Shown here: one piece after another, positions 1 through 64,000 of the stretch
Numbering within the stretch: position 1 is the first letter of the stretch
How the letters are laid out: each line of letters opens with the position of its first letter
DNA from: Bacteroidaceae bacterium
Lineage (GTDB): Bacteria > Bacteroidota > Bacteroidia > Bacteroidales > Bacteroidaceae
DNA length: 64,000 nucleotides
Direction: 5' to 3'
Assembly: GCA_017631315.1 (NCBI GenBank)
Contig: JAGBTN010000017.1
Span: 186,001-250,000 of the forward strand
Notes under the pieces: model-generated
What the model was told of the DNA's origin: nothing
Database searches by the model: none
The model's input: the letters and a program-made list of their open reading frames with translations, nothing else
Program-made: the position numbers and the translations under genes

Positions 1-1
1 C

Positions 2-250
2 TATGTGGCAGAAAAGGGTGCTTATGGCGATTATACTGTTACAGCAGTTACTGCAGGTGTAGAGTCAGCCGAGTCAAATGTTGTAAGTTATGTTGTTTCT
101 GTTGGAATCGATTCAGTTGAAGGCGACAACGCAGCAGAAAACACTGCAGTTTACAGCATCGACGGCCAACTCGTCAACAAGAGCGGTAAGGTAAACGCTT
201 TGAAGAAAGGCCTTTATATCGTAAACGGCAAGAAATACGTTGTAAAATAA
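2..250 (+). CDS. C-terminal end of a secreted protein with a sorting-type tail (5' end outside window)
   Basis: Open reading frame already open at the left edge (reading Tyr-Val-Ala-Glu) and ending at TAA 248-250; only about the last 82 residues are present. The visible part looks like the end of a beta-sandwich domain (TVTAVTAGVESAESNVVSY), then a short linker and a tail of the form VYSIDGQLV...LKKGLYIVNGKKYVVK. The same tail type ends the GH2-type enzyme at 27615-31472, and a related one ends the LRR protein at 55211-56614, so it is probably a C-terminal secretion or surface-sorting signal as in type IX-secreted proteins of Bacteroidetes. That role is inference. The catalytic or binding part lies outside the window, so no function is assigned. 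Confidence 0.75.
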   Translation, partial: YVAEKGAYGDYTVTAVTAGVESAESNVVSYVVSVGIDSVEGDNAAENTAVYSIDGQLVNKSGKVNALKKGLYIVNGKKYVVK

Positions 251-301
251 GCGATAAAAAGCAGTCCGACCTCCTCGCAGGACTAAGGACATTCTTTATG
301 G

Positions 302-339
302 AACCGTGGCATGGAACATAAACCATGTCACGGTTTTTT
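302..339 (+). terminator. Rho-independent terminator of the gene ending at 250
   Basis: Stem AACCGTGGCATGG (302-314) pairs with CCATGTCACGGTT (323-335) with one G-T pair, around an 8-base loop, and is followed by a T run. Confidence 0.85.
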
Positions 340-363
340 AATGTCTTTTTTACATTATACAAG

Positions 364-404
364 AACAAGGGCGGATATTGCTGTTTGCAATGTCCGCCCT
401 TGTT
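364..404 (-). terminator. Hairpin downstream of trpB2
   Basis: 18-base arms at 364-381 and 387-404 pair with a single T-G mismatch around a 5-base loop. It lies just past the stop codon of the minus-strand tryptophan synthase gene. There is no clean T run on the minus strand, so the terminator role is likely but not certain. Confidence 0.65.
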
Positions 405-422
405 GTGTGGGGTGTGTGATTT

Positions 423-1790
423 TTAGATTTTTGGCAGTCTTTCGAGTGCGGTGTTGATTTCTTCGTCGGTGGGGACGTAGTCGCCCATGGTGCCGTCGTT
501 GAATGCTTTGTAGGCGTAGAGGTCGAAGTAGCCTGTTCCGGAGAGGTTGAATACGATGACTTTCTCTTCGCCGGTTTCTTTGCACTTGAGTGCTTCGTCG
601 ATGGCTGCGCGGATGGCGTGGCTGCTTTCGGGTGCGGGCAATGTGCCTTCTGCTCTGGCGAATATCTCTGCTGCTTCGAAGATGGCTGTCTGTTCGTAGG
701 CGCGGGCTTCGAAGAGTCCTTGGTGGTAGAGTTCGGAGAGGACGGGGCTCATGCCGTGGAAGCGGAGTCCGCCTGCGTGGCTGGCCGATGGGATGAATTG
801 GCTGCCTACGGTGTACATCTTTGCCAGGGGGCAAATCATGCCCGTGTCGCAGTAGTCGTAGGCAAACTTGCCGCGTGTGAAACTGGGGCACGAGGCTGGT
901 TCTGCGCCTATTATCTTATAGTTGGCTTCGCCTCTGAGCATTTCGCCGAGGAAGGGTGTTGCAAAGCCGCCGAGGTTGCTGCCGCCACCGGTGCAGGCGA
1001 TGAGGATGTCGGGCTTGATGTTGTACTTTTGGAGTGCCTTTTGTGTTTCGAGTCCGATGATTGTCTGGTGGAGCAGTACTTGGTTGAGCACGCTGCCCAG
1101 TTCGTAGCGATAGCCTTCGTTGTTGACTGCTGCTTCTACGGCTTCGGAGATGGCGCAGCCGAGCGAGCCTGTTGTGCCGGGGTGTTCGGCCAGAATCTTG
1201 CGCCCCACTTCTGTGGTGTCGCTGGGGGAGGGGACGATGCTTGCGCCAAAGGTTCGTATTACTTCGCGTCGGAAGGGTTTTTGCTCGTATGAGCATTTCA
1301 CCATATAGACTTTCAGGTCGAGGCCGAAGTGCTGGCATGCCATGCTCAAGGCTGTTCCCCATTGTCCTGCTCCGGTTTCTGTTGTGACGCCTTTCAGTCC
1401 TTGTTTTTTGGCGTAGTAGGCTTGTGCGATGGCGGAGTTGAGTTTGTGTGAGCCGCTGGTGTTGTTGCCTTCGAACTTATAGAATATCTTTGCTGGTGTG
1501 TCGAGGGCTTTTTCCAGGAACTTGGCATGCACGAGTGGGCTGGGGCGGAACATTTTGTAGAAGTTGAGCACTTCTTCGGGGATGTCGAACCACTTGGTTT
1601 GGTCGTCGAGTTCTTGTGCCACGAGTTCTTTGCAGAAGATGGGTTCCAGTTCGGCATGTGTGAAGGGTTTGCCGGTTTGTGGGTTGAGCAGTGGTTCCGG
1701 CTTTTTCTTCATGTCGGCACGCACGTTGTACCACTGGGTGGGCATCTCTTCCTCGCTCAGATAAATCTTGTATGGTATGTCTTCTTTCAT
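423..1790 (-). CDS. trpB: Tryptophan synthase beta chain, TrpB2 (TrpB-like) type
   Basis: 455-residue PLP enzyme that condenses indole with serine to make tryptophan. The PLP lysine is in NTSGSHKLNSA (about K116 from the chosen start), and the phosphate-binding glycine loop is CTGGGSNLGG. The sequence has the long N-terminal extension typical of the TrpB2 (TIGR01415-type) subfamily rather than classic TrpB. The start is taken at 1790 (MKEDIPYK) rather than the upstream ATG at 1865, because a promoter -7 box at 1836-1843 lies between them and would place the longer start before the transcription start. No trpA or other trp genes adjoin it, which fits a stand-alone TrpB2 used for indole salvage; that use is inference. 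Confidence 0.93.
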   Translation of the reverse strand: MKEDIPYKIYLSEEEMPTQWYNVRADMKKKPEPLLNPQTGKPFTHAELEPIFCKELVAQELDDQTKWFDIPEEVLNFYKMFRPSPLVHAKFLEKALDTPAKIFYKFEGNNTSGSHKLNSAIAQAYYAKKQGLKGVTTETGAGQWGTALSMACQHFGLDLKVYMVKCSYEQKPFRREVIRTFGASIVPSPSDTTEVGRKILAEHPGTTGSLGCAISEAVEAAVNNEGYRYELGSVLNQVLLHQTIIGLETQKALQKYNIKPDILIACTGGGSNLGGFATPFLGEMLRGEANYKIIGAEPASCPSFTRGKFAYDYCDTGMICPLAKMYTVGSQFIPSASHAGGLRFHGMSPVLSELYHQGLFEARAYEQTAIFEAAEIFARAEGTLPAPESSHAIRAAIDEALKCKETGEEKVIVFNLSGTGYFDLYAYKAFNDGTMGDYVPTDEEINTALERLPKI

Positions 1791-1834
1791 CTCTATTTTG
1801 TTAGGATTATGAGTGGAATTTCCAAAAATCCGTG

Positions 1835-1865
1835 GCAAAGGTACAAAGAATAGTTGACACTTCAA
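1835..1865 (-). promoter_or_regulatory. Bacteroidetes promoter of trpB2
   Basis: On the minus strand TACCTTTG (1836-1843) is preceded by TTG (complement of CAA 1863-1865) with 19 bases between, the usual -7/-33 pair of Bacteroidetes sigma factors. Confidence 0.75.
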
Positions 1866-1931
1866 TGTAAAATGGTGGCGTTTGATGTTATTTCCTCAAT
1901 AAAATGCTATAATTTTTTTTGCTGCTTGGGG

Positions 1932-2042
1932 TCAGATTGGGCCGAAGCCCATGCAACTGGTGGTTGTTATGGCGGTCAGTGCTGCCGTGATGGCTGCGAC
2001 GATGGCTTTCAGTATGGCTTCCACTATGTTTATTTTTTTCAT
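1932..2042 (-). CDS. Smalltalk-type tiny protein
   Basis: A 36-residue reading frame starting at ATG 2042-2040: a lysine start (MKKINIVE), then a hydrophobic alanine/isoleucine/threonine helix (KAIVAAITAALTAITT) and a Cys-containing end (TSCMGFGPI). This matches the pattern of the 'smalltalk' mini-proteins encoded next to an HU-like gene and an amidase or lysozyme-type gene in Bacteroides, and here it lies downstream of exactly such a pair in the same direction. The TTSC motif could be a lipobox-like membrane anchor. It is too short for most gene finders. Function unknown; it is probably membrane-associated. Confidence 0.7.
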   Translation of the reverse strand: MKKINIVEAILKAIVAAITAALTAITTTSCMGFGPI

Positions 2043-2098
2043 GTTTTTTTGTGTGTTTGTGTAGTTGTTTTTTTTGTTTTTTTGTTGAATTCTGTTTT

Positions 2099-2500
2099 CT
2101 ATAACAGTTTCTGTGCTGCGGCAATGGTTTCGTCGGATAGTGTAAGTCTGCTTTCCACTATTGCCATTGCTTTTATGAGCGCGGGCCACTGCTTTTCGCC
2201 CAGTCTTTCGTTTCCGCCAAATCCGGTGAGTCTGCACACCGTGGCGATGTAGGCCTCCGTGTTGTTTTCCGCTGGGGGTGCCCATCTCGATACGATTTCC
2301 CTGATGCTTGTTGCAGCGTATTTGTCGCGATAGGTTCCCAGAATCTTCAAGGCAGCCCGGATGCCCCATTCCAGAGATTCGAAGCGGACGAAACTCCCCT
2401 CTCCTTCAGGAGAGGGGTCGGGGGTGAGGCTGCCGCGCCAGTGGGTGCCTTTCACCTTGCGGATGTTCAGCGGATTGTTGTTGCGTATGCCGAGTGTCAT
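2099..2500 (-). CDS. Small phage-type structural/muralytic protein (P5-like)
   Basis: 133 residues. The N-terminal block IRNNNPLNIRKVKGTHWRG, followed by FVRFESLEWGIRAALKIL and TYRDKYAATSIREIVSRWAPPAENNTEAYI, is the layout of the small proteins annotated in Bacteroides as virion 'structural protein P5', thought to be related to lysozyme or transglycosylase folds. Residues 25-36 (LTPDPSPEGEGS) look foreign: they are encoded by a GC-rich palindromic repeat inserted in frame between two conserved blocks (see repeat 2393-2428). Its neighbours are an HU-like gene three bases upstream and the smalltalk gene downstream, all minus. In related loci this position is usually taken by an N-acetylmuramoyl-L-alanine amidase, so a cell-wall role is plausible. 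Family call moderate. Confidence 0.6.
   Translation of the reverse strand: MTLGIRNNNPLNIRKVKGTHWRGSLTPDPSPEGEGSFVRFESLEWGIRAALKILGTYRDKYAATSIREIVSRWAPPAENNTEAYIATVCRLTGFGGNERLGEKQWPALIKAMAIVESRLTLSDETIAAAQKLL
2393..2428. repeat. GC-rich palindromic repeat inserted inside a coding sequence
   Basis: CCCCTCTCCT and AGGAGAGGGG form a 10-base dyad with TC between, followed by GGTCGGGGGTGAGG. On the minus strand it is translated in frame as LTPDPSPEGEGS within the gene 2099-2500. Similar GC-rich dyads lie near 3604, 10704, 10801 and 12541. Confidence 0.7.
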
Positions 2501-2503
2501 ACG

Positions 2504-2965
2504 CTATTCAAGGCCTTGAATGGTGTCGGTGTTCTTCACGGTCTCTATGGCTTCGGAGACGGCCTTTCTGGCGGGCACGAGGTTGAACTGTGCTTCGCTG
2601 CGCAGGTTCTTGAAGTCGCGTCCGGGAGCCCAGCGCACGTTGACGGCTTCGATGCACTCGGCGTTGAATTCCTCGGTGGTCTTTGCGCCCTTTGTGGCGA
2701 GTTCCACGTAGAAGGAGCCGAGGTCGCCCAGGCTCACCTTATTGCCGGCAAGCAGTTGTTCGCGCAGACAAGCCACAGCGTCGGTGAGCACGCCCTTGAT
2801 GGCACCCTTCGAGAAGGGCGAGTTGTGCGATGCGATGTGCGCGCAGAAGGCGTCGAGGTCGAGCAGTTCGTGAATCTGCGCTGTGCCGTAGGCCTTCGTC
2901 TCGTTGATGTCGGCCTTCTTTGTTCCGGGCTTCGTGCCCATGATGCAAATGGAGTAGTTAATCAT
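2504..2965 (-). CDS. HU-like DNA-binding protein (HU family, Bacteroidales histone-like)
   Basis: 153 residues. The Bacteroidales HU-like pattern begins at the N-terminus (MINYSICIMGTKPG). The HU core follows: a helical region (FSKGAIKGVLTDAVACLREQLLAGNKVSLGDLGSF), then YVELATKGAKTTEEFNAECIEAVNVRWAPG, with RDF positioned like the DNA-contacting arm. The start at 2965 is chosen because MINY is a common beginning in this family; a later Met is at 2941. It is three bases upstream of the P5-like gene and probably co-transcribed with it and the smalltalk gene from a promoter at 3098-3105. It likely binds DNA. In related islands this protein is a fixed member of the cluster, but its target is unknown. 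Confidence 0.85.
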   Translation of the reverse strand: MINYSICIMGTKPGTKKADINETKAYGTAQIHELLDLDAFCAHIASHNSPFSKGAIKGVLTDAVACLREQLLAGNKVSLGDLGSFYVELATKGAKTTEEFNAECIEAVNVRWAPGRDFKNLRSEAQFNLVPARKAVSEAIETVKNTDTIQGLE

Positions 2966-3097
2966 GTTGTTCTGTTTTGTTTTATGTGAGAGTTTAACCT
3001 TTTCGAGCAGTGTCTTCGGGCTTCGCGACGTGTCGAATTGCGCACTTCAACCAGTCGTGTTCCTCGCTACACCGTGGGCCGATTTTCAAACCCACTG

Positions 3098-3105
3098 CAA
3101 AGGTA
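3098..3105 (-). promoter_or_regulatory. Promoter -7 box for the HU-like operon
   Basis: TACCTTTG on the minus strand, about 130 bases upstream of the HU-like start. No good -33 TTG was identified. Confidence 0.55.
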
Positions 3106-3183
3106 CAACACTCCCACGAGTCGCTGTCCGTCTTTGTCCGTCTTTGTCCGTTATTCATCGAACATAGTTAGCCGTCATTTCAC

Positions 3184-3214
3184 TTGCATATGTCGCAGAA
3201 ATTTCGTAACTTTG
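3184..3214 (+). promoter_or_regulatory. Promoter for the small HTH gene
   Basis: TTG (3184-3186), a 20-base spacer, then TAACTTTG (3207-3214). Transcription would start just before the long inverted repeat at 3221-3374, putting that repeat in the 5' untranslated leader. Together with the box at 3098 this makes the 2966-3391 gap a divergent promoter region. Confidence 0.6.
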
Positions 3215-3220
3215 TAAGGA

Positions 3221-3374
3221 AACAGACAACAGACAACGGACAACGGACAACGGACAACGGACTGTTGACCATTAAACATTTACCATTTACCATTCTTGGA
3301 TGCTTTAGCACCAAGTCGCGCTTTTAATGCGCGGAGGACCATTCTCTGTTGTCAGTTGTCAGTTGTCCGTTGTC
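3221..3374. repeat. Long imperfect inverted repeat built of GACAACGG units
   Basis: The left arm (3221-3262) repeats ACAACGG/ACAACAG units. The centre contains ACCATTAAACATTTACCATTTACCATT. The right arm (3346-3374) is the inverse (GTTGTC repeated, ending CCGTTGTC) and is followed by an A run and then the ATG at 3392. A second copy with the same architecture is at 9649-9743, also just upstream of a start codon. Confidence 0.75.
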
Positions 3375-3391
3375 AAAAAAAATCTTGCAAC

Positions 3392-3571
3392 ATGAAGTCA
3401 GCATACAAATACGAGTTAGCCGCAGCAGCAGGCGTCAGTCCCCGAACCCTTCAGCGATGGTTGAGTGCCAATCGCGCCCACCTCTCGGCTCTGGGCGCCA
3501 AACCCCGCCAGCAGTTGTTGCCCCCAAAAGCCGTGGCATGGATTTGCCAGCAATACGGCATCGACCTCTGA
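3392..3571 (+). CDS. Small helix-turn-helix protein
   Basis: 59 residues. KYELAAAAGVSPRTLQRWLSANR is a clear helix-turn-helix (helix, AGVSPRT turn, recognition helix LQRWL), followed by a conserved-looking KPRQQLLPPKAVAWICQQYGI. The ATG at 3392 follows the inverted repeat and an A-rich stretch; an upstream in-frame start at 3296 would translate the repeat itself and is rejected. Small one-helix-turn-helix proteins of this type accompany the HU/smalltalk/VirE/DUF3987 gene group in Bacteroides. It probably binds DNA, and a regulatory role within the island is inference. Confidence 0.7.
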   Translation: MKSAYKYELAAAAGVSPRTLQRWLSANRAHLSALGAKPRQQLLPPKAVAWICQQYGIDL

Positions 3572-3603
3572 GAAAAACATTCAACACTTCAACATTGCAA
3601 CAA

Positions 3604-3702
3604 CTCCTCCATCGGGGAGGGGGCTGGTGGTCTGATAATATATATATATATTTACCCATTTATATAAATAAGTAAATAATAATATAATAAATAATCCTCG
3701 CC
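3604..3702. other. Non-coding stretch with GC-rich dyad and AT tract
   Basis: The gap 3572-3922 holds a GC-rich dyad near 3604-3625 (CTCCTCC...GGGGAGGGGG), a long alternating TA tract (3638-3690) and a near-consensus -7 box (TAACTTTA at 3755-3762). No convincing gene was seen apart from a weak 108-codon frame from 3717. Confidence 0.4.
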
Positions 3703-3922
3703 CCTCTCACAGAAAAATGTTTGTTGAAATGTTTTTGTTGTTGAACTTTTTTCGTAACTTTACACACCAACAGACAAACACCATAAGCACACACATGCCC
3801 ACAAGAATATATAACATATTGAATAGTAAGCAGTTACCCCCCCCCGTTAAGGGAATAGATGTTTTAGGTAACAACCATTTACAGGCTTTCCCCCTTGCCC
3901 TGCTGCATTTGGCATTGTCCTC

Positions 3923-4216
3923 TTGCGGCAGGGTTTGTTGTTATCTTTTGTTTTCGTCGCTCTTTTCTCCTGCAAAAACGATGACGTGCATTTTGTGGAA
4001 ATCAGCGAATATTACGCCGAGTCGTGCCATCTGGACGTTGTGATGCAGGACAGCATAGAAAGTTTTGCCAGAAAAGTAGAGGCGTTCGTCACGCGCAATC
4101 CCCTTGCCAAAGAAGACCCGCTCTACCCGCGCATCCTGCATAACATCCAAGTTTCCAGCTTCACAATTACCTACGACCCCAACTGGGCAGGAATTATTGA
4201 CATTTCAGATAAGTAA
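3923..4216 (+). CDS. Possible small lipoprotein (weak call)
   Basis: 97-codon frame with a TTG start. The N-terminus (LLLSFVFVALFSC, Cys about residue 17) looks like a lipoprotein signal peptide ending in a lipobox. The body (VHFVEISEYYAESCHLDVVMQDSIESF...) is soluble and acidic with no recognised domain. There is no in-frame ATG upstream before a stop at 3869, so either the start is TTG or the 5' end has been damaged; a hydrophobic stretch also exists in another frame just upstream. It ends 16 bases before the restriction-modification gene. Function unknown. Confidence 0.4.
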   Translation: MRQGLLLSFVFVALFSCKNDDVHFVEISEYYAESCHLDVVMQDSIESFARKVEAFVTRNPLAKEDPLYPRILHNIQVSSFTITYDPNWAGIIDISDK

Positions 4217-4232
4217 AAAAGATACAATTTTT

Positions 4233-7200
4233 ATGGAACAAAAATACGATATTCAAGCTGAGTCTTTTATAACAGATTTTAAATCTTCATGTCTTGCTAC
4301 TAAAACAGAAGATGACGTAAAAAGAGTATGTAATCAGTTTTTTAAAGACATTAGCAGATTATACGGGATAAAAATCAATTTTGACAATGAAAAGACATCT
4401 CTCCACGGAGGTCGAGCAGATAGTATTTATAATCATATTATTTTCGAGTTAAAAAAACCTCATCTTTTAGAAACTAAAGATGGAGTAAATGAGGCACTCT
4501 ATGGAAGAAATGCTTCAGATCATGGTATAAAACATTACCTCGTTAATTTTTCACTCGATGAATGTCATAACGACGAAAGTATTTTTATAAACAATCTCTT
4601 ATCAAAAATTGGTGTTGGCTTCGATGGTAATTCGTTTGTGTTTGGACGTTATAAAAAGAGTAATTTAGAAAATGAAATATTTGAGAAGAAAAAAACTAAA
4701 AGAAAGCCTGCGTCTTTTAAGGATAAATATCCTGTGGAATTTGAGGTGTCTAGCATCTTTGATTTTGAGAATGGTGTAAAGAGATTATTGCTTTATACTC
4801 GCTCTACAAATAAAATACAATTGACGGCTGACAACCTTTGCAAGTCTTTCTCATCTAATTCAAGGATAACACAAAAGTCAATATCATATTTATATGAACT
4901 TCTGAAAAACAACTTAAAGACTAATACGAGAGTTGCTACACTTTACAATGAATGGGGGAGAATTTTTGGTCGTATTTATGAGAAACAGGAAACAGATTTT
5001 GTAAAACACGCAACTGCAATAAACCAGATATATCCTATATCTAAGCTAGACTCAAATGCAGATGTTGTAAAGGCATTATTCGTTATTCAAACTTATTATA
5101 GTATTATAATTAAGTTATTGATACAGAATCTTTTTGTATCCTTAAAAATGCCTTTCTCAAAGGTCTTCATATTAAAAGACATAGGTGATTTAAGAGCACT
5201 TTTCTATGGAAAGAAAGACCTCTTTAACAACTATATTGATAATTTCTTTGAAATCCATTTCTTCGAATGGTTCACAATGATTGAATCAATAGATTTGAAT
5301 ATTGTCAATGATATTATTCTTGAATTGGATAAATACGAAACAACTACAAGCGTTATCAAACCTGAAGCAGTTAGTGATGTTCTCAAAAAGACATACGAGA
5401 GCCTTATGCCTAAAGATTTAAGACATTTGATGGGAGAATATTATACTGTTGAATGGCTGGTAGATTTCGTAATAAATAATAGCGATTATTCCATAGGGCT
5501 TGACGAATCTGTACTGGACCCAACAAGTGGGTCGTGTGTTTTTCTTACTCATTTAATAAAAAGATACAAAGAAAAATACTCTGATATTTTATCTCATAAT
5601 GAATTGATTGAAAAAATCACAAATAATTTCGTGGGGTTTGATATTAATCCAATTGCAGTATTACAAGGAAAGGGTAATTACATTTTATCTCTTGGAGACA
5701 TAACCCAATTAGAGCGTCCAATTACTATCCCTGTATATATGTGCGATAGTATAATGGTCCCCACAATTCACGCAAAACAAAAAAAGGGGGCAAATAGTAT
5801 AAAAATCGAAACAGTTGTTGGGAACTTTAATGTCCCTGTATTAGGAGAAAGAATTAAAAATGACCTATATTTACGAAGACTTTCTAATTGTATACTTAGC
5901 GATTACAAGACACATGATGAGTTTTTGAGCGTTTTGAAAAGATTAGATAACATCGATTTGCCTGAAGATTTGGTTGACGTATCAAGACAGCTCTTCAATC
6001 AATTACAAAGTCTGCACCTTTCTGGGAAAGATGGATTTTGGCCCATTATCTTAAAAAATTCTTTTGCTCCTCTCTTTTGCCAACAGAAATTCGATTACAT
6101 TATGGGCAATCCCCCCTGGATTGCTTGGAAGGCTATGTCTGATAGTTATAGAGAGTTATCTCTGGACATATGGCTGTCATATGGAATTTTTGAAAAGAAT
6201 GCATATGACAAGATAACGAGCCATGATGACTTTGCAATGGCTGTAACTTATGTAACAATAGACCATTATCTAAAAGATAAAGGTTTAGCGTGTTATGTAT
6301 TACCGCAAACATTCGTGAAAAGTCTAAAAGGTGGCGAAGGCTTTAGAAAATTTGAAATAACACAGGAAGGACAACAAATACCATTCTGTGTAGAATCAAT
6401 ATATGACATGCTTAAGATAAACCCATTCAAGGGCATAGCTTCAAATAAAACTTCCATTTATTATTTCCGCAAGGGGGAAAAAATGGAATACCCTATGAAG
6501 AACTATTTTGAAGGTAGCATTATAGACGGTTCTTCTTTTAACACAGATGAGTCTTACGAAAATGTAATAAACAAAATTTCTTTTGAGAGGAAATGGGCAA
6601 AACCGATTAATCCAGATATACGAAGTCCATGGCTGACATTAAATCCCATCATTATGCAGAATCTTCAAAATTATTTAGGCGAGTCCGAATATAGAGGAAG
6701 GAAAGGCATTGAACCATGTGGTGCAAAGGGAATATATCTTATTAAAGTAAATGGAGAGCAAAGGGGACTTGTTAAAATAGAAAACTTGGTAGAGCGTTCT
6801 CGACTTGAAAAGGTAAAAAAAATTGGTATTAGGCAAGGACTTATTGAGGCCGACCTGATTTATCCCATGATAGGAGGAAGAAATATTGATAAATGGGGCA
6901 TTAATTCGAATGTCTATATGCTTGTACCTCATTATACAACAGGCTCAGGAATATACAGAGGCATACCAGATGGTGACCTGCGGACAAAATATCCACACAC
7001 ATATCAATGGTTATATGAGAACTTTCATGACATTCTGCTTGAAACTCGCATCCGAAGTGCTAAATTCTTTGACCCTAAGCAATTTCCTTGGTATCGATTA
7101 GATAATGTGGGAGAATATACTTTTAAACCTTATAAAATGTTATGGAAAGAACAATCTACAGCCATGAATTGTTGTGTGGTATCATCTTTGGATTGTCCAT

Positions 7201-7520
7201 GCATCGGTAACAAACTTGTTGTCACCGATTCAAAAGTTCTTTCATCATCTTTTGATGATAAGAACGAAGCATTCTATTTATGTGGAGTTTTGAATTCTAG
7301 TGAAATAGAAGAAATAATACAAGGTTATACAATAAGCACTAATCGTGGGATAGATATTGTTAAAAACATAAGAATTCCCAAGTATGACTCAAATAATGTC
7401 AGTCATGTGCAAATAGCCAAGCTATCTATTCAGGCACATGAAGCCTACAAGGCAACCGACACAAACATGATTGGAGAATGCGAAAAAGAAATTAACGAAT
7501 TAGTAAAAACCATATTCTAA
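4233..7520 (+). CDS. Single-chain type IIG restriction-modification enzyme (N6-adenine methyltransferase/endonuclease)
   Basis: 1095 residues. The N-terminal part has a candidate PD-(D/E)XK nuclease core: D63, then E72-L-K74 in GGRADSIYNHIIFELKKP. The central methyltransferase domain has the S-adenosylmethionine motif DPTSGSCVF (about residue 429), preceded by LMGEYYTVEWLVDF, and the catalytic NPPW motif of N6-adenine methyltransferases (about residue 626, IMGNPPWIAW). The C-terminal third (AKGIYLIKVNGE..., IGGRNIDKW, MLVPHY) resembles the TaqI/Eco57I-type target-recognition domain. No separate specificity or restriction gene adjoins it, consistent with cutting, modification and recognition in one chain. 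The start ATG 4233 is preferred to 4104, which overlaps the upstream frame. The gene is much more AT-rich than its neighbours, a sign of recent transfer. Confidence 0.88.
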   Translation: MEQKYDIQAESFITDFKSSCLATKTEDDVKRVCNQFFKDISRLYGIKINFDNEKTSLHGGRADSIYNHIIFELKKPHLLETKDGVNEALYGRNASDHGIKHYLVNFSLDECHNDESIFINNLLSKIGVGFDGNSFVFGRYKKSNLENEIFEKKKTKRKPASFKDKYPVEFEVSSIFDFENGVKRLLLYTRSTNKIQLTADNLCKSFSSNSRITQKSISYLYELLKNNLKTNTRVATLYNEWGRIFGRIYEKQETDFVKHATAINQIYPISKLDSNADVVKALFVIQTYYSIIIKLLIQNLFVSLKMPFSKVFILKDIGDLRALFYGKKDLFNNYIDNFFEIHFFEWFTMIESIDLNIVNDIILELDKYETTTSVIKPEAVSDVLKKTYESLMPKDLRHLMGEYYTVEWLVDFVINNSDYSIGLDESVLDPTSGSCVFLTHLIKRYKEKYSDILSHNELIEKITNNFVGFDINPIAVLQGKGNYILSLGDITQLERPITIPVYMCDSIMVPTIHAKQKKGANSIKIETVVGNFNVPVLGERIKNDLYLRRLSNCILSDYKTHDEFLSVLKRLDNIDLPEDLVDVSRQLFNQLQSLHLSGKDGFWPIILKNSFAPLFCQQKFDYIMGNPPWIAWKAMSDSYRELSLDIWLSYGIFEKNAYDKITSHDDFAMAVTYVTIDHYLKDKGLACYVLPQTFVKSLKGGEGFRKFEITQEGQQIPFCVESIYDMLKINPFKGIASNKTSIYYFRKGEKMEYPMKNYFEGSIIDGSSFNTDESYENVINKISFERKWAKPINPDIRSPWLTLNPIIMQNLQNYLGESEYRGRKGIEPCGAKGIYLIKVNGEQRGLVKIENLVERSRLEKVKKIGIRQGLIEADLIYPMIGGRNIDKWGINSNVYMLVPHYTTGSGIYRGIPDGDLRTKYPHTYQWLYENFHDILLETRIRSAKFFDPKQFPWYRLDNVGEYTFKPYKMLWKEQSTAMNCCVVSSLDCPCIGNKLVVTDSKVLSSSFDDKNEAFYLCGVLNSSEIEEIIQGYTISTNRGIDIVKNIRIPKYDSNNVSHVQIAKLSIQAHEAYKATDTNMIGECEKEINELVKTIF

Positions 7521-7524
7521 AATT

Positions 7525-7742
7525 ATGTTTTTAAAAGACTCCACACTAGCCGCCGTCCAGGCAATGAATAAACGGGTAGATTATCTAGAGGTTTATTCTA
7601 ATATGAAAAATAATGGTTTTTTGTAGGTAATAGCAAAACCCCTGAAAAGTCAGTTGCTTCCGAACTATATAAACATGCAGAGTTGGGAAACATAGAAAGG
7701 AAAAAAGAAGGCAAATTACCAATCTATAAAAGAAAGGACTAA
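7525..7742 (+). pseudogene. Possible frameshifted small gene after the restriction-modification gene
   Basis: ATG 7525 opens a 33-codon frame (MFLKDSTLAAVQAMNKR...KNNGFL) ending at TAG 7624-7626. The reading continues without stops in the next frame (7614-7742: GNSKTPEKSVASELYKHAELGNIERKK...), and the switch point is a run of six Ts (7617-7622). One base lost or gained there would join the two into a protein of about 72 residues. It could be a broken gene, a sequencing error or a frameshift site; no family was recognised. It shares the AT-rich composition of the enzyme upstream and probably arrived with it. Confidence 0.4.
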
Positions 7743-7788
7743 ACGAGTAAATCGTAATTCGCGACACTTATCTTTTTATAAGGAACTC

Positions 7789-8292
7789 ATGAACTCCCAG
7801 GACAACACAGAAGAAGGCAGGCTTCAGGACGAACTGCCGTTAGAGGTACGGCTGAAATACTTGACCGAGGCATTCCGTAAGAACGAAAAGCGCATAAAAG
7901 ACCTGACGAGATATGCTCAGGGCCTCGAAGAGGAGAACTTGTCTCTGCAGAAGAAATTGCATGCTTTGGAGGAGAACGAGATAAGAAAGGACTACCTGAG
8001 AAAACTGAAGGCAAAGTTCTGCGAAGTTCGGGCCCATTTGATAAAGAACTACCCTATGAGGGTGGTTCAGGTTCGTGCCTTGAAAAAAAGAATCGCAAAC
8101 ATGACTTCGTACATCCATGATCTGCAAACCATCCTCAGAAAAAACGGCATAGAATATCCCGAACGCACCTCCGACCCTTTGGAGAACGAAAGCAACTACG
8201 ACATTGAAAGCATCGACGAATACGCAGTGAGAGGACCTAACGAAAAATACGAAGGTGACTTTTTTGATGTAAACTTACCCGCTAACAGATAG
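7789..8292 (+). CDS. Hypothetical coiled-coil protein
   Basis: 167 residues. A long charged helical region (about 25-75: LTEAFRKNEKRIKDLTRYAQGLEEENLSLQKKLHALEENE, here split into heptads of Leu) predicts a coiled coil, with a second basic helical part up to residue 125 and an acidic C-terminal tail (DPLENESNYDIESIDEY). The ATG at 7789 has a nearby AAGGA. It ends 8 bases before the S24-domain gene, so the two are probably co-transcribed. No function recognised; possible roles are an adaptor or a regulator partner of the S24 protein. Confidence 0.75.
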   Translation: MNSQDNTEEGRLQDELPLEVRLKYLTEAFRKNEKRIKDLTRYAQGLEEENLSLQKKLHALEENEIRKDYLRKLKAKFCEVRAHLIKNYPMRVVQVRALKKRIANMTSYIHDLQTILRKNGIEYPERTSDPLENESNYDIESIDEYAVRGPNEKYEGDFFDVNLPANR

Positions 8293-8300
8293 AAGAACCC

Positions 8301-9149
8301 ATGACTTCCAAAGAATTAAAAGACATCCTCCAGCGCCTTGAGGCACGAGGCTGGCAGCCGATGGTTTGCGACACGCCGGTGCCGTTCTACGAGTCGGACG
8401 TCCTGTGCGGCGAGCCGACGGGAATTGGCGACATCGTGGAGGAAACGCGCATGCTTCCGAAGGAATTCCTCTCGATGCAGCCCGAATTCATTGTGACCGT
8501 GAAGGGCGACTCGATGAAGGATGCGGGCATCGTGGAGGGCGATGCGGTGAAGGTGGAAACGGGCATCTCCATTCACGACGGCGACATCGTGCTTGCTATG
8601 ATCGATGGCGACTTCACGCTGAAATGCTATTGCGAGGACGAGGAGGGCACGCCTTGGCTCGTGCCGCAGAACCCTGCCTACGAGCCTTTCTCGCTCAAGG
8701 AGACGCAAAATGTGTGGATTCTCGGACGCGTGAGCAAGGTCATCAAGCAGACACCCCGCATCAATTTCCGCTCGTGCATGAAACTCATCAAGAAGGCGAA
8801 GGCGGGGCAGACCGAACCACGCGAAATCGGCCAGATGCAAGTGTCGAGAGCCATTCGCGAGATTGCCCAGTCCATAACCGTGGCGCGCCAATGGTATGCG
8901 GTGTTTCGGACGATGGCCGACCTCTGCGTTGTTGGCGAGAACGATTACGACTTGTTCGTGGAAATGGTGAAGAAGGAAGTGCCGGAGCATGCGTCGCTGC
9001 CCTCCAGAGTGGAACTGCAGCGCATGGCGGTGGACAGTTTTGCAAAGCCTGTGGTGCTGTGGCGCTTGGGCAATGCCCCCGTGCAAGGGAAACGCTACAA
9101 CGACTATCTGGCCATTGCCCAAAAGACGCGCCAACTGCTGGGCGCATAG
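8301..9149 (+). CDS. S24/LexA-type peptidase-domain protein with an unknown C-terminal domain
   Basis: 282 residues. Residues about 55-130 form a peptidase S24 domain: the nucleophile serine in VKGDSMKDAGI (S71) and the general-base lysine in IDGDFTLKCY (K108), with the intervening GDAVKVETG...GDIVLAMIDG strands. There is no recognisable N-terminal helix-turn-helix; the first 50 residues are short and instead begin MTSKELKDILQRLEARGWQPM. The C-terminal half (about 150-282; IGQMQVSRAIREIAQSITVARQWYAVFRTMADL...) is unfamiliar and may carry the partner- or DNA-binding function. LexA/CI-like proteins of this class cleave themselves upon DNA damage, so this is a candidate switch for the island; that is inference. 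Confidence 0.8.
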   Translation: MTSKELKDILQRLEARGWQPMVCDTPVPFYESDVLCGEPTGIGDIVEETRMLPKEFLSMQPEFIVTVKGDSMKDAGIVEGDAVKVETGISIHDGDIVLAMIDGDFTLKCYCEDEEGTPWLVPQNPAYEPFSLKETQNVWILGRVSKVIKQTPRINFRSCMKLIKKAKAGQTEPREIGQMQVSRAIREIAQSITVARQWYAVFRTMADLCVVGENDYDLFVEMVKKEVPEHASLPSRVELQRMAVDSFAKPVVLWRLGNAPVQGKRYNDYLAIAQKTRQLLGA

Positions 9150-9242
9150 AAAACTCTCAAAAACTCTCACTACAATACGTCTTTTTGCATAAAAACTCTC
9201 GCAGAGGGAGGAAACTCTACAAGAAACTCTCGCAAACTCTAC
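9150..9242. repeat. AAACTCT-rich repeat region
   Basis: Between the S24 gene and its terminator the motif AAACTCT(C/A) occurs about six times at irregular spacing (9152, 9162, 9194, 9213, 9224, 9233 approximately). No gene seen. Confidence 0.5.
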
Positions 9243-9275
9243 GGCGACGGAAAATCAATTCCGCCGCCTTTTTTT
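9243..9275 (+). terminator. Rho-independent terminator after the S24 gene
   Basis: GGCGACGGAA (9243-9252) pairs with TTCCGCCGCC (9259-9268) with one mismatch and is followed by seven Ts. This ends the coiled-coil/S24 unit and separates it from the primase-like unit. Confidence 0.85.
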
Positions 9276-9372
9276 ATGTCGTAACTTCGCACTTGCAAAT
9301 GAGTTGAATGGCCATCAACATCGCGTGAAACAAAAAAACATCGTAAACAAAAACACAAAAGGAAAAAGAACT

Positions 9373-9645
9373 ATGTTAGTAGAAAACTTATTAGTAAAGA
9401 GAGTTGACAAGAAGGAGGGCAAATCGCCATCGACCGGCAACGAGTGGAAGACGTGTGTTGTGATTCTGGAGTTTGAAGACGAGTTTGGCAGGTCTTACAT
9501 CTCTGCCACTGCAGACGAAGACTACTGGAACTCGCTGGGATATGCAGAAGGGCAGGTGGTCTCTCTCCACTTGCGATTCCGCACCAAGTCGTCCTTCAGC
9601 GGATATGTGGCAAACGACATCCGTATCGTAAACCCGAATAAGTAA
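9373..9645 (+). CDS. Small OB-fold-like protein (DUF3127-like, weak)
   Basis: 90 residues, rich in predicted beta strands: LLVKRVDKKEGKSPSTGNEWKTCVVILEFED, YISATADEDYW, GQVVSLHLRFRTKSSFSGYVANDIRIV. The 'GNEWK' plus alternating hydrophobic strands resemble the small OB-fold single-stranded DNA-binding-like proteins of Bacteroidetes (DUF3127 type), which would fit beside primase-like and ATPase genes. The similarity is judged by eye only. ATG 9373 is chosen because the upstream frame from 9304 is A-rich leader sequence. Followed by the second long inverted repeat. Confidence 0.6.
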   Translation: MLVENLLVKRVDKKEGKSPSTGNEWKTCVVILEFEDEFGRSYISATADEDYWNSLGYAEGQVVSLHLRFRTKSSFSGYVANDIRIVNPNK

Positions 9646-9648
9646 TTA

Positions 9649-9743
9649 GACAACAGACAACGGACAACGGACCATTGACTATTGACCATTGACCATTGAC
9701 TATTGACCATTGAACTGTTGTCGGTTGTCAGTAGTCTGTAGTC
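9649..9743. repeat. Second copy of the GACAACGG inverted repeat
   Basis: Left arm 9649-9670 (GACAACAGACAACGGACAAC...), a centre of four 10-base ACCATTGACT/ATTGACCATT-like repeats (9671-9713), right arm 9714-9743 (GTTGTCGGTTGTCAG...). An A run and the ATG at 9761 follow. Same design as 3221-3374. Confidence 0.8.
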
Positions 9744-9760
9744 AAAAAAACAACACAACT

Positions 9761-10084
9761 ATGAGAATTTTAGTAGAAGGGGTGGATATTTCCATCAACA
9801 CAAAGAAGAATGCGCTCCCCACGAGCAAACCCGTTGCGGGAAGGTTCAAGATAGCACCCGATTGCGAGACAGCCTCTTTCGTGGAGGAAGATGCCGTGGT
9901 CATCTATGGCGACCCGAAATCGAAACGACTGATGCGGGGCAAAGGCTGCAGCGTGTGGTTCAATGCCGACAAGAACATGTATAAGATTTGCCTGCATGTA
10001 AACCCCAACGAATCGCCCGCCTTGCCCGAATGGGCGTTCGAGGACTGCATGAACTTCATAAAAAGGAGGCTCTGCCATGAATAG
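9761..10084 (+). CDS. Hypothetical protein of the VirE/DUF3987 unit
   Basis: 107 residues, starting at the ATG after the second inverted repeat. Beta-rich N-terminal part (MRILVEGVDISINTKKNALPTSKPVAGRFKI), an acidic middle (FVEEDAVVIYGDPKSKRLMRGKGCSVWF) and a C-terminal helix (PEWAFEDCMNFIKRRLCHE). No family recognised. Its last codons overlap the start of the VirE_N gene by 8 bases, and an unusually perfect Shine-Dalgarno sequence (AAGGAGG, 10062-10068) sits inside it, 8 bases before the next ATG, so the two proteins are translationally coupled and probably work together. Confidence 0.75.
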   Translation: MRILVEGVDISINTKKNALPTSKPVAGRFKIAPDCETASFVEEDAVVIYGDPKSKRLMRGKGCSVWFNADKNMYKICLHVNPNESPALPEWAFEDCMNFIKRRLCHE

Positions 10085-10703
10085 CCCGTGCGATTTCGTT
10101 TGGAAGGCTCGCGACAATCAGCCGAAACCTTTAACCCGAGAGCAGTTCCTGTCGTTCCTGGACGGCATGGACGTGAAGATGACCACCGAAAAGGTGCGCC
10201 AGCACGACGCGCAAAGCGAGGTGTATAAGATTCTGCTGCCAGCCGCAACGTGGCAAGCCCGCTTCGAGGGCAAGTTGCGCAACGATGCCAACGCCCAGCC
10301 CACAGGCCTCTTTTGCCTCGATGTGGACATCCACCACGAACCCGAGTTCAAAGACATCCTCTGCCGCAGTGGCAAGGACGCCGCTTTTGCCTGGGCAGAA
10401 CAGGAGGCAAGAGAAAGGGCGGACTTGTGGGCACGAATGCAGAAGGAAGAAGACAGCAACCAGCGCAGCGGAGAACCGCTCGGCATTGTAGGCATACACA
10501 TCTCGCCCAGCGGAACAGGCGTGCACGTCGTCGCCACCTGTGCGCCAAACTGCAAAACCATTGCCGAAAACCAGGCTCGACTGGCTCGGCTGCTACAGAC
10601 CAGCCACGACGATGTTTGCAAGGACTGGGCGCGCATCTTCTTCTTGGCGCCAAGGGAAGATTGGACGTATCTCGACATGGATGCAATATTCAGCCCCCTC
10701 TAG
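10077..10703 (+). CDS. VirE_N / BT4734-type primase-like protein
   Basis: 208 residues. The strings TGLFCLDVDIHHEPEF and GIVGIHISPSGTGVHVVA are the hallmark blocks of the BT4734_N/VirE N-terminal domain, which is related to archaeo-eukaryotic primase folds (metal-binding D-x-D in LDVDIH). Further blocks are KVRQHDAQSEVYKILLPAATWQARF and the C-terminal WARIFFLAPREDWTYL. In most Bacteroidales this domain precedes or is fused to a helicase/ATPase (VirE or DUF3987); here the ATPase is the next gene. The start overlaps the previous gene by 8 bases behind a strong AAGGAGG. The last residues (IFSPL) run into a GC-rich palindromic repeat, so the C-terminus may have been remodelled by it. Confidence 0.85.
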   Translation: MNSPCDFVWKARDNQPKPLTREQFLSFLDGMDVKMTTEKVRQHDAQSEVYKILLPAATWQARFEGKLRNDANAQPTGLFCLDVDIHHEPEFKDILCRSGKDAAFAWAEQEARERADLWARMQKEEDSNQRSGEPLGIVGIHISPSGTGVHVVATCAPNCKTIAENQARLARLLQTSHDDVCKDWARIFFLAPREDWTYLDMDAIFSPL

Positions 10704-10717
10704 CTCCCCGAGGGGAG
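10704..10717. repeat. Perfect 14-base GC-rich palindrome
   Basis: CTCCCCGAGGGGAG, starting at the stop codon of the VirE_N gene (TAG 10701-10703). A near-inverse partner (10801-10816) lies inside the start of the next gene. Confidence 0.7.
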
Positions 10718-10751
10718 AAAGGGTTAACTCAAAAACTTATAAAACTGAAAA

Positions 10752-12518
10752 ATGAAAAAACAGAAAACAATTCTTAGCAAAGACGCCTCTACTCCTATAG
10801 CCTCCCCTCGGGGAGGTTTGGAGGGGCTCTTCCCCACCTCTTACAGCGGCATCCCCTATAGTGTAATAGTAAACAGCCTCCTGGCCGTCTTTGGCTTCCA
10901 CGAAGGCCACGTCCCCGAAGGTGCCCGAAATTCGACGCTCTACCGGCTGGCTCGCCAGTTGCGCTACATCTGCGACTTCAATCCCCTCTACATCCGAAGC
11001 GTCGTACCCTCCTGGGGCCTTACCGAAGAAGAAATGAATCAGACCATCCAGTCGGCTGTCGCTTCCACAAGAATGACCGACATGCCCAACGAACTGAAAC
11101 ACGCCATCGACGAAATCAAAAAGCCCGACCTCTCCACTGCTGCCAAGCGGCAGGAGTATCTGCAGCGACTCAACCCACTGCCCGCAAGAATGCCCTTCCT
11201 CATGCGCTATATTCTCAAACGCTATGGTCGCAACGGCCGCAGTGCTCTCATCGCCTCCCTGCCCATGCTCGGAACACTTCTCGGGCGTTTCGAGAGCAGG
11301 TATCTCGATGGCAGAAAGCACAGGCCTGTCTTCATGGTGGTTGTGGCCGGACATGCAGGAAGCGGCAAAGGCTTTCTCTCGGACATGCAGGAATGGCTGC
11401 TGAAGCCAGTGCTGGAACAGGACCAGAAGGGGCGCGAGCAGTTGGAAGCCTATACTCGCGAGCGCGAAAAGAAAAAAGGCGCCAAGCAATTGCCCGACAA
11501 ACCCACACCCTGCATGCGCGTGCTCTCGGCAACCTCGTCCAATGGCATGATGCTGGAACGCGCCAAGGCAAGCCTCGGACAGCCCCTTTGCGTCATCACC
11601 GAAGAAATAGACGAGAGCAGCCGCGCCAACAAAAACGGGGCTTGGGCAGACAAGAGCGACATCTACCGCAAAGCCTTCGACGGCGCCATCTGGGGGCAGG
11701 ACTACCTCACCTATTCGGGGAGCGTGCATCTGTTCGTCAACCTCGTCTTTGCAGGCACATACGTTTCCGTGCGCAACTATTTCAGCAACGTCGAAAACGG
11801 ACTGATGACACGCTTCTTCTTCACCGAAATGGCACGCGACCTCGGCTGCAACGTGGAGGTGCGCTGGGATGGCGAGACAAACGACGACCGCAAGGCTGCC
11901 GAAATCGTGCAAAGCCTCTACGAACAGGGCAGCACAACGGAGCTCCCGTCGCCCGAAAACATCATCTCCTTCTCCCTGCCAAAAGCCAAAAAGGCCGCCT
12001 TCGAATTCAACGAAGAGAAGATTCAGGAATGGGAAGCCAGCGGCCCCGACGAAGACCACCGCGACAATGCCATCGACTTGTTGCGTCGCCGTGCTGCCGT
12101 CACCATCTTCCGAGCCTCGCAAGTGATGTACGCCCTCGAAGGAAACAAAGAGACAGTCGTGGGCATGGCTATGGCACGATGGTTCGGCAACGAAGCCTTC
12201 CTCAACCAGTACATCATGTTTGGCGACCAAATAAACGAGGCGTCGCGCGCAAACGATGTCATCGCAAAAAAGCAGGACATAGCAGCAAGTCGTGTCGCAA
12301 AAAACAACACCCTGTTCCGCCTGCTCGACAGCCTGCCCGACGAGTTCTCGAAAGACGACATGAAGAAAGCCATGAGCACGAACAAACTGGCAGAACGAGG
12401 CTACTCGACCTATCTGAACAGAATGCTCTCGCGCGAAATGGTGATGAAAACCGAAACCGGATACAAGAAGATTTTCAACACTTCAACACCTTCAACACTT
12501 TCAACAAGTCCCCAGTAA
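10752..12518 (+). CDS. DUF3987-family ATPase/helicase-like protein
   Basis: 588 residues. Walker A GHAGSGKG at about residues 200-207 and a Walker B-like LCVITEEIDE about 85 residues later place it in the P-loop DUF3987 family, which is paired with VirE_N/primase-like proteins in Bacteroidales mobile elements and islands. Other family blocks are RMPFLMRYILKRYGRNGRSALIASLPMLGTLLGRF and FAGTYVSVRNYFSNVENGLMTRFFF. Residues about 14-27 (TPIASPRGGLEGLF) are encoded by a palindromic repeat and look inserted. It starts 48 bases after the VirE_N stop, in the same unit. The pair probably forms a primase-helicase-like module for DNA replication or repair in the island; this is inference from family context. 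Confidence 0.87.
   Translation: MKKQKTILSKDASTPIASPRGGLEGLFPTSYSGIPYSVIVNSLLAVFGFHEGHVPEGARNSTLYRLARQLRYICDFNPLYIRSVVPSWGLTEEEMNQTIQSAVASTRMTDMPNELKHAIDEIKKPDLSTAAKRQEYLQRLNPLPARMPFLMRYILKRYGRNGRSALIASLPMLGTLLGRFESRYLDGRKHRPVFMVVVAGHAGSGKGFLSDMQEWLLKPVLEQDQKGREQLEAYTREREKKKGAKQLPDKPTPCMRVLSATSSNGMMLERAKASLGQPLCVITEEIDESSRANKNGAWADKSDIYRKAFDGAIWGQDYLTYSGSVHLFVNLVFAGTYVSVRNYFSNVENGLMTRFFFTEMARDLGCNVEVRWDGETNDDRKAAEIVQSLYEQGSTTELPSPENIISFSLPKAKKAAFEFNEEKIQEWEASGPDEDHRDNAIDLLRRRAAVTIFRASQVMYALEGNKETVVGMAMARWFGNEAFLNQYIMFGDQINEASRANDVIAKKQDIAASRVAKNNTLFRLLDSLPDEFSKDDMKKAMSTNKLAERGYSTYLNRMLSREMVMKTETGYKKIFNTSTPSTLSTSPQ
10801..10816. repeat. GC-rich dyad translated at the start of the DUF3987 gene
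   Basis: CCTCCCC-TC-GGGGAGG, then TTTGGAGGGG. It is read as SPRGGLEGL in frame. Confidence 0.65.
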
Positions 12519-12540
12519 GACACGCACGCACACACCCAAG

Positions 12541-12580
12541 CCTCCCTCCCGCTTCTCCCTCAAAAGAGAGGGGGGAGGGC
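12541..12580. repeat. GC-rich imperfect inverted repeat after the DUF3987 gene
   Basis: CCTCCCTCCCGCTTCTCCCTC and the complementary GAGAGGGGGGAGGG flank AAAA. It follows a CTTCAACA-rich stretch (12476-12505) that forms the end of the gene. It may terminate transcription and marks the right edge of the island. Confidence 0.55.
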
Positions 12581-12631
12581 TACTTTCTCTCTCTCTGTGC
12601 TTAGCCCTTGTTCTCCCTCACACAAAAAACG

Positions 12632-13885
12632 CTAAGCCTTGCTGGCGTGAAATCCGATGCTCTCTATGGCCTTCAGCACCTCGCCCTCGTTGGGATTGCC
12701 CACGATGCTCGCCTTGCCTTCGTGCAACGACACATCCACTTGCTCCACGCCCTCGACGGTTGCAATGGCTTTCCGTACGTTTTCGGCACAATGGTTGCAG
12801 TTCATGCCTTCCACACGATAGATGGTGCATGCCGATTCTGCATGGTGGTGATGATGGTGGCGCTGTTTCCATGGCCAAAAGGCACGCACCAGGCAGACGA
12901 GCAAGAAGGCTGTGCAGAGGTAGGAGAACAAGCCTACGCCCTCTTCGTGGCAGGCGGCATAGTGGGAGACGGGCGCATTGAACCACTCGCGTGGCAGCAT
13001 ATAATCGATGACATAACCAGATACGATGGCTCCCATAACTATGGAAACCAGATAGATGAGCATTGTGCGTTTACCTAACACTTTACCCACAACCAGTATG
13101 CTGGCGGCATTGCATGCGGGTCCTGCCATGAGCAGAACCAAGGCGGCTCCAGGCGTCAGTCCTTTCAGCATCAGCGCCATGGCAATGGGGATGCTGCCGG
13201 TGGCGCAAAGGTACATGGGGATGCTGAAAAGGAGTACGAAGAGAATGCTGTAGAGCGTATTGTCCCGGAAGATAAAAAACCACGAATCGGGGACGGCTGC
13301 CGTTATGATGCCAGCCACAACAAGCCCCACTGCCAGCCACTTCCCAATGTCCTCCATCATCTCCCCGAAAGCATAGGCAAAAGCACGACGGAGTCTTTTT
13401 GACGATGATGATAACGTTGGCGTTGACTTTTTGCCATCATTAGCGTTAAGGTTAGCGTTAAGATTAAGGTTATCGTCAACATTATCGTTGTCAAGCGCAT
13501 TGCAAAGCGTTCCTCCGAAGATGGCCGTCAGCAAAGCCACAACAGGGCGTATCACGGCAAAGGGAAGCCCCATCAAGCTATAGGTGGCTATGATGCTGTC
13601 CACCCCCGTTTGTGGCGTGGCAATAAGAAAAGATATGGTTGCTCCCTTGCTTGCGCCTTCTCGCCTGATGCCCATTGCCGTGGGGATAACACCGCAGGAG
13701 CAAAGAGGAAGAGGAACGCCGAAAAGAGCAGCCAACACCACACTCCCAAACGTCGGCTTGCCCAGATATCTCGTGTAAAGCGTGTTGGGAACAAACTCAT
13801 GCATCAGCCCTGCCAACATGAAACCAAGCAGCAGAAAAGGAGACATCTCGCAGAGCAAAAACCATATTTCCGATAGTATATTCAT
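12632..13885 (-). CDS. SO_0444-type Cu/Zn efflux permease with fused C-terminal HMA domain
   Basis: 417 residues with about eight to ten membrane segments. N-terminal permease half: GFMLAGLMHEFVP, then LPLCSCGVIPTAMGIRREG (paired C62, C64) and ATPQTGVDSI; C-terminal half: FSIPMYLCATGSIPIAMALMLKGLTPGAALVLLMAGPACNAAS. This is the permease family (DUF318/ArsP-like) called SO_0444 Cu/Zn efflux. A hexahistidine tract (about 343-348) and an HMA metal-binding domain with GMNCNHC (C363, C366) are fused to the end. The cytoplasmic loop (about 131-150) is an Asp/Asn tract encoded by a tandem repeat. It probably exports a soft or divalent metal; the exact metal is not visible from sequence. Confidence 0.87.
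   Translation of the reverse strand: MNILSEIWFLLCEMSPFLLLGFMLAGLMHEFVPNTLYTRYLGKPTFGSVVLAALFGVPLPLCSCGVIPTAMGIRREGASKGATISFLIATPQTGVDSIIATYSLMGLPFAVIRPVVALLTAIFGGTLCNALDNDNVDDNLNLNANLNANDGKKSTPTLSSSSKRLRRAFAYAFGEMMEDIGKWLAVGLVVAGIITAAVPDSWFFIFRDNTLYSILFVLLFSIPMYLCATGSIPIAMALMLKGLTPGAALVLLMAGPACNAASILVVGKVLGKRTMLIYLVSIVMGAIVSGYVIDYMLPREWFNAPVSHYAACHEEGVGLFSYLCTAFLLVCLVRAFWPWKQRHHHHHHAESACTIYRVEGMNCNHCAENVRKAIATVEGVEQVDVSLHEGKASIVGNPNEGEVLKAIESIGFHASKA
13430..13500. repeat. Tandem GTTAAG/GTTAGC repeat inside the permease gene
   Basis: TTAGCGTTAAGGTTAGCGTT, then AAGATTAAGGTTATC and further GTTGTC units: an irregular 6-base tandem repeat encoding an Asn/Asp/Leu stretch (NVDDNLNLNANLNAND). Its copy number is likely to vary. 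Confidence 0.65.
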
Positions 13886-13908
13886 CCTTCTGAACTCTTT
13901 TTATACCG

Positions 13909-13916
13909 CAAAGGTA
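13909..13916 (-). promoter_or_regulatory. Promoter -7 box for the permease gene
   Basis: TACCTTTG on the minus strand, 24 bases before the start codon; divergent from the mtnN promoter. Confidence 0.6.
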
Positions 13917-13959
13917 CGAAAAACTAACAAGTCTCGGCTCCTAACTCTCAACTTTTTCG

Positions 13960-13967
13960 TACCTTTG
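13960..13967 (+). promoter_or_regulatory. Promoter -7 box for the mtnN-luxS operon
   Basis: TACCTTTG 24 bases upstream of the mtnN ATG. Confidence 0.6.
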
Positions 13968-13990
13968 CACCAAAATCATCACATACGATT

Positions 13991-14680
13991 ATGCACAAGA
14001 CAATAGGCATACTGACAGCCATGAGTGTGGAATACAACCAAGTGGCTGCCATGATGCACGACACAGAGACAGTGGAGAATGGTCCGCAAGCATTTCTTGT
14101 CGGCACGATAGGGGAGAACAAAGTCGTCTTGCTCCAATGTGGCATTGGCAAAACAAATGCAGCCATGGGCGTGACGAACCTCATCATGACGTTCCGCCCC
14201 GACTACGTTATCTCCACAGGTGTGGCAGGAGGCATCGATGCAAGGCTCAACGTGATGGATGTTGTGGTGGGCCTTCAGGTCTGCTATCACGACGTCTTTT
14301 GTGGCGACAACTGCGACCCCGGACAGGTGCAAGGCTTGCCAAAACTCTTCAGTGGCAACGAAAACCTCATCAATATCGCCACCTCTTTGCAGACCGAGGT
14401 GCGCATCGTCCCCGGACTCATCTGCACTGGCGACCAGTTCATCACCAGCCGCCAAGAACTCGACACAATCAAAACAAAATACCCCGAAGGCCTTGCCGTC
14501 GACATGGAGAGTGCTGCCATAGCACAGGTCTGCCACCTCTGGAATGTGCCCTTCTTGAGTTTCCGCATCATCAGCGACACCCCGGGCGTGAAAGCCCACT
14601 TCGACCAGTACCTCAATTTCTGGGAAACAATGGCAGACAAGAGTTTCACAATCACAAAAGAATTCTTAAATAATATATGA
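13991..14680 (+). CDS. mtnN: 5'-methylthioadenosine/S-adenosylhomocysteine nucleosidase
   Basis: 229 residues. It hydrolyses S-adenosylhomocysteine to adenine and S-ribosylhomocysteine, the substrate of the next enzyme, LuxS, and also cleaves methylthioadenosine. The catalytic set of the family is visible: E14 in ILTAMSVEYNQ, E173 in AVDMESAAIAQ and D196 in FRIISDTPG; ISTGVAGGID is the ribose/purine-binding loop. Normal length. Its last bases overlap luxS by ATGA, so both are one operon acting in series in the activated-methyl cycle. Confidence 0.96.
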   Translation: MHKTIGILTAMSVEYNQVAAMMHDTETVENGPQAFLVGTIGENKVVLLQCGIGKTNAAMGVTNLIMTFRPDYVISTGVAGGIDARLNVMDVVVGLQVCYHDVFCGDNCDPGQVQGLPKLFSGNENLINIATSLQTEVRIVPGLICTGDQFITSRQELDTIKTKYPEGLAVDMESAAIAQVCHLWNVPFLSFRIISDTPGVKAHFDQYLNFWETMADKSFTITKEFLNNI

Positions 14681-15156
14681 ACAAGATACCCAGTTTCAAC
14701 ATCAACCACATCCGTTTGCTGCGTGGCATTTATGTAAGTCGTCGCGACAAGGTCGGCACAGAAGAGATAACAACCTTCGACATCCGCATGAAAGAACCGA
14801 ATCGTGAGCCGGCGCTTCATCCCGGTGCACTCCATACGATAGAGCATCTGGCAGCAACCTATCTTCGCAATAATCCGGAATGGAAGGACTCTATCGTCTA
14901 TTGGGGACCGATGGGTTGTCTCACAGGCAATTATCTCCTGATGAGAGGCCGTCTCGAACCGGCCGACATCCTGACCTTAATGCAAGACACCTTCCGCTTT
15001 GTGGCCGAATTTGAAGGCGAAATACCTGGCGCTGCCCCCATGGATTGTGGCAACTGGGTGCTCCATGATTTGCCAATGGCACGACTGGAAGCACGCCGCT
15101 ATCTCGAAGAAGTTCTCCTCAACTGCAAGCCCGAGAACTTGGTTTACCCGGAATGA
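14677..15156 (+). CDS. luxS: S-ribosylhomocysteine lyase
   Basis: 159 residues. Converts S-ribosylhomocysteine to homocysteine and DPD, the precursor of autoinducer-2. The metal site is H53 and H57 in ALHTIEHLAA and C124 in APMDCGNW; the catalytic cysteine is C81 in WGPMGCLTG. Normal length. It overlaps mtnN upstream (ATGA) and the transporter gene downstream (ATGA). Confidence 0.97.
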   Translation: MNKIPSFNINHIRLLRGIYVSRRDKVGTEEITTFDIRMKEPNREPALHPGALHTIEHLAATYLRNNPEWKDSIVYWGPMGCLTGNYLLMRGRLEPADILTLMQDTFRFVAEFEGEIPGAAPMDCGNWVLHDLPMARLEARRYLEEVLLNCKPENLVYPE

Positions 15157-16076
15157 GTGGCGAACTGCTTTCCCTCCTCGTTGCTGTGATGTGGACCTTC
15201 ACGGCACTTTTTGCAGAAGTTGCCAGCAAACGCATGGGCACACTCGTGCTCAACGTTTGGCGAATGTTGTTCACAATTCTTCTGCTCGGACTTCTGCTCT
15301 GGTGGACATGCGGAAAACCATGGCCGCAATATGCAAGCCCGGAAGTGTGGAAATGGTTCTTGGCAAGCGGCTTCATGGGTTTCGTCTTCGGCGACTATTG
15401 CCTCTTCAACGCATATATCGTCATGGGAAGCCGTTACGGCCAACTCTTCATGACACTTGCCAGCCCCTTTGCCGCCATTGCCGCCTGGCTCATGATGGGC
15501 GAAACAATGGGACTCATGGCATTGCTCGGAATGATAGTGACACTGACAGGTATCATCATCTCCATCATGGGAAAGGACGATGCGGGCAGCCGACAACTGA
15601 AACTTCCACGTCGTGGAATCCTGCTCGGAATAGGAGCAGGACTGGGACAAGGCGTAGGTCTTGTACTCAGCAAACAGGGTTTGTTGCACTATGCAGCGGA
15701 GATTCCTGCCGAAGCAACAGAGGTGGCAGCCATGATGCCCTTTGCCGGCACACAAATGCGAGCAATCATGGGACTTGTAGGCTTTGGCGTAACACTGTTG
15801 TTCCTGCGAAGATGGCAGACGATGTCCCGTTTCTTTACCGATTTCAAGGGTGCCTTTGCGGCCATGGGAGCCATACTGCTCGGCCCATTCTTTGGCGTCA
15901 GTCTTAGCCTAATGGCTGTAGGCATGACAAATACCGGCATTGCACAAACACTGATGTCGCTCACCCCAATTCTCATCCTATGGCCCTCCCGACTGATGTT
16001 TGGCACAAAGGTCAGCATGCAAGAACTCGTTGGAGCCATCATCGCAGTAGCAGGAGCCTCACTTTTCTTTCTGTAG
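15153..16076 (+). CDS. EamA/DMT-family transporter
   Basis: 307 residues with about ten membrane helices in two EamA halves: N-terminal (LLSLLVAVMWTFTALFAE...FGDYCLFNAYIVMGSRYG) and C-terminal (AAMGAILLGPFFGVSLSLMAVGMTNTGIAQTLMSLTPILI). The substrate cannot be told from the sequence. The ATG overlaps the luxS stop (ATGA), so it is co-translated with the SAH-recycling pair. Export of a pathway by-product is possible but is inference. Confidence 0.88.
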   Translation: MSGELLSLLVAVMWTFTALFAEVASKRMGTLVLNVWRMLFTILLLGLLLWWTCGKPWPQYASPEVWKWFLASGFMGFVFGDYCLFNAYIVMGSRYGQLFMTLASPFAAIAAWLMMGETMGLMALLGMIVTLTGIIISIMGKDDAGSRQLKLPRRGILLGIGAGLGQGVGLVLSKQGLLHYAAEIPAEATEVAAMMPFAGTQMRAIMGLVGFGVTLLFLRRWQTMSRFFTDFKGAFAAMGAILLGPFFGVSLSLMAVGMTNTGIAQTLMSLTPILILWPSRLMFGTKVSMQELVGAIIAVAGASLFFL

Positions 16077-16127
16077 ATTTGGCAGGTTCGAAAGATTATT
16101 GTAATTTTGCAGACGTACAAATAAAAC

Positions 16128-16217
16128 GGAGAGATGCCAGAGTGGTCGAATGGACCGCACTCGAAATGCGGCGTACTCTTACGGGTACCCTGGGTTCGAA
16201 TCCCAGTCTCTCCGCCA
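16128..16217 (+). tRNA. tRNA-Ser (anticodon CGA)
   Basis: The acceptor stem GGAGAGA pairs with TCTCTCC and is followed by G and an encoded CCA. Anticodon stem CCGCA/TGCGG encloses loop CTCGAAA (anticodon CGA, reads UCG). There is a long variable arm (ACTCTTACGGGT region) as in class II tRNAs, and a T-loop GGTTCGAATCC. A terminator hairpin follows. Confidence 0.97.
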
Positions 16218-16250
16218 AGAAAGGACACCATCGAGGTGTCCTTTCTGCTT
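16218..16250 (+). terminator. Terminator of tRNA-Ser
   Basis: AGAAAGGACACC (16218-16229) pairs perfectly with GGTGTCCTTTCT (16235-16246) around a 5-base loop. Confidence 0.85.
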
Positions 16251-16324
16251 TACTTGTGTTGTCTTCCGCAAACAATCCCTCGGGGGCAATGTATCTTTCT
16301 CGAATTCGTCCCAATCGTATCAAA

Positions 16325-16412
16325 AAATAATGGTTAAGCATTATGGGCAAAATGCTTAACCATTATGGGCGGAAAGGTTAACCTTTATTATAATAATGCT
16401 TAACCATTATTT
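16325..16412. repeat. 4 x 22-base element 1
   Basis: Units start at 16325, 16347, 16369 and 16391. The 16-base core AATGCTTAACCATTAT occurs in units 2 and 4 and in inverse in unit 1. Unit 1 equals the reverse complement of unit 4 at 20 of 22 positions. Unit 3 holds the perfect palindrome AAAGGTTAACCTTT. It lies between the tRNA terminator and the end of the SLC13 gene. Confidence 0.8.
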
Positions 16413-16449
16413 ATGAGAAGGTCAGGCATCGCGTTTCTATTCTATCTCT

Positions 16450-18285
16450 TCAGAACGGGAACAGGAGTGGCAGGAGCAGCACCATTGCTATGCCGATGAT
16501 GAGTTGCAGTGGCAGTCCGACCTTGATGTAGTCCATAAACTTATATCCTCCGGCCTTCATGACGAGCGCATTGGGTGGGGTGGAGAAGGGCGAAGCGAAG
16601 CACATGCTTGCTGCTATGGCTACGGCAAACAGCATTGCCATTGGGTTTACTCCCACCTCTTGGGCTGAGGCAATGGCTATGGGCGACATCAAAACTGCTG
16701 TTGCTGTATTGGAGATGAAGAATGTGAGCAACGAGGTTGTGAGGTATATGCCAGCAAGAAGCAGTATGGGACCAAAGTCGCCCAGACTGTTGACCAATCC
16801 GTGAGAGACGATGGCGGCTGCGCCTGTCTTCTCGATAGCCACAGACATTGGCATCATTGCGGCAATGAGGATGATGCTTTCCCAGTTGATGGTCTTGTAG
16901 GCTGCCTCTACGCTCCTGAAGCATCCCGTAAGTATCATCAGCACGCTGGCCAGCAGAACGGCCGTAACGGGTGCTACGGGGATGAAGTCGAAGACCATCA
17001 TGCAGATCATCAGGAGCATGATGCTTGCAGCAATAGGTGCTTTGTGGTCGAAGGTGACGCGTGCGGCTTCTTCCAACGGCTGCCCCAAGACAACCCAATG
17101 GTCTTCGTCGTTTGCCAGCCTGCCTATTTGCTGCCATGTTCCTTGCACGAGGAGGACGTCGCCTTGCATCATTTTCTGTTCCGACAGATTCTCGCGGATG
17201 TATTCGTTGTTCCTTCTGATGGCCAATACATTTATGCTGTATTTCGAGCGGAAACCAGAGTCCTTCAGTTTCTTTCCGACGAACATGGATTGTTGCAGAA
17301 GTACTATTTCTGCCAAGCCGATGTCGTAGAAGTCGAGCGAATCGGTGTCGAAGGCCAGGGGCATTCGGTTCTCTCTTGCAAATCTGGCGGCGGCCTCTTC
17401 GGGTCCGGAGAAATAGATGATGTCGTCCTCTTGCAGTTTGGTGTCGGGCGTTGCCATCTTTTGTGCAATGTCCTTTATGATGCCTCTTTGCCTTGAACGC
17501 TGGCGTCTTACCTCAAGAACGGTGAGTTTGTATTCTTGTTGTATGTTTAGTTCTGCTATTGTTTTGCCTATGATGGGGCTGTTTTTGACGACGGTACTTC
17601 TTGTGACACGTTCGGCCAGATGGTATTCTTTTACCAGTTCTTTGAGCGTTTTGTTTTGGCTGACGTTTTTTTCTGACTTGCTTCCTCTGTTGCCAAGGAA
17701 CCATTTTGTCAGCGGCAGGAGTACGACGATGCCTATGGCAAGGCAGATGAGGCCTACGGGCAGGAAGGAGAAGAAGGAGAGGTTGCCATAGCCGGCGTCC
17801 TGGAGGGCTGCATCTATAACCAGGTTGGGTGGTGTACCGATGAGTGTAAGCATGCCGCCCATTGAACTTGCGAAAGCCAATGGCATGAGCAGTCTGCGGG
17901 AGTCTATGCTTGTGCTTGCTGACATGGAAACGACGATGGGCAGCATCAGGGCGACGGTTCCTGTGTTGCTCACGAATGCTCCGATGCCGCTTGTCACCAG
18001 CATGACGAGGAGGAAGAGCCGTATCTCGCTGTCGCCCGCCAGACTCATCAGTCGGCTGGATATCATTTTGGCAAGCCCGGTCTGGAATATGCCTCCGCCA
18101 ACGATGAAGAGTCCTGCCATCATGATGACCACAGGGTTTGAGAATCCGCTTAATGCCTCTTCGGGTGTGAGGATTCCGAACAGCAGCAGGGTAATGACGG
18201 CGCACAGGGCTACGATGTCGGCTCTGACTTTATTTAAGGCAAACAGGGTTGCCGTGATGGCGAGTACGATGAGTGTTATATACAT
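16450..18285 (-). CDS. SLC13-family (DASS) permease with two RCK_C/TrkA_C domains
   Basis: 611 residues. The N-terminal membrane half (about 1-190) includes SNTGTVALMLPIVVSM and the GTPPNLVIDAAL hairpin motif. The central cytoplasmic part (about 205-395) carries two TrkA_C-like domains (VVKNSPIIGKTIAELN...DDIIYFSG; FVGKKLKDSGFRSKYSINVLAIRR...GDVLLVQG). The second membrane half repeats the signature (FISNTATAVLMSPIAI, FSTPPNALVM). Members carry dicarboxylate, sulfate or similar anions with Na+; the substrate here is unknown. The TrkA_C pair suggests gating by a small ligand. Confidence 0.9.
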   Translation of the reverse strand: MYITLIVLAITATLFALNKVRADIVALCAVITLLLFGILTPEEALSGFSNPVVIMMAGLFIVGGGIFQTGLAKMISSRLMSLAGDSEIRLFLLVMLVTSGIGAFVSNTGTVALMLPIVVSMSASTSIDSRRLLMPLAFASSMGGMLTLIGTPPNLVIDAALQDAGYGNLSFFSFLPVGLICLAIGIVVLLPLTKWFLGNRGSKSEKNVSQNKTLKELVKEYHLAERVTRSTVVKNSPIIGKTIAELNIQQEYKLTVLEVRRQRSRQRGIIKDIAQKMATPDTKLQEDDIIYFSGPEEAAARFARENRMPLAFDTDSLDFYDIGLAEIVLLQQSMFVGKKLKDSGFRSKYSINVLAIRRNNEYIRENLSEQKMMQGDVLLVQGTWQQIGRLANDEDHWVVLGQPLEEAARVTFDHKAPIAASIMLLMICMMVFDFIPVAPVTAVLLASVLMILTGCFRSVEAAYKTINWESIILIAAMMPMSVAIEKTGAAAIVSHGLVNSLGDFGPILLLAGIYLTTSLLTFFISNTATAVLMSPIAIASAQEVGVNPMAMLFAVAIAASMCFASPFSTPPNALVMKAGGYKFMDYIKVGLPLQLIIGIAMVLLLPLLFPF

Positions 18286-18353
18286 TGTCTGTTGTTTATT
18301 TTTTTCGTTATATATTTGGGAGATTACCCGGAACGTGCATTTCTAATTTTGTG

Positions 18354-18361
18354 CAAAAGTA
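18354..18361 (-). promoter_or_regulatory. Promoter -7 box for the SLC13 gene
   Basis: TACTTTTG on the minus strand, about 70 bases upstream of the start. The rest of the 18362-19094 gap holds no visible gene; it contains the repeat element at 18630-18717. Confidence 0.5.
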
Positions 18362-18629
18362 GATAAAAAATGCGAAACCTCAAAGCATATTCCAGAATGG
18401 CACATGGGGCTTTATGTTTTTTTGTCTAAAAACATGAAGAAAATGATGAGGAATGAGGATTGATGGCATAGTTTTATGACGAATTGTTTTGCGCATATAT
18501 GCTTTTATGTATGTAGTAGGAGCGCATAATTCAGGAAGAAACCAACCGACAAAATGTAAGTTATTATCATGTATTTCGGTCTTTTTGTTATTTCTTCCAT
18601 TGTAAAGAAAGGCGACAAAACAAGTCGAT

Positions 18630-18717
18630 TTTGGTCATTAGGTACAGGATGTTTGCCAACGAGGCACGTTAAGTTGCCCAACATGCCACATTAAGTCTGC
18701 CAACGAGGCACGTTAAG
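18630..18717. repeat. 4 x 22-base element 2 (first unit degenerate)
   Basis: Three clear units at 18652, 18674 and 18696 share TGCCAACGAGGCACGTTAAG or a close variant. A diverged fourth copy (18630-18651) matches unit 2 at about 13 of 22 positions. Located in the long gap upstream of lysS. Confidence 0.7.
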
Positions 18718-19094
18718 TTCTGAATTATCCTACTGCTTTCCGAGCGAAAAATAACGTCGAAAAGTGTGAATTACCCTATAATATACGTGGTTTTAGCCAA
18801 GTGGAGATTCGGTTTTTCGTAATCACTTATACAAACGAAACCTCTAAGTTCTTGTTTTTCAGTATGTCTTTAATTTGAGAGAGATTTTCGAAAAAAATGC
18901 CCCAGGCCATGCCCGATGAGGTTTTAAGCCATTCTGACGCTTCTGCACGAAAAGCTTCTGTAAGCAAATAGCCCAGTTTCGTAACAAATTGTCACCATGC
19001 AAAAGTCCGCATTTCCAGTGAATAACATCCATACCATAAACAGAAGGAAACAGCCCGACATTGAGGCTTTCGTGACATTTTGAATTTATAAATT

Positions 19095-19124
19095 TTGAAT
19101 TTTGAAATATAAGTCGTACCTTTG
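19095..19124 (+). promoter_or_regulatory. Promoter of lysS
   Basis: TTG (19095-19097), 19-base spacer, TACCTTTG (19117-19124); 26 bases before the ATG. Confidence 0.8.
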
Positions 19125-19150
19125 CCCTCGTATAATTTTATATAATAAAA

Positions 19151-20926
19151 ATGAATATACTCGAATTGAGCGAGCAGGAAATCATCCGCCGCAATAACCT
19201 TCAGCAGTTGCGCGACTTGGGCATCGACCCATACCCCGCAGCAGAATATCCAACCAACGCATTCAGTACAGAAATAAAAGAAAGCTTCGTCGACCTGCCC
19301 GTAGTAGGTAAAGACGACGAAGGCAACGACATACGTGAAACCGCCACAAGCGAAAACAGTCGCAATGTCTGCATTGCAGGTCGCATCATGTCGAAGCGAA
19401 TCATGGGCAAGGCAGCCTTCGCAGAACTGCAAGACAGCAAAGGCCGCATACAAGTCTACATCACACGCGACGCCTTGGCAAACGGCGAAGACACAACACT
19501 CTACAATACCGTCTTCAAGAAACTGCTCGACCTCGGCGACTTCATCGGCATCAAAGGCTATGTCTTCCGTACACAAACAGGCGAGATAAGCGTGCATGCC
19601 ATGGAACTGACCGTCCTCTCCAAGAGCCTCAAACCGCTGCCCATCGTCAAGACCGATGCCGAGGGCAATGTCTACGACTCCTTCGACGACCCCGAACTCC
19701 GCTATCGTCAGCGATATGTCGACCTCATTGTCAACGACGGCGTTAAGGATACATTCCTCAAACGTAGCGTAATCCTCAGAACCATGCGTGCCTTCTTCGA
19801 CCGCCATGGCTACACCGAAGTGGAAACACCCACATTGCAAGCCATCGCAGGCGGTGCCTCCGCACGCCCCTTCATCACCCACTTCAACGCACTCAACATA
19901 CCCATGTACATGCGAATCGCCACCGAACTCTATCTCAAGAGACTCATCGTCGGTGGTTTCGAAGGCGTATATGAAATAGGAAAGAACTTCCGCAACGAGG
20001 GAATGGACAAGAATCATAATCCGGAATTCACTTGTATGGAGCTCTATGTCTCCTACAAGGACTACAACTGGATGATGACTTTCACCGAACAACTCCTCGA
20101 AGAAATCTGTATAGCCGTCAATGGAAAACCCGAAACGGAAATAGATGGCAAAGTCATCAGCTTTAAGGCACCCTTCCGTCGACTGCCCATTCTCGACGCC
20201 ATCAAAGAGAAAACCGGCTACGACCTCAATGGCATGAGCGAAGAAGAGATGCGCGAAGTTGCCAAGAAATGCGGCATAGAAGTGGACGACACCATGGGCA
20301 AAGGCAAACTCATCGACGAGATATTCGGCGAAACATGCGAAGGAACATTCATTCAGCCTACCTTCATCACAGACTATCCCGTTGAGATGTCGCCCCTCAC
20401 AAAAATGCATCGCACGAAACCGGGCCTTACCGAACGCTTCGAACTGATGGTGAACGGCAAGGAATTGGCAAATGCTTATTCCGAATTGAACGACCCCATC
20501 GACCAGGAAGAACGCTTCGTAGAACAGATGAAACTTGCAGACAAGGGCGACGATGAGGCAATGGTTATCGACCATGACTTCCTCCGCGCTCTGCAATACG
20601 GCATGCCTCCAACCAGTGGCATTGGCATTGGCATCGACCGCCTTGCAATGCTTCTGACGGGTAAGCCTTTCATTCAGGAAGTTCTTTTCTTCCCCCAGAT
20701 GAAACCCGAAGTGAAGGCTCCTCGCGATAAAGACGAACTCTTCCTCGAGAAGGGCGTGCCTTCCGACATCATTCCCATCCTTCGTAAAGCAGGCTACAAC
20801 TTGGTTTGCACCCTGCAAGGCGTTGCACCTGCCAAGACCCAGCAGCAGATAATAGAAATCATCAAGAAGTATAAACTTGAGGTCGAAAAGCCCTCTCAAG
20901 ACGTTATTGCGACTTGGACAGCTTAG
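19151..20926 (+). CDS. lysS: Lysyl-tRNA synthetase (class II)
   Basis: 591 residues. Charges tRNA-Lys. The N-terminal OB-fold anticodon-binding domain (about 55-165; NVCIAGRIMSKRIMGKAAFAELQD) is followed by the class II catalytic domain with motif 2 (KNFRNEGMDKNHNPEFTCME) and motif 3 (GIGIGIDRLAMLLTG). The C-terminal extension of about 70 residues (PRDKDELFLEKGVPSDIIP...) is usual in Bacteroidetes. Its end overlaps the gpsA start by 13 bases. Confidence 0.96.
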   Translation: MNILELSEQEIIRRNNLQQLRDLGIDPYPAAEYPTNAFSTEIKESFVDLPVVGKDDEGNDIRETATSENSRNVCIAGRIMSKRIMGKAAFAELQDSKGRIQVYITRDALANGEDTTLYNTVFKKLLDLGDFIGIKGYVFRTQTGEISVHAMELTVLSKSLKPLPIVKTDAEGNVYDSFDDPELRYRQRYVDLIVNDGVKDTFLKRSVILRTMRAFFDRHGYTEVETPTLQAIAGGASARPFITHFNALNIPMYMRIATELYLKRLIVGGFEGVYEIGKNFRNEGMDKNHNPEFTCMELYVSYKDYNWMMTFTEQLLEEICIAVNGKPETEIDGKVISFKAPFRRLPILDAIKEKTGYDLNGMSEEEMREVAKKCGIEVDDTMGKGKLIDEIFGETCEGTFIQPTFITDYPVEMSPLTKMHRTKPGLTERFELMVNGKELANAYSELNDPIDQEERFVEQMKLADKGDDEAMVIDHDFLRALQYGMPPTSGIGIGIDRLAMLLTGKPFIQEVLFFPQMKPEVKAPRDKDELFLEKGVPSDIIPILRKAGYNLVCTLQGVAPAKTQQQIIEIIKKYKLEVEKPSQDVIATWTA

Positions 20927-21909
20927 GAAACATAGCAGTATTGGGCGGAGGCAGTTGGGCAACAGCCATTGCCAAGATGCTTCTCGAGAAGAACGACCAT
21001 ATATGGTGGTACTTCCGGCGCGACGATCGCATTGAAGACTTCAAGCGCCTCGGCCACAATCCTGCATATCTTACCAGTGTTCACTTTGATGTGGACCGCA
21101 TTACCTTCGAGAGCGATATAAATAAGGTAGTGGAGGCATGCCAGACACTTATCTTTGTTACGCCTTCGCCCTACTTGAAAGGACATCTCAAACGCCTTCA
21201 TGTCCGTCTTCGCGATAAGTTGATTGTAACAGCCATCAAGGGCATTGTGCCCGACGAGAACCTCATCTGTTCCGATTATTTCAATCAGATGTATAATGTT
21301 CCTGAAGAGAATCTTGCGGTACTAGGTGGCCCGAGTCATGCCGAGGAGGTTGCCTTGAACCGACTTACCTACCTTACTGTTGGTTGCTCCGACCTTGAGA
21401 AGGCCAGGTTGTTTACCAAGATGCTTTCCAGCGACTACGTGAAGGCAAAGACGAGCGATGATGTTATTGGCATAGAATATGCAAGTGTTTTGAAGAACGT
21501 CTATGCCATTGCATCGGGTATCTGCCATGGGTTGAAGTATGGCGACAACTTCCAGGCTGTCCTCATCAGTAATGCCATCCAGGAGATGGAACGTTTCCTC
21601 AACACTGTCCACCCGATAGAACGCAGCATCATCGAAAGCGTTTATACCGGAGACTTACTCGTGACGGGTTATTCCAACTTCAGCCGTAACCGTGTGTTTG
21701 GTACGATGATTGGTCAGGGATATAGTGTGAAGAGTGCCCAGCTCGAGATGGAAATGATTGCCGAGGGCTACTTTGCCACGAAGTGCATGAAGGACATCAA
21801 CAAGCATCTGCACGTCAATATGCCCATCCTCGATGCCGTCTATAACATCCTCTACGAACGTATCAGCCCATCCATCGAGATTAAACTTCTGAGCGAAGCG
21901 TTCAGATAG
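20914..21909 (+). CDS. gpsA: NAD(P)H-dependent glycerol-3-phosphate dehydrogenase
   Basis: 331 residues. Reduces dihydroxyacetone phosphate to sn-glycerol-3-phosphate for phospholipid synthesis. N-terminal Rossmann motif AVLGGGSWATAIA; FVTPSPYL and TAIKGIVPDE precede the catalytic region, and LGGPSHAEEVA and the lysine in EYASVLKNVYAIASG match the family active site. The start is TTG at 20914, inside the end of lysS; no ATG or GTG gives a full Rossmann strand otherwise, so translation is probably coupled to lysS. Confidence 0.94.
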   Translation: MDSLGNIAVLGGGSWATAIAKMLLEKNDHIWWYFRRDDRIEDFKRLGHNPAYLTSVHFDVDRITFESDINKVVEACQTLIFVTPSPYLKGHLKRLHVRLRDKLIVTAIKGIVPDENLICSDYFNQMYNVPEENLAVLGGPSHAEEVALNRLTYLTVGCSDLEKARLFTKMLSSDYVKAKTSDDVIGIEYASVLKNVYAIASGICHGLKYGDNFQAVLISNAIQEMERFLNTVHPIERSIIESVYTGDLLVTGYSNFSRNRVFGTMIGQGYSVKSAQLEMEMIAEGYFATKCMKDINKHLHVNMPILDAVYNILYERISPSIEIKLLSEAFR

Positions 21910-21966
21910 ACCCCTTGCCCCCCTATAGAGGGAATAACTTCTTAAATAGTATAGGGTAAAAAGAAC

Positions 21967-22521
21967 ATGAAAAGCAAATCTTTCTTTTGTTTGCCTTCGC
22001 TGTTTTTATTATTGGGTTGTTCGCTTTCATGCAAGAACAAAATCGAGCAACGTGTTAGTGAGCAGTATCAGGATAGCATAGAATTACGCAAGTCCATTCA
22101 CATGTACAAATGCTATGCCTATCATCTCATAGCCAATGATAGTGTGAAAGAAGGTATCCACATCTTGGACTCTCTCTGGCAGACACATCATTTGGATGAC
22201 ATGATACCTTGTGGCATTGGTGCCGCCTATTACAAGCAGGGGGAATATGATTCTGCATTTTACTGGTTCCAGGTTTCAGAAGCATACATTGACAGCATGA
22301 TGGAGATTCAACCTTCTGAGAAATGGTTACGAGACAAATTGCCATTGGCCTACATTCTGAGGGGCAAAGAAGCCGCTCTGGAGGTGAAGATGTCGATGTC
22401 AGAGGAGTCAAAAGAACAGGCACATATATTCTTCGAGACTTTTTCCACTCCTAAAGACTTCTTGGAGAACACTGTCCTTACTGTGTTCAACTCGTTCAAG
22501 AGCAATGACTATGTGAGATAG
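21967..22521 (+). CDS. Hypothetical lipoprotein, TPR-like
   Basis: 184 residues. Lipoprotein signal MKSKSFFCLPSLFLLLGCSLSC (lipobox at LGCSLSC). The body is helical with a TPR-like segment (IPCGIGAAYYKQGEYDSAFYWFQVSEAYIDSM). No family recognised. It begins the three-gene block between gpsA and pgi and is followed by two secreted TlpA-type proteins, so it likely acts in the periplasm or outer envelope with them. Confidence 0.8.
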   Translation: MKSKSFFCLPSLFLLLGCSLSCKNKIEQRVSEQYQDSIELRKSIHMYKCYAYHLIANDSVKEGIHILDSLWQTHHLDDMIPCGIGAAYYKQGEYDSAFYWFQVSEAYIDSMMEIQPSEKWLRDKLPLAYILRGKEAALEVKMSMSEESKEQAHIFFETFSTPKDFLENTVLTVFNSFKSNDYVR

Positions 22522-22603
22522 CATGTCTAACCCGAAAAACTTCGAAAAGTAAAGGTGCAAGACATTCTGGGAGTAGCATTACACTATATAAATGTAAAAA
22601 GAT

Positions 22604-23653
22604 ATGAAAAAAACAATCTTCACTATCCTGCTTTTTCTTTTCGCAGTAGCAGGGCAGGCGCAAATACATTATCGTCTTGAGGGTAATATTGGGCATCCTG
22701 AGTTCACGGGCACCATGTACGTGGTGGACATACTGAAGGTACAGCATACAGACACTATAGAAGTCGTGAACGGCATAATCACGCCGAAAGAGGGTGAATT
22801 GCCAGAAATGGCATTATGCAACCTAAAAGATACGACAACCATCCTCGTGCAGACAGACTCGGTGCCATATACGGCAAGTAAGTTGTCATTGAGTTGGTTG
22901 TTTATAGACAACGGAACTACCCGAGTGGATGGACTGGAAGGGAACTGGCTGCAACAAAGCGGCACACCTATCAGCGACGAAATTTCTGCCTTCAAGCGGC
23001 GCATGGACGAGACGGAGGATATGGCGGCAGTTGTCTATGATGTCATCTCCCGTCACACGGGTGATGTTTATGGTATTACTCTCCTTGTCAACGAAGGACG
23101 CAGGTATTTGGATGCTGACAGATGGATTGAACTTTACGACAAGATGATGCACGACAATGGCGAATACATCACCAAGACACCCTATCTGTATGCCGATTTG
23201 AAGCGTACACACGACAAGCTGAAAGCACAACCCGTGACCAGCGTCGGCAGCATGTTCGTGGATTTTGAGGTGGAGTACGATGACAAGACAACTCGCCTCA
23301 GCGACTATGTGGGCAAAGGTAAGTATGTACTCGTTGACTTTTGGGCATCCTGGTGCGGCCCGTGCCGAGCCGAGATTCCCAACCTCATCGCCGCTTACAA
23401 CAAGCATAAAGACCAAGGCCTGCAAGTTCTTGGCATAGCGGCATGGGACAAGCCCGAATCCACACTGAAAGCCATCGAGGAAGATAAGATACCCTATCCG
23501 CAAATCATCAACTCGCAGAAGATTGCTACAGACCTCTATGGCATCAAAGGCATTCCCCACATCATCCTCTTCGCCCCCGACGGCACCATACTCAAGCGAG
23601 GCTTGCGAGGCGATGGCATCGAAGAGGCTTTGAAGGAAATCTTCGGGGAGTGA
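22604..23653 (+). CDS. TlpA-like thiol:disulfide oxidoreductase (DUF4369-type N-terminus)
   Basis: 349 residues. Signal peptide MKKTIFTILLFLFAVAGQAQ. The N-terminal part (about 22-215), with YRLEGNIGHPEFTGTMYVVD, is the DUF4369-like beta-rich region. The C-terminal thioredoxin fold has VLVDFWASWCGPCRAEIPN (CGPC redox pair) and the cis-proline loop KGIPHIILFAPDG. Probably a periplasmic reductase attached to or secreted across the inner membrane. The next gene is a paralogue of identical length. Confidence 0.9.
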   Translation: MKKTIFTILLFLFAVAGQAQIHYRLEGNIGHPEFTGTMYVVDILKVQHTDTIEVVNGIITPKEGELPEMALCNLKDTTTILVQTDSVPYTASKLSLSWLFIDNGTTRVDGLEGNWLQQSGTPISDEISAFKRRMDETEDMAAVVYDVISRHTGDVYGITLLVNEGRRYLDADRWIELYDKMMHDNGEYITKTPYLYADLKRTHDKLKAQPVTSVGSMFVDFEVEYDDKTTRLSDYVGKGKYVLVDFWASWCGPCRAEIPNLIAAYNKHKDQGLQVLGIAAWDKPESTLKAIEEDKIPYPQIINSQKIATDLYGIKGIPHIILFAPDGTILKRGLRGDGIEEALKEIFGE

Positions 23654-23692
23654 AAGCGACACTAATGTAATAATATATAAGGTATAAGGATT

Positions 23693-24742
23693 ATGAAAAG
23701 GGACATTATCACTATCTTGCTTGCTTTCGTCAGCGTGGCAAGTCAGGCACAGACGAAAGTCAACATTCATGGTATCTGTGAGCCAGATGCAAAATACATC
23801 GGTATTTGTAAGAACATGGATGGTAGCGGCGGGCAAGACAGCGTAGCTGTCACAAACGGGAAATGGGAATACATGAAAGAACTGCCAGCTGATGTCTATA
23901 CGCTTTCCTTTATCTCCTACGTAAAGGCAAAGCAGCCAAAGCAGGAAGACGTCATAACGGTTATGGCAGACAGCATTCCTACGGAAATCGACTTGACCAC
24001 AGGCACCGTCAAAGGCTCGAAGGCTTCCGAGGCAATGAATGCCACCTGGAAGGAATTGTTTGCTTCGATGAAGAACGAAAACGGGCTGGCAGCGGCTCAG
24101 CAGATGCGCAAAGCTGTATTGGACAACACCGACTCGATGCTGCCCGTCGTGTTCGTCCCGATGGGATTGTATCAAGGACTGACGTATAGCGAGCTGAAAA
24201 AGGTATTCCGTCCGGGTGTACCATACGAGAACCATCCTGCCATGCAGGAAGCGAAGGCACACATGTCCAAAATGCAAGAAGAGTATCAAAAAGAGCGTCA
24301 AAGCCAGACGGCGCGTGCCATCGGGAACAAATTCACGGACATCGCCATGAACGACACCACAGGCCGTGAGCGCCGCCTGAGCGAATGGTGCGGCAAAGGC
24401 CGGTATGTGCTCATCGACTTTTGGGCATCGTGGTGCGGCCCCTGTCGTGCCGAGATGCCTAACGTGACTGCCTGCTACGAGAAGTATCACGCAAAGGGCC
24501 TCGACATCGTTGCCATCTCGTTCGACACGAACAAGGATGCTTGGCTTCGTGCCATCAATACGATGGAGATGCCATGGGTGCATCTGAGCGACTTGGCAGG
24601 CTGGAACAGCCTTGGCGCGACGACTTACGACATCAAGGGCATCCCCGCCAACATCCTTCTTGACGGCGAAGGCAACATTATCGACATCGACCTTCGCGAC
24701 TATATGCTTGAAGAGAAGCTCGCCGAAATCTTCGGAGAGTAA
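23693..24742 (+). CDS. TlpA-like thiol:disulfide oxidoreductase, paralogue
   Basis: 349 residues. Signal peptide MKRDIITILLAFVSVASQAQ. A DUF4369-like N-terminal region (KVNIHGICEPDAKYIGICKN, VMADSIPTEIDL) is followed by a thioredoxin domain with FWASWCGPCRAEMPNVT and KGIPANILLDGEG. It shares the second half closely with the preceding gene but diverges in the N-terminal half, so the two probably reduce different partners. 39 bases separate the two genes. Followed by the 22-base element 3. Confidence 0.9.
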   Translation: MKRDIITILLAFVSVASQAQTKVNIHGICEPDAKYIGICKNMDGSGGQDSVAVTNGKWEYMKELPADVYTLSFISYVKAKQPKQEDVITVMADSIPTEIDLTTGTVKGSKASEAMNATWKELFASMKNENGLAAAQQMRKAVLDNTDSMLPVVFVPMGLYQGLTYSELKKVFRPGVPYENHPAMQEAKAHMSKMQEEYQKERQSQTARAIGNKFTDIAMNDTTGRERRLSEWCGKGRYVLIDFWASWCGPCRAEMPNVTACYEKYHAKGLDIVAISFDTNKDAWLRAINTMEMPWVHLSDLAGWNSLGATTYDIKGIPANILLDGEGNIIDIDLRDYMLEEKLAEIFGE

Positions 24743-24765
24743 AACAAACCAAGCAGTAGCGTCTT

Positions 24766-24853
24766 CAAACTACACACGTGAACTTTGCAAACTACACACG
24801 TGAACTTTGCAATTTACACACGTGAAGTTTGTGATTTATCCACGTGTCGTTTT
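24766..24853. repeat. 4 x 22-base element 3
   Basis: Units begin at 24766, 24788, 24810 and 24832. The first two are identical; all four share a central CACGTG with AACTTTG or a variant at the end. Between the second TlpA-like gene and the pgi promoter. Confidence 0.85.
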
Positions 24854-24958
24854 GCGATTTCATACGTCTTTCTTTGTCAAATCATTTTTTGTTGTAACTT
24901 TGATGTATATCGAAAGTTCTCTTGCTCGACAATAAGGAGAAAAACTTAGGTATTTCTT

Positions 24959-24988
24959 TTGTGTTGTGCTCGCTTCTTTGTACCTTTG
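24959..24988 (+). promoter_or_regulatory. Promoter of pgi
   Basis: TTG (24959-24961), 19-base spacer, TACCTTTG (24981-24988); 36 bases before the ATG. It shows that pgi is transcribed independently of the genes inserted upstream. Confidence 0.8.
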
Positions 24989-25024
24989 CGCGCGGATTAG
25001 AAATCAACATTTAGGTATAAAGAT

Positions 25025-26356
25025 ATGATTAAGCTTGACTATTCTAAGGCTCTGCTGAGTGCAGAGCAGATTGCTGCTTTCGCACCGAAGGCAGAGGAGG
25101 CACAGAAGGCTCTCGAGGCTGGAACCTGTGCAGGTAACGATTTCCTTGGCTGGCTCCATTTGCCCTCCAGCATTACAGCCGAGTTCATGACCAAGTTGCA
25201 GGAGTGCACTCAGACGCTTCGCGAGAACTGCGACACCGTTGTTGTTGCAGGCATCGGCGGTTCCTATCTTGGCGCCCGCGCCATCATCGAGGCTTTAGGA
25301 AACAGCTTCCAGTGGCTCACCAACAAGGGTGAGAATCCCAACATCCTCTTTGCCGGCAACAACATTGGCGAGGATTATCTCTACGAACTCACAGAGTATC
25401 TGAAGGACCGCAAGTTTGGTGTTATCAATATCTCCAAGAGTGGTACTACAACAGAGACGGCTCTTGCTTTCCGTTTGCTCAAGAAGCAGTGCGAGGAGCA
25501 GCGTGGTAAGGAAATGGCTCGCAAGGTTATTGTAGCCATCACCGACGCCAAGAAGGGCGCAGCACGCACTTGTGCCGACAAGGAAGGCTACACCTCTTTC
25601 GTAATTCCCGACAACGTGGGCGGCCGTTTCAGCGTGCTTACTCCCGTAGGTTTGCTGCCCATTGCTGTTGCAGGCTTTGATATTGCCAAGCTTGTTCAAG
25701 GTGCTGCCGACATGGAGAAGGCTGTCGCTGCTGACGTTCCCTTCGAACAGAATATCTGCCTTCAGTATGCTGCAGTGCGCAATGCACTCTACCAGGAAGG
25801 CAAGAAGATTGAGATTCTCGTCAACTTCCAGCCTAAGCTACATTATATGAACGAGTGGTGGAAACAGCTTTACGGCGAGAGCGAAGGCAAGGATGGCAAG
25901 GGCATCTTCACTGCTGCCGTTGACTTCTCTACCGACCTCCACTCAATGGGTCAGTGGATTCAGGAAGGCGAGCGCAGCATCTTCGAGACCGTTGTAAGCG
26001 TCGAAGAAACAGAGCATAAGTTGCTTTTCCCCAGCGACGACGAGAATCTCGACGGCCTGAACTTCTTGGCAGGCAAGCGTGTGGACGAGGTTAACAAGAT
26101 GGCAGAACTCGGCACCCAGTTGGCTCACGTCGATGGTGGTGTGCCCAATATGCGTCTCATCGTGCCTCGTTTGAACGAATACTACATCGGTCAGCTGATT
26201 TACTTCTTCGAGAAGGCTTGTGGCGTCAGTGGTCTTATCCTTGGCGTCAACCCCTTCAACCAGCCCGGTGTTGAGGCTTACAAGAAGAATATGTTCGCTC
26301 TTCTCGGCAAGCCCGGCTACGAAAAAGAAACAGAAGCCATTAAGGCAAGACTCTAA
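25025..26356 (+). CDS. pgi: Glucose-6-phosphate isomerase
   Basis: 443 residues. Interconverts glucose-6-phosphate and fructose-6-phosphate. Sugar-phosphate-binding blocks [13 protein letters not shown] and [15 protein letters not shown], catalytic-region strings [18 protein letters not shown] and [17 protein letters not shown], and the C-terminal [16 protein letters not shown] are all present. The length of about 445 residues is that of the short Bacteroidetes/Bacillus type rather than the 550-residue form. The last base is shared with the next gene (TAATG). Confidence 0.97.
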
Positions 26357-27066
26357 TGCTTTGCAATTTCGAATTAACAGCACGGCCAAAAGCCGTGCTG
26401 TTTGATATGGACGGCGTGCTGTTCGACAGCATGCCGAACCATGCTTATGCGTGGTCTCATGCCATGACGCAGTTCGGACTGGAGATGACGGCCTATGAGG
26501 CTTACCTCCACGAAGGGCGGACGGGTAGCGGTACCATCAACATTCTTGCCCAACGCTTTTGGGGACGTGATGCGACGGACGAGGAAAAGGCGCGCATCTA
26601 TGCTGCCAAGTCGGAGGTTTTCAATGCTTGTGCGGAGGCAAAACCCATGCCGGGCGCATTGGAGGCCTTGACTGCAGCGAAGGCGTTGGGCTGTAAAATA
26701 GTCCTTGTCACCGGTAGTGCTCAGGTTTCTTTGCTTGAGCGTTTGGAGGAACACTATCCGGGTTTCTTCTGTAATGATATGATGGTGACGGGCTTCGATG
26801 TCAAGCATGGCAAGCCGCATCCGGAGCCGTATCTCATGGGTTTGCAGAAGGCGGGGGTTTCTGCAAAGGAGGCTATTGTGGTGGAGAACGCGCCTCTTGG
26901 TGTGGAGTCGGCACACAATGCCGGCATTTTCACTGTGGCTGCCAACACGGGGCCATTGGAAGACGCTTGCCTCAAGGATGCCGGAGCGGATATTGTGCTT
27001 CCCGGAATGTTGGATGTCGCCAAGTTTCTACGTGCATTCAATACCTCTTCTGTCAGCACGGACTAA
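26356..27066 (+). CDS. HAD-superfamily phosphatase, beta-phosphoglucomutase-like
   Basis: 236 residues. HAD motif I AVLFDMDGVLFDS, motif II VLVTGSAQ, motif III lysine in FDVKHGKPHPEPYLMGL and motif IV VVENAPLGVESAHNAG. The helical cap after motif I (HAYAWSHAMTQFGLEM...GRTGSGT) fits the beta-phosphoglucomutase/sugar-phosphatase group. Its ATG overlaps the pgi stop by one base, so it may be a sugar-phosphate repair or salvage enzyme linked to pgi; the exact substrate is unknown. Confidence 0.88.
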   Translation: MLCNFELTARPKAVLFDMDGVLFDSMPNHAYAWSHAMTQFGLEMTAYEAYLHEGRTGSGTINILAQRFWGRDATDEEKARIYAAKSEVFNACAEAKPMPGALEALTAAKALGCKIVLVTGSAQVSLLERLEEHYPGFFCNDMMVTGFDVKHGKPHPEPYLMGLQKAGVSAKEAIVVENAPLGVESAHNAGIFTVAANTGPLEDACLKDAGADIVLPGMLDVAKFLRAFNTSSVSTD

Positions 27067-27164
27067 TTGACTTTTTTCTTACGAAACAGGCTGTTTTGCT
27101 TTCTTTTTGCTACTTTGTTTTTCGATGTCTTACGGTGCAAAAAGAATGTAAAACGGCTGATAAA

Positions 27165-27252
27165 TCGACACCAAAAAGGTTGTTTTGCGACTTAACATGG
27201 GATGTTGGCAAACTTGACAGTAGAAGTTGGTCGACTTAACAGGTTAAGTTTT
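27165..27252. repeat. 4 x 22-base element 4
   Basis: Units begin at 27165, 27187, 27209 and 27231. Three begin with (T/G)CGAC, and units 2 and 4 share CGACTTAACA. Located downstream of the HAD gene, in the convergent gap 27067-27614. Confidence 0.75.
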
Positions 27253-27461
27253 CCTTTTACCTGTGCCTTGTTGGTCAGAAAGGTATGAGGGAATTGCCTG
27301 TTTGGCAGTAGATGTCGGGTTGTTTTCCACTTCAATTCCGATTTGTTGTTTTGTAATGCATGAAGAATCAGTGAGTTATAATTCTCTGTGAAATTCTGGA
27401 GAATCTGTACTGGGGTACAGGTTTGTGATTTCGATGCCCTTCTCGTACAATGGGAAAAGAG

Positions 27462-27500
27462 CAGGATGTAAGTAAAATCAATGATTTTGCTTACATCCTG
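27462..27500. terminator. 39-base near-perfect palindrome, possible bidirectional terminator
   Basis: CAGGATGTAAGTAAAATCA (27462-27480) and its inverse (27482-27500) pair with one mismatch around a single base. It lies between two convergent genes. No T run follows closely, so the terminator role is uncertain. Confidence 0.45.
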
Positions 27501-27614
27501 TCAAAATGCTTTTGCTCTATTGTTATGTTGCTTTTCTGGAATTCAGAAGTCTTCTGTCAACTGGTTTTCCTCGGGCAAAAGCATTTAGAGCAAGTGCCGG
27601 TAGGGCAGAATTGT

Positions 27615-30600
27615 TCAGTAAAGAACTTTCTTTCCGTTGATGATATACACGCCTTTCTGCAAGTTGTTGTCGGCCGCAGTGTCGCTTACTCTTTGTCCGC
27701 TCAGGTTATACACACCTTCGTGGCTCTGGTCTGAAGCACTTTGCAGCAGGTGGTCGTTTATACTTGTAGGGATGGCACGGATGCCATTCAGTCCGAAGTC
27801 GATGTACTGTCCACCGCCGTTGTTCTTACATTCAATGGCAATGATGTTCGTGTCGTCGGGAGTAAGAGCGTCCAGGGCGGCCTGATTGAGAGAAACATTC
27901 TTGTAGTTACTCAAATAACCTTTAGCCTGAAATGCCACTACACCATTGAAGTAAACCGTAACATCCTCGTCGTGATGAATTCTTCCCGTTAGGGCGTTTA
28001 TCTGTTCGGATGTGAAGTCGGTGAGATCCAGTCTGTAGCGTATTCGTATGACTGATGTGCTCCATTTTGTTTTTATGTTGCTCCCCGGAGGATTACCGTC
28101 GCCAAAGCCGGCCAGCCCCTCCGCCCAATTGCTGTCGCGGTATGTCTTCTTCGTCCAGCCTGTAGTGGTGGCAAGGCTCGAAGCAGTCTGGTATTTCCAC
28201 GTCTGTGGCTGTGTTTCTGCAGTAGGCAACACTTCGCATTCCTCATACCTGAACTTCTCCAGAAGGGCAGCAAGCTCGTCTGTCGTGATAACCAACACAG
28301 AGCCCTCCTCAATATCCTCTGGGAGAGAGAGTTCATTTTCGTCGCATGGATACCATTTGTTCTCGGCAACATTACCCGTGCGGCTCATGGTCGGTCCACC
28401 ATTCTCGGTGTAATTGTAGAGCACGAACCAGCCGGAACCGTCCAAAGCAGGGAATGTCTGGGGCGTACGGCTTTTGGGAATCTGTGAACTGAAGATGCGT
28501 TGAGGTTCGGAGAAGGATGTGCCGGTTATCTTTATTGCAGAGGTCTGCATCTGGCAGAGGTTCCTTTCAGAACAATAATACATGGCAGTGTAGGCGTCTC
28601 CCGTCTTTTCTATGTGCATGTCGTGGATGGAGTAGTTGTTCGAATAAAGCACGCGCGGCGTGCTGAGACGCTTCCAGTCCTTCGTGCTTGCAAGATAGAT
28701 GTTGTTTTTCTCGCCATTCTTCGCACTCCAATATACATAGTAGTTAGCAGTCTTTTCATCATAGATCCATTCGGGCGACTCTGCCTTGCTGATGTCTGTG
28801 GTAGTAGGTTTGAGCAGGATATCACCATTTGGTCCGGCTTGCCAGTTGATGAGGTCCTCGCTTTGCCAATGGTAGATGCCCGGTTGAGTGTCATCGGTCT
28901 GGTCTGCTATAAGATGGAAAATGTTTTTTCCGTCTACCTGTACCCTGCGAACGAAGGGCGACTTTAATTCTACATCAGCAAATTCCTCCGGCATTACATT
29001 GCGGTTTGCATTGATAGTGCTCCAGTTTGCTCCGTCCATACTATATGCATAATGTAATTTTTTGCTTTCAGGCAGCGTGTAAGTCAACAGGTAAGCCTTG
29101 CCGTTGGCACGAGAGAATTCTGGTGCAGGAGTCGTTGCTGGCATCGGAGATACTTGCAATTCGCTGTTGGGGGTATAGGTGCGAAGTTTCAATCCACAGT
29201 CTATAAACTGACCACCGCTGGTTTGCTTGCAATGGATGGCAATAACATTGTCCGAACCATCAAGTTTCAATGAGTTGAGACCTTCCGGCAACAATGGCCA
29301 AACGCCGTATCCATTGTTATATCCAGTCACTTTGGCTGCAAGTTTGCCGTTGATGTAAATTTCGGCATCCTCATCATGGAAGAGCCAAAGACGAAGGTCA
29401 TTCAACTGGGAAGCATCAATGCCATTGACTTTGAAATTACGGCGTATCCAGATATCACTGCTTGTCCATGAGGTTTGTCCGCCTCCACCGAAGCCTGCTT
29501 TGCCGGTTTTCCAGTCAGAGGCATTATAGTCTGTAGCAAACCAATCTGCTTGAGGTTCAGTAGTGGTGTATTTCCATTGGATGTTTGGATTCTCGTCGGC
29601 AGCAGCAACGACGGTAATCTCCCCTTTGTATCGGCTGTTGATGGTTTGCATGATCTTTGCTTTCATGCCATCAAACTGTGCCGGCGATACTTTCATGACT
29701 TTACGGTCGTAAGTCATGATGCCGTTACATTCTTGTTCTACGTCAGTTATCTGAGTATAAACCGACATCCAAAGTCCTTTCTCTTTCTGCAGTTCTTGCA
29801 GGCGGTCGGTATATCTGTCATACAGATTCACATAGGTATCGGCATCGTCCACGGTGGTGTAGTTGACGTCTGAACCAGCCCACATATGTCCATCGATGAA
29901 GAGATTGATGCCACCGAACTCACCACACGAAGCAATACGCTCGTTCACTGGATTGGAGGCAGCATTAGGGGCGGGGTAGGAGTGTACATCAAGGAAGTCG
30001 CCCATCTCTACGTCTACCCATCCCGTTACGGCATGAACGAAACGGCCAGGGTCGTGATTAGCCTGCATGACACTGTTGACGCCTCTTCTTGTGTGTGCCA
30101 TGCCCAGTTCTGGATATTGTCCCCAACCTTCATTCCATACCACCCATGCGCCGATGCTGGGATGGTGGCGTGTTGCATCTATGATTTCTTCGTTTTCGCG
30201 ATAGAAGTTCTGCATACCGTAATCAAGGCTGCCTATCAGTCCGCCGCCACAGCCGGAAGGCATGTCTTGCCACACTACAAGACCATTCCTATTGCACCAG
30301 TCGAACCATAAATCATTCTCCACTTTGATGTGCTTACGGACCATATTCATGCCGAGGTCTTTCATTACTTGCAGGTCATACACCATTGCTTCGTATGATG
30401 GAGGCGTCAGAAGTCCATCGGGCCACCAGCCTTGGTCGAGAGGGCCATAGAGATAAAGCGGTTTGTTGTTTAACAATAAGCATGGTTTGCCGTCTGCTAT
30501 AGCACGAGAAAACTTTCTCATGCCAAAGTATCCGCTGACTTTGTCTATTTCTTTACCTTGCTCGTTTATTGTTATGCCCAGGTCGTAGAGATTAGGCTCA

Positions 30601-31472
30601 TCGGGGCTCCAAAGTTTTGCAGAAGGTATGGATAGCGTAAATACTTGGTCTGACGCTCCAGTCTGTTCTGTAATTTTATTGTTGCCGTCCTTTACAGTAA
30701 GTGTTACGTTGCATGGAGCAGAGGTCTTGACTTTTATGGATACACAAGAGTTATCAATGTCCGGAATTGGTTCGTAACTAACAATGTGTACTGGTTTTAC
30801 AGGTTCTATCCATACGGTTTGCCATATGCCGCTATTGGGCGTGTACCATATTCCACTAGGCGAAACGCTTTGCTTGCCATTGGGTTGTCCGCCATCGGTG
30901 GGGTCCCATACGGCTATTTGTAATTCTTGTTCAGCTCCTTTCTCGTTGTTAAGGAAAGGCGTGATGTCGAAGAAGAACGGAACAGAGCCTCCATCGTGTG
31001 TGCCTGCCAGTTGTCCATTTACATATACATAGCATCGCCAATCTACTGCCCCGAAGTGCAGAAGGATGTTATTCTCTGCAAAGTTTTCCGGCAAAGTGAA
31101 TGTCCTGCGATACATGTGGGTAGACTTCCTGTTTCCGGAGAAGTTTTTATCCATTATTCCAGAAAGTGCAGACTCTACAGGAAATGGTACAAGAATGGCT
31201 TTGGAGAATAACTTTGTACTACTCTCGTAATCATATTTGATTGTCGAGCGTTTGAAGTATTGCCATACGCCATTAAGATTCATCCATTCTTGTCTTTTCA
31301 TAGAAGGTCGTGGATATTCCTTCCATACATCATTCGCTGTCAGTTGTTCGCCCCAAGGTGTCATTACGGGGGCTGTCTGTTTTACCCATTCACCTTGTCC
31401 GAAAACATTACCAGTGCCAACAGACATGGTGGCAGCAAGGGCAATTATACATTGTTTAATTCTTGTGTTCAT
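27615..31472 (-). CDS. Secreted multidomain glycoside hydrolase: GH2-type plus GH43-like region
   Basis: 1285 residues, signal peptide ending near VFGQG. Domain order: GH2 jelly-roll (about 50-220; TFTLPENFAENNILLHFGAVDW), GH2 immunoglobulin-like domain (220-335), GH2 TIM barrel (335-620) with the acid/base in VVWNEGWGQ (E about 447), a jelly-roll containing HDEDAEIYING (about 640-775), a five-bladed-propeller-like GH43-type region (800-1060; IYHWQSEDLINW, SPEWIYDEKTANYYVYWS), a second jelly-roll copy with HHEDVTVYFNG, and a C-terminal sorting-like tail (QKGVYIINGKKVLY). Probably degrades a complex plant or host glycan at the cell surface; substrate not assignable. No SusC/SusD pair is visible in the window. 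Confidence 0.88.
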   Translation of the reverse strand: MNTRIKQCIIALAATMSVGTGNVFGQGEWVKQTAPVMTPWGEQLTANDVWKEYPRPSMKRQEWMNLNGVWQYFKRSTIKYDYESSTKLFSKAILVPFPVESALSGIMDKNFSGNRKSTHMYRRTFTLPENFAENNILLHFGAVDWRCYVYVNGQLAGTHDGGSVPFFFDITPFLNNEKGAEQELQIAVWDPTDGGQPNGKQSVSPSGIWYTPNSGIWQTVWIEPVKPVHIVSYEPIPDIDNSCVSIKVKTSAPCNVTLTVKDGNNKITEQTGASDQVFTLSIPSAKLWSPDEPNLYDLGITINEQGKEIDKVSGYFGMRKFSRAIADGKPCLLLNNKPLYLYGPLDQGWWPDGLLTPPSYEAMVYDLQVMKDLGMNMVRKHIKVENDLWFDWCNRNGLVVWQDMPSGCGGGLIGSLDYGMQNFYRENEEIIDATRHHPSIGAWVVWNEGWGQYPELGMAHTRRGVNSVMQANHDPGRFVHAVTGWVDVEMGDFLDVHSYPAPNAASNPVNERIASCGEFGGINLFIDGHMWAGSDVNYTTVDDADTYVNLYDRYTDRLQELQKEKGLWMSVYTQITDVEQECNGIMTYDRKVMKVSPAQFDGMKAKIMQTINSRYKGEITVVAAADENPNIQWKYTTTEPQADWFATDYNASDWKTGKAGFGGGGQTSWTSSDIWIRRNFKVNGIDASQLNDLRLWLFHDEDAEIYINGKLAAKVTGYNNGYGVWPLLPEGLNSLKLDGSDNVIAIHCKQTSGGQFIDCGLKLRTYTPNSELQVSPMPATTPAPEFSRANGKAYLLTYTLPESKKLHYAYSMDGANWSTINANRNVMPEEFADVELKSPFVRRVQVDGKNIFHLIADQTDDTQPGIYHWQSEDLINWQAGPNGDILLKPTTTDISKAESPEWIYDEKTANYYVYWSAKNGEKNNIYLASTKDWKRLSTPRVLYSNNYSIHDMHIEKTGDAYTAMYYCSERNLCQMQTSAIKITGTSFSEPQRIFSSQIPKSRTPQTFPALDGSGWFVLYNYTENGGPTMSRTGNVAENKWYPCDENELSLPEDIEEGSVLVITTDELAALLEKFRYEECEVLPTAETQPQTWKYQTASSLATTTGWTKKTYRDSNWAEGLAGFGDGNPPGSNIKTKWSTSVIRIRYRLDLTDFTSEQINALTGRIHHDEDVTVYFNGVVAFQAKGYLSNYKNVSLNQAALDALTPDDTNIIAIECKNNGGGQYIDFGLNGIRAIPTSINDHLLQSASDQSHEGVYNLSGQRVSDTAADNNLQKGVYIINGKKVLY

Positions 31473-31523
31473 GATGTTACGTTAATATATAATAATATGT
31501 TTTCATATATGTAATTGAAGATG

Positions 31524-32060
31524 TCAGACGCTCGGTATATCTTCGTCTTCGACTGTGGTGTCGTGCTCGATAGAATAGCTGCCATCGGGACCGATGATAA
31601 GAAGGAAGGGGCAGGTCATGTCGCTTTCGGGATAGCTGACGCAGGTGTTGAAATAGAGTTTTCCTTCTTCGGCACGATTGAAGCGCATTCCATCTATGAT
31701 ACCATATTTTTTGAAATCATCAGAGAGTTTTGAATTGAAGTCGGCTTTAGTGAATTTTTTACTGAATAGTTTATTGCCATCTTTTCTGATGTCTAATGCA
31801 TAACGGTTGTCTTTATACTTTACGCCGTACTCGTCTTCTATGATTGGCAGATCTTCGGCACATTCTCTCTCAATGCTATAAACCACTTTGTGGCTACCCT
31901 GCATAAGCGAATCGATGTATGAATAGTCTGGCATAGAATGTACTTCGTCGATGGTCTGTTCCGTTTGAATGGTTACTTCTGTTTTTGTATTCTGCTGTGT
32001 GCAGGAGGATAGGACGATGAGAGCAGAAGAGAATAGGAGTGTAGGGAAGGTCTTATTCAT
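31524..32060 (-). CDS. Lipoprotein, possibly DUF4738 family
   Basis: 178 residues. Lipoprotein signal MNKTFPTLLFSSALIVLSSC. The mature part (VVYSIERECAEDLPIIEDEYGVKYKDNRYALDIRKDGNKLFSKKFTKADF, then DMTCPFLLIIGPDGSYSI) looks like a single beta-rich domain resembling DUF4738 lipoproteins of Bacteroides. It lies 37 bases downstream of the GH92 gene in the same direction. Function unknown. Confidence 0.75.
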   Translation of the reverse strand: MNKTFPTLLFSSALIVLSSCTQQNTKTEVTIQTEQTIDEVHSMPDYSYIDSLMQGSHKVVYSIERECAEDLPIIEDEYGVKYKDNRYALDIRKDGNKLFSKKFTKADFNSKLSDDFKKYGIIDGMRFNRAEEGKLYFNTCVSYPESDMTCPFLLIIGPDGSYSIEHDTTVEDEDIPSV

Positions 32061-32097
32061 AAATTATTATCTTAAAATGTGATTTGTTTCATTTGCT

Positions 32098-34137
32098 TTA
32101 AAAGTGGAAAATCAATTCGCCACCTTCTTTGAGTTGTTTGTGAGAGATGCGGAAGTCTGGCAATTTTTTGCCGTTCCAGGTAACTTTCCTTATTTGTTGT
32201 TTGTCTGATGTTCGACCTATGGTGCTGATGACAACTTTTGTCTGACGGTCGGAACCAAGATGGAGTATTACTTTGTCGAACAGAGGGGCGAAGAGTTCGT
32301 AGGAGGCTTCGCCTACAACAAGTGGGTACATGCCGATGCTTGCAAAGACATACCATGCACTCATGGCGCCGTCGTCTTCATCCATTTCTGGGCAATAACC
32401 GCGAGGCTGGTTTGCGAATGCACAGCCATTGAATGGGGTGGGGTATGCATCGTTGCCGCCGTAACGGTGTGTGATGCTTTCTGTGGCAAGGCTTCTCACG
32501 ATGTTTCCCGTTATTTGTGGCATCCCGAGGCGTCCAAAGAGGAAAGGCACATGAATGTCCGGCTCATTGCCTTGGTTGTATAGTTCTTTATGGAAGAAGG
32601 TCTGCAACTGCTCGCCAAGTTCTTTCTTTCCTGCCATTTCAATCATACGTGGCAGATACATTGGTGCGCCCCAACGGTACTGCCAACGTGTTCCTTGATA
32701 GAGTCCGTTGCCGCGCATCTTTGTATATGTTTCGTTGATGTTTTGGAACTCCTTCGGCCAAATGCTGTCGAAGATTTCTTCACCTCGTTTTGTCCATCGG
32801 ATAGCATCTTCTGTCATTCCCAATTCTTCTGCAAGCTGCCCCAAAGCCCAAAAGTCGCCACTGGCCTCAAGGCATTGGTCGGGACTGCGCAGACTGAGGC
32901 GTTTTACTTCTGCAACCATGCCGGGATAGGCATCGCGAAGCGAAGGAATGTCAATTCCTTGTCGGTATGCATCCAACAAGGTTGCTATAGCATGCTCTGT
33001 GCGAACTGTTGGTACACACTCGTTGCGTGTACTCCAGTCTTTCTTGCCTGTGACGTAGAGTTGAGAGAGCGATTGCATGATATCGGATGAACGAGCCGCA
33101 TCGAGTAGTGTGATGAGTGGGAACTTCGTACGATATGTGTCCCAAAGCGACCATGAACTGTAGTATTGAAAATCTTTTGCCTCATGAACATTGCCATCAG
33201 TGCCGAGGTATTTCCTGAAAGAACGGTCGGTGACTTGGAATGGGCTGTGAAAGGTTCGGTAGAGTGAAGTGTAGAAGATGGTCTGTTGGTCTGTTGTTCC
33301 GCCTTCAATCTCTACAGTAGCGAGTAATTGATTCCATTGACGTTTGGCACGTTCTATCATTGTGGAAAAGTCTGTCCGCCACACGGCTTGCTCAGTCATG
33401 TTGTCCAATTCATCGGCAAGGCCCGTTGAAACAACGATTCTGACCTCTACATATCGTGAAGACAGTTCGGGGAAAGTAAGACGTTTGCGTCCGTCTTCAA
33501 TCGTGTCGAGCACGAATGGAGAACTTGTATAAAGGCGATAATGCAGATGATAACGACCATGTCCACAGGTGTTGGCACATTCTGCAAAGCCTTGTCCCAT
33601 GTAAGAAGTCTTCTGTTGAAAATCGGCATCAAAGATTCTGTCGAATGCGGAACGTGGATTGAGCAGCAGAACGGCTTCTGAAGTGTTGGGGAAGGAGAAA
33701 CGTTCGGCAGCCATGCGGCGGTCGGCGGTCGCAGTGAACCATACGCCGTTACTCAGTTGTACACTGTAATAGCCAGGTGTTGCTTGTTCTGTGTGTTTCA
33801 GAAGTCTTATATCTTTGCCCGTTGCGTCCGGCATAAGGGAAACGTTTCCGCCACAGCCACTGCCGCCGACTCCGGAAAGTCGGTTGATGCTGAAGCCTGA
33901 TATCGTTGGTACTTCGTAATCATATCCCGGGTGTTGACGCGGCTTACTGTCTGGGCAAATCTGTATCTGGCTGTATGGAACAGTAGCGCCAGGTGTCATC
34001 TGTCCGTAGTCGGCTGCAGTGCCAATAAACAGGTTGACTTTGTCAAGCAGAGAATTTTTCTGAGCGTTTGCTCCGGTACAATACAACAATGTAAGCAGTA
34101 GAAAAAGTCGCAGACTCTTAAAAGGATAAGTCTTCAT
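32098..34137 (-). CDS. GH92 alpha-mannosidase
   Basis: 679 residues from the chosen start. Signal peptide MKTYPFKSLRLFLLLTLLYC then GANAQ. Typical GH92 blocks: NLFIGTAADYGQMTPGATVPY near the N-terminus, GYDYEVPTISGFSINRLSGVG, and near the end GNDAYPTPFNGCAFANQ and PEMDEDDGAMSAWYVFASIGMYPL, the calcium-site and catalytic-base region. GH92 enzymes are exo-acting alpha-mannosidases that attack N-glycans or mannans. The start is set at 34137 because a -7 box at 34156-34163 overlaps the longer alternative (34158). A GH76 endo-mannanase-type gene lies 24 kb away at 58031. Confidence 0.93.
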   Translation of the reverse strand: MKTYPFKSLRLFLLLTLLYCTGANAQKNSLLDKVNLFIGTAADYGQMTPGATVPYSQIQICPDSKPRQHPGYDYEVPTISGFSINRLSGVGGSGCGGNVSLMPDATGKDIRLLKHTEQATPGYYSVQLSNGVWFTATADRRMAAERFSFPNTSEAVLLLNPRSAFDRIFDADFQQKTSYMGQGFAECANTCGHGRYHLHYRLYTSSPFVLDTIEDGRKRLTFPELSSRYVEVRIVVSTGLADELDNMTEQAVWRTDFSTMIERAKRQWNQLLATVEIEGGTTDQQTIFYTSLYRTFHSPFQVTDRSFRKYLGTDGNVHEAKDFQYYSSWSLWDTYRTKFPLITLLDAARSSDIMQSLSQLYVTGKKDWSTRNECVPTVRTEHAIATLLDAYRQGIDIPSLRDAYPGMVAEVKRLSLRSPDQCLEASGDFWALGQLAEELGMTEDAIRWTKRGEEIFDSIWPKEFQNINETYTKMRGNGLYQGTRWQYRWGAPMYLPRMIEMAGKKELGEQLQTFFHKELYNQGNEPDIHVPFLFGRLGMPQITGNIVRSLATESITHRYGGNDAYPTPFNGCAFANQPRGYCPEMDEDDGAMSAWYVFASIGMYPLVVGEASYELFAPLFDKVILHLGSDRQTKVVISTIGRTSDKQQIRKVTWNGKKLPDFRISHKQLKEGGELIFHF

Positions 34138-34155
34138 GGGGCTATTATTTTTATG

Positions 34156-34163
34156 CAAAGATA
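34156..34163 (-). promoter_or_regulatory. Promoter -7 box for GH92
   Basis: TATCTTTG on the minus strand, 19 bases before the start at 34137; decides the start codon choice. Confidence 0.6.
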
Positions 34164-34185
34164 CTATTAATCCAAAAATAATGAT

Positions 34186-34193
34186 TACCTTTG
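34186..34193 (+). promoter_or_regulatory. Promoter -7 box for slyD
   Basis: TACCTTTG, 30 bases before the slyD ATG, back to back with the GH92 promoter. Confidence 0.6.
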
Positions 34194-34223
34194 CATATAA
34201 TTTAATGTTAATTACAGAAATTT

Positions 34224-34808
34224 ATGGCAACAGAGAATAAAAATAAGTACATCTCCGTGATGTATAAGCTTTACATGAGTGCTCCTGGTGTTGAACCCGA
34301 ATTGGTAGAGGAAACAGCGGAAGGCGATCCGTTTGTTTTCGTCAGTGCACTTGGCATGACGCTTGATGCTTTTGAGAATCAGATTGTGCCATTGGGCGAA
34401 GGAGATAAGTTTGACTTTACACTTTCTCCCGATGATGCTTATGGAGAATATGACGAGGCAGGAAAACAAACTTTGCCGCGTAAAGCATTCGAGATAAATG
34501 GTAAAATTGATTCTCGCTTTGTATTCGAAGGTGCGGTTGTACCTCTGAGCAGTGCTGATGGTGCACGCTTCAATGGAACAATTGTAGAGATAGGCGATGA
34601 AACAGTTACTGTCGATCTCAATCATCCTCTTGCAGGCAAAAGCCTTAACTTTGTTGGTGAAGTCGTAACAACTCGCGAAGCGACGAACGACGAGGTTCGT
34701 GATGCCCTCAACCAAATCACTGGCTGCGGTGGCGGTTGCGGCGGTTGTGGCGGCGGAAGTTGCGATGGTTGTGGCAGCAAAGGCGAGAGCTGTGGCGGTT
34801 GCCAATAA
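34224..34808 (+). CDS. slyD: FKBP-type peptidyl-prolyl isomerase, SlyD-like
   Basis: 194 residues. An FKBP domain with an inserted flap (IF) chaperone domain: KYISVMYKLYMS, FVSALGMTLDAFENQIVPLGEGDKFDF, DDAYGEYDEAG, ending FVGEVVTTREAT. The C-terminal tail (about 168-194) is a glycine/cysteine-rich metal-binding run (GCGGGCGGCGGGSC...), as in SlyD proteins that deliver nickel. It is a cytoplasmic folding helper. Followed by the 22-base element 5 and aroC. Confidence 0.93.
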   Translation: MATENKNKYISVMYKLYMSAPGVEPELVEETAEGDPFVFVSALGMTLDAFENQIVPLGEGDKFDFTLSPDDAYGEYDEAGKQTLPRKAFEINGKIDSRFVFEGAVVPLSSADGARFNGTIVEIGDETVTVDLNHPLAGKSLNFVGEVVTTREATNDEVRDALNQITGCGGGCGGCGGGSCDGCGSKGESCGGCQ

Positions 34809-34840
34809 AACCAACAGCAAAACATTTCACGAGAGGTTTA

Positions 34841-34928
34841 CAAATTACTCCAGAGAAGTTGGCAAACTTCACACGAGAACTTTGCAATTTACTCTAGAGA
34901 AGTTTGCGAACTTCACACGTGACAATTA
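34841..34928. repeat. 4 x 22-base element 5 (perhaps five units)
   Basis: Units begin at 34841, 34863, 34885 and 34907. Units 1 and 3, and units 2 and 4, are near-copies of each other (AGAGAAGTT type; CTTCACACG type). A weaker unit may precede at 34819. Between slyD and aroC. Confidence 0.8.
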
Positions 34929-34958
34929 ACAGAACGATACAACAACGTTAATAAATCG

Positions 34959-36041
34959 GTGAATACGATAGGTACACTTTTCCGTCTTACATCATTTGGC
35001 GAAAGTCATGGTCTAGCCATCGGTGGAGTTATCGATGGCATGCCGGCTGGCATCGAAGTAGATTTGACTTTTATACAAAACGAATTGGCTCGTCGTAAAC
35101 CGGGGCAGAGCATCTTGACCACTGCTCGAAAGGAAGAAGACGAGGTGGAATTGCTCAGCGGTGTCTTCGAGGGTAAGACCACAGGCACTCCTATTGGTTT
35201 CGTTATTCGCAATACCAATCAGCATAGCGATGACTATGAGAATATGCGGAACGTGTTTCGCCCTTCCCATGCAGACTTTACCTATGAACAGAAGTATGGC
35301 CTTCGTGACCATCGGGGAGGCGGACGCAGTTCGGCACGCGAAACAATAAGTCGTGTTGTTGCCGGTGCATTTGCCAAACTTGCTCTTCGTCAAATAGGTA
35401 TCAGCATCAAGGCATACACCCAACAGGTGGGCAATATCGTCTTGCCAGGTACTTATAAAGACTATGACCTGGCAAGAGTGGAAGAGAATGCCGTGCGTTG
35501 CCCTGATGCAGAAGTTGCAGACAAGATGTCGCAACTCATCATGAAAGTCAAAGAAGAAGGTGACACCATAGGTGGCATTATTGCTTGTGTTATAACAGGA
35601 TGTCCTGTTGGACTTGGGGAACCGGTTTTCGACAGGCTTCAAGTTAAACTCGGTGCAGCCATGCTCAGCATCAATGCCGTAAAAGGCTTTGAGTATGGTC
35701 TTGGTTTCGATGGTTCAAGTGTTCGCGGCAGTGAGCAGAACGATATCTTTGAGCCGGATGGCAAGGGTGGTATTACAACAAAAACAAATAACAGCGGAGG
35801 TATTCAGGGAGGCATTTCCAATGGACAGGACATCTATTTCCGTGTCGCCTTTAAACCGGTTGCAACCTTGCTAAAGGAACAGGAAACAGTTGATAAGTTT
35901 GGTAATAAAACGACATTGACTGCACGAGGTCGTCACGATGCTTGTGTCCTGCCAAGAGCCGTACCGGTAGTTGAGGCAATGGCTGCCATAGCACTCCTTG
36001 ATGCTTATTTGCTCAGCAAATCAACCCAGATGGGTAAGTGA
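34959..36041 (+). CDS. aroC: Chorismate synthase
   Basis: 360 residues. Last step of the shikimate pathway: converts EPSP to chorismate with reduced FMN. Signatures: [20 protein letters not shown] near the N-terminus, [20 protein letters not shown], and the C-terminal [23 protein letters not shown] start at 34959. Its last 37 bases overlap, tail to tail, the end of the nuclease-like gene on the other strand. Confidence 0.97.
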
Positions 36042-36946
36042 TCGCTAAATCCTCCTTTATATATGGGTCCTTGAAAGGTGCGCCATGGCGTACCTTTCTC
36101 TGTTAAAAGGAATGGGAAATCACCCACTTCTATTCTCTCCTCAATGTTTGGCGCGAGGTTTGGGCTAACAAGTATGTGGTCAAGATACCCCCACAATTTA
36201 CGAAAATAATACGTTCCTTGAGCCTGATTTAGTTCTTTGCGCTTTTGTGGCATGAGCGATGTCATGCGTTCATATATACTTTTGAATATCTTGTCGTCTG
36301 GTTCGGCATTGAAGTCACCCATAAGCAATATCCTTTTTCCGTTAAGTTCATCAAGCATACCGCATAATGTAGTGACTGCAATACGACGATGTCTTTCGCC
36401 TGTTCTTCCGTTCTTTGCACGGCTTGGAAGGTGTACTATAATAATATGTAGTACATCGTTCAGTGAAGGACAATCGCCCCATACGTGTAGGATATCTCGT
36501 GTAGGTTGGAATCTCCATTCAGTAGAAGGTACTCGAACAGTTTTATATCCATGCGGACGAAATTGTAATGAGTCGTAGAGCATTGCAACATCAACACCCC
36601 TTGCGTCCGGTCCTTCTTCGTGAATATATGAATAATGTGCAATACGAAGAGGGCTTCGGCGGGTTAAATCACGAAGCACAGTATCGTTTTCCACTTCACA
36701 CAGACCAATAATCATTGGCCATTCCTTTTCGTCGGCTATGGCAGCAATTGTACGAGATATGTTGTCGAGTTTCTTCCAGTATCGTCCTTTTGTCCAGTGG
36801 TATTGCCCTTCCGGCAAGAAGTCATAGTCTTCTTTCAGCGAATCGTGCTGGCAGTCGAAAAGGTTTTCCACGTTCCACCATATAATGCGTTGTGGCTTTG
36901 CTGTAAGACATGAGCAAAGTAAAAGAAGCACCAGAATGTGTTTCAT
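36005..36946 (-). CDS. Secreted endonuclease/exonuclease/phosphatase-fold protein
   Basis: 313 residues from the chosen start. Signal peptide [22 protein letters not shown]-fold motifs: [23 protein letters not shown] (catalytic Glu), [14 protein letters not shown] and [10 protein letters not shown] (catalytic His). It may hydrolyse DNA or a phosphorylated lipid outside the cytoplasm. The ATG at 36946 overlaps the upstream gene's TGA (ATGA), so the longer start (37006) is rejected. It is third in a tightly overlapping operon, and its 3' end overlaps aroC by 37 bases. Confidence 0.88.
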
Positions 36947-37461
36947 AGGAACGAAGTATTGTAACCTCTCATTTCTTTTCGGAGGGCTTTGGCTTTGCCG
37001 TCGCATACCTCATCGAGTCGTGCCCAGAAGCGTGGACTGTGGTTCATTTCAACGAGGTGTGTCAGTTCGTGTTGCAAGACATAGTCCTGCAAGTGTCTTG
37101 GCAAGAGAACAAGATAGAGAGAGAGGTTGATGTTCCCTTTCGAACTGCAACTCCCCCAACGACCTTTGGCCGATGACACTTTGACATTGTTGAGGTTGAG
37201 ACTCCGTTCTGCCGCCATGTTGAGTAGGCGTGGAATGAGTCGCTCCTTTACTCTTTTGCGTGCAAAGGCTTCTAACGTCTTTGTTATCCAGGTTTGGATG
37301 TCGTTGTCTGCCAAGACTTCTGCCGATTGGTAGTAGCAGATGATGCCAGACTCATCCATTTCTGCTCTTACGTACGACACATCTTTCTGCTCGAACCTCA
37401 ACTGGAAGTCGGCAGAACAGATGTGCGTATCTGGAGTATAGCGTAGTAAGCGACGGCTCAC
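36943..37461 (-). CDS. YgjP-like (WSS/M48-type) zinc metallopeptidase
   Basis: 172 residues from a GTG start at 37461 that overlaps the preceding stop (GTGA). The zinc motif HELTH lies in LQDYVLQHELTHLVEMNHSPRFW with the third-ligand region after it, and the family's VKVSSAKGRWGSCSSKGNINLSLYL block precedes it: the YgjP/DUF45 group. The longer frame back to 37587 would translate the tail of the upstream gene in another frame and is rejected. Substrate unknown. Confidence 0.88.
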   Translation of the reverse strand: MSRRLLRYTPDTHICSADFQLRFEQKDVSYVRAEMDESGIICYYQSAEVLADNDIQTWITKTLEAFARKRVKERLIPRLLNMAAERSLNLNNVKVSSAKGRWGSCSSKGNINLSLYLVLLPRHLQDYVLQHELTHLVEMNHSPRFWARLDEVCDGKAKALRKEMRGYNTSFL

Positions 37462-38939
37462 AGCTTTACCTTCTTCTTGACTGCTTTTGATTCGTTTTGC
37501 AGACGGTCGAGTGCTGTAACGACGTAGGTGTATTTGGTTTTCCCACCTTCGTATGTGAGAGGCAGCATTGTGTCCTTTGTGATGCAAAGGATATGGGTTG
37601 GGTCATCGAGATTGACTTTTTCGCCTGGGCCGAAACGATAGACAACATATTGTTGTGCTTCGTCCATGATGCTTTTGGCTTTTGGTGCTGTCCAAAAGAG
37701 GACGGGGCCGTCTTCTGTCCAAACAATAGCGGTTTTGCGAGGTTTCTTGGGTGCTTTGTTGTCAATCCAGGGCATTGCCGGCTGCAGGGCTGGTGTGTTG
37801 TGATATACCTGGCGTAGCATATCTTGATAGCCGGAAGGGTTCTCGCATACGGCTGCTGCATACCACTGACAACTGCCATGAATGCCGGGCAGTGAGCGTT
37901 GCAACTGGTATTTGCGAGCCATTTGGTGCTGCGCAGGGTTGTTCGGGTCTGGGTATTTTACTGTGCGACTAACGTCTTGGCCTACAAAGATGGGGCGTTG
38001 TCCGGCGTTTTCGCTCCACCATCGGATGCATGTTTCATAGTCGGCAGCCTTGTTGCCTAATTCCCAATAAATCTGTGGGATGTTGTAGTCCACCCATCCT
38101 TGGCGCACCCATTCGAGTACGTCGGCATAGAGGTCGTCGTAGTTTTGCAGTCCGTTTGTTGCGCTGCCTTTCGGGTCGTTGCGTTGGTTGCGGTAGATGC
38201 CGAAGGGTGATACGCCGAACTTTACCCATGGCTTCACTTCGCGTATCTGTCTGCACATCTGCTCCATGAACATGTTTACGTTTTTGCGTCGCCAGTCGCC
38301 TCTGTTCATTCCGGCTCCATATGCGTTGTACGATGCGTCGTCGGGGATGGCTACTCCGGCTACGGGGTAGGGGTAGAAGTAGTCGTCGATGTGTATGCCG
38401 TCCACGTCGTAGCGGCTTACGATGTCGCATGTCACCTTGCAGATGTAGTCGCGGTTCTCTGGACGTCCCGGGTCGAAGAGGAACAGTCCGTCGTAGTTGA
38501 AGAAGCGGTCGGGGTGACGTGTGTATTCGTGTGTTGCTGCAAGTGCTGTTGTGCCTTTTGTCTTGGCGCGATAGGGGTTAATCCAGGCATGCAGTTCCAT
38601 GCCGCGTGCATGGCATTGTGTAATCATCCACTCCAGGGGATCCCAGTAGGGATTAGGCGGCATTCCTTGCTGGCCGGTGAGGTATCGGCTCCATGGCTCG
38701 AGTTGGCTGGGATAAAGTGCATCGCCTTCTACTCTCACTTGGAAGAAGATGGCGTTGATTCCATCCTTCTGCAAGTCATTGAGTTGGCTGATGAGCATTG
38801 CTTGCATGCGGTCGCGGCCAAGGTTCTGGAACTGTCCGTTTACGGCTTGTATCCATGCGCCACGGAATTCTCTCTTGGGATTTTGTCCCATTGCTGTTGC
38901 TGCAATGAGGAGCAGCAGAATAAGTAGTTTGTGTTTCAT
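37458..38939 (-). CDS. GH10-like (DUF187) family glycosyl hydrolase-like protein
   Basis: 493 residues from the chosen start. Signal peptide MKHKLLILLLLIAATAMGQ. It has the DUF187 'glycosyl hydrolase-like 10' pattern: REFRGAWIQAVNG, INAIFFQVRVEGDALYPS, MELHAWINPYRA, YDVDGIHIDDYFYPYP and FGVSPFGIYRN. A C-terminal fibronectin-like tail follows (about 410-493). Relatives act on peptidoglycan or denuded glycans; here the substrate is unknown. The start at 38939 is fixed by the promoter box 38947-38954. It leads a three-gene operon with GTGA and ATGA overlaps. Confidence 0.88.
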   Translation of the reverse strand: MKHKLLILLLLIAATAMGQNPKREFRGAWIQAVNGQFQNLGRDRMQAMLISQLNDLQKDGINAIFFQVRVEGDALYPSQLEPWSRYLTGQQGMPPNPYWDPLEWMITQCHARGMELHAWINPYRAKTKGTTALAATHEYTRHPDRFFNYDGLFLFDPGRPENRDYICKVTCDIVSRYDVDGIHIDDYFYPYPVAGVAIPDDASYNAYGAGMNRGDWRRKNVNMFMEQMCRQIREVKPWVKFGVSPFGIYRNQRNDPKGSATNGLQNYDDLYADVLEWVRQGWVDYNIPQIYWELGNKAADYETCIRWWSENAGQRPIFVGQDVSRTVKYPDPNNPAQHQMARKYQLQRSLPGIHGSCQWYAAAVCENPSGYQDMLRQVYHNTPALQPAMPWIDNKAPKKPRKTAIVWTEDGPVLFWTAPKAKSIMDEAQQYVVYRFGPGEKVNLDDPTHILCITKDTMLPLTYEGGKTKYTYVVTALDRLQNESKAVKKKVKL

Positions 38940-38946
38940 AGTGATG

Positions 38947-38976
38947 CAAAGGTACGAAAAAACGCCGACACGACAA
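38947..38976 (-). promoter_or_regulatory. Promoter of the GH10-like operon
   Basis: Minus strand: TTG (complement of 38974-38976), 19-base spacer, TACCTTTG (38947-38954), eight bases before the ATG, so the leader is very short. Confidence 0.75.
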
Positions 38977-39108
38977 AGAAATGAAATAAAAAAGCGCCTC
39001 TGCAGATGCAAACAAGTTCGCATACTTGCCTGCCTATGTAATTTGGTATGTTATTTTGTGTTTTTGCCAGTTCAAAGCCTCGTTTCTATATGCCTTGTGG
39101 TTTGCCCG

Positions 39109-39196
39109 AAAACATCTACTGCCGAATTGGGCAAAAGGGTTAACCTTTCCGTGCGACTTGGCAGTAGATGTAGGCCAATTAGGCAGTAGATGTTTT
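39109..39196. repeat. 4 x 22-base element 6
   Basis: Units begin at 39109, 39131, 39153 and 39175. Unit 1 equals the reverse complement of unit 4 at 21 of 22 positions (core AAAACATCTACTGCC). Unit 2 contains AAAGGGTTAACCTTT. It lies between the divergent GH10-like and uvrA promoters. Confidence 0.85.
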
Positions 39197-39231
39197 CCAG
39201 AAGTCATGGGCTATATTTGAAACGCCTAATT

Positions 39232-39261
39232 TTGAATATCGGATTTTATTTCGTAACTTTG
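39232..39261 (+). promoter_or_regulatory. Promoter of uvrA
   Basis: TTG (39232-39234), 19-base spacer, TAACTTTG (39254-39261); 65 bases before the ATG. Confidence 0.8.
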
Positions 39262-39326
39262 CAGATTGAAACATTCGGCACCGGCGATAGGGGGTGCATA
39301 TCTGAAGTGATAATGTGAGGTAAGAA

Positions 39327-42257
39327 ATGGAAGACAGCATACAGATAAAAGGAGCACGGGTCAATAATCTGAAAAATATCGACCTTGAAATTCCTCGTGG
39401 CAAACTGGTTGTCATAACGGGCTTGAGCGGCAGCGGAAAGAGCAGCCTGGCTTTCGATACGCTATATGCCGAGGGGCAGCGCCGATATGTGGAGAGCCTC
39501 AGTTCATACGCCCGTCAGTTCCTCGGAAGAATGAACAAGCCGGAGTGTGATTACATCAAAGGCATTCCGCCAGCCATTGCCATAGAGCAGAAGGTGACAA
39601 GCCGTAATCCACGAAGCACAGTCGGCACCAGTACGGAGATATACGAGTACCTTCGTCTGCTGTTTGCCCGCGTCGGTCGCACCTTTTCGCCCATCAGCGG
39701 AAAGGAAGTGAAGCGCCATACCACCGAAGATGCCGTACAGTGTATGCTCTCCCAGCCCGAGGGAACAAAACTCATGGTGATGTGTCCCATTCGTTTACCC
39801 GAAGGCAGAACACTTTCCGAGCAACTCGACATGTACCGCAAGAGCGGATTTGCCCGCATATATTCCAACGACGAAGTAGTCCGAATAGAAGACGTTGATG
39901 TCTCAACAACCTCACCTTCTGCACCATTTTTCCTGGTCATCGACCGCCTTTCCTGCGGCAACGACCGCGACACGATTGCCCGTCTCGTAGATTCCTGTGA
40001 GACAGCTTTCTACGAAGGTCATGGCGAAGCAGTCCTTCAGATTGTTCCAAGCGGCGAAAGACACGAGTTCTGTACACGTTTTGAGGCAGACGGCATAACC
40101 TTCGAGGAGCCTTCCGACAAACTCTTTGCCTTTAACTCCCCCATCGGAGCCTGTCCCGAATGTGAAGGCTTCGGTAAGGTTGTCGGCATAGACGAAGAGA
40201 TGGTAATACCCAACACCGCCTTGAGCCTCTACGACGGAGCAGTGATGTGTTGGCGAGGCGAAAAGATGAGCGAGTGGAAAACATGGTTCATCCGTTTCAA
40301 CTCCGAGCGCGGTTTCCCCATCTTCAAACCATACTTCGAACTAACACAAGAGGAGAAAGACTGGCTTTGGCACGGCGTTCCTGGCATGTTCCCAACCCCT
40401 TCCAATGGCATAGGACAGCTGAAGAAGGAAACCTTGGGTGGCAAGGAAGTACTCGTTCCAGCCGATTGGCAGATATATCCCGAGGAACGAGAGTGGGGAT
40501 TGATGTCCATTGATGCCTTCTTCGACTTCCTCCGGCAGGGACAATATAAGATACAGAACCGCGTCATGCTGGCCCGTTATCGTGGAAAGACAGTCTGTCC
40601 CAAATGCCATGGCACACGACTCCGGCCCGAAGCGAACTACGTGAAGGTGGGAGGGAAGAGCATTACCGAACTGGTTAACATATCTGTCAGCGAACTGTTG
40701 CCTTGGGTGGAAAGTCTCAACCTCAACGAACACGAGGAAAAGATTGCTAAACGTATCCTTACAGAAATAAGGAATCGACTGCAATATCTGTTGGATGTCG
40801 GTTTGGGTTACCTTACTCTCAACCGTACTTCCAATAGCCTTTCGGGCGGCGAGAGCCAGCGCATCAACCTTGCAACCTCTTTGGGAAGCAGTCTTGTGGG
40901 CAGCCTTTACATCCTGGACGAACCGAGTATTGGCCTGCATAGCCGTGACACGGAATGCCTCATCAAGGTGCTGAAGCAGTTGCGCGACCTGGGTAATACG
41001 GTTGTTGTGGTAGAGCATGATGAGGACATCATAAGGTCTGCCGACTGGCTTATCGACATCGGTCCTGAGGCAGGGCGCTTGGGTGGTGAGGTGGTTTATC
41101 AAGGACCTCCGCCAATGTCTGCTTCCGATTCTATGAAAAACGTTGAGGAGTGCAGGTCTCATACTATTGCTTTCCTGACGGCTTGCTCTGGCAATGCTGA
41201 TGCAAAGGGCGGTTATATTCCTCTTCCCCATGCTCGCAGGAAGACGAACAGTTATATCGAAGTAAAGGGGGCACGCGCCAACAATCTGAAAGGTATCGAT
41301 GTTCGTTTCCCGCTTGGCCTTATGACTTGTGTTACCGGGGTAAGCGGAAGTGGCAAGAGCAGTCTTGTTCGAGACATTTTCTTCAATGCCATGAAACGGC
41401 AACTCGATGAGGTTGCCGACCGTCCGGGTGAGTTCATCGGACTGGAAGGCGACACGAAGATGGTGAGTGCCATTGAGTTTGTCGACCAGAATCCTATAGG
41501 AAAGAGTACGCGCTCCAATCCTGTTACTTATGTCAAGGCTTGGGACGAGATTCGTAAACTCTTTGCCGAACAGCCTCTTGCCAAGCAGATGGGCTACACA
41601 CCGGCTTATTTCAGTTTCAATACCGACGGCGGACGTTGCGAGGAGTGTAAGGGCGATGGCACCGTTACTATCGAGATGCAGTTTATGGCCGACTTGGTTT
41701 TGCCCTGCGAAAGTTGTCATGGACAGCGTTTTAAGCAGGAGATTCTTGATGTTCGCTTCAACGAAAAGAATGTCTGCGATGTGCTTGATATGACCATCAA
41801 CCAGGCCATTGAGTTCTTCACCGAGTACAAGCAGAAGCGCATTGTATCGTTGCTGAAACCATTGCAGGACGTCGGTCTCGGATACATCAAACTCGGCCAG
41901 TCTTCCTCTACACTGTCGGGTGGTGAAAACCAGCGTGTAAAACTCGCCTATTATCTTGGCATGGAGAAGCATGCACCTACGGTCTTCATCTTCGACGAGC
42001 CTACAACAGGACTTCATTTCCACGACATCCGTAAGTTGCTTGCCGCTTTCGATGCACTCATATCGAGAGGGCACACACTTGTCATCATCGAGCATAATCT
42101 GGAAGTCATCAAGTGTGCCGACCACATCATCGACCTCGGACCCGAAGGAGGCGACGCAGGCGGAACACTTCTTGCCACAGGTACTCCCGAAGAAGTGGCA
42201 AGGTGCAAGGACAGTTATACAGCACGCTTTTTGAAGGAGAAATTGCCTGCCGTCTGA
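39327..42257 (+). CDS. uvrA: UvrA excinuclease ATPase subunit
   Basis: 976 residues, slightly longer than the usual 940. Damage recognition in nucleotide excision repair. Two ABC ATPase halves: Walker [10 protein letters not shown] (about 32-40) and GVSGSGKSS; signatures [10 protein letters not shown] and [10 protein letters not shown]; Walker [12 protein letters not shown] and [11 protein letters not shown]. Zinc-binding cysteine pairs lie in [10 protein letters not shown]...CPKCHGTR and CEECKGDG...CESCHGQR, and the UvrB-interacting region [13 protein letters not shown] is present. Flanked on both sides by 22-base elements (6 and 7). Confidence 0.96.
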
Positions 42258-42277
42258 ACGAGGTGTGGGTAGTAAAA

Positions 42278-42365
42278 AAAACATCTACTGCCAAGTTGCC
42301 CGACTTGACAGTAGATGTTGGCCATAATGGTGTGCCAAGTTGCCCAACTTGGCAGTAGATGTTTT
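42278..42365. repeat. 4 x 22-base element 7
   Basis: Units begin at 42278, 42300, 42322 and 42344. Unit 1 equals the reverse complement of unit 4 at 21 of 22 positions (core AAAACATCTACTGCCAAGTT). The element fills the gap between two convergent genes and touches the stop codon of the next gene (42366). Confidence 0.9.
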
Positions 42366-43904
42366 TTACAACTGCAAGGGAAGACTTTCGTTGCCGTAGC
42401 GGTCGAGGGCAGTGACGGCAAGGTGGTAGTCGTGATAGTATGCTCCGAGCAGGCTGTAAATGTAGCAGTTATCACTTGTTATCTTGACGATATTCTTCGG
42501 ATTCTTTGTGTCGACGGGTAGTTTAGGACTGGCATAAATGACGTATCGGCAATCCTTCTGTTGCTCCCACTCAAGATATTCGTTGACGCCATTTCTGCGT
42601 TCTCGTTTCACGAGGCGTGGCTTTTCTGGTGCCGAGGTGCTTTGCCACGTCATGGGTGGCAGCAGAGCTGGGTAGGGGTAGAAGGTTGTTTGCAGATAGT
42701 CGTAGATGCCTTTTGTGTTGTCCGTCAGGAAACGGCTGCGGAAATAGGCCTGCCCGCCAAGTCCCATCTCACGCAGATAGCAGAGTTCACGCTGTATGAT
42801 GCCCCATTCCCAATCCTTCTCTTTCGGCGAAAGGAAATAGATGCCGAGTCCGGGAGCAACAGTGCGGCCGTAACTCTTCTCCTGCCAATCGGCAGCAAAA
42901 GGGAAGAAATGGTCGCCTTGGAAATACATCATCGGCAGCAGCATGTCCATGATTCCGTCACGCATCCAGCCCTGTGCATCCTGATAGACAGTACCGTATG
43001 CCGACCATCCACGAGCCGAGTAACGGCTCACGTCGTTGTATTTGCCTACAGGAGAACAGCTTACGCGCACCCAAGGCTTCAACTCCTTTATGGCTTCGTA
43101 AGCATCCTTGACCATATTCGTAATGTTGTCTCGCCTCCATGCACGCTTGTTTTGCCCCTTGCCATACTTCTTGTATGAGGCACCATCGGCAAAGGTTTCC
43201 GGGTTTTCGGGGTAGCGAATATAGTCAAAGTGTATGCCGTCTATGTCATAATTGCGTGTTATCTCACGACATATGGCAGTAAGATAGTCGGCAGACCCCG
43301 GCAGACCCGGGTCGAGATAGTACTGGTCGCCATGTCTCTTGAGCAGTTTCGGATTCGTCTTCAGTAGGCTTCGTTTGCCCATCTTCTTGGCGTTTGCAGT
43401 CTTGAAGGCAGGCACAGTCACCACCCAGGCATGTAGTTCCATGCCCCTTTTGTGTGTCTCTTCTATGGCAAAGGCAAGTGGGTCGTAGCCGGGGTCACGG
43501 TCGAATTGTCCCGTCAGGCAAATATCCCAAGGCTCTATCTTACTGGGATATATGACAGAACCACGTACACGCGTCTGCAACAGTACCGTGTTGATCCGGC
43601 AAGCCTGCAGGCGGTCGAGCAGACGGCACAATTCTTCTTTCTGTTTTTCTCTGCCCTGTGCGTTCGTAGCCCTCGACGTCGGCCAGTCCAGTCCGCTGAG
43701 TGTCGTCACCCAAACCGCACGCACTTCATGCTTCGGAGCCATAGGGGCAGCCAGAAAAAGATTGCTGTCCTGGTCCGATACCTTGGGCTGCACAACAAGC
43801 GGCTTAGGCTTTGCTGCAAGGCCCCACTCGGGTACTTGGGCTCTTGTTTGTGTGCAGAAAAGAGCCGACGCAAAGCATACAAATATAAATAATATGTAAT
43901 TCAC
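42366..43904 (-). CDS. GH10-like (DUF187) glycosyl hydrolase-like protein, second copy
   Basis: 512 residues. GTG start; signal peptide MNYILFIFVCFASALFC then TQTRAQ. DUF187 blocks: EVRAVWVTTLSGLDWP, INTVLLQTRVRGSVIYPS, MELHAWVVTVPAF, YDIDGIHFDYIRYPENP and VRVSCSPVGKYN. A fibronectin-like C-terminal part ends NESLPLQL. Same family as 37458-38939 but clearly diverged. A promoter-like TATCTTTG at 43909-43916 lies only four bases before the GTG, so the mRNA would be almost leaderless, or another promoter is used. Confidence 0.88.
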   Translation of the reverse strand: MNYILFIFVCFASALFCTQTRAQVPEWGLAAKPKPLVVQPKVSDQDSNLFLAAPMAPKHEVRAVWVTTLSGLDWPTSRATNAQGREKQKEELCRLLDRLQACRINTVLLQTRVRGSVIYPSKIEPWDICLTGQFDRDPGYDPLAFAIEETHKRGMELHAWVVTVPAFKTANAKKMGKRSLLKTNPKLLKRHGDQYYLDPGLPGSADYLTAICREITRNYDIDGIHFDYIRYPENPETFADGASYKKYGKGQNKRAWRRDNITNMVKDAYEAIKELKPWVRVSCSPVGKYNDVSRYSARGWSAYGTVYQDAQGWMRDGIMDMLLPMMYFQGDHFFPFAADWQEKSYGRTVAPGLGIYFLSPKEKDWEWGIIQRELCYLREMGLGGQAYFRSRFLTDNTKGIYDYLQTTFYPYPALLPPMTWQSTSAPEKPRLVKRERRNGVNEYLEWEQQKDCRYVIYASPKLPVDTKNPKNIVKITSDNCYIYSLLGAYYHDYHLAVTALDRYGNESLPLQL

Positions 43905-43938
43905 GCTACAAAGATACTAAAAAGTTGAAATTTAGAAG

Positions 43939-43967
43939 TTGAAAGTTGAAAGTTTTTTATAACTTTG
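43939..43967 (+). promoter_or_regulatory. Promoter of cstA
   Basis: TTG (43939-43941), 18-base spacer, TAACTTTG (43960-43967); 28 bases before the ATG. Confidence 0.7.
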
Positions 43968-43995
43968 CAATGGAAACATATAAATAAAACAATAC

Positions 43996-45456
43996 ATGAT
44001 TACGTTTGTCATAGCATTAGTCTGCTTAGTGCTTGGATACTTTGTTTATGGCTCTTTCGTGGAGAAAGTATTTGGTGCAGATGCGAATTGCAAGACACCT
44101 TGTTATACCATGCAGGACGGAGCAGACTACGTCCCTATGCCAACGTGGAAGGTTTTCATGATACAGTTCCTTAACATTGCTGGCACAGGCCCTATCTTCG
44201 GTGCCATCATGGGTGCGAAGTTCGGCCCTGCCGCCTATCTCTGGATTGTGTTGGGGTGTATCTTTGCCGGAGCAACGCACGACTATCTCTCGGGTATGTT
44301 GTCCATTCGCAATGGTGGTGCCAATCTGCCCGAACTCATTGGTAAGTATCTTGGCAGTGTATCAAGGCAGGTGATGCTTGTCTTCTCTGTGTTTTTGCTC
44401 TTGATGGTCGGTGCAGTTTTCGTGTATAGTCCGGCGTCGTTGATGCAGAAATTATGTATGGACACCATTCCATCGATAGAGTTTCTGAGTGGCAGTACAT
44501 TCTGGATCATACTCATCTTTGTATATTACATCATTGCAACGATGATGCCTATCGACAAGATTATCGGTAAGATATATCCTCTGTTTGCCTTCTCGCTGTT
44601 GTTTATGGCTGTGGCATTGATGGTGATGCTTTTCGTGAAGCAGCCCCAAATTCCCGAACTCTGGGAGGGAGTTGGCGAGGCTTCACTTTCCACGAAGAGC
44701 ATTTTCCCTTGTCTGTTCATTACCATTGCCTGCGGTGCCATCAGCGGTTTCCATGCCACGCAGAGTCCTTTGATGGCTCGTTGCATCAAGAACGAAAAGT
44801 TGGCTCGCCCCGTGTTCTATGGCTCTATGATAACCGAAGGACTTGTTGCACTCATCTGGGCAACGGTTGCCATGTACTTCTTCTACAACGAACCCACACC
44901 AGGCTATGTGGAAATGGGTGGAGAAGATGTTCTCAGCAAGGCACCTGGCATTGTAAATCTTGTATGCAACAGTTGGTTGGGTGTCTTCGGAAGCATACTT
45001 GCCATTCTTGGAGTTGTGGCAGCACCCATTACGAGCGGCGATACGGCTCTGCGTTCGGCACGTCTCATCATTGCCGACTTCATACATCTTGAGCAAAAGA
45101 GTATTCGCAAACGTCTTTACGTCTGCATTCCCATGTTTGCTGCCGTCATTGCTTTGCTTGTGTGGCAGATGGAGAATCCTCAAGGTTTCGATGTTATCTG
45201 GAGCCTGTTCGGCTGGAGCAATCAGACGCTTTCAGTCTTTACACTATGGGCAATCACCGTCTATCTTGCACAACAACGCAAGTGTTATTGGATAACATTG
45301 CTGCCGGCTCTATTCATGACGGTTGTGTGCACCACCTATATTCTCATTGCCCCCGAAGGCTTCGAACTCTCCTTTACTGCAGGTCTTGCAGGTGGCTTGA
45401 CGCTGATGGTTCTTTTTGCAGCCATATTTATGAAATACAAAAATACTATTAAATAA
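43996..45456 (+). CDS. cstA: Carbon starvation protein CstA-family transporter
   Basis: 486 residues with about 13 membrane helices. N-terminal MITFVIALVCLVLGYFVYGSF and DGADYVPMPTWKVFMIQFLNIAGTGPIFGAIMGAKFG is the CstA family signature; GATHDYLSGMLSIRNGG and FHATQSPLMARC follow. It is shorter than the 700-residue E. coli CstA, as usual in Bacteroidetes. CstA proteins take up peptides or pyruvate during starvation; the substrate here is not determined. Confidence 0.92.
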   Translation: MITFVIALVCLVLGYFVYGSFVEKVFGADANCKTPCYTMQDGADYVPMPTWKVFMIQFLNIAGTGPIFGAIMGAKFGPAAYLWIVLGCIFAGATHDYLSGMLSIRNGGANLPELIGKYLGSVSRQVMLVFSVFLLLMVGAVFVYSPASLMQKLCMDTIPSIEFLSGSTFWIILIFVYYIIATMMPIDKIIGKIYPLFAFSLLFMAVALMVMLFVKQPQIPELWEGVGEASLSTKSIFPCLFITIACGAISGFHATQSPLMARCIKNEKLARPVFYGSMITEGLVALIWATVAMYFFYNEPTPGYVEMGGEDVLSKAPGIVNLVCNSWLGVFGSILAILGVVAAPITSGDTALRSARLIIADFIHLEQKSIRKRLYVCIPMFAAVIALLVWQMENPQGFDVIWSLFGWSNQTLSVFTLWAITVYLAQQRKCYWITLLPALFMTVVCTTYILIAPEGFELSFTAGLAGGLTLMVLFAAIFMKYKNTIK

Positions 45457-45478
45457 ACCATAAATACTTAGATTCATT

Positions 45479-45961
45479 ATGAAAAAAATTATGTTTGCAC
45501 TGCTTCTTGCAGTCGTTTCAACAAGCGCATTTGCTCAGTTTGAGAAGGGAACAAAGTTTGTTGGTGCTAATCTCCAGGGCACAGGTTTTGGCATGGGCTA
45601 CAGCAAGAACACTGATTTCTACATCGGTCTTCAGGCCAATGCCGGTTATTTTATTGAAGACAGTTGGATGCTGGTTGGCGAATTAGGCTGGGCACATCAG
45701 AATGGCAAAAGCAACGTAGGCCTTGGTGCAGGTGCCCGTTACTACTTGCAGCAGAACGGTTTCTTTTTCGGCGGTATGCTCAAGTACAAGCACATACCTG
45801 CAAACTTCAATAATGTTTATCTGACACCAGAGGTGGGCTACTGCTTTTTCTTGAACGACCATGTCAGCATCGAGCCGGCTATCTATGTAGATATGTGCAT
45901 GAATCACTTCAAGGACTTCACAAATGTAGGTCTTAAAATAGGCTTCGGCTACTACTTCTAA
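45479..45961 (+). CDS. Small outer-membrane beta-barrel protein
   Basis: 160 residues. Signal peptide MKKIMFALLLAVVSTSAFAQ. The mature part alternates hydrophobic and polar residues in about eight strands rich in Gly and aromatic residues (FVGANLQGTGFGMGYSK, YIGLQANAGYFIEDSWMLVGELGWAHQ, VGLGAGARYYLQ) and ends in GFGYYF, the aromatic C-terminal residue typical of outer-membrane barrels. It lies 22 bases after cstA and is probably co-transcribed. No ligand recognised. Confidence 0.87.
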   Translation: MKKIMFALLLAVVSTSAFAQFEKGTKFVGANLQGTGFGMGYSKNTDFYIGLQANAGYFIEDSWMLVGELGWAHQNGKSNVGLGAGARYYLQQNGFFFGGMLKYKHIPANFNNVYLTPEVGYCFFLNDHVSIEPAIYVDMCMNHFKDFTNVGLKIGFGYYF

Positions 45962-45998
45962 CCTATTGAACAAACAAGGATATTCCCTAAATTATTCG

Positions 45999-46034
45999 AC
46001 CCTCTGATGTCACAGACTTCAGAGGGTTCTTTTG
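45999..46034 (+). terminator. Terminator after the cstA/beta-barrel unit
   Basis: ACCCTCTGA (45999-46007) pairs with TCAGAGGGT (46019-46027) and is followed by TCTTTT. Confidence 0.8.
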
Positions 46035-46068
46035 TGTCAGCAAAATCCTGCAGTCTGGTCAGCCAACA

Positions 46069-46232
46069 CCACTCGTCCTTTTGCGCAAATGGACTGCAGG
46101 CGTGAAAATCTTCCACTCGCCGGCTTCTAAAACTTCTCGTGAGTAATTGCCAAACTTCTGCAGAGAAGTTGCCCGACTTCTCTGCAGAAGTTGGCGAAGT
46201 TCTCTTGTGTGTTTTCTTAACCCCTTTCAAGG
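46069..46232 (+). repeat. 164-base dispersed repeat, copy A, containing 22-base element 8
   Basis: Matches 56708-56871 in inverse orientation with about 17 mismatches and no gaps (near 90% by eye). The left part (CCACTCGTCC..., TGGACTGCAGGCG) is unique to this family; the right part holds four 22-base units at 46128, 46150, 46172 and 46194, with units 2 and 3 complementary around CTTCTGCAGAGAAG. Between convergent genes. Confidence 0.88.
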
Positions 46233-46310
46233 TGTTTATTTTTTGCTTGCTTTTTGTCGGGCACCAATAGTTGACGATGTGCCACATTATTAGTTTTGGC
46301 ACATAAGAAT

Positions 46311-46341
46311 GCCCCTGCAAGTATGATTGACTTGCAGGGGC
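46311..46341 (-). terminator. Hairpin downstream of ilvC
   Basis: GCCCCTGCAAGT and ACTTGCAGGGGC form a perfect 12-base stem with a 7-base loop, 35 bases past the ilvC stop. No T run on the minus strand. Confidence 0.65.
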
Positions 46342-46375
46342 AATTCTTTGTAAATATCGTTGTATGATATCTTTT

Positions 46376-47419
46376 TTAGTTGTTCTCGGGGCGAAGTGTA
46401 CGAACGGTTTCTGCTGTACGCCACATTTCGCTCTCGTGCAAAGCAGCAAGTTCCTTCTCCAAGCCAACACGATAGTCGGGCTTTGAGTTGGCGTCGATGC
46501 TGATTTGAGCCTCGTTGCCACACTTTACAGAAGCATAAAGTTTCTCAACTACGGGCTTGATGGCATCGTGGAAGGGACCCATCCAGTCCAAAGCACCACG
46601 TTGTGCAGTGGTAGAGCAGTTTGCATACATCCAGTCCATACCTTTCTGTGCGAAGAGAGGCATAAGGCTCTGTGTGAGTTCCTCTACAGTCTCGTTGAAT
46701 GCTTCGGAAGGAGTATGTCCGTTCTCACGAAGCACTTCATACTGAGCCAGGAGCAAGCCCTGAATGGCACCCATCAGAGAACCACGTTCGCCGGTGAGGT
46801 CGGATGTTGCTTCACGTTCGAAGGTTGTCTCGAAGAGATAGCCGGAGCCAATGCCAATGCCGAGAGCCAAAGTGCGCTCGAGAGCCTTGCCTGTGGCGTC
46901 GTTGTAAACAGCATATGAGCTGTTCAGACCACGACCTTCGAGGAACATGGTGCGAAGGCTTGTGCCGCTACCCTTGGGGGCAACCATGATAACGTCGATA
47001 TCCTTAGAAGGAACGCAACCGGTGCGGTCGTTCCATGTAATAGCAAAGCCATGAGAGAAATATAGAGCTTTGCCGGGAGTGAGATACTTCTGCAGAGTCG
47101 GCCAAACGCTCATCACAGCAGCGTCTGAGAGCAGGCACATTACGATTGTACCCTTGTCGGCAGCCTCTTCAATAGAGAAAAGAGTCTCACCGGGAACCCA
47201 ACCGTCGGCAACAGCCTTCTCGTAGGTCTTGCCTTGACGCTGACCAACAATAACATTGAAACCATTGTCGCGCAGGTTACATGCCTGGCCGGGACCTTGC
47301 ACGCCATAACCGATAACGGCGATGGTTTCGTCCTTCAGAATCTCACGTGCTTTTTCAAGAGGGAACTCTTCGCGTGTCATAACTTCCTCGATGACACCGC
47401 CAAAATTCATTTTTGCCAT
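46376..47419 (-). CDS. ilvC: Ketol-acid reductoisomerase
   Basis: 347 residues. Second step of valine/isoleucine synthesis: isomerises and reduces acetolactate. NADPH-binding loop AVIGYGVQGPGQACNLRDNG, APKGSGTSLR, and C-terminal knotted-domain residues DLTGERGSLMGAIQG and STTAQRGALDWM. It belongs to the ilv group at 49.8-55 kb but is separated from it by a GH127 gene and has its own -7 box (47480-47487). Confidence 0.96.
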   Translation of the reverse strand: MAKMNFGGVIEEVMTREEFPLEKAREILKDETIAVIGYGVQGPGQACNLRDNGFNVIVGQRQGKTYEKAVADGWVPGETLFSIEEAADKGTIVMCLLSDAAVMSVWPTLQKYLTPGKALYFSHGFAITWNDRTGCVPSKDIDVIMVAPKGSGTSLRTMFLEGRGLNSSYAVYNDATGKALERTLALGIGIGSGYLFETTFEREATSDLTGERGSLMGAIQGLLLAQYEVLRENGHTPSEAFNETVEELTQSLMPLFAQKGMDWMYANCSTTAQRGALDWMGPFHDAIKPVVEKLYASVKCGNEAQISIDANSKPDYRVGLEKELAALHESEMWRTAETVRTLRPENN

Positions 47420-47479
47420 AATATTGGAATTTGTTAATTTTGAATTGTTATTGTTTTGTGTTATCCTTTAATTCGTGTG

Positions 47480-47487
47480 CAAAGTTA
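47480..47487 (-). promoter_or_regulatory. Promoter -7 box for ilvC
   Basis: TAACTTTG on the minus strand, 61 bases before the ilvC start. Confidence 0.6.
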
Positions 47488-47554
47488 CGAAAAAAAGTGA
47501 AAAGAGGGAAGTGAAAATAAAAAATTAGCGTAGAAAGATCTTCATGTATTCGTT

Positions 47555-49531
47555 TTACTTCTCTGTAGGCTTGAACATATGCAAGTAAATAGCATAGCGA
47601 TTGAAGTGTATGCCGTTGTATGGCTCGAGAAAAAACTCCCGGCTTGCACATGCCTCTGGAACTCGGAACCGGAGCACGCCGTCCTTGTCGCATCTTTCCA
47701 TCCTTTGCAGCACTCGCTCTACGTCATGAACTATCTCGGGGGCAAGTTCCATGGGTGCCAGACGGTTTTGTGTGGTCCGACGTGCTTGCCTATAGTCTTT
47801 CATGGTGAGGGACTCGTCGTTCATTCTTACACCCAACATGATGGGCCCATATAGGAATGCATAATACTGAGAACCGCCTTTCACGACCTCAGCACGCAAC
47901 TGCGGATTGAGGCAGATCTCTATCTTGTCGCCACGACGCCACTTGCGTTTCAGCATAACATAGCCCTGCTTTGTGCAAGAATCTGTGTCAATATTGTGTC
48001 CGTTTACTTTTATGCCTATACCTTTGCTCCAAAATGGCAAGCGCAGTGCCACGCATAGTTTCTTACTGCGATTCATGCTTTCCACTTCGATGTTCACGAT
48101 ATTCGTCTTTGGGAAGTCGGTAGATGTTCTAAAAACGATGTCTTGCTCCTGCCATTTTACGGTAGATGCTGTATACATGTTTACGAAGAGTGAGTCGGCA
48201 TGATGGGCATATATCATCTTTCCGAGTTTAGCAGGTGCCTGAATGCCGGTGCCTGTGCAACACCAAAAACTGTCAAAGCGGGAGCAATATATCTTGTATG
48301 ATGCAGGTCGCATTGAAGTGTAATAGACGCACATGCCTTCCAACGGGTCGTAATTGGCAAGAATGTGATTTAGGAGTACACGTTCGTAGTAGTCGATGTA
48401 CTTCATGTTGCCGTCGTCTTGATAGAGGGCTTCAGTGAGTCGCATCATGTTGACGGAATTGCAGCTCTCGGGACCTCCGGCTCTTGTTAGACGACTTTCA
48501 AACTCGTTAATCGGAAAGAAGTGTTCGCCGGTGCTGTTCCCGCCATTCGCCCAAGTGTGTTGCGTAACTACAGTCTCCCAGAAGAAGCGAGCAGCACGGC
48601 GGTATTCATCCTTATCCGTATAGGTATAGACTTTCTCAAATCCTGTGAATTTTGGGATTTGGGTATTGGCGTGCCAACCTTGTAAGATATCCTGTCCTTG
48701 TGCAGCAGGCACCCACATGTCTTCGTCATTAAGGCGGCCTGCCCACTCCAGGAAACGTTTGTCGCCAGTGATGGCATAAATGTCGATAAAGGATTCATTG
48801 ATGCTTCCGTGTTCACAGACAAGCAGTTTCTGCATTTGGTCGTGGTCGAGCTGATCTATTATCTTCTCGCCGAACCACATTCCCAAATCAACGAGTATCG
48901 TTTTCGCCAGTTCGAGTTTGAAAGTGCGGTATACGTCATATAGTCCCAGCATAGTCTTGTTCATCACATAGACTGGTTCCCAAAGTTGGTTGACCTTTGG
49001 GTTTGATGTTGTGAAGTTGCCTTTCGCCACCTCTCTAAATACGTTTTTTACCCCTGGCTGTGCCCCTACGAAACCTTCGCCGTCTGCCAATTGGCACTCG
49101 CGTAGCCCTTCAACAGCAGCCTTTACGCGTACCAGTATTCTCTCATCGCCAGTCGTTTCGTATGTCATCGCCATTGATGATAACCAAAATCCAAGCATAT
49201 GACCGGATAGAGGACCTGCTCCCCATATGTTTTCCGACTCCCAGTAGGGATAGGGTTCTTCACCTCGCTGCGACACACCAGCCTCCTTACGGAACCATGA
49301 GAGCATTTTCTCGACCTTAAGGTCAAGCAGATATTCGTGGTTGAGCTCCATGATGGCGTGCATAGTAGAGTCAGTTACATAGACATCTTTTAGGTCGAAC
49401 AATTGTCGAACGGGTCGGTGCAAAGGCTTTGCTACGATTTGCGGGTGCTCTTTTGAGGCATCTTTTTTGCTGTAGGATACCGTGGGAAATACTATTAAGC
49501 AACAGAGAATAAGGTAAAATCTATATTTCAT
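47555..49531 (-). CDS. GH127-like glycoside hydrolase (beta-L-arabinofuranosidase/DUF1680 family)
   Basis: 658 residues. Signal peptide MKYRFYLILCCLIVFPTVSYS. (alpha/alpha)6-barrel blocks of DUF1680: LSGHMLGFWLSSMAMTYETTGD, GPESCNSVNMMRLTEALYQ and FWCCTGTGIQAPAKLG. The cysteines in ESCNS and WCCTG match the zinc site and nucleophile region of GH127. A C-terminal beta-sandwich follows (about 455-600). Probably removes terminal arabinofuranose or related sugars in the periplasm. It sits between the acyl-ACP thioesterase and ilvC, genes that adjoin in related genomes, so it looks inserted. Confidence 0.88.
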   Translation of the reverse strand: MKYRFYLILCCLIVFPTVSYSKKDASKEHPQIVAKPLHRPVRQLFDLKDVYVTDSTMHAIMELNHEYLLDLKVEKMLSWFRKEAGVSQRGEEPYPYWESENIWGAGPLSGHMLGFWLSSMAMTYETTGDERILVRVKAAVEGLRECQLADGEGFVGAQPGVKNVFREVAKGNFTTSNPKVNQLWEPVYVMNKTMLGLYDVYRTFKLELAKTILVDLGMWFGEKIIDQLDHDQMQKLLVCEHGSINESFIDIYAITGDKRFLEWAGRLNDEDMWVPAAQGQDILQGWHANTQIPKFTGFEKVYTYTDKDEYRRAARFFWETVVTQHTWANGGNSTGEHFFPINEFESRLTRAGGPESCNSVNMMRLTEALYQDDGNMKYIDYYERVLLNHILANYDPLEGMCVYYTSMRPASYKIYCSRFDSFWCCTGTGIQAPAKLGKMIYAHHADSLFVNMYTASTVKWQEQDIVFRTSTDFPKTNIVNIEVESMNRSKKLCVALRLPFWSKGIGIKVNGHNIDTDSCTKQGYVMLKRKWRRGDKIEICLNPQLRAEVVKGGSQYYAFLYGPIMLGVRMNDESLTMKDYRQARRTTQNRLAPMELAPEIVHDVERVLQRMERCDKDGVLRFRVPEACASREFFLEPYNGIHFNRYAIYLHMFKPTEK

Positions 49532-49767
49532 GGTATTATACGTTGAATGAATGTGCAGAAAACAACTATATAATTAAATATGTATTACTTTTGAAAGACG
49601 TTGTGCAAACACTTTTGCCTGCTGAATATTTTCATGACCTTTTCTCTCTGTGCGAAATGTCTTTTTGCGAATACGGTTGGCATAAAAAAATAATAAAACG
49701 TTCATAGTCTACGTCTTAAGTATGAACATCGATATGAACGTGAACGAGGTATCGTTATAAAAGAGAA

Positions 49768-50538
49768 TTAGAGGGTTTTGAAATAGACTTTTGCCTGACA
49801 AACAACTTCGTTCTCGTTCTTGCGTACTTCTATGTCTGTCTCGTTCTCGCTGACGGTCTGTTCGTAGAAGTTAAGTTTGTCGCCGAGATATGACTCTGCT
49901 TTATAGGCAATCTCGAAACGTGAAAGTTGTTTTTTTTCAAAGTCTTCACGAGAAAAGAGGTCAAGAATGTGTTCTATGTACTTTATACTATTGATATGTC
50001 CGTTGATGTCCACATCGCTGTAATAAGTGTTGATAGTACGTACTAACTTTGGATCGTTGAAACGAAAACGTCCATGACCTTCGATGGGACAAATGTTCTT
50101 CTCTTCCGGGACGATATAACGGAGAATGTCTCCATCGTATAGTGTCAGTAAGTCGCATGGCTTGCGTGTCTCCAGGTCAATCATAGCCCATACACTTCTT
50201 GCATAGCCAAGCACTGTACCATCGGAGCGTTGAATTGAGAAGTTACGGTTGGTAAATAACTTCATGACACTTTCTACCCAAGTCTTTACCTCACAATGCT
50301 CGTATTGCTTGGGCATTTCCTGCATTTCGATGCAGAGACGGGAGAGTACCCATGTGTGTTGAGTCTCGTTGAGTGCACCGATGCCCCAGCCACGTTTCTG
50401 CGAATGATTGCCTGCAGCATTGAGCAGATGGTTACCTAAAACTCCAAGAAAGATTTTACCGGTGAAGTCTACATGAAAAGGCTCTACATAGAAAGGGTGT
50501 GAGTCGATGTAGTTGTCTTTTATCTGTACGTTGTTCAT
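49768..50538 (-). CDS. Acyl-ACP thioesterase
   Basis: 256 residues from the chosen start. Two hotdog domains: N-terminal HPFYVEPFHVDFTGKIFLGVLGNHLLNAAGNH...WVLSRLCIEMQEMP, and C-terminal VRTINTYYSDVDINGHINSIKYIEHILDLF, where D-x-NGHINS is the catalytic loop of acyl-ACP thioesterases (PF01643 family). It releases fatty acids from acyl carrier protein. The ATG at 50538 lies 10 bases after the ilvN stop; the longer frame reaches into ilvN and is rejected. This gene commonly sits in the ilv operon of Bacteroides. Confidence 0.9.
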   Translation of the reverse strand: MNNVQIKDNYIDSHPFYVEPFHVDFTGKIFLGVLGNHLLNAAGNHSQKRGWGIGALNETQHTWVLSRLCIEMQEMPKQYEHCEVKTWVESVMKLFTNRNFSIQRSDGTVLGYARSVWAMIDLETRKPCDLLTLYDGDILRYIVPEEKNICPIEGHGRFRFNDPKLVRTINTYYSDVDINGHINSIKYIEHILDLFSREDFEKKQLSRFEIAYKAESYLGDKLNFYEQTVSENETDIEVRKNENEVVCQAKVYFKTL

Positions 50539-50548
50539 TCTGTTCAAT

Positions 50549-51433
50549 TTAATGATTTGTTTTCTCTTCCTTGGAACAGTTGGGAGATTCTCTCTCTTCT
50601 TCACGTTTGGCGATGTATGCATCAAGTCGTTCAACGCACGATTTGGTTACTGCAATTCGACCTGTGCGTACAAACTGTAATACACAGCCAATTGTATCGA
50701 GTTGTGTGAAGAGATCTATTACATCTGTTGTAATACCTGTATTCTCAACAATGGTATAGGTAGGATTAACCTCAACGAAACGTGCATCGAAGCGACGAAC
50801 AATACATGATATTTCTTTGTTGGCAAGTACCATTGGTGTAGAAAGTTTCAGCAAAGAAGTTTCAAGAATGAAGATTTCGTCATCGACGAAGCAGTTGGCT
50901 TGCAGAACATCGATTTTCTTTTCAATTTGTCTTGTGAGCATCTCCGCCATTTCCTGCTTGCAGTAACATGTAATGGTGTATTTATGTACACCGGGAGTAG
51001 AGGACGCACATACGTTAAGACTCTCAATGTTTACCTGTCTGCGAGTAAAGACAGCAGTAATCTGATTGAGTATACCTGCAAAGTTTTCCGAATAGATGAT
51101 GAGCGTGTATAGCGTCAATCCGTCATGGCTGAGCAGTGCTCCTTCGTGACCAGGTACAGTAGGACGAGCTACAGCATTACGGCTGAAAGTCTCCTTCTGT
51201 ATACCTTGTGCACTGTCTTGAGCGAATGTTGCACGACGTTGACGTGCAAGGTTCTTTTCGAAACTGTTGCGTTCGACGGCAGCAGCAGCAAGCACTGCAT
51301 CATTAAACTGTACGTCAACGTTCTTTGGAGAGTTTGAGTTCTGTGTCTCTTGTGATTGCTCAAGTTCGTCACATTTGCCACAAGTATTGCAATCGCCGCA
51401 TTCTGCGGCACCGAATTTGTTATTTGTTTTCAT
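50549..51433 (-). CDS. ilvN: Acetolactate synthase small subunit with a Cys-rich N-terminal extension
   Basis: 294 residues; usual length in relatives is about 160-190. The regulatory ACT domain starts near residue 106 (LTLYTLIIYSENFAGILNQITAVFTRRQVNIESLNV) with the family follow-on VHKYTITCYC and CIVRRFDARFVEVNP. The first 100 residues are extra: a cysteine cluster near the start (ECGDCNTCGKCDE) and a long low-complexity linker. The start codon lies 3 bases after the ilvB stop, so the extension is probably translated. The subunit stimulates and confers feedback control on IlvB. Confidence 0.88.
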   Translation of the reverse strand: MKTNNKFGAAECGDCNTCGKCDELEQSQETQNSNSPKNVDVQFNDAVLAAAAVERNSFEKNLARQRRATFAQDSAQGIQKETFSRNAVARPTVPGHEGALLSHDGLTLYTLIIYSENFAGILNQITAVFTRRQVNIESLNVCASSTPGVHKYTITCYCKQEMAEMLTRQIEKKIDVLQANCFVDDEIFILETSLLKLSTPMVLANKEISCIVRRFDARFVEVNPTYTIVENTGITTDVIDLFTQLDTIGCVLQFVRTGRIAVTKSCVERLDAYIAKREEERESPNCSKEEKTNH

Positions 51434-51436
51434 TGC

Positions 51437-53137
51437 TTAATTCACTTCTAAAAGCATTTCGTCCACATTTGCACCAGGAGGTGTCATAGGCAGGACATTG
51501 TCTTCCTCTTTTACAGCGCATTGCAAGAGGTATGGACCATCGGTTTCAAGCATCTCGCGAATGGCAGCATCAAGTTCTTCTCTCTCGACTACTGTACGGC
51601 ATGGGATATTATAACCGGCTGCTATCTTTTCATAATCGGGATTGAGCATGGGGGTGAATGAGTAGCGTTTGTTGAAGAACATATATTGCCACTGTCGCAC
51701 ATTACCCAAATAATTATTGTTCAGGAGAATCATCTTCACAGGAATCTGGTTCTCCATGATGGTGCCTAATTCTTGTATTGTCATCTGGAAACCACCGTCG
51801 CCACAGAACATACAAACTGTTCTGTCGGGAGCACCATAACATGCACCCATTGCAGCAGGTATGCCAAAACCCATTGTGCCGCAGCCACCGCTGGTAACAA
51901 TAGAACGTGGTTTGCTGAACTTAAAGTAACGACAACCAAACATTTGGTTCTGGCCGACATCCGTCACGAGAATTGCTTCGTTGTTGGCTGCCTCGCTTAC
52001 TTTGCGCACCACTTCGCCCATCAGTAGCGGGCCTTCTGTGGGATTCAGTGCAGCATCGATGACTTTTGTGTATTCCTTTTCGGCATATGGCTTAAAGCCT
52101 TCGATCCATGCCTTGTGAGTTGCTTTTTCAACAAGTTTTGTCACTTCTGGCAATGTCTGTTTGCAGTCGCCAAGTACCGATAAGGTTGGTTTGACGTTTT
52201 TGCCAAGTTCCGACGGGTCTATCTCGAAGTGTATGACCTTTGCTTGCTTTGCATACGCTTTAAGGTTACCTGTTACACGGTCATCAAAACGCATGCCGAC
52301 AGCGATGAGCAGATCGCATTGATTTGTCATGGTGTTCGGAGCAAGATTGCCATGCATGCCGAGCATACCCATGTTTAGAGGGTGGTCGGAAGGTGCGGCA
52401 GACAGACCAAGAATGGTCGATGCAAAAGGAATCTGTGCTTTCTCGCAGAGTGCAATCAACTCTTCGTTTGCTCCTGCAAGTTCAACGCCTTGACCGACGA
52501 GCATGAAGGGTTTCACGCTGTTGTTTATCATGCGTGCAGCCGTTTCGTATGCTCCTTCTTCAGGAAGCGGATATGGATTGTAACTGCGGATGAAGTCAAC
52601 CTTCTGCGGAGCGTATTCTATCATGGCCGTTTGAGCATTCTTTGCGAAGTCGAGTACAACAGGACCGGGTCTTCCGCTTTTGGCAATATAGAAAGCACGT
52701 GCCACAGCCCAGGGGATGTCTTCTGCACGTCGTATCTGGTAGTTCCATTTTGTGATGGGTTGCGTTACGCCTACTACATCGACTTCCTGGAAGGCATCTG
52801 TGCCAAGCATTGCAGCACCTACCTGACCACAAATGACAACCATTGGCGTGGAGTCTATCATGGCATCTGCCACACCTGTGATGGTGTTCATGGCACCGGG
52901 ACCGCTGGTTACGATGGCGCAACCGACTTTCCCGCTAACACGTGCATAGCCTTGTGCTGCATGAACAGCAGCTTGCTCGTGACGTACGAGGATGTGATGC
53001 AGTGTTTCTTTGTGGTCGTAGAGAGCATCGTAGGTGGGCATGATGGCACCACCGGGATAACCAAAGAGCACCTCTACGCCCTCATGCTCGAGGCTTCGCA
53101 TTAATGCCTCGGCACCGCTTATCTTTTCATTTGTCAT
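51437..53137 (-). CDS. ilvB: Acetolactate synthase large subunit
   Basis: 566 residues. ThDP enzyme joining two pyruvates (or pyruvate and 2-oxobutyrate). The catalytic glutamate is in FGYPGGAIMPTYDAL...HHILVRHEQAAVHAAQGYA; the ThDP/Mg site is GDGGFQMTIQELGTIMENQIPVKMILLNNNYLG; FAD-binding region MGMLGMHGNLAPN. Normal length. It is 3 bases upstream of ilvN and 3 bases downstream of ilvD, one transcript. Confidence 0.96.
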   Translation of the reverse strand: MTNEKISGAEALMRSLEHEGVEVLFGYPGGAIMPTYDALYDHKETLHHILVRHEQAAVHAAQGYARVSGKVGCAIVTSGPGAMNTITGVADAMIDSTPMVVICGQVGAAMLGTDAFQEVDVVGVTQPITKWNYQIRRAEDIPWAVARAFYIAKSGRPGPVVLDFAKNAQTAMIEYAPQKVDFIRSYNPYPLPEEGAYETAARMINNSVKPFMLVGQGVELAGANEELIALCEKAQIPFASTILGLSAAPSDHPLNMGMLGMHGNLAPNTMTNQCDLLIAVGMRFDDRVTGNLKAYAKQAKVIHFEIDPSELGKNVKPTLSVLGDCKQTLPEVTKLVEKATHKAWIEGFKPYAEKEYTKVIDAALNPTEGPLLMGEVVRKVSEAANNEAILVTDVGQNQMFGCRYFKFSKPRSIVTSGGCGTMGFGIPAAMGACYGAPDRTVCMFCGDGGFQMTIQELGTIMENQIPVKMILLNNNYLGNVRQWQYMFFNKRYSFTPMLNPDYEKIAAGYNIPCRTVVEREELDAAIREMLETDGPYLLQCAVKEEDNVLPMTPPGANVDEMLLEVN

Positions 53138-53140
53138 AAA

Positions 53141-54985
53141 TCAGTCTATTATTCTTATTCCACCTTTGTCTGCACTTGCCACCGATTGAGCATATGCTCT
53201 CAATGCTTTGCTTACGACGCGATTGCGGCGCAGCGGTTGTTGCGGACGAGCCGCGAGTTCTTCGTCGGTGAGTTTGACATTGATGGTGCGACTTGGAATA
53301 TCGATGACGATGATGTCGCCATCCTTTATTTTGCCTATGTTGCCACCGCTGGCTGCTTCGGGGCTGATGTGTCCGATTGAAAGACCGGAGGTGCCACCGG
53401 AGAAGCGACCGTCTGTAATGAGGGCACACTCCTTGCCCATGTGCATACTCTTTATGTATGAAGTGGGGTAGAGCATCTCCTGCATGCCGGGACCGCCTTT
53501 TGGTCCTTCGTGTGTGATGACCACGCAGTCGCCTTTCTTTACCTTACCGCTGAGGATGCCTTCGCAAGCATCTTCCTGAGAGTCGAAGACAACGGCAGGG
53601 CCTTCGAAGTGCCACAGTTCCGGAGCAACGCCTGCAGTCTTTACAACGCAACCGTCCTGAGCGATGTTACCGAAGAGGACTGCCATGCCGCCGTCTTTCA
53701 TGTAGGCATGTTCAATGTCGCGTATGCAGCCGTTTTCTCGGTCGGTGTCGAGTTCGTCCCAGTATGTTTCCTGTGAACCCATTACATTGCTGAACTTACC
53801 ACCTGGTGCACAACCATAGATGTCGCCTACCTCTTTGCTGATTGGTGCCATAAGGTCGTTGCTCCATGTGCCGTCTGCGTTGAGTGTGAGACCAGTGATT
53901 GAATACTTTTGTATGTCTTCGCCGAGCGTTGCACCATTGACGCGCTTGCAGGAGAGGTCGAGCAAGTTGCCTTTGGCGAGTTCTCCAAGTATGCCGAGTA
54001 TGCCGCCGGAACGGTTTTCCTCCTGTATGCTGTACTTCTGCCAGTTGGGTGAGAGTTTACAAAGGAAGGGAACCTTACGGCTCAGCGCATCGATGTCTTG
54101 CATCTTGAAGTCCACTTCGCCTTCTTGTGCAACAGCCAGCAGGTGGAGCACTGTGTTGGTGCTTGCGCCCATGGCAATGTCGAGTGTCATGGCGTTGAGG
54201 AATGCCTGACGTGTAGCAATGCTGCGTGGCAGAACCGATTCGTCGCCGTCCTGGTAGTATGCAAAGGCGTTTTTGACGATAATCTTTGCAGCATCCTTGA
54301 AGAGGTTTATACGGTTCTTGTGAGTGGCAAGGATGCTTCCGTTGCCGGGCAGAGAGAGGCCGATGGCTTCGGTCAGTGAGTTCATGGAGTTTGCTGTGAA
54401 CATGCCTGAGCAAGCACCACAGCCCGGGCAAGCCATCTGCTCTACCTTTGCCAGTTCTTCGTCGCTGACTGTAGTGTCGCCACCCTTCACCATGGCAGTG
54501 ATGAGGTCGGCATTTTCGCCATTCAGTTTGTGCGATTCCATCGGACCGCCACTGACGAAGACAGCAGGGATGTTCAGTCGCATGGCAGCCATCAGCATGC
54601 CGGGTGTCACCTTGTCGCAGTTGGAGATGCAAACCATGGCATCGGCTTTGTGTGCATTGACCATGTATTCCACCGAGTCGGCAATGATGTCGCGCGATGG
54701 CAGGGAGTAGAGCATACCGTCGTGTCCCATGGCAATGCCGTCGTCTATGGCAATGGTGTTGAACTCGGCGGCATAGCAACCGAGTTTTTCTATTTCTTGT
54801 TTTACGATTTGTCCTATTTCGTGGAGATGTGTGTGACCAGGAACAAATTGTGTGAACGAGTTGACAACTGCAATGATTGGTTTGCCGAACTGTTCGCGCT
54901 TCATGCCGTTAGCCACCCAGAGCGCTCTTGCTCCGGCCATGCGTCTGCCTTCGGTGCAGACAGCGCTGCGAAGTTTATGTTTCAT
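53141..54985 (-). CDS. ilvD: Dihydroxy-acid dehydratase
   Basis: 614 residues. Third step of valine/isoleucine synthesis. Fe-S cysteine motifs [14 protein letters not shown] and [20 protein letters not shown]-terminal [22 protein letters not shown]. Normal length. First gene of the ilvD-ilvB-ilvN-thioesterase unit, with a promoter box at 55023-55030. Confidence 0.97.
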
Positions 54986-55022
54986 TGTTTTGTGTGTTAT
55001 CCTTATAAAAAAATATGAGTTG

Positions 55023-55030
55023 CAAAGTTA
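55023..55030 (-). promoter_or_regulatory. Promoter -7 box for the ilv operon
   Basis: TAACTTTG on the minus strand, 38 bases before the ilvD start; a TTG complement about 20 bases upstream. No leader peptide rich in branched-chain residues was seen. Confidence 0.65.
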
Positions 55031-55153
55031 ATACAAATCTTTCATTTAGCCAACAAAACATCACTTTATTGTGCCGTATGTTCTCAAAATGATATTATAC
55101 CTTGCCTCTTGAGGTTCATTTGTTTAGCCACAAGGGAGCGAATAATGTATAAA

Positions 55154-55189
55154 ACAAAAGCATCTGCAAATGGATGCGGATGCTTTTGT
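55154..55189 (-). terminator. Terminator of the LRR gene
   Basis: ACAAAAGCATC (55154-55164) and GATGCTTTTGT (55179-55189) form an 11-base stem past the stop codon at 55211. Confidence 0.75.
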
Positions 55190-55210
55190 TGGGATTGTTG
55201 ATGACGTTTG

Positions 55211-56614
55211 TCAGTGTTTTATCAACACTTTCTTCGTTGTGCCGTCAGCGTTGCGGATGATGTTGATGCCCTTTTGAGCCTTATCAATGCGGCGGCCTTG
55301 CAGATCGTAACTGGTGCTTTCGCCTTGCTGTGTGTTGGCAATCTCGTCAATGCCGGTAATGATGTCCTGCTCTACGCTCAAGCGGTCGTTCCCTACGAGA
55401 GCCCATTGGTGTGCAGCCTGCGAACCGAGGACGATACCGTTGTCGCCATTCTTCATGTCGATGGGCGTAGGCTCAGCAGTAAGAACGAGACGGCCGTCTG
55501 CTCCGTTGGTGGCAAACTTCTTTGCGCCCAGGTTGTAGAGGTATTGCTCGCTGCCGTCTGTTATTACCTGCCAACTGTGATTGGGATTGTTCTCATCTAT
55601 GGCACTGACAGATTTAATGGTGCCGATGCAGTTGTTTACAGGGTCATATACAGAGTAGGTAAAGGTCTCTGCATCCATCAGTGTGTATGCTTGCTGCATA
55701 GCAACTTGTTCTTCTTCTGTTGCCGTCTCGCGTATGTTGTGGAAAAGATACCAAGTATCGTCGTATGCGTATGCATCCCAACAACCGGCAGGAACATAGA
55801 GCGTAGTGTGATAGTATGTTTGACTGGAAAAAGCACTCTCCCCTGTAGGTGGCGTAGCGCATTTAATAAGAACATTGCGTAACTTGCATCCATCGAATGC
55901 ATTGCGTCCTATGCTTGTTACGGAGTTTGGTATGGTGACAGAGGTAAGACTTTCGCAGCCATAGAATGCACTGCTTTTTATGCTTGTAACGGAGTTGGGT
56001 ATGGTAACAGAGGTAAGACCGGAGCAGCCATAGAATGTACCACTTCCTATACTTGTAACAGAGTTGGGAATATTGACAGAGGTAAGACCGGAGCAGCCAG
56101 AGAATGCATAGCCTCCTATGCTTGTAACGGAGTTGGGTATGGTGACAGAGGTAAGTCCGGAGCAGCCAGAGAATGCATCGCTTTCGATGCTTGTAACGGA
56201 GTTAGGTATAGTGATTGTGGTAAGACCTGTGCAGTTATAGAATACTCTGCTTACGATGCTTGTAACAGAGTTGGGAATATTGACAGAGGTAAGACCGGAG
56301 CAGCCAGAGAATGCATAGCTTCCTATGCTTGTAACTGAGTTGTGTATAGTAACAGATGTAAGACCAGAGCAGTTACGGAATGCACCATTTCCTATGCTTG
56401 TTACGGAGTATGTCTTTGCATTATATACAACAGATTCGGGAATAACGATGTCACCAGTGTAGGAGTTGTATGAAGTGTTTTCGTATGTCACTTCTGCTTC
56501 ATTTTCATTGAAATTATAATAAATGCCATCGATAAACGCATCGTAAGGAAATGTCTTGATGCAGGAAAACAGGCACATGAACAAGCATAAAAATTTGAGA
56601 TTAAGTAGTTTCAT
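55211..56614 (-). CDS. BspA-type leucine-rich-repeat surface protein
   Basis: 467 residues. Hydrophobic leader (MKLLNLKFLCLFMCLFSCIKTF), then about eight 23-residue LRR_5 repeats (about 70-255) of the form VTSIGxxAFxxCSGLTSVTIPNS, the last one diverged (IGRNAFDGCKLRNVLIK). A non-repeat domain follows (260-400; includes WQVITDGSEQYLYNLGAKKF), then a C-terminal tail SYDLQGRRIDKAQKGINIIRNADG...VLIKH of the sorting-tail type. Relatives (BspA family) mediate adhesion. The repeats are nearly identical at DNA level, which suggests recent duplication. Confidence 0.9.
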   Translation of the reverse strand: MKLLNLKFLCLFMCLFSCIKTFPYDAFIDGIYYNFNENEAEVTYENTSYNSYTGDIVIPESVVYNAKTYSVTSIGNGAFRNCSGLTSVTIHNSVTSIGSYAFSGCSGLTSVNIPNSVTSIVSRVFYNCTGLTTITIPNSVTSIESDAFSGCSGLTSVTIPNSVTSIGGYAFSGCSGLTSVNIPNSVTSIGSGTFYGCSGLTSVTIPNSVTSIKSSAFYGCESLTSVTIPNSVTSIGRNAFDGCKLRNVLIKCATPPTGESAFSSQTYYHTTLYVPAGCWDAYAYDDTWYLFHNIRETATEEEQVAMQQAYTLMDAETFTYSVYDPVNNCIGTIKSVSAIDENNPNHSWQVITDGSEQYLYNLGAKKFATNGADGRLVLTAEPTPIDMKNGDNGIVLGSQAAHQWALVGNDRLSVEQDIITGIDEIANTQQGESTSYDLQGRRIDKAQKGINIIRNADGTTKKVLIKH

Positions 56615-56655
56615 AATTTATGAGTATTGTGTGTCATTATTTCAAATCTACTTCG

Positions 56656-56663
56656 CAAAGTTA
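56656..56663 (-). promoter_or_regulatory. Promoter -7 box for the LRR gene
   Basis: TAACTTTG on the minus strand, 42 bases before the start. Confidence 0.6.
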
Positions 56664-56707
56664 TAAAATAGTTGGGAATATAGAGAAAAAGCATAAAAAA
56701 AATACCT

Positions 56708-56871
56708 CCTTGTGAGAGGTTAAGAAAACACTCAAGAGAACTTCGCCGACTTCTGCTGTGAAGTCGGGCAACTTCTCTGCAGAAGTTGGGCAATTACTCA
56801 CGAGAAGTTTTAGAAGCCGACGAGGGGCAGATTTTCGCGCCTGCAGTCCACTTGGCAAAACGGACGAGTGG
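56708..56871 (-). repeat. 164-base dispersed repeat, copy B, containing 22-base element 9
   Basis: Inverse copy of 46069-46232, equal length. Its four 22-base units start at 56725, 56747, 56769 and 56791 on the plus strand. It fills most of the 56664-56990 gap, which otherwise shows no gene. Confidence 0.88.
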
Positions 56872-56990
56872 GGGCAGTTTAGAGACTTATTCCGACAAGC
56901 GGTTTACAGGAATCAGTCTTTGTTTCTATATTGGGCTGACGGGTTAGATTGTCCTATTGGGATTTTAAAAGGAGAGTGTGCCCTTGTTGG

Positions 56991-58007
56991 TTAGACGGTC
57001 GCTGCGGATGTGTTTGTGCTCAGTATGTTGCTGATTGTCTGCTGTTCTTCGTTGCTAAACTTCGGGCTTTGCAGGGCGGAAAGATTCTGGCGGAGTTGGG
57101 CGGGCGAACTTGCTCCGACGAGGACACTGGTGATGCCCGGGTGGTGCAGAATCCAACTTAACGCCATCGTTGAAAGGGTTTCGCCTCGCATGACAGCCAG
57201 TTCGTTCAACTGCCTTATTTTGTTGAGCACCTGCGGTGTGAGCATGTCGGCATGGAGATAGCGTGGGTCGTGCGCCATACGGCTGTCGGACGGGATGCCG
57301 TTGAGGTAGCGATTGGTGAGCAGGCCTTGTGCCAGAGGGGAGAAACTGATGAAGCCTGTCTGGTTCTGGGCTATGGCGTCCAGTATGCCTTCTGCTTTGG
57401 GGGCTTGGTCGAAGAGGTTGAACCGACCCTGGTATATGAGACAAGGGACGTCGTGCTGCTTGAGGTAGTCGTAACCTTTTAGCATGGCTTCCAACGGCCA
57501 ACGCGACAGACCGACGTAGAGTGCTTTGCCTGCCCGCACAATGTCCACCAGTGCCTGCAGTGTTTCCTCGAGTGGGGTGGAGGGGTCGTAGCGGTGACAA
57601 TAGAAGAGGTCCACGTAGTCGAGACGTAAACGTCTGAGACTCTGGTCCAGACTTGCCATCAGATGTTTGCGCGAAGCCCACGAGCCATAGGGACCGTCCC
57701 ACATGTCGTAGGCGGCTTTTGTGGCGATGAACAGTTCGTCGCGATACGAGGAGAGGTCGTCGTGAAGGAACTTTCCCAGCCGTTGCTCTGCTGCACCGGG
57801 CTCCGGACCGTAGTTGTTAGCCAGGTCGAAGTGTGTGATTCCTGCATCGAAGGCTGCTCGCACAATGGCTCGACTCTGCTCCTCGGGCGTGACATTGCCG
57901 AAGTTGTGCCAGAAACCCAACGAGATTGCCGGCAGCAATACACCCGAGTTGCCACAACGGCGGTACTGCATGTCTCTGTATCGGTTTGCGTCGGCAGAAT
58001 ACATCAT
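56991..58007 (-). CDS. Aldo/keto reductase (YghZ-like)
   Basis: 338 residues from the chosen start. NADPH-dependent (alpha/beta)8 reductase: RRCGNSGVLLPAISLGFWHNFG, ITHFDLANNYGPEPGAAEQRLG (catalytic Asp/Tyr), LFIATKAAYDMW (catalytic Lys), RLRLDYVDLFYCHRYDPSTPLEETLQAL and GASSPAQLRQNL. Closest in layout to the YghZ/L-glyceraldehyde-3-phosphate reductase group (RYLNGIPSDSRMAHD). The start is taken at 58007, 23 bases after the GH76 stop; the longer frame overlaps GH76. Likely the second gene of the GH76 unit. Confidence 0.9.
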   Translation of the reverse strand: MMYSADANRYRDMQYRRCGNSGVLLPAISLGFWHNFGNVTPEEQSRAIVRAAFDAGITHFDLANNYGPEPGAAEQRLGKFLHDDLSSYRDELFIATKAAYDMWDGPYGSWASRKHLMASLDQSLRRLRLDYVDLFYCHRYDPSTPLEETLQALVDIVRAGKALYVGLSRWPLEAMLKGYDYLKQHDVPCLIYQGRFNLFDQAPKAEGILDAIAQNQTGFISFSPLAQGLLTNRYLNGIPSDSRMAHDPRYLHADMLTPQVLNKIRQLNELAVMRGETLSTMALSWILHHPGITSVLVGASSPAQLRQNLSALQSPKFSNEEQQTISNILSTNTSAATV

Positions 58008-58030
58008 TCGTTGGCTGTTTGTTGATTTCT

Positions 58031-59215
58031 TTATTTGTTTATGGGCTTCAACACACACATGGCTTCCATGAGCATGCAGCCGGTGAGGTGAGGTGTCAGC
58101 CCGACGGGCTGATCGTCGGCTGGTGCTTGGCGCCAACGACCTGCATAGAGCATGGTTTTCGGGTTTACACCTTCTTCTGCCATTGTGGTTGCGAGAGAGG
58201 TGAGATAGTCATGGAACTTCTTACGTGTGTTGGTGTCCAGCGTCTCCTCGTTGATGAGTTTTACGAAATAGCGGAAGAAGATGCCATGGAACAAGCCGCC
58301 GTCGCCGGAAGGTGCATCAGAGAGGACGCCGTTTCGCGTCATATGGTCTGTTACATAAGTTGCTGCCAGTGTAGCATCCTGCAGATACTGTTTGTCGCCG
58401 GTGAGCAGATAGAGTTCGTGGGCTGCGCCGAGGAAGGTGCCGATGTTGTAGGTGAAAATCCATCTCTTCTGAATTCTGCCTTCCTTGTTAATGTTGTCAT
58501 ATACGGCTCCCGTTTCACGGTCGAAGAGGACATTCTTCTCCCATGTGTAGATTTTAATTGCCTGATTCAGATATGCGTCGCGGCTCTTGCCACCAGTGAA
58601 CTTGGCATCGTTGTAGAAACGGCACAGGCGTGCGGCAATGAGGGCTGCAGGGCCGTTGGAACAGGCATTCTTTGATTTGCTGACATCTGTCTTCCAGGTG
58701 ATGCCACCATACCAGGGGAATTCGTCCTCCGGACCCCATGTGGGCCAAATCCAGTCGTCGTACATCTGGCGTGCCTTGTTGATGTACTGCTTTTCTCCTG
58801 TGGCTTCCCACATGCGAATCTGTGCAAGCACCATCCACTCCATGTCGTCCACAAAGTCGTTCCACCAGGGGTCTTTTGGATTCTTCTTGCCGGCAAAATT
58901 GTATTTTGGTGCGCCTTCCCACCAGAGCGGAAAGATGTCTTTGTATGTTTTCTTGCCCGAACGCATATAGGCATCCACCATAACGTCCATTGCGTGTGCT
59001 TGTGGCCAGTAATGTTCGGTTGTCATGTTGGAGAGGTTGCTGCCATAGTTGAAGTAATAACGACCTGGGTATCCGTCGAACTTGGCTCCCCAGAAGTTGT
59101 CGATTAAGGCAGTCGACATACCGTCGGCCATTTTATTCCAATACGCTTTGTCTTTTTTTGCATGACAACCAAACGAGGTGGCAATCACAAGAAGTAAGGT
59201 TAGAAGAAATCTCAT
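58031..59215 (-). CDS. GH76 family protein (endo-alpha-1,6-mannanase type)
   Basis: 394 residues. Signal peptide MRFLLTLLLVIATSFGCHA. (alpha/alpha)6 barrel with the GH76 catalytic Asp pair in WWNDFVDDMEWMVLAQIRMWEATG, plus MTTEHYWPQAHAMDVMVDAY and GPAALIAARLCRFYND. Relatives cut alpha-1,6-mannan backbones of fungal walls or bacterial mannans. Together with the GH92 gene at 32098 it suggests use of mannose-containing glycans, although the two are not in one cluster. Confidence 0.9.
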   Translation of the reverse strand: MRFLLTLLLVIATSFGCHAKKDKAYWNKMADGMSTALIDNFWGAKFDGYPGRYYFNYGSNLSNMTTEHYWPQAHAMDVMVDAYMRSGKKTYKDIFPLWWEGAPKYNFAGKKNPKDPWWNDFVDDMEWMVLAQIRMWEATGEKQYINKARQMYDDWIWPTWGPEDEFPWYGGITWKTDVSKSKNACSNGPAALIAARLCRFYNDAKFTGGKSRDAYLNQAIKIYTWEKNVLFDRETGAVYDNINKEGRIQKRWIFTYNIGTFLGAAHELYLLTGDKQYLQDATLAATYVTDHMTRNGVLSDAPSGDGGLFHGIFFRYFVKLINEETLDTNTRKKFHDYLTSLATTMAEEGVNPKTMLYAGRWRQAPADDQPVGLTPHLTGCMLMEAMCVLKPINK

Positions 59216-59258
59216 ATTTGTGGGTGTTGTTTATTGTTTAATTCATTGAAACGCCTTG

Positions 59259-59266
59259 CAAAGTTA
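59259..59266 (-). promoter_or_regulatory. Promoter -7 box for GH76
   Basis: TAACTTTG on the minus strand, 44 bases before the GH76 start. Confidence 0.6.
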
Positions 59267-59390
59267 TAAAAAGTTGCTGGATAATAGTGTGATATTTATA
59301 CATTATTAAATAATAATATGATTATTTTACCTGCTTGGCGTTGTTTAGACCTTGACTGTCTGATGGTACATTCATTGGATGCGAACAAAA

Positions 59391-59422
59391 AAAGCAGAGA
59401 CACAATGACGTGCCTCTGCTTT
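59391..59422 (-). terminator. Terminator of the pyruvate oxidoreductase gene
   Basis: AAAGCAGAG(A)CAC and GTG(C)CTCTGCTTT form a stem. On the minus strand it is followed by a run of Ts (complement of the A run at 59387-59393). Confidence 0.85.
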
Positions 59423-59472
59423 CGGTAGTAGTCGGATTGCTCCGATTATTTCGTTTACTCTGTAAGTCTTTA

Positions 59473-62400
59473 TTAGATGCTCCAGTCTTCCTGTGTCTTG
59501 CGAACATAGGTCTTGTAGCGGCGCTGTGCTGCTTCCTTACAAGCATCGTAGAGTTGCTGTGCCTCTTCGGGTGCTGCTTTCTTGAGAGAGAGGAAACGTA
59601 CCTCGCCCTCGAGGAAGTCCTGGAACTTGTCCCAATCGGGCTCCTTGCTGTCGAGCTGGAAGGGAGTCTTGCCCTCTTCTGCCAAAGCAGGATTGTAACG
59701 CCACAAGTGCCAGTAGCCACATTCTACAGCCTTTGCCTCTTCTGCCTGGCTCTTGCCCATGCCGCCCTTGGCCTTCAAGCCGTGGTTGATACAGGGAGCG
59801 TAAGCAATGACGAGCGAAGGACCGTGCCATGCTTCTGCCTCGCGGAAGGCCTTGAGACACTGGCTCTGGTCGGCACCCATGGCAACCTGTGCCACATAGA
59901 CGTTGCCGTATGTTGCCTGCATCAGGCCAAGATCCTTCTTGCCTACACGCTTGCCGTTTGCGGCGAACTGAGCAATGGCACCGATAGGTGTAGCCTTCGA
60001 AGCCTGACCACCGGTGTTGGAGTAAACCTCGGTGTCGATAACGAAGATGTTCACGTCTTCGCCACTGCCAATCACATGGTCGAGACCACCATAACCGATG
60101 TCGTACGAAGCACCGTCGCCACCGATAATCCACTGACTGCGCTTAACCAGATAGTGGTCAAGCTCCTTGAGCTGAAGACATGTGGGACAGCCTGATTCTG
60201 CACATGCTGCAATGAGAGGCTTCAGAACTGCTGCTGCTGCCTTTGATGCTTCTGCATCCTCCTGACCTTCAATCCACTGCTGTGCAGCGGCTTTGAACTC
60301 AGCATTGACATTCTCGTCTGCAATGAGTTCCTGAAGCAACTGGGTGATGCGCAACTTCATCTTCTTGTTGGCCAATACCATGCCAAGACCAAACTCGCAG
60401 AAGTCCTCGAAGAGGCTGTTTGCCCATGCAGGACCCTGTCCCTTTGCATTCTTGGTGTATGGGGTAGAAGGAATAGAACCGGAATAGATAGAAGAGCAAC
60501 CAGTGGCATTGGAAACCATCTGACGATCGCCGAAGAGCTGGCTGATGAGCTTCACATAAGGTGTCTCGCCACAACCTGAGCAAGCACCGCTGAACTCGAA
60601 GAGAGGCTGTGCAAACTGGCTGTTCTTGGGACTCTGCTTGATGTCGACAAGGTCTTGCTTGGACGTTACATTCTTGACGCAGTACTCCCAGTTCTTTGCT
60701 TCCTGTACGGCTTCTGCACTGGAATCGTCGTAAGGCATCATCTTCAGCGCAGGACCGCCCAGTTTCGGGTTGCCGGGACAAACGTCAGCACAGTTGCCAC
60801 AACCGAGACAGTCTTTCACACTCACCTGAATAACGAAGTGCATGCCCTTCATGGCTGCAGGAGCCTTCATCTCGATGCTCTTGCCTTCGAAGCCCTTCAC
60901 TTCCTCTTCGTTCATGACGATAGGACGAATGCTGGCATGAGGACAAACAAATGCACACTTGTTACACTGGATACAGTTGTCGGGATTCCATACGGGAACA
61001 AAGCCTGCTACACCACGCTTCTCGTAAGCCGAAGTGCCCTGCTCCCATGTGCCGTCCTCGTAACCCTTGAAGGCGCTGACAGGAAGGTCGGCTCCGTTTT
61101 GGGCATTGATGGGACGAACAAGTTTGGTGATGTATTCGGGTTCGTCGTAAACAGGTGCGTCGTCGGCAGGAAGGTTAGCCCATGCGGGGTCAACTGCCAA
61201 TACCTTATATTCACCACCACGATCGACAGCTGCGAAGTTCATGTTCACAATGTCTTCGCCCTTCTTGCCGTATGACTTGACGATGGCCTTCTTCATCTGC
61301 TCAATTGCAAGGTCAACGGGGATTACCTCAGTAATGCGGAAGAATGCACTCTGCAAGATGGTGTTTGTTCTGTTGCCAAGACCAATCTCCTGTGCAATCT
61401 TGGTTGCATTGATGTAATATACGGTGATATTCTTCTCTGCAAAGTACTTCTTGAGATTGTTAGGAATGAACTTAACAAGTTCTTCACCCTCGAAGATGGT
61501 GTTCAAGAGGAACTGACCGTTTGGACGCAGACCACGAATAACATCATACATACGCATGTATGCCTGAACGTGGCATGCAACGAAGTTAGGTGTCTTAATC
61601 TGGTATGTGCTGCGAATGGGTGTGTCGCCAAAACGCAGGTGTGAACAGGTGAAGCCACCGCTCTTCTTGGAGTCGTAACTGAAGTATGCCTGACAATACT
61701 TGTTTGTGTTGTCGCCAATAATCTTGACGCTGTTCTTGTTGGCACCAACAGTACCATCAGCACCAAGACCGAAGAACTTGGCTTCAAAGATGCCTTCGCC
61801 ACCCAATGCCATCTCTTCCTTGATGGGCAAAGAAGTGAAGGTGAGGTCGTCAACGATACCTACAGTGAAATGATTCTTTGGTTCGGGCAACTCAAGATTC
61901 TCATAGACGCTGAGCATCATGGTGGGTGTTACGTCGGCAGAGCCAAGACCATAGCGGCCACCTACGATGACAGGGGCATTCGGCTGGTCATAGAAGGCGT
62001 CGCGAACATCAAGATACAAGGGCTCACCGTTTGAACCGGGCTCTTTTGTGCGGTCAAGCACAGCAATACGTTTGCAGGTCTTGGGAACTGCAGCCAGCAA
62101 ATGCTTTACACTGAAAGGACGATACAAATGTACGCTTACCATACCATACTTCTTGCCATTGGCATTGGCGTAGTCGATGGCTTCGCGTGCAGCTTCGGTG
62201 GCAGAACCCATCAGGATGATTATTTGCTCTGCATCTTCAGCACCATAGTAGCTGAAGAGTTCGTATTTACGACCGGTGCGCTCGCTGATGGCAGCCATGT
62301 ATTTCTCTACGATTGCTGGTACTGCATCGTAGTAACGGTTGCAGCTTTCACGGTGAGCAAAGAAAGTTTCGGGATTCTCGGCCATACCTTTTGCCTGAGG

Positions 62401-63042
62401 ATGTTCGGGTGAAAGGGCACGAGAACGGAACTCGCTGACTGCTTTTTGGTCGACGAGGTCGCGAACATCGTCTTCCTCCAAAAGTTCTACCTTCTGATAT
62501 TCATGTGATGTGCGGAAACCATCGAAGAAGTTGATAAATGGTACACGTGCTTCCAGTGATGCGAGGTGTGCAACGGCACTAAGGTCCATCACTTCCTGAA
62601 CACTGCCCTCTGCCAGCATGGCAAAACCTGTCTGGCGACAAGCCATCACGTCGCTGTGATCGCCGAAGATACAAAGAGAGTGTGAAGCAATAGTACGTGC
62701 AGAAACATGAAAGACGCTGGGCAGCAATTCGCCGGCAATCTTATACATGTTGGGTATCATAAGGAGCAAACCTTGGCTGGCAGTGAAGGTGCTTGTAAGC
62801 GCACCTGCTTGCAGCGAACCGTGTACTGCACCTGCAGCACCGCCTTCGCTTTGCATCTCTTGAACCATTACAGTGTCGCCGAAGAGGTTCTTGCGTCCCT
62901 GTGCGGCCCACTCGTCAACATGCTCCGCCATTGGAGATGATGGAGTGATAGGGTAGATGGCAGCAACTTCGCTGAACATGTAGGCTACATGTCCGGCACA
63001 GGTGTTACCATCCCATGTTACGAATTTCTTTTGTTTTGCCAT
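59473..63042 (-). CDS. nifJ: Pyruvate:ferredoxin (flavodoxin) oxidoreductase, single chain
   Basis: 1189 residues. Oxidises pyruvate to acetyl-CoA and CO2 with reduction of ferredoxin; central to anaerobic fermentation. Domain order: pyrimidine-binding domain (1-260; WDGNTCAGHVAYMFSEVAAIYPITPSSPMAEHVDEW), transketolase C-like (270-410), gamma domain (420-630), two 4Fe-4S clusters (about 680-760; CIQCNKCAFVCPHASIRP and CLGCGNCADVCPGNP), then the ThDP domain with SGACSGCGETPYVKL and GGDGASYDIGYGGLDH. All expected motifs are present. Confidence 0.97.
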   Translation of the reverse strand: MAKQKKFVTWDGNTCAGHVAYMFSEVAAIYPITPSSPMAEHVDEWAAQGRKNLFGDTVMVQEMQSEGGAAGAVHGSLQAGALTSTFTASQGLLLMIPNMYKIAGELLPSVFHVSARTIASHSLCIFGDHSDVMACRQTGFAMLAEGSVQEVMDLSAVAHLASLEARVPFINFFDGFRTSHEYQKVELLEEDDVRDLVDQKAVSEFRSRALSPEHPQAKGMAENPETFFAHRESCNRYYDAVPAIVEKYMAAISERTGRKYELFSYYGAEDAEQIIILMGSATEAAREAIDYANANGKKYGMVSVHLYRPFSVKHLLAAVPKTCKRIAVLDRTKEPGSNGEPLYLDVRDAFYDQPNAPVIVGGRYGLGSADVTPTMMLSVYENLELPEPKNHFTVGIVDDLTFTSLPIKEEMALGGEGIFEAKFFGLGADGTVGANKNSVKIIGDNTNKYCQAYFSYDSKKSGGFTCSHLRFGDTPIRSTYQIKTPNFVACHVQAYMRMYDVIRGLRPNGQFLLNTIFEGEELVKFIPNNLKKYFAEKNITVYYINATKIAQEIGLGNRTNTILQSAFFRITEVIPVDLAIEQMKKAIVKSYGKKGEDIVNMNFAAVDRGGEYKVLAVDPAWANLPADDAPVYDEPEYITKLVRPINAQNGADLPVSAFKGYEDGTWEQGTSAYEKRGVAGFVPVWNPDNCIQCNKCAFVCPHASIRPIVMNEEEVKGFEGKSIEMKAPAAMKGMHFVIQVSVKDCLGCGNCADVCPGNPKLGGPALKMMPYDDSSAEAVQEAKNWEYCVKNVTSKQDLVDIKQSPKNSQFAQPLFEFSGACSGCGETPYVKLISQLFGDRQMVSNATGCSSIYSGSIPSTPYTKNAKGQGPAWANSLFEDFCEFGLGMVLANKKMKLRITQLLQELIADENVNAEFKAAAQQWIEGQEDAEASKAAAAVLKPLIAACAESGCPTCLQLKELDHYLVKRSQWIIGGDGASYDIGYGGLDHVIGSGEDVNIFVIDTEVYSNTGGQASKATPIGAIAQFAANGKRVGKKDLGLMQATYGNVYVAQVAMGADQSQCLKAFREAEAWHGPSLVIAYAPCINHGLKAKGGMGKSQAEEAKAVECGYWHLWRYNPALAEEGKTPFQLDSKEPDWDKFQDFLEGEVRFLSLKKAAPEEAQQLYDACKEAAQRRYKTYVRKTQEDWSI

Positions 63043-63113
63043 AACTTTATTAAAATAAATCGATTATTCTTTTTGTGTGTTATATTCTATTGTTAAATTT
63101 CTTTGATGAGGGA

Positions 63114-64000
63114 TTAGTACAAGAAACCATACATCCAGAGTGGTATCTCTTGTTCAAATCCTTGTTTAACGCCTGCCAATGCATAGAGCACATCGGTGTT
63201 CTTGCGTTTGGGCTGTTCAAGGCAAATGCGGAATTTCTGTGTCTTGTCGACGATGAATGTGCAGCTGCGGTCGCCTTTTTCGACATTGTGTCGTCCCCAA
63301 AGTGCATTCTGGAAGAATGTTTCCATAATCATCTGTTCGTCGTTATAGTCCGGCATCATCGCATAAATCAGGTTTGTATTATGCATCAAAATACTTGCCG
63401 GTTTTTTAGGGAAGTCTTCTCCAGGACGATAAAGCATGTTGAGCAAACGTGCATCAGTAAGATACTTGATGTAGTTGACCACTGTGGCACGGCTTGTCTG
63501 CAAGTCTTGTGCCAGTTGGCTAACATTGGGTGCTCCGTAGTCTCCTGTGGCAAGAAGATAAAGGAGTTTCTTGATTTTTCCGAGGTACTTAAGGTCAATT
63601 TGCTTGATGAGAAGAATGTCGACTTCAATCATCATGTTAATGACTTTAAGCAGGTTCTCAATAAAACTTGATTTCTCCAGGAAGAAGGGATAATAACCAT
63701 GATGGAGATAGTCGTTGAAGTAGTCGAGAGGGTTTACTTGTGACAATACTTCTTCGGCGATGCGCTCGTGACGGTTTTGTATCTCCCTTATGGTATATGT
63801 TCGGAAGTTTGTTCCAGCTCGGAGATTCAGGTATTCGCGGAACGAGAAACCACGCAGGTTGTAACTGGCGGCAATTCCGTTGAGTTCCTGGTTCTCTTCT
63901 TTAAGACGCATCACACTTGAACCTGTGAAGATGACTTTAAGGCGTGAACAACGGTCGTGTATTAGGCGCAGTTCGTGACTCCATTCCGGGTATTTGAAAA
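63114..64000 (-). CDS. AAA/DUF4143 ATPase, partial (N-terminal part outside window)
   Basis: The frame is open to the right edge; about 295 residues are visible. IFTGSSVMRLKEE is the sensor-1 region of the AAA ATPases with a C-terminal DUF4143 domain. The winged-helix-like LYLLATGDYGAPNVSQLAQDLQTSRATVVNYIKYLTDARLL and an end rich in beta strands (SCTFIVDKTQKFRICLEQPKRK) belong to the DUF4143-type nuclease-like part. Walker A and B lie beyond the window. Such genes are common, often mobile, in Bacteroidales; function unknown. Confidence 0.85.
   Translation of the reverse strand, partial: FKYPEWSHELRLIHDRCSRLKVIFTGSSVMRLKEENQELNGIAASYNLRGFSFREYLNLRAGTNFRTYTIREIQNRHERIAEEVLSQVNPLDYFNDYLHHGYYPFFLEKSSFIENLLKVINMMIEVDILLIKQIDLKYLGKIKKLLYLLATGDYGAPNVSQLAQDLQTSRATVVNYIKYLTDARLLNMLYRPGEDFPKKPASILMHNTNLIYAMMPDYNDEQMIMETFFQNALWGRHNVEKGDRSCTFIVDKTQKFRICLEQPKRKNTDVLYALAGVKQGFEQEIPLWMYGFLY

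What the first reader, a model, noticed from the sequence alone, without database searches (positions are those of the whole stretch)
16325..56812. A family of intergenic elements built as four consecutive 22-base units
Seen in sequence: nine places (16325, 18630, 24766, 27165, 34841, 39109, 42278, 46128 and 56725) hold four adjacent 22-base units, 88 bases in all. Units differ in sequence between elements but follow one plan: a near-dyad such as AACTTC-(6-8 bases)-GAAGTT with C/G at the edges. In elements 1, 6 and 7 unit 1 equals the reverse complement of unit 4 at 20-21 of 22 positions; in element 8 units 2 and 3 are complementary; in element 3 units 1 and 2 are identical. All are between genes, seven of them at gene 3' ends. 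The constant unit length with free sequence suggests selection for a folded RNA or for protein binding on two DNA turns, or a replicating repeat with compensating mutations. I know of no described family with this plan.
Basis: seen in the sequence. Interest (0 to 1): 0.88.

Follow-up and report, generated by a model that had tools for sequence, protein, structure and literature searches.

The report
Evenly spaced four-site DNA arrays
This gut bacterium carries, between genes and at regular intervals of about 6.5 kb, short arrays of four tandem 22-base near-palindromic sites, and a related bacterium has the same layout with an unrelated sequence, which points to an undescribed protein-binding system that may help organise the chromosome.

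Summary
All nine places hold tandem 22-bp near-dyad units (seven with four, two with five). A unit profile finds 121 arrays in 859 kb of this genome (shuffles 0).

Against RNA folding: in the two main classes arms of a unit do not covary; perfectly matching arms are avoided (2 of 216 units, 17.6 expected).

For sequence-specific binding: in 49 ortholog pairs, unit interiors diverge 7.1%, junctions 17.8%, flanks 20.0%; the main class's constraint profile is dyad-symmetric (r 0.96).

Arrays are evenly spaced (mean 6.55 kb; CV 0.59, random intergenic placement 0.86; 0 spacings under 1.5 kb, 15.5 expected). A Prevotella MAG with unrelated units repeats this: four units in 33 of 40 arrays, one per 6.8 kb, CV 0.63 against 0.87. 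In 80 loci, nearly all Bacteroidales by title, non-coding dyad arrays peak at 22 bp once low-complexity DNA is set aside; 200 kb of E. coli has none.

In some congeners such units lie inside MITE-like elements.

Best reading: binding platforms for a dimeric DNA-binding protein, with a chromosome-scale role. Protein and role are inferred.

The parts
16325..16412 (.). array 1: four 22-bp units, TTAA class (AAATAATGGTTAAGCATTATGG ...)
   Evidence: ortholog in G023 87/88 identical
18612..18721 (.). array 2: five 22-bp units (CACG type), 430 bp upstream of lysS
   Evidence: ortholog in G023, 83/88 of the best four units
24766..24853 (.). array 3: four 22-bp units, units 1 and 2 identical; weaker further units beside it
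   Evidence: the counterpart in L028 has one unit fewer, by reading
27165..27274 (.). array 4: four 22-bp units plus a weaker fifth
   Evidence: ortholog in G023, 77/88
34819..34928 (.). array 5: five 22-bp units (begins AAAACATTT)
   Evidence: ortholog in G023, 77/88
39109..39196 (.). array 6: four 22-bp units with terminal arms AAAACATCTACTG / CAGTAGATGTTTT
   Evidence: ortholog in G023, 79/88
42278..42365 (.). array 7: four 22-bp units, same terminal arms; as a query it gives 99 matches at E<=1 in its own genome, many on both strands of one place
   Evidence: ortholog in G023, 86/88
46129..46216 (.). array 8: four 22-bp units, CTTCT class, in a longer repeat with shared flanks
   Evidence: ortholog in G023, 86/88
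56724..56811 (.). array 9: four 22-bp units, CTTCT class, near reverse complement of array 8
   Evidence: no ortholog resolved

Best explanation
Each 22-bp unit is a binding site for a homodimeric (or symmetric) DNA-binding protein. Four sites at two-turn spacing put four dimers in tandem on nearly one face of the DNA, so the array is a high-occupancy, probably cooperative, binding platform. The arrays lie between genes, about one per 6.5 kb, evenly enough to suggest a chromosome-scale function such as nucleoid folding, supercoil-domain boundaries, or insulation between (often convergent) transcription units. At least two Bacteroidales lineages keep the geometry (mostly four sites, 22 bp) with unrelated site sequences, so protein and sites would change together or be replaced; the copies probably spread as MITE-like mobile elements and were then kept by selection. 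SHOWN by computation: geometry, copy number, intergenic position, per-unit dyad-symmetric constraint, lack of arm covariation in the main classes, avoidance of perfectly matching arms, even spacing, a second unrelated dialect with the same geometry and spacing, MITE-like forms in congeners. INFERRED: that a protein binds, that it is a dimer, cooperativity, and the chromosome-scale role. The protein is not identified.
For: Geometry: 66 arrays in 464 kb at score >=20, 0 in shuffles; 121 in 858,965 b of G000 and 119 in 779,237 b of G023, 0 in shuffles of each. Constraint: 56 of 121 arrays anchored in the G023 stretches held, 49 used (7 dropped for gaps): positions 3-20 251/3527 = 7.1%, junctions 139/782 = 17.8%, flanks 388/1936 = 20.0%, Fisher P 4e-18; TTAA-class profile mirrors itself, r 0.96 over 11 position pairs (full profile 0.92, 0.21-0.62 when the mirror is shifted by 1-3). 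Independent arms: of 28 arm pairs none above z 1.6 in 18 fixed-end elements; in 22 TTAA elements one at 2.7 (left with left arm) and most left-right pairs depleted; second dialect 80 of 163 units with identical outer dinucleotides, 76.5 expected. Even spacing: CV 0.59 vs 0.86 in G000, 0.52 vs 0.86 in G023, P < 1/1000; holds at four thresholds and between classes and under three stricter nulls, P < 1/2000, on 117 and 113 arrays; independent replicate in G163, P 0.0045 for spacings <1.5 kb, 0.015 for CV. Peak at 22 bp in 80 loci after a complexity filter: 26 arrays, next 7 at 14 bp; none in 200 kb of E. coli.
Against: No binding protein is identified and no systematic search for one was made. 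G000 and G023 arrays are orthologous, so their spacing is one result, not two; on contig C17 alone the lower CV was not significant (P 0.23), only the lack of close pairs (P 0.001). Most genomes seen carry fewer arrays or none of this sequence: 6 of 139 genomes of the genus; P. gordonii shows four at 22-23 bp in 200 kb and a Bacteroides MAG six at 22 bp in 180 kb, nearly all with different sequences, which fits one genome-wide protein poorly. In G163 the arrays have conserved leader/tail sequences in a 153-bp element, as a mobile element would. Without the complexity filter 14 bp (35 arrays, shuffled 4) nearly equals 22 bp (38, shuffled 0). For covariation: mirror double substitutions 30 vs 21.8 expected; three arm pairs at z 2.0-2.3 in the six CTTCT elements, one within a unit; the mixed class of 20 folds better than its permuted null (z -3.0) and was not. 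Even spacing could come from transposition immunity.
Confidence: 0.5

Rival explanations
1. Mobile elements only: the arrays are MITE-like non-autonomous elements whose tandem 22-bp units are transposase-binding sites; even spacing results from target immunity (no insertion near a resident copy) plus loss of harmful insertions, without a host function.
For: In G019, G126 and G154 most arrays inspected (1 to 6 units) lie inside elements with inverted ends near AAGTTTCGGRTGTTCYG; L207 has one unit and a perfect 11-bp duplication ATACATCTAAT on both sides. G163 has a 153-bp family with leader and tail found in 2 of 60 genomes, G163 itself and one weak hit. [quoted passage not shown]
Against: In G000 no such outer parts were found; the 88 bp is the unit of homology except in the CTTCT class. 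All 56 anchored loci keep an array in both species. Per-unit constraint long after insertion needs selection, which pure selfishness does not give. Even spacing crosses sequence classes, so immunity would have to be shared. No Y1/RAYT gene in the four carriers searched; no Mu/TnsB-type C-terminal domain in 7 carriers, a search in which no control genome rang.
Confidence: 0.27
2. RNA-level element: the arrays act in transcripts as tandem hairpins (terminators, 3'-end stabilisers, or protein-binding RNA), mostly at gene 3' ends.
For: Half of convergent gaps are occupied (42 of 84; tandem 53 of 300; divergent 22 of 86). Elements fold better than mononucleotide shuffles (mean z -5.3, -6.0, -6.4 and -2.1 in the four classes). 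Terminal arms often end in A and T runs. Mild excess of mirror double changes (30 vs 21.8).
Against: TTAA-class elements fold WORSE than slot-permuted recombinants of themselves (z +4.2) and fixed-end elements equal theirs; perfectly matching arms 2 where 17.6 are expected; 114 paired-to-unpaired against 44 paired-to-paired among changed arm pairs. 22 of 86 divergent gaps hold an array. Terminators have no reason to be evenly spaced. In G163 convergent gaps are not clearly favoured (9 of 31; divergent 11 of 32; tandem 20 of 102). Rfam at gathering threshold: only a tRNA in the window.
Confidence: 0.1
3. Self-recognition signals: arrays mark conspecific DNA for uptake or recombination, as uptake sequences do in Neisseriaceae and Pasteurellaceae, which also form species dialects and are evenly spaced.
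For: Lineage-private dialects, hundreds of copies by extrapolation, even spacing. Even spacing of uptake sequences was noted by Karlin et al. and read as replication, repair or compaction (passage of PMC1939737).
Against: Uptake sequences are short single motifs (recalled), not 88-bp arrays of four. Nothing here links the arrays to competence genes; not tested.
Confidence: 0.07

Closest known systems
BrickBuilt, 23-nt minisatellite within a MITE of Porphyromonas gingivalis (PMC4596501; abstract, section 5 and section 7 part 1 read)
   Same: Bacteroidales; intergenic tandem repeats of 22-23 nt, and, in the congeneric forms here, a leader and a tail with inverted-repeat ends
   Different: BrickBuilt has 19 copies in ATCC 33277 with 1 to 22.8 units and IS5-type ends; here four units prevail, about 350-380 copies are extrapolated, units are near-palindromic, no leader or tail was found in G000 outside the CTTCT class, and copies are evenly spaced
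REP/BIME elements and RAYTs (PMC3733652; abstract and section 15 read)
   Same: Many intergenic palindromic units, often at convergent gene ends
   Different: REPs are 20-40 bp with GTAG/CGTC tags, and RAYTs are tied to the GTAG type; here no Y1 transposase in the four carriers searched, tandem 22-bp units, and perfectly matching arms avoided
Plasmid iterons and Tn7-end TnsB sites (iterons recalled; Tn7 from passages of PMC11406308)
   Same: Arrays of about 22-bp sites that load a DNA-binding protein; Tn7's right end has four
   Different: Those are replication origins or transposon ends, and Tn7's sites partly overlap; here many near-palindromic arrays lie along a chromosome
DNA uptake sequences (PMC1939737 passages; PMC3630211 search listing only)
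   Same: Genome-wide, evenly spaced, species dialects
   Different: Short single motifs (recalled); here 88-bp four-site intergenic arrays

Membership tests
REP/BIME (RAYT-associated palindromes) | Y1/RAYT transposase partner in the genome | tested here: not met
   PF01797: none in G000, G023, G019, G005 (incomplete MAGs; G126, G154, G163 not searched); 19 of 41 genomes ring
REP/BIME (RAYT-associated palindromes) | hairpin-forming unit with GTAG or CGTC tag | tested here: not met
   no common tag seen on reading the units, not counted; perfectly matching arms avoided in the TTAA class
BrickBuilt | 23-nt repeat unit, variable copy number | tested here: not met
   22 bp, four units prevail
BrickBuilt | leader and tail with inverted-repeat ends | tested here: not met
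   own-flank inverted similarity 7.6 against 8.0 for flanks of other arrays, 65 arrays of G000; analogous parts with different ends occur in G019, G126, G154
MITE (general) | terminal inverted repeats and target-site duplication | tested here: inconclusive
   met in G019 (L207: 11-bp duplication); not met for G000 arrays
MITE (general) | filled and empty sites between relatives | tested here: not met
   all 56 anchored loci (of 121 arrays) hold an array in both G000 and G023; only this pair was compared
Intrinsic terminator / structured RNA | base pairing kept by compensatory change | tested here: not met
   (exceptions: 30 vs 21.8 mirror double changes, and the six CTTCT elements); no Rfam match to an array
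Tn7/Mu-type transposon ends | TnsB/MuA-type transposase in carriers | tested here: inconclusive
   PF09299: 0 of 7 carriers, but no control genome rang
Protein-binding site array | site-shaped purifying selection with free linkers | tested here: met
   7.1% interior, 17.8% junction, 20.0% flank; mirror r 0.96
Protein-binding site array | a protein shown to bind | not testable with these tools
   needs pulldown, ChIP or in vitro binding
CRISPR array | identical repeats separated by unique spacers | tested here: not met
   units abut without spacers and mostly differ from each other
DNA uptake sequence | preferential uptake of motif-bearing DNA | not testable with these tools
   needs transformation assays

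The most novel reading that the evidence does not exclude
Bacteroidales carry an order-wide chromosomal lattice: four-site, 22-bp-period binding arrays placed every 6-7 kb between genes, read by a fast-changing DNA-binding protein so that each lineage has its own site sequence while number of sites, period and spacing stay fixed. It would be a bacterial chromosome-organising system built from domesticated MITE-like elements.
Probability: 0.35. Interest if true: 0.96.

Novelty: categorically new. Interest (0 to 1): 0.87.

Why it matters
How bacteria outside the model species fold and insulate their chromosomes is largely open, and few cis-elements with chromosome-wide regular spacing are known. 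Here a class of intergenic element keeps its geometry (mostly four sites, 22 bp, one per 6-7 kb) in two genomes whose site sequences are unrelated, 22-bp arrays with other sequences recur across the 80 loci scanned, and the sites are under selection in the one species pair tested. That makes testable questions out of (i) which protein reads it, (ii) whether it sets domains or insulates genes, and (iii) how protein and hundreds of sites change together. Even if the arrays prove to be transposon relics, evenly spaced copies that persist under selection would be an unusual case of domestication or of insertion immunity written along a chromosome. I rate it categorically new because no known family tested here is met on its defining features by the G000 form; the congeneric MITE-like form is closer to a known kind.

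Tried and rejected
RNA structure with covariation: rejected for the main classes. P. gingivalis BrickBuilt, my first guess from G+C content and repeat length: rejected on unit length, unit number and flanks; the 80 lysS loci kept (the best of 584) are Bacteroidota, nearly all Bacteroidales by record title, many of them animal-gut MAGs. REP/RAYT: rejected. CRISPR: rejected by reading. The terminal repeats of the congeneric MITE were not found around G000 arrays, apart from shared flanks in the CTTCT class and weak degenerate units in the outer slots. An autonomous parent transposon with the GTTTCGG ends was not seen among the pattern hits in six genomes (ORFs were listed for two loci only). Conserved position upstream of lysS: ten arrays in the last 500 bp, a density of 5.7 per 10 kb of non-coding DNA that other bins match or exceed, so not claimed. 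A within- against between-unit pairing test on agnostically found arrays gave lower within-unit pairing, but it selects for between-unit dyads and is treated as inconclusive. Mu/TnsB-type transposase: 0 of 7, controls silent, inconclusive. On checking this report I found that the unfiltered period scan also had 35 arrays at 14 bp; one search shows that 28 of these fall to a filter for A+T-rich or low-diversity DNA, as do 12 of 38 at 22 bp.

Literature: eight searches for such repeats in the open-licence PubMed Central library, and one each on uptake sequences and Tn7, listed no family with this plan; most subscription papers are not held, so absence from print is not shown.


Full report
OBSERVATION. 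A score that knows no sequence (direct plus dyad matches among four units) puts eight of nine above the maxima of five shuffles (0.97-1.43 against 0.74-0.80); the ninth (39109, 0.76) is carried by its family ends and by the unit profile. Period 22 stands out among 16-29. Two arrays have five units (18612-18721, 34819-34928) and two were off by one base. A palindromic 22-bp unit profile trained on 46 seed arrays scores 11-13 in slots 1-4, about -8.6 in the slot on each side and -17 in background. It finds 66 arrays (score 20 or more) in 464 kb with none in shuffles; without fixing the number of units, runs of 3, 4, 5 and 6 number 11, 41, 14 and 5, against none longer than 2 in shuffles. Extended to 858,965 b there are 121 arrays, and 119 in 779,237 b of the sister genome G023, with none in shuffles. 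Part of the G000 stretches were chosen for known hits; contig C17 (324 kb held) gives 43 arrays, so about 350-380 per genome is an extrapolation.

WHAT A UNIT LOOKS LIKE. Units read as a 9-base arm, a 4-base centre and a 9-base arm, roughly CC(A/G)A...GG-NNNN-CC...T(T/C)GG, in several classes: TTAA centres (54 of 121), fixed outer arms AAAACATCTACTG / CAGTAGATGTTTT (25), CTTCT...AGAAG (9) and others (33). Arrays lie between genes (3 of 121 overlap a called gene by more than 30 bp) and occupy 42 of 84 convergent, 53 of 300 tandem and 22 of 86 divergent gaps of at least 30 bp. The gene calls are my own simple caller.

NOT A FOLDED RNA, IN THE MAIN CLASSES. Complementarity between arms of one element is not above what arms of other elements give: of 28 arm pairs, the 18 fixed-end elements have none above z 1.6; the 22 TTAA elements have one at 2.7 (left arm with left arm) and most left-right pairs are depleted. 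The six CTTCT elements have three pairs at z 2.0-2.3, one of them within a unit; the 20 mixed elements were not tested. In 54 TTAA elements perfectly matching inner arms (7 bases) occur 0, 1, 0 and 1 times in the four slots, against 4.5, 5.1, 5.1 and 3.0 expected. Of 242 TTAA-centred units only 3 have identical arm words and a symmetric centre; in G023 4 of 237. TTAA elements fold worse than slot-permuted recombinants (z +4.2), fixed-end elements equal theirs, CTTCT elements lie at z +1.5, and the mixed class of 20 folds better (z -3.0), as expected if permutation mixes dialects; every class folds better than mononucleotide shuffles, which a shared palindromic consensus explains. Between species, changed arm pairs go from paired to unpaired 114 times, stay paired 44, become paired 83 and stay unpaired 83; mirror double changes are 30 against 21.8 expected, a mild excess against my reading.

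SELECTION ON EACH UNIT. G023 is a close congener; one of its contigs has 177,758 bases, the length of the contig behind L028 (roe deer colon MAG RGIG4268), so I take them as the same genome. Of 121 G000 arrays, 56 could be anchored on both sides in the G023 stretches held; all 56 keep an array there. The interval between anchors differs by about one or three unit lengths at five loci, and at one (L244:2550) by a longer insertion with two arrays. In 49 pairs (7 dropped for gaps) interiors (positions 3-20) diverge 7.1%, junctions 17.8% and the first 20 flanking bases 20.0% (Fisher P 4e-18). Arrays were chosen by their score in G000 only, which would raise, not lower, divergence at consensus positions. 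In the TTAA class the profile mirrors itself about the dyad (r 0.96 over 11 position pairs; as a full profile 0.92, against 0.21-0.62 when the mirror is shifted by 1-3). This is what a symmetric protein reading each half-site separately would leave. The slots outside the array are weak degenerate units with little constraint (16.7% at their centres, 21.7% elsewhere).

EVEN SPACING. Arrays avoid each other. In G000 mean spacing is 6.55 kb, CV 0.59 against 0.86 for random intergenic placement weighted for gene orientation; spacings under 1.5 kb number 0 (15.5 expected), under 2.5 kb 10 (29.3). G023 gives CV 0.52 (0.86), 2 (16.3) and 6 (30.9); no draw of 1000 was as even. The effect holds at thresholds 10-30 and between classes (pairs of different class within 3 kb at threshold 20: 4 and 4, 15.9 and 16.9 expected), and when only gaps of at least 100 or 150 bp, or strand switches, may be hit (117 and 113 arrays, P < 1/2000). 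G000 and G023 share arrays and are one result. An earlier test on C17 alone, with 43 arrays and a 41-kb empty stretch, showed the lack of close pairs (2 against 9.3, P 0.001) but not a significantly lower CV (P 0.23).

A SECOND, UNRELATED DIALECT. I scanned 80 lysS loci (flanks up to 10 kb) without a sequence model, counting four-unit dyad arrays outside long ORFs. Unfiltered counts are 38 at 22 bp (25 loci), 35 at 14, 12 at 21, 8 at 23 and at most 9 at any other period from 15 to 33; shuffles give 0 at 22 and 4 at 14. With A+T-rich and low-diversity DNA set aside, 26 remain at 22 bp (20 loci), 7 at 14, 5 at 23 and at most 2 elsewhere, shuffles 0; 20 of the 26 lie outside the two genomes studied closely. 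Sequences differ from species to species by reading. In the genome of L064 (a Prevotella MAG, G163) the unit is AAACG-NNN-CGTTT: 116 perfect sites in 280 kb (0-1 in five shuffles). Of 54 runs of sites, 10 are single, 4 double, 2 triple, 33 have four and 5 have five units. The 40 runs of three or more are evenly spaced: mean 6.77 kb, CV 0.63 against 0.87 (P 0.015), none under 1.5 kb (5.0 expected, P 0.0045), 2 under 2.5 kb (10.0). Arms are again independent (80 of 163 identical outer dinucleotides, 76.5 expected). A G163 array had no match in 9 other genomes, and a 153-bp copy with flanks only one weak match in 59 relatives. In 200 kb of E. coli K-12 the scan finds nothing at periods 16-30; in the same call G000 gives 95 at 22 and 2 at 16, G163 27 at 22. 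P. gordonii (200 kb: 2 at 22 bp, 2 at 23) and a Bacteroides MAG (180 kb: 6 at 22) have few arrays, nearly all with their own sequence, so density and uniformity vary much among species.

ORIGIN. The G000 family is in 6 of 139 genomes of its genus and in none of 30 other genomes drawn from the phylum. In G019, G126 and G154 most arrays inspected, with 1 to 6 units, lie between a leader and a tail with inverted ends near AAGTTTCGGRTGTTCYG; two in G019 and the one in G005 show no such ends. L207 shows one unit in such an element with a perfect 11-bp direct duplication. In G163 leader and tail recur in many copies. So the arrays likely spread as MITE-like elements; in G000 the outer parts would have gone while the units stayed (inference).

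INTERPRETATION. Established: geometry, abundance, position, unit-level constraint, missing covariation in the main classes, avoidance of matching arms, even spacing in two unrelated dialects. Inferred: a symmetric DNA-binding protein, cooperative loading on four sites, and a chromosome-scale role. I put about 0.8 on 'sites for a DNA-binding protein' and about 0.5 on the whole statement. The main rival is target immunity of a mobile element without host function; it explains spacing and mobility but not lasting per-unit constraint. Avoidance of matching arms may protect four tandem dyads from cruciform extrusion or deletion, or may follow from tandem duplication of an asymmetric unit; neither was tested.

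KNOWN FAMILIES. BrickBuilt of P. [quoted passage not shown]), and uptake sequences in even spacing and dialects. No known element family tested is met on its defining features by the G000 form (membership table). The literature searches listed no description; the library lacks most subscription papers.

Noticed in passing
window 1-16000: No array in the first 16 kb, against about one per 6.5 kb elsewhere; it holds an Eco57I-type methylase/restriction-like gene (4104-7520), may be an acquired island, and lies in a 41-kb stretch of the contig (161.5-202.3 kb, 6 kb of it not fetched) without a found array.
   Followed up: partly
window 46129-46216 and 56724-56811; also L109:12701, L117:10072, L118:6014, L122:19135, L125:17311: CTTCT-class arrays share flanks (local alignment scores 35-59 over 80-base flanks on one side), so they are cores of a longer repeat; in L117 (9984-10159) about eight 22-bp units, some degenerate, lie in a row.
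   Followed up: partly
L110:17389-17476 and L112:10276-10363 (own genome): Further 22-bp tandem repeats with other unit sequences (TGTCAAATCGATTGCACTTACA...; TTGAATGGTCATGATGCAACAA...), not picked by the unit profile; not checked for coding.
   Followed up: no
L207:1395-1534 (G019): MITE-like element with a single 22-bp unit and a perfect 11-bp direct duplication ATACATCTAAT at both sides.
   Followed up: yes
L270-L276, L285-L291 (G163): Many G163 arrays carry a leader near GTAACYCATTGATAATCAGYGGGGT on one side and a tail near GGCAGGCTTTGATTTTTGATACG on the other.
   Followed up: partly
L097:9766 and 15729; L091:9603: Parabacteroides and Bacteroides loci with 21-bp arrays of related sequence (CTATCTTTAGGCTAAAGATAG).
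   Followed up: no
L114:6608, L118:16985, L124:16895, L244:5079, L256:4124 (own genome) against G023: Orthologous array loci whose length differs by about one or three 22-bp units, so unit number changes although four prevails.
   Followed up: partly
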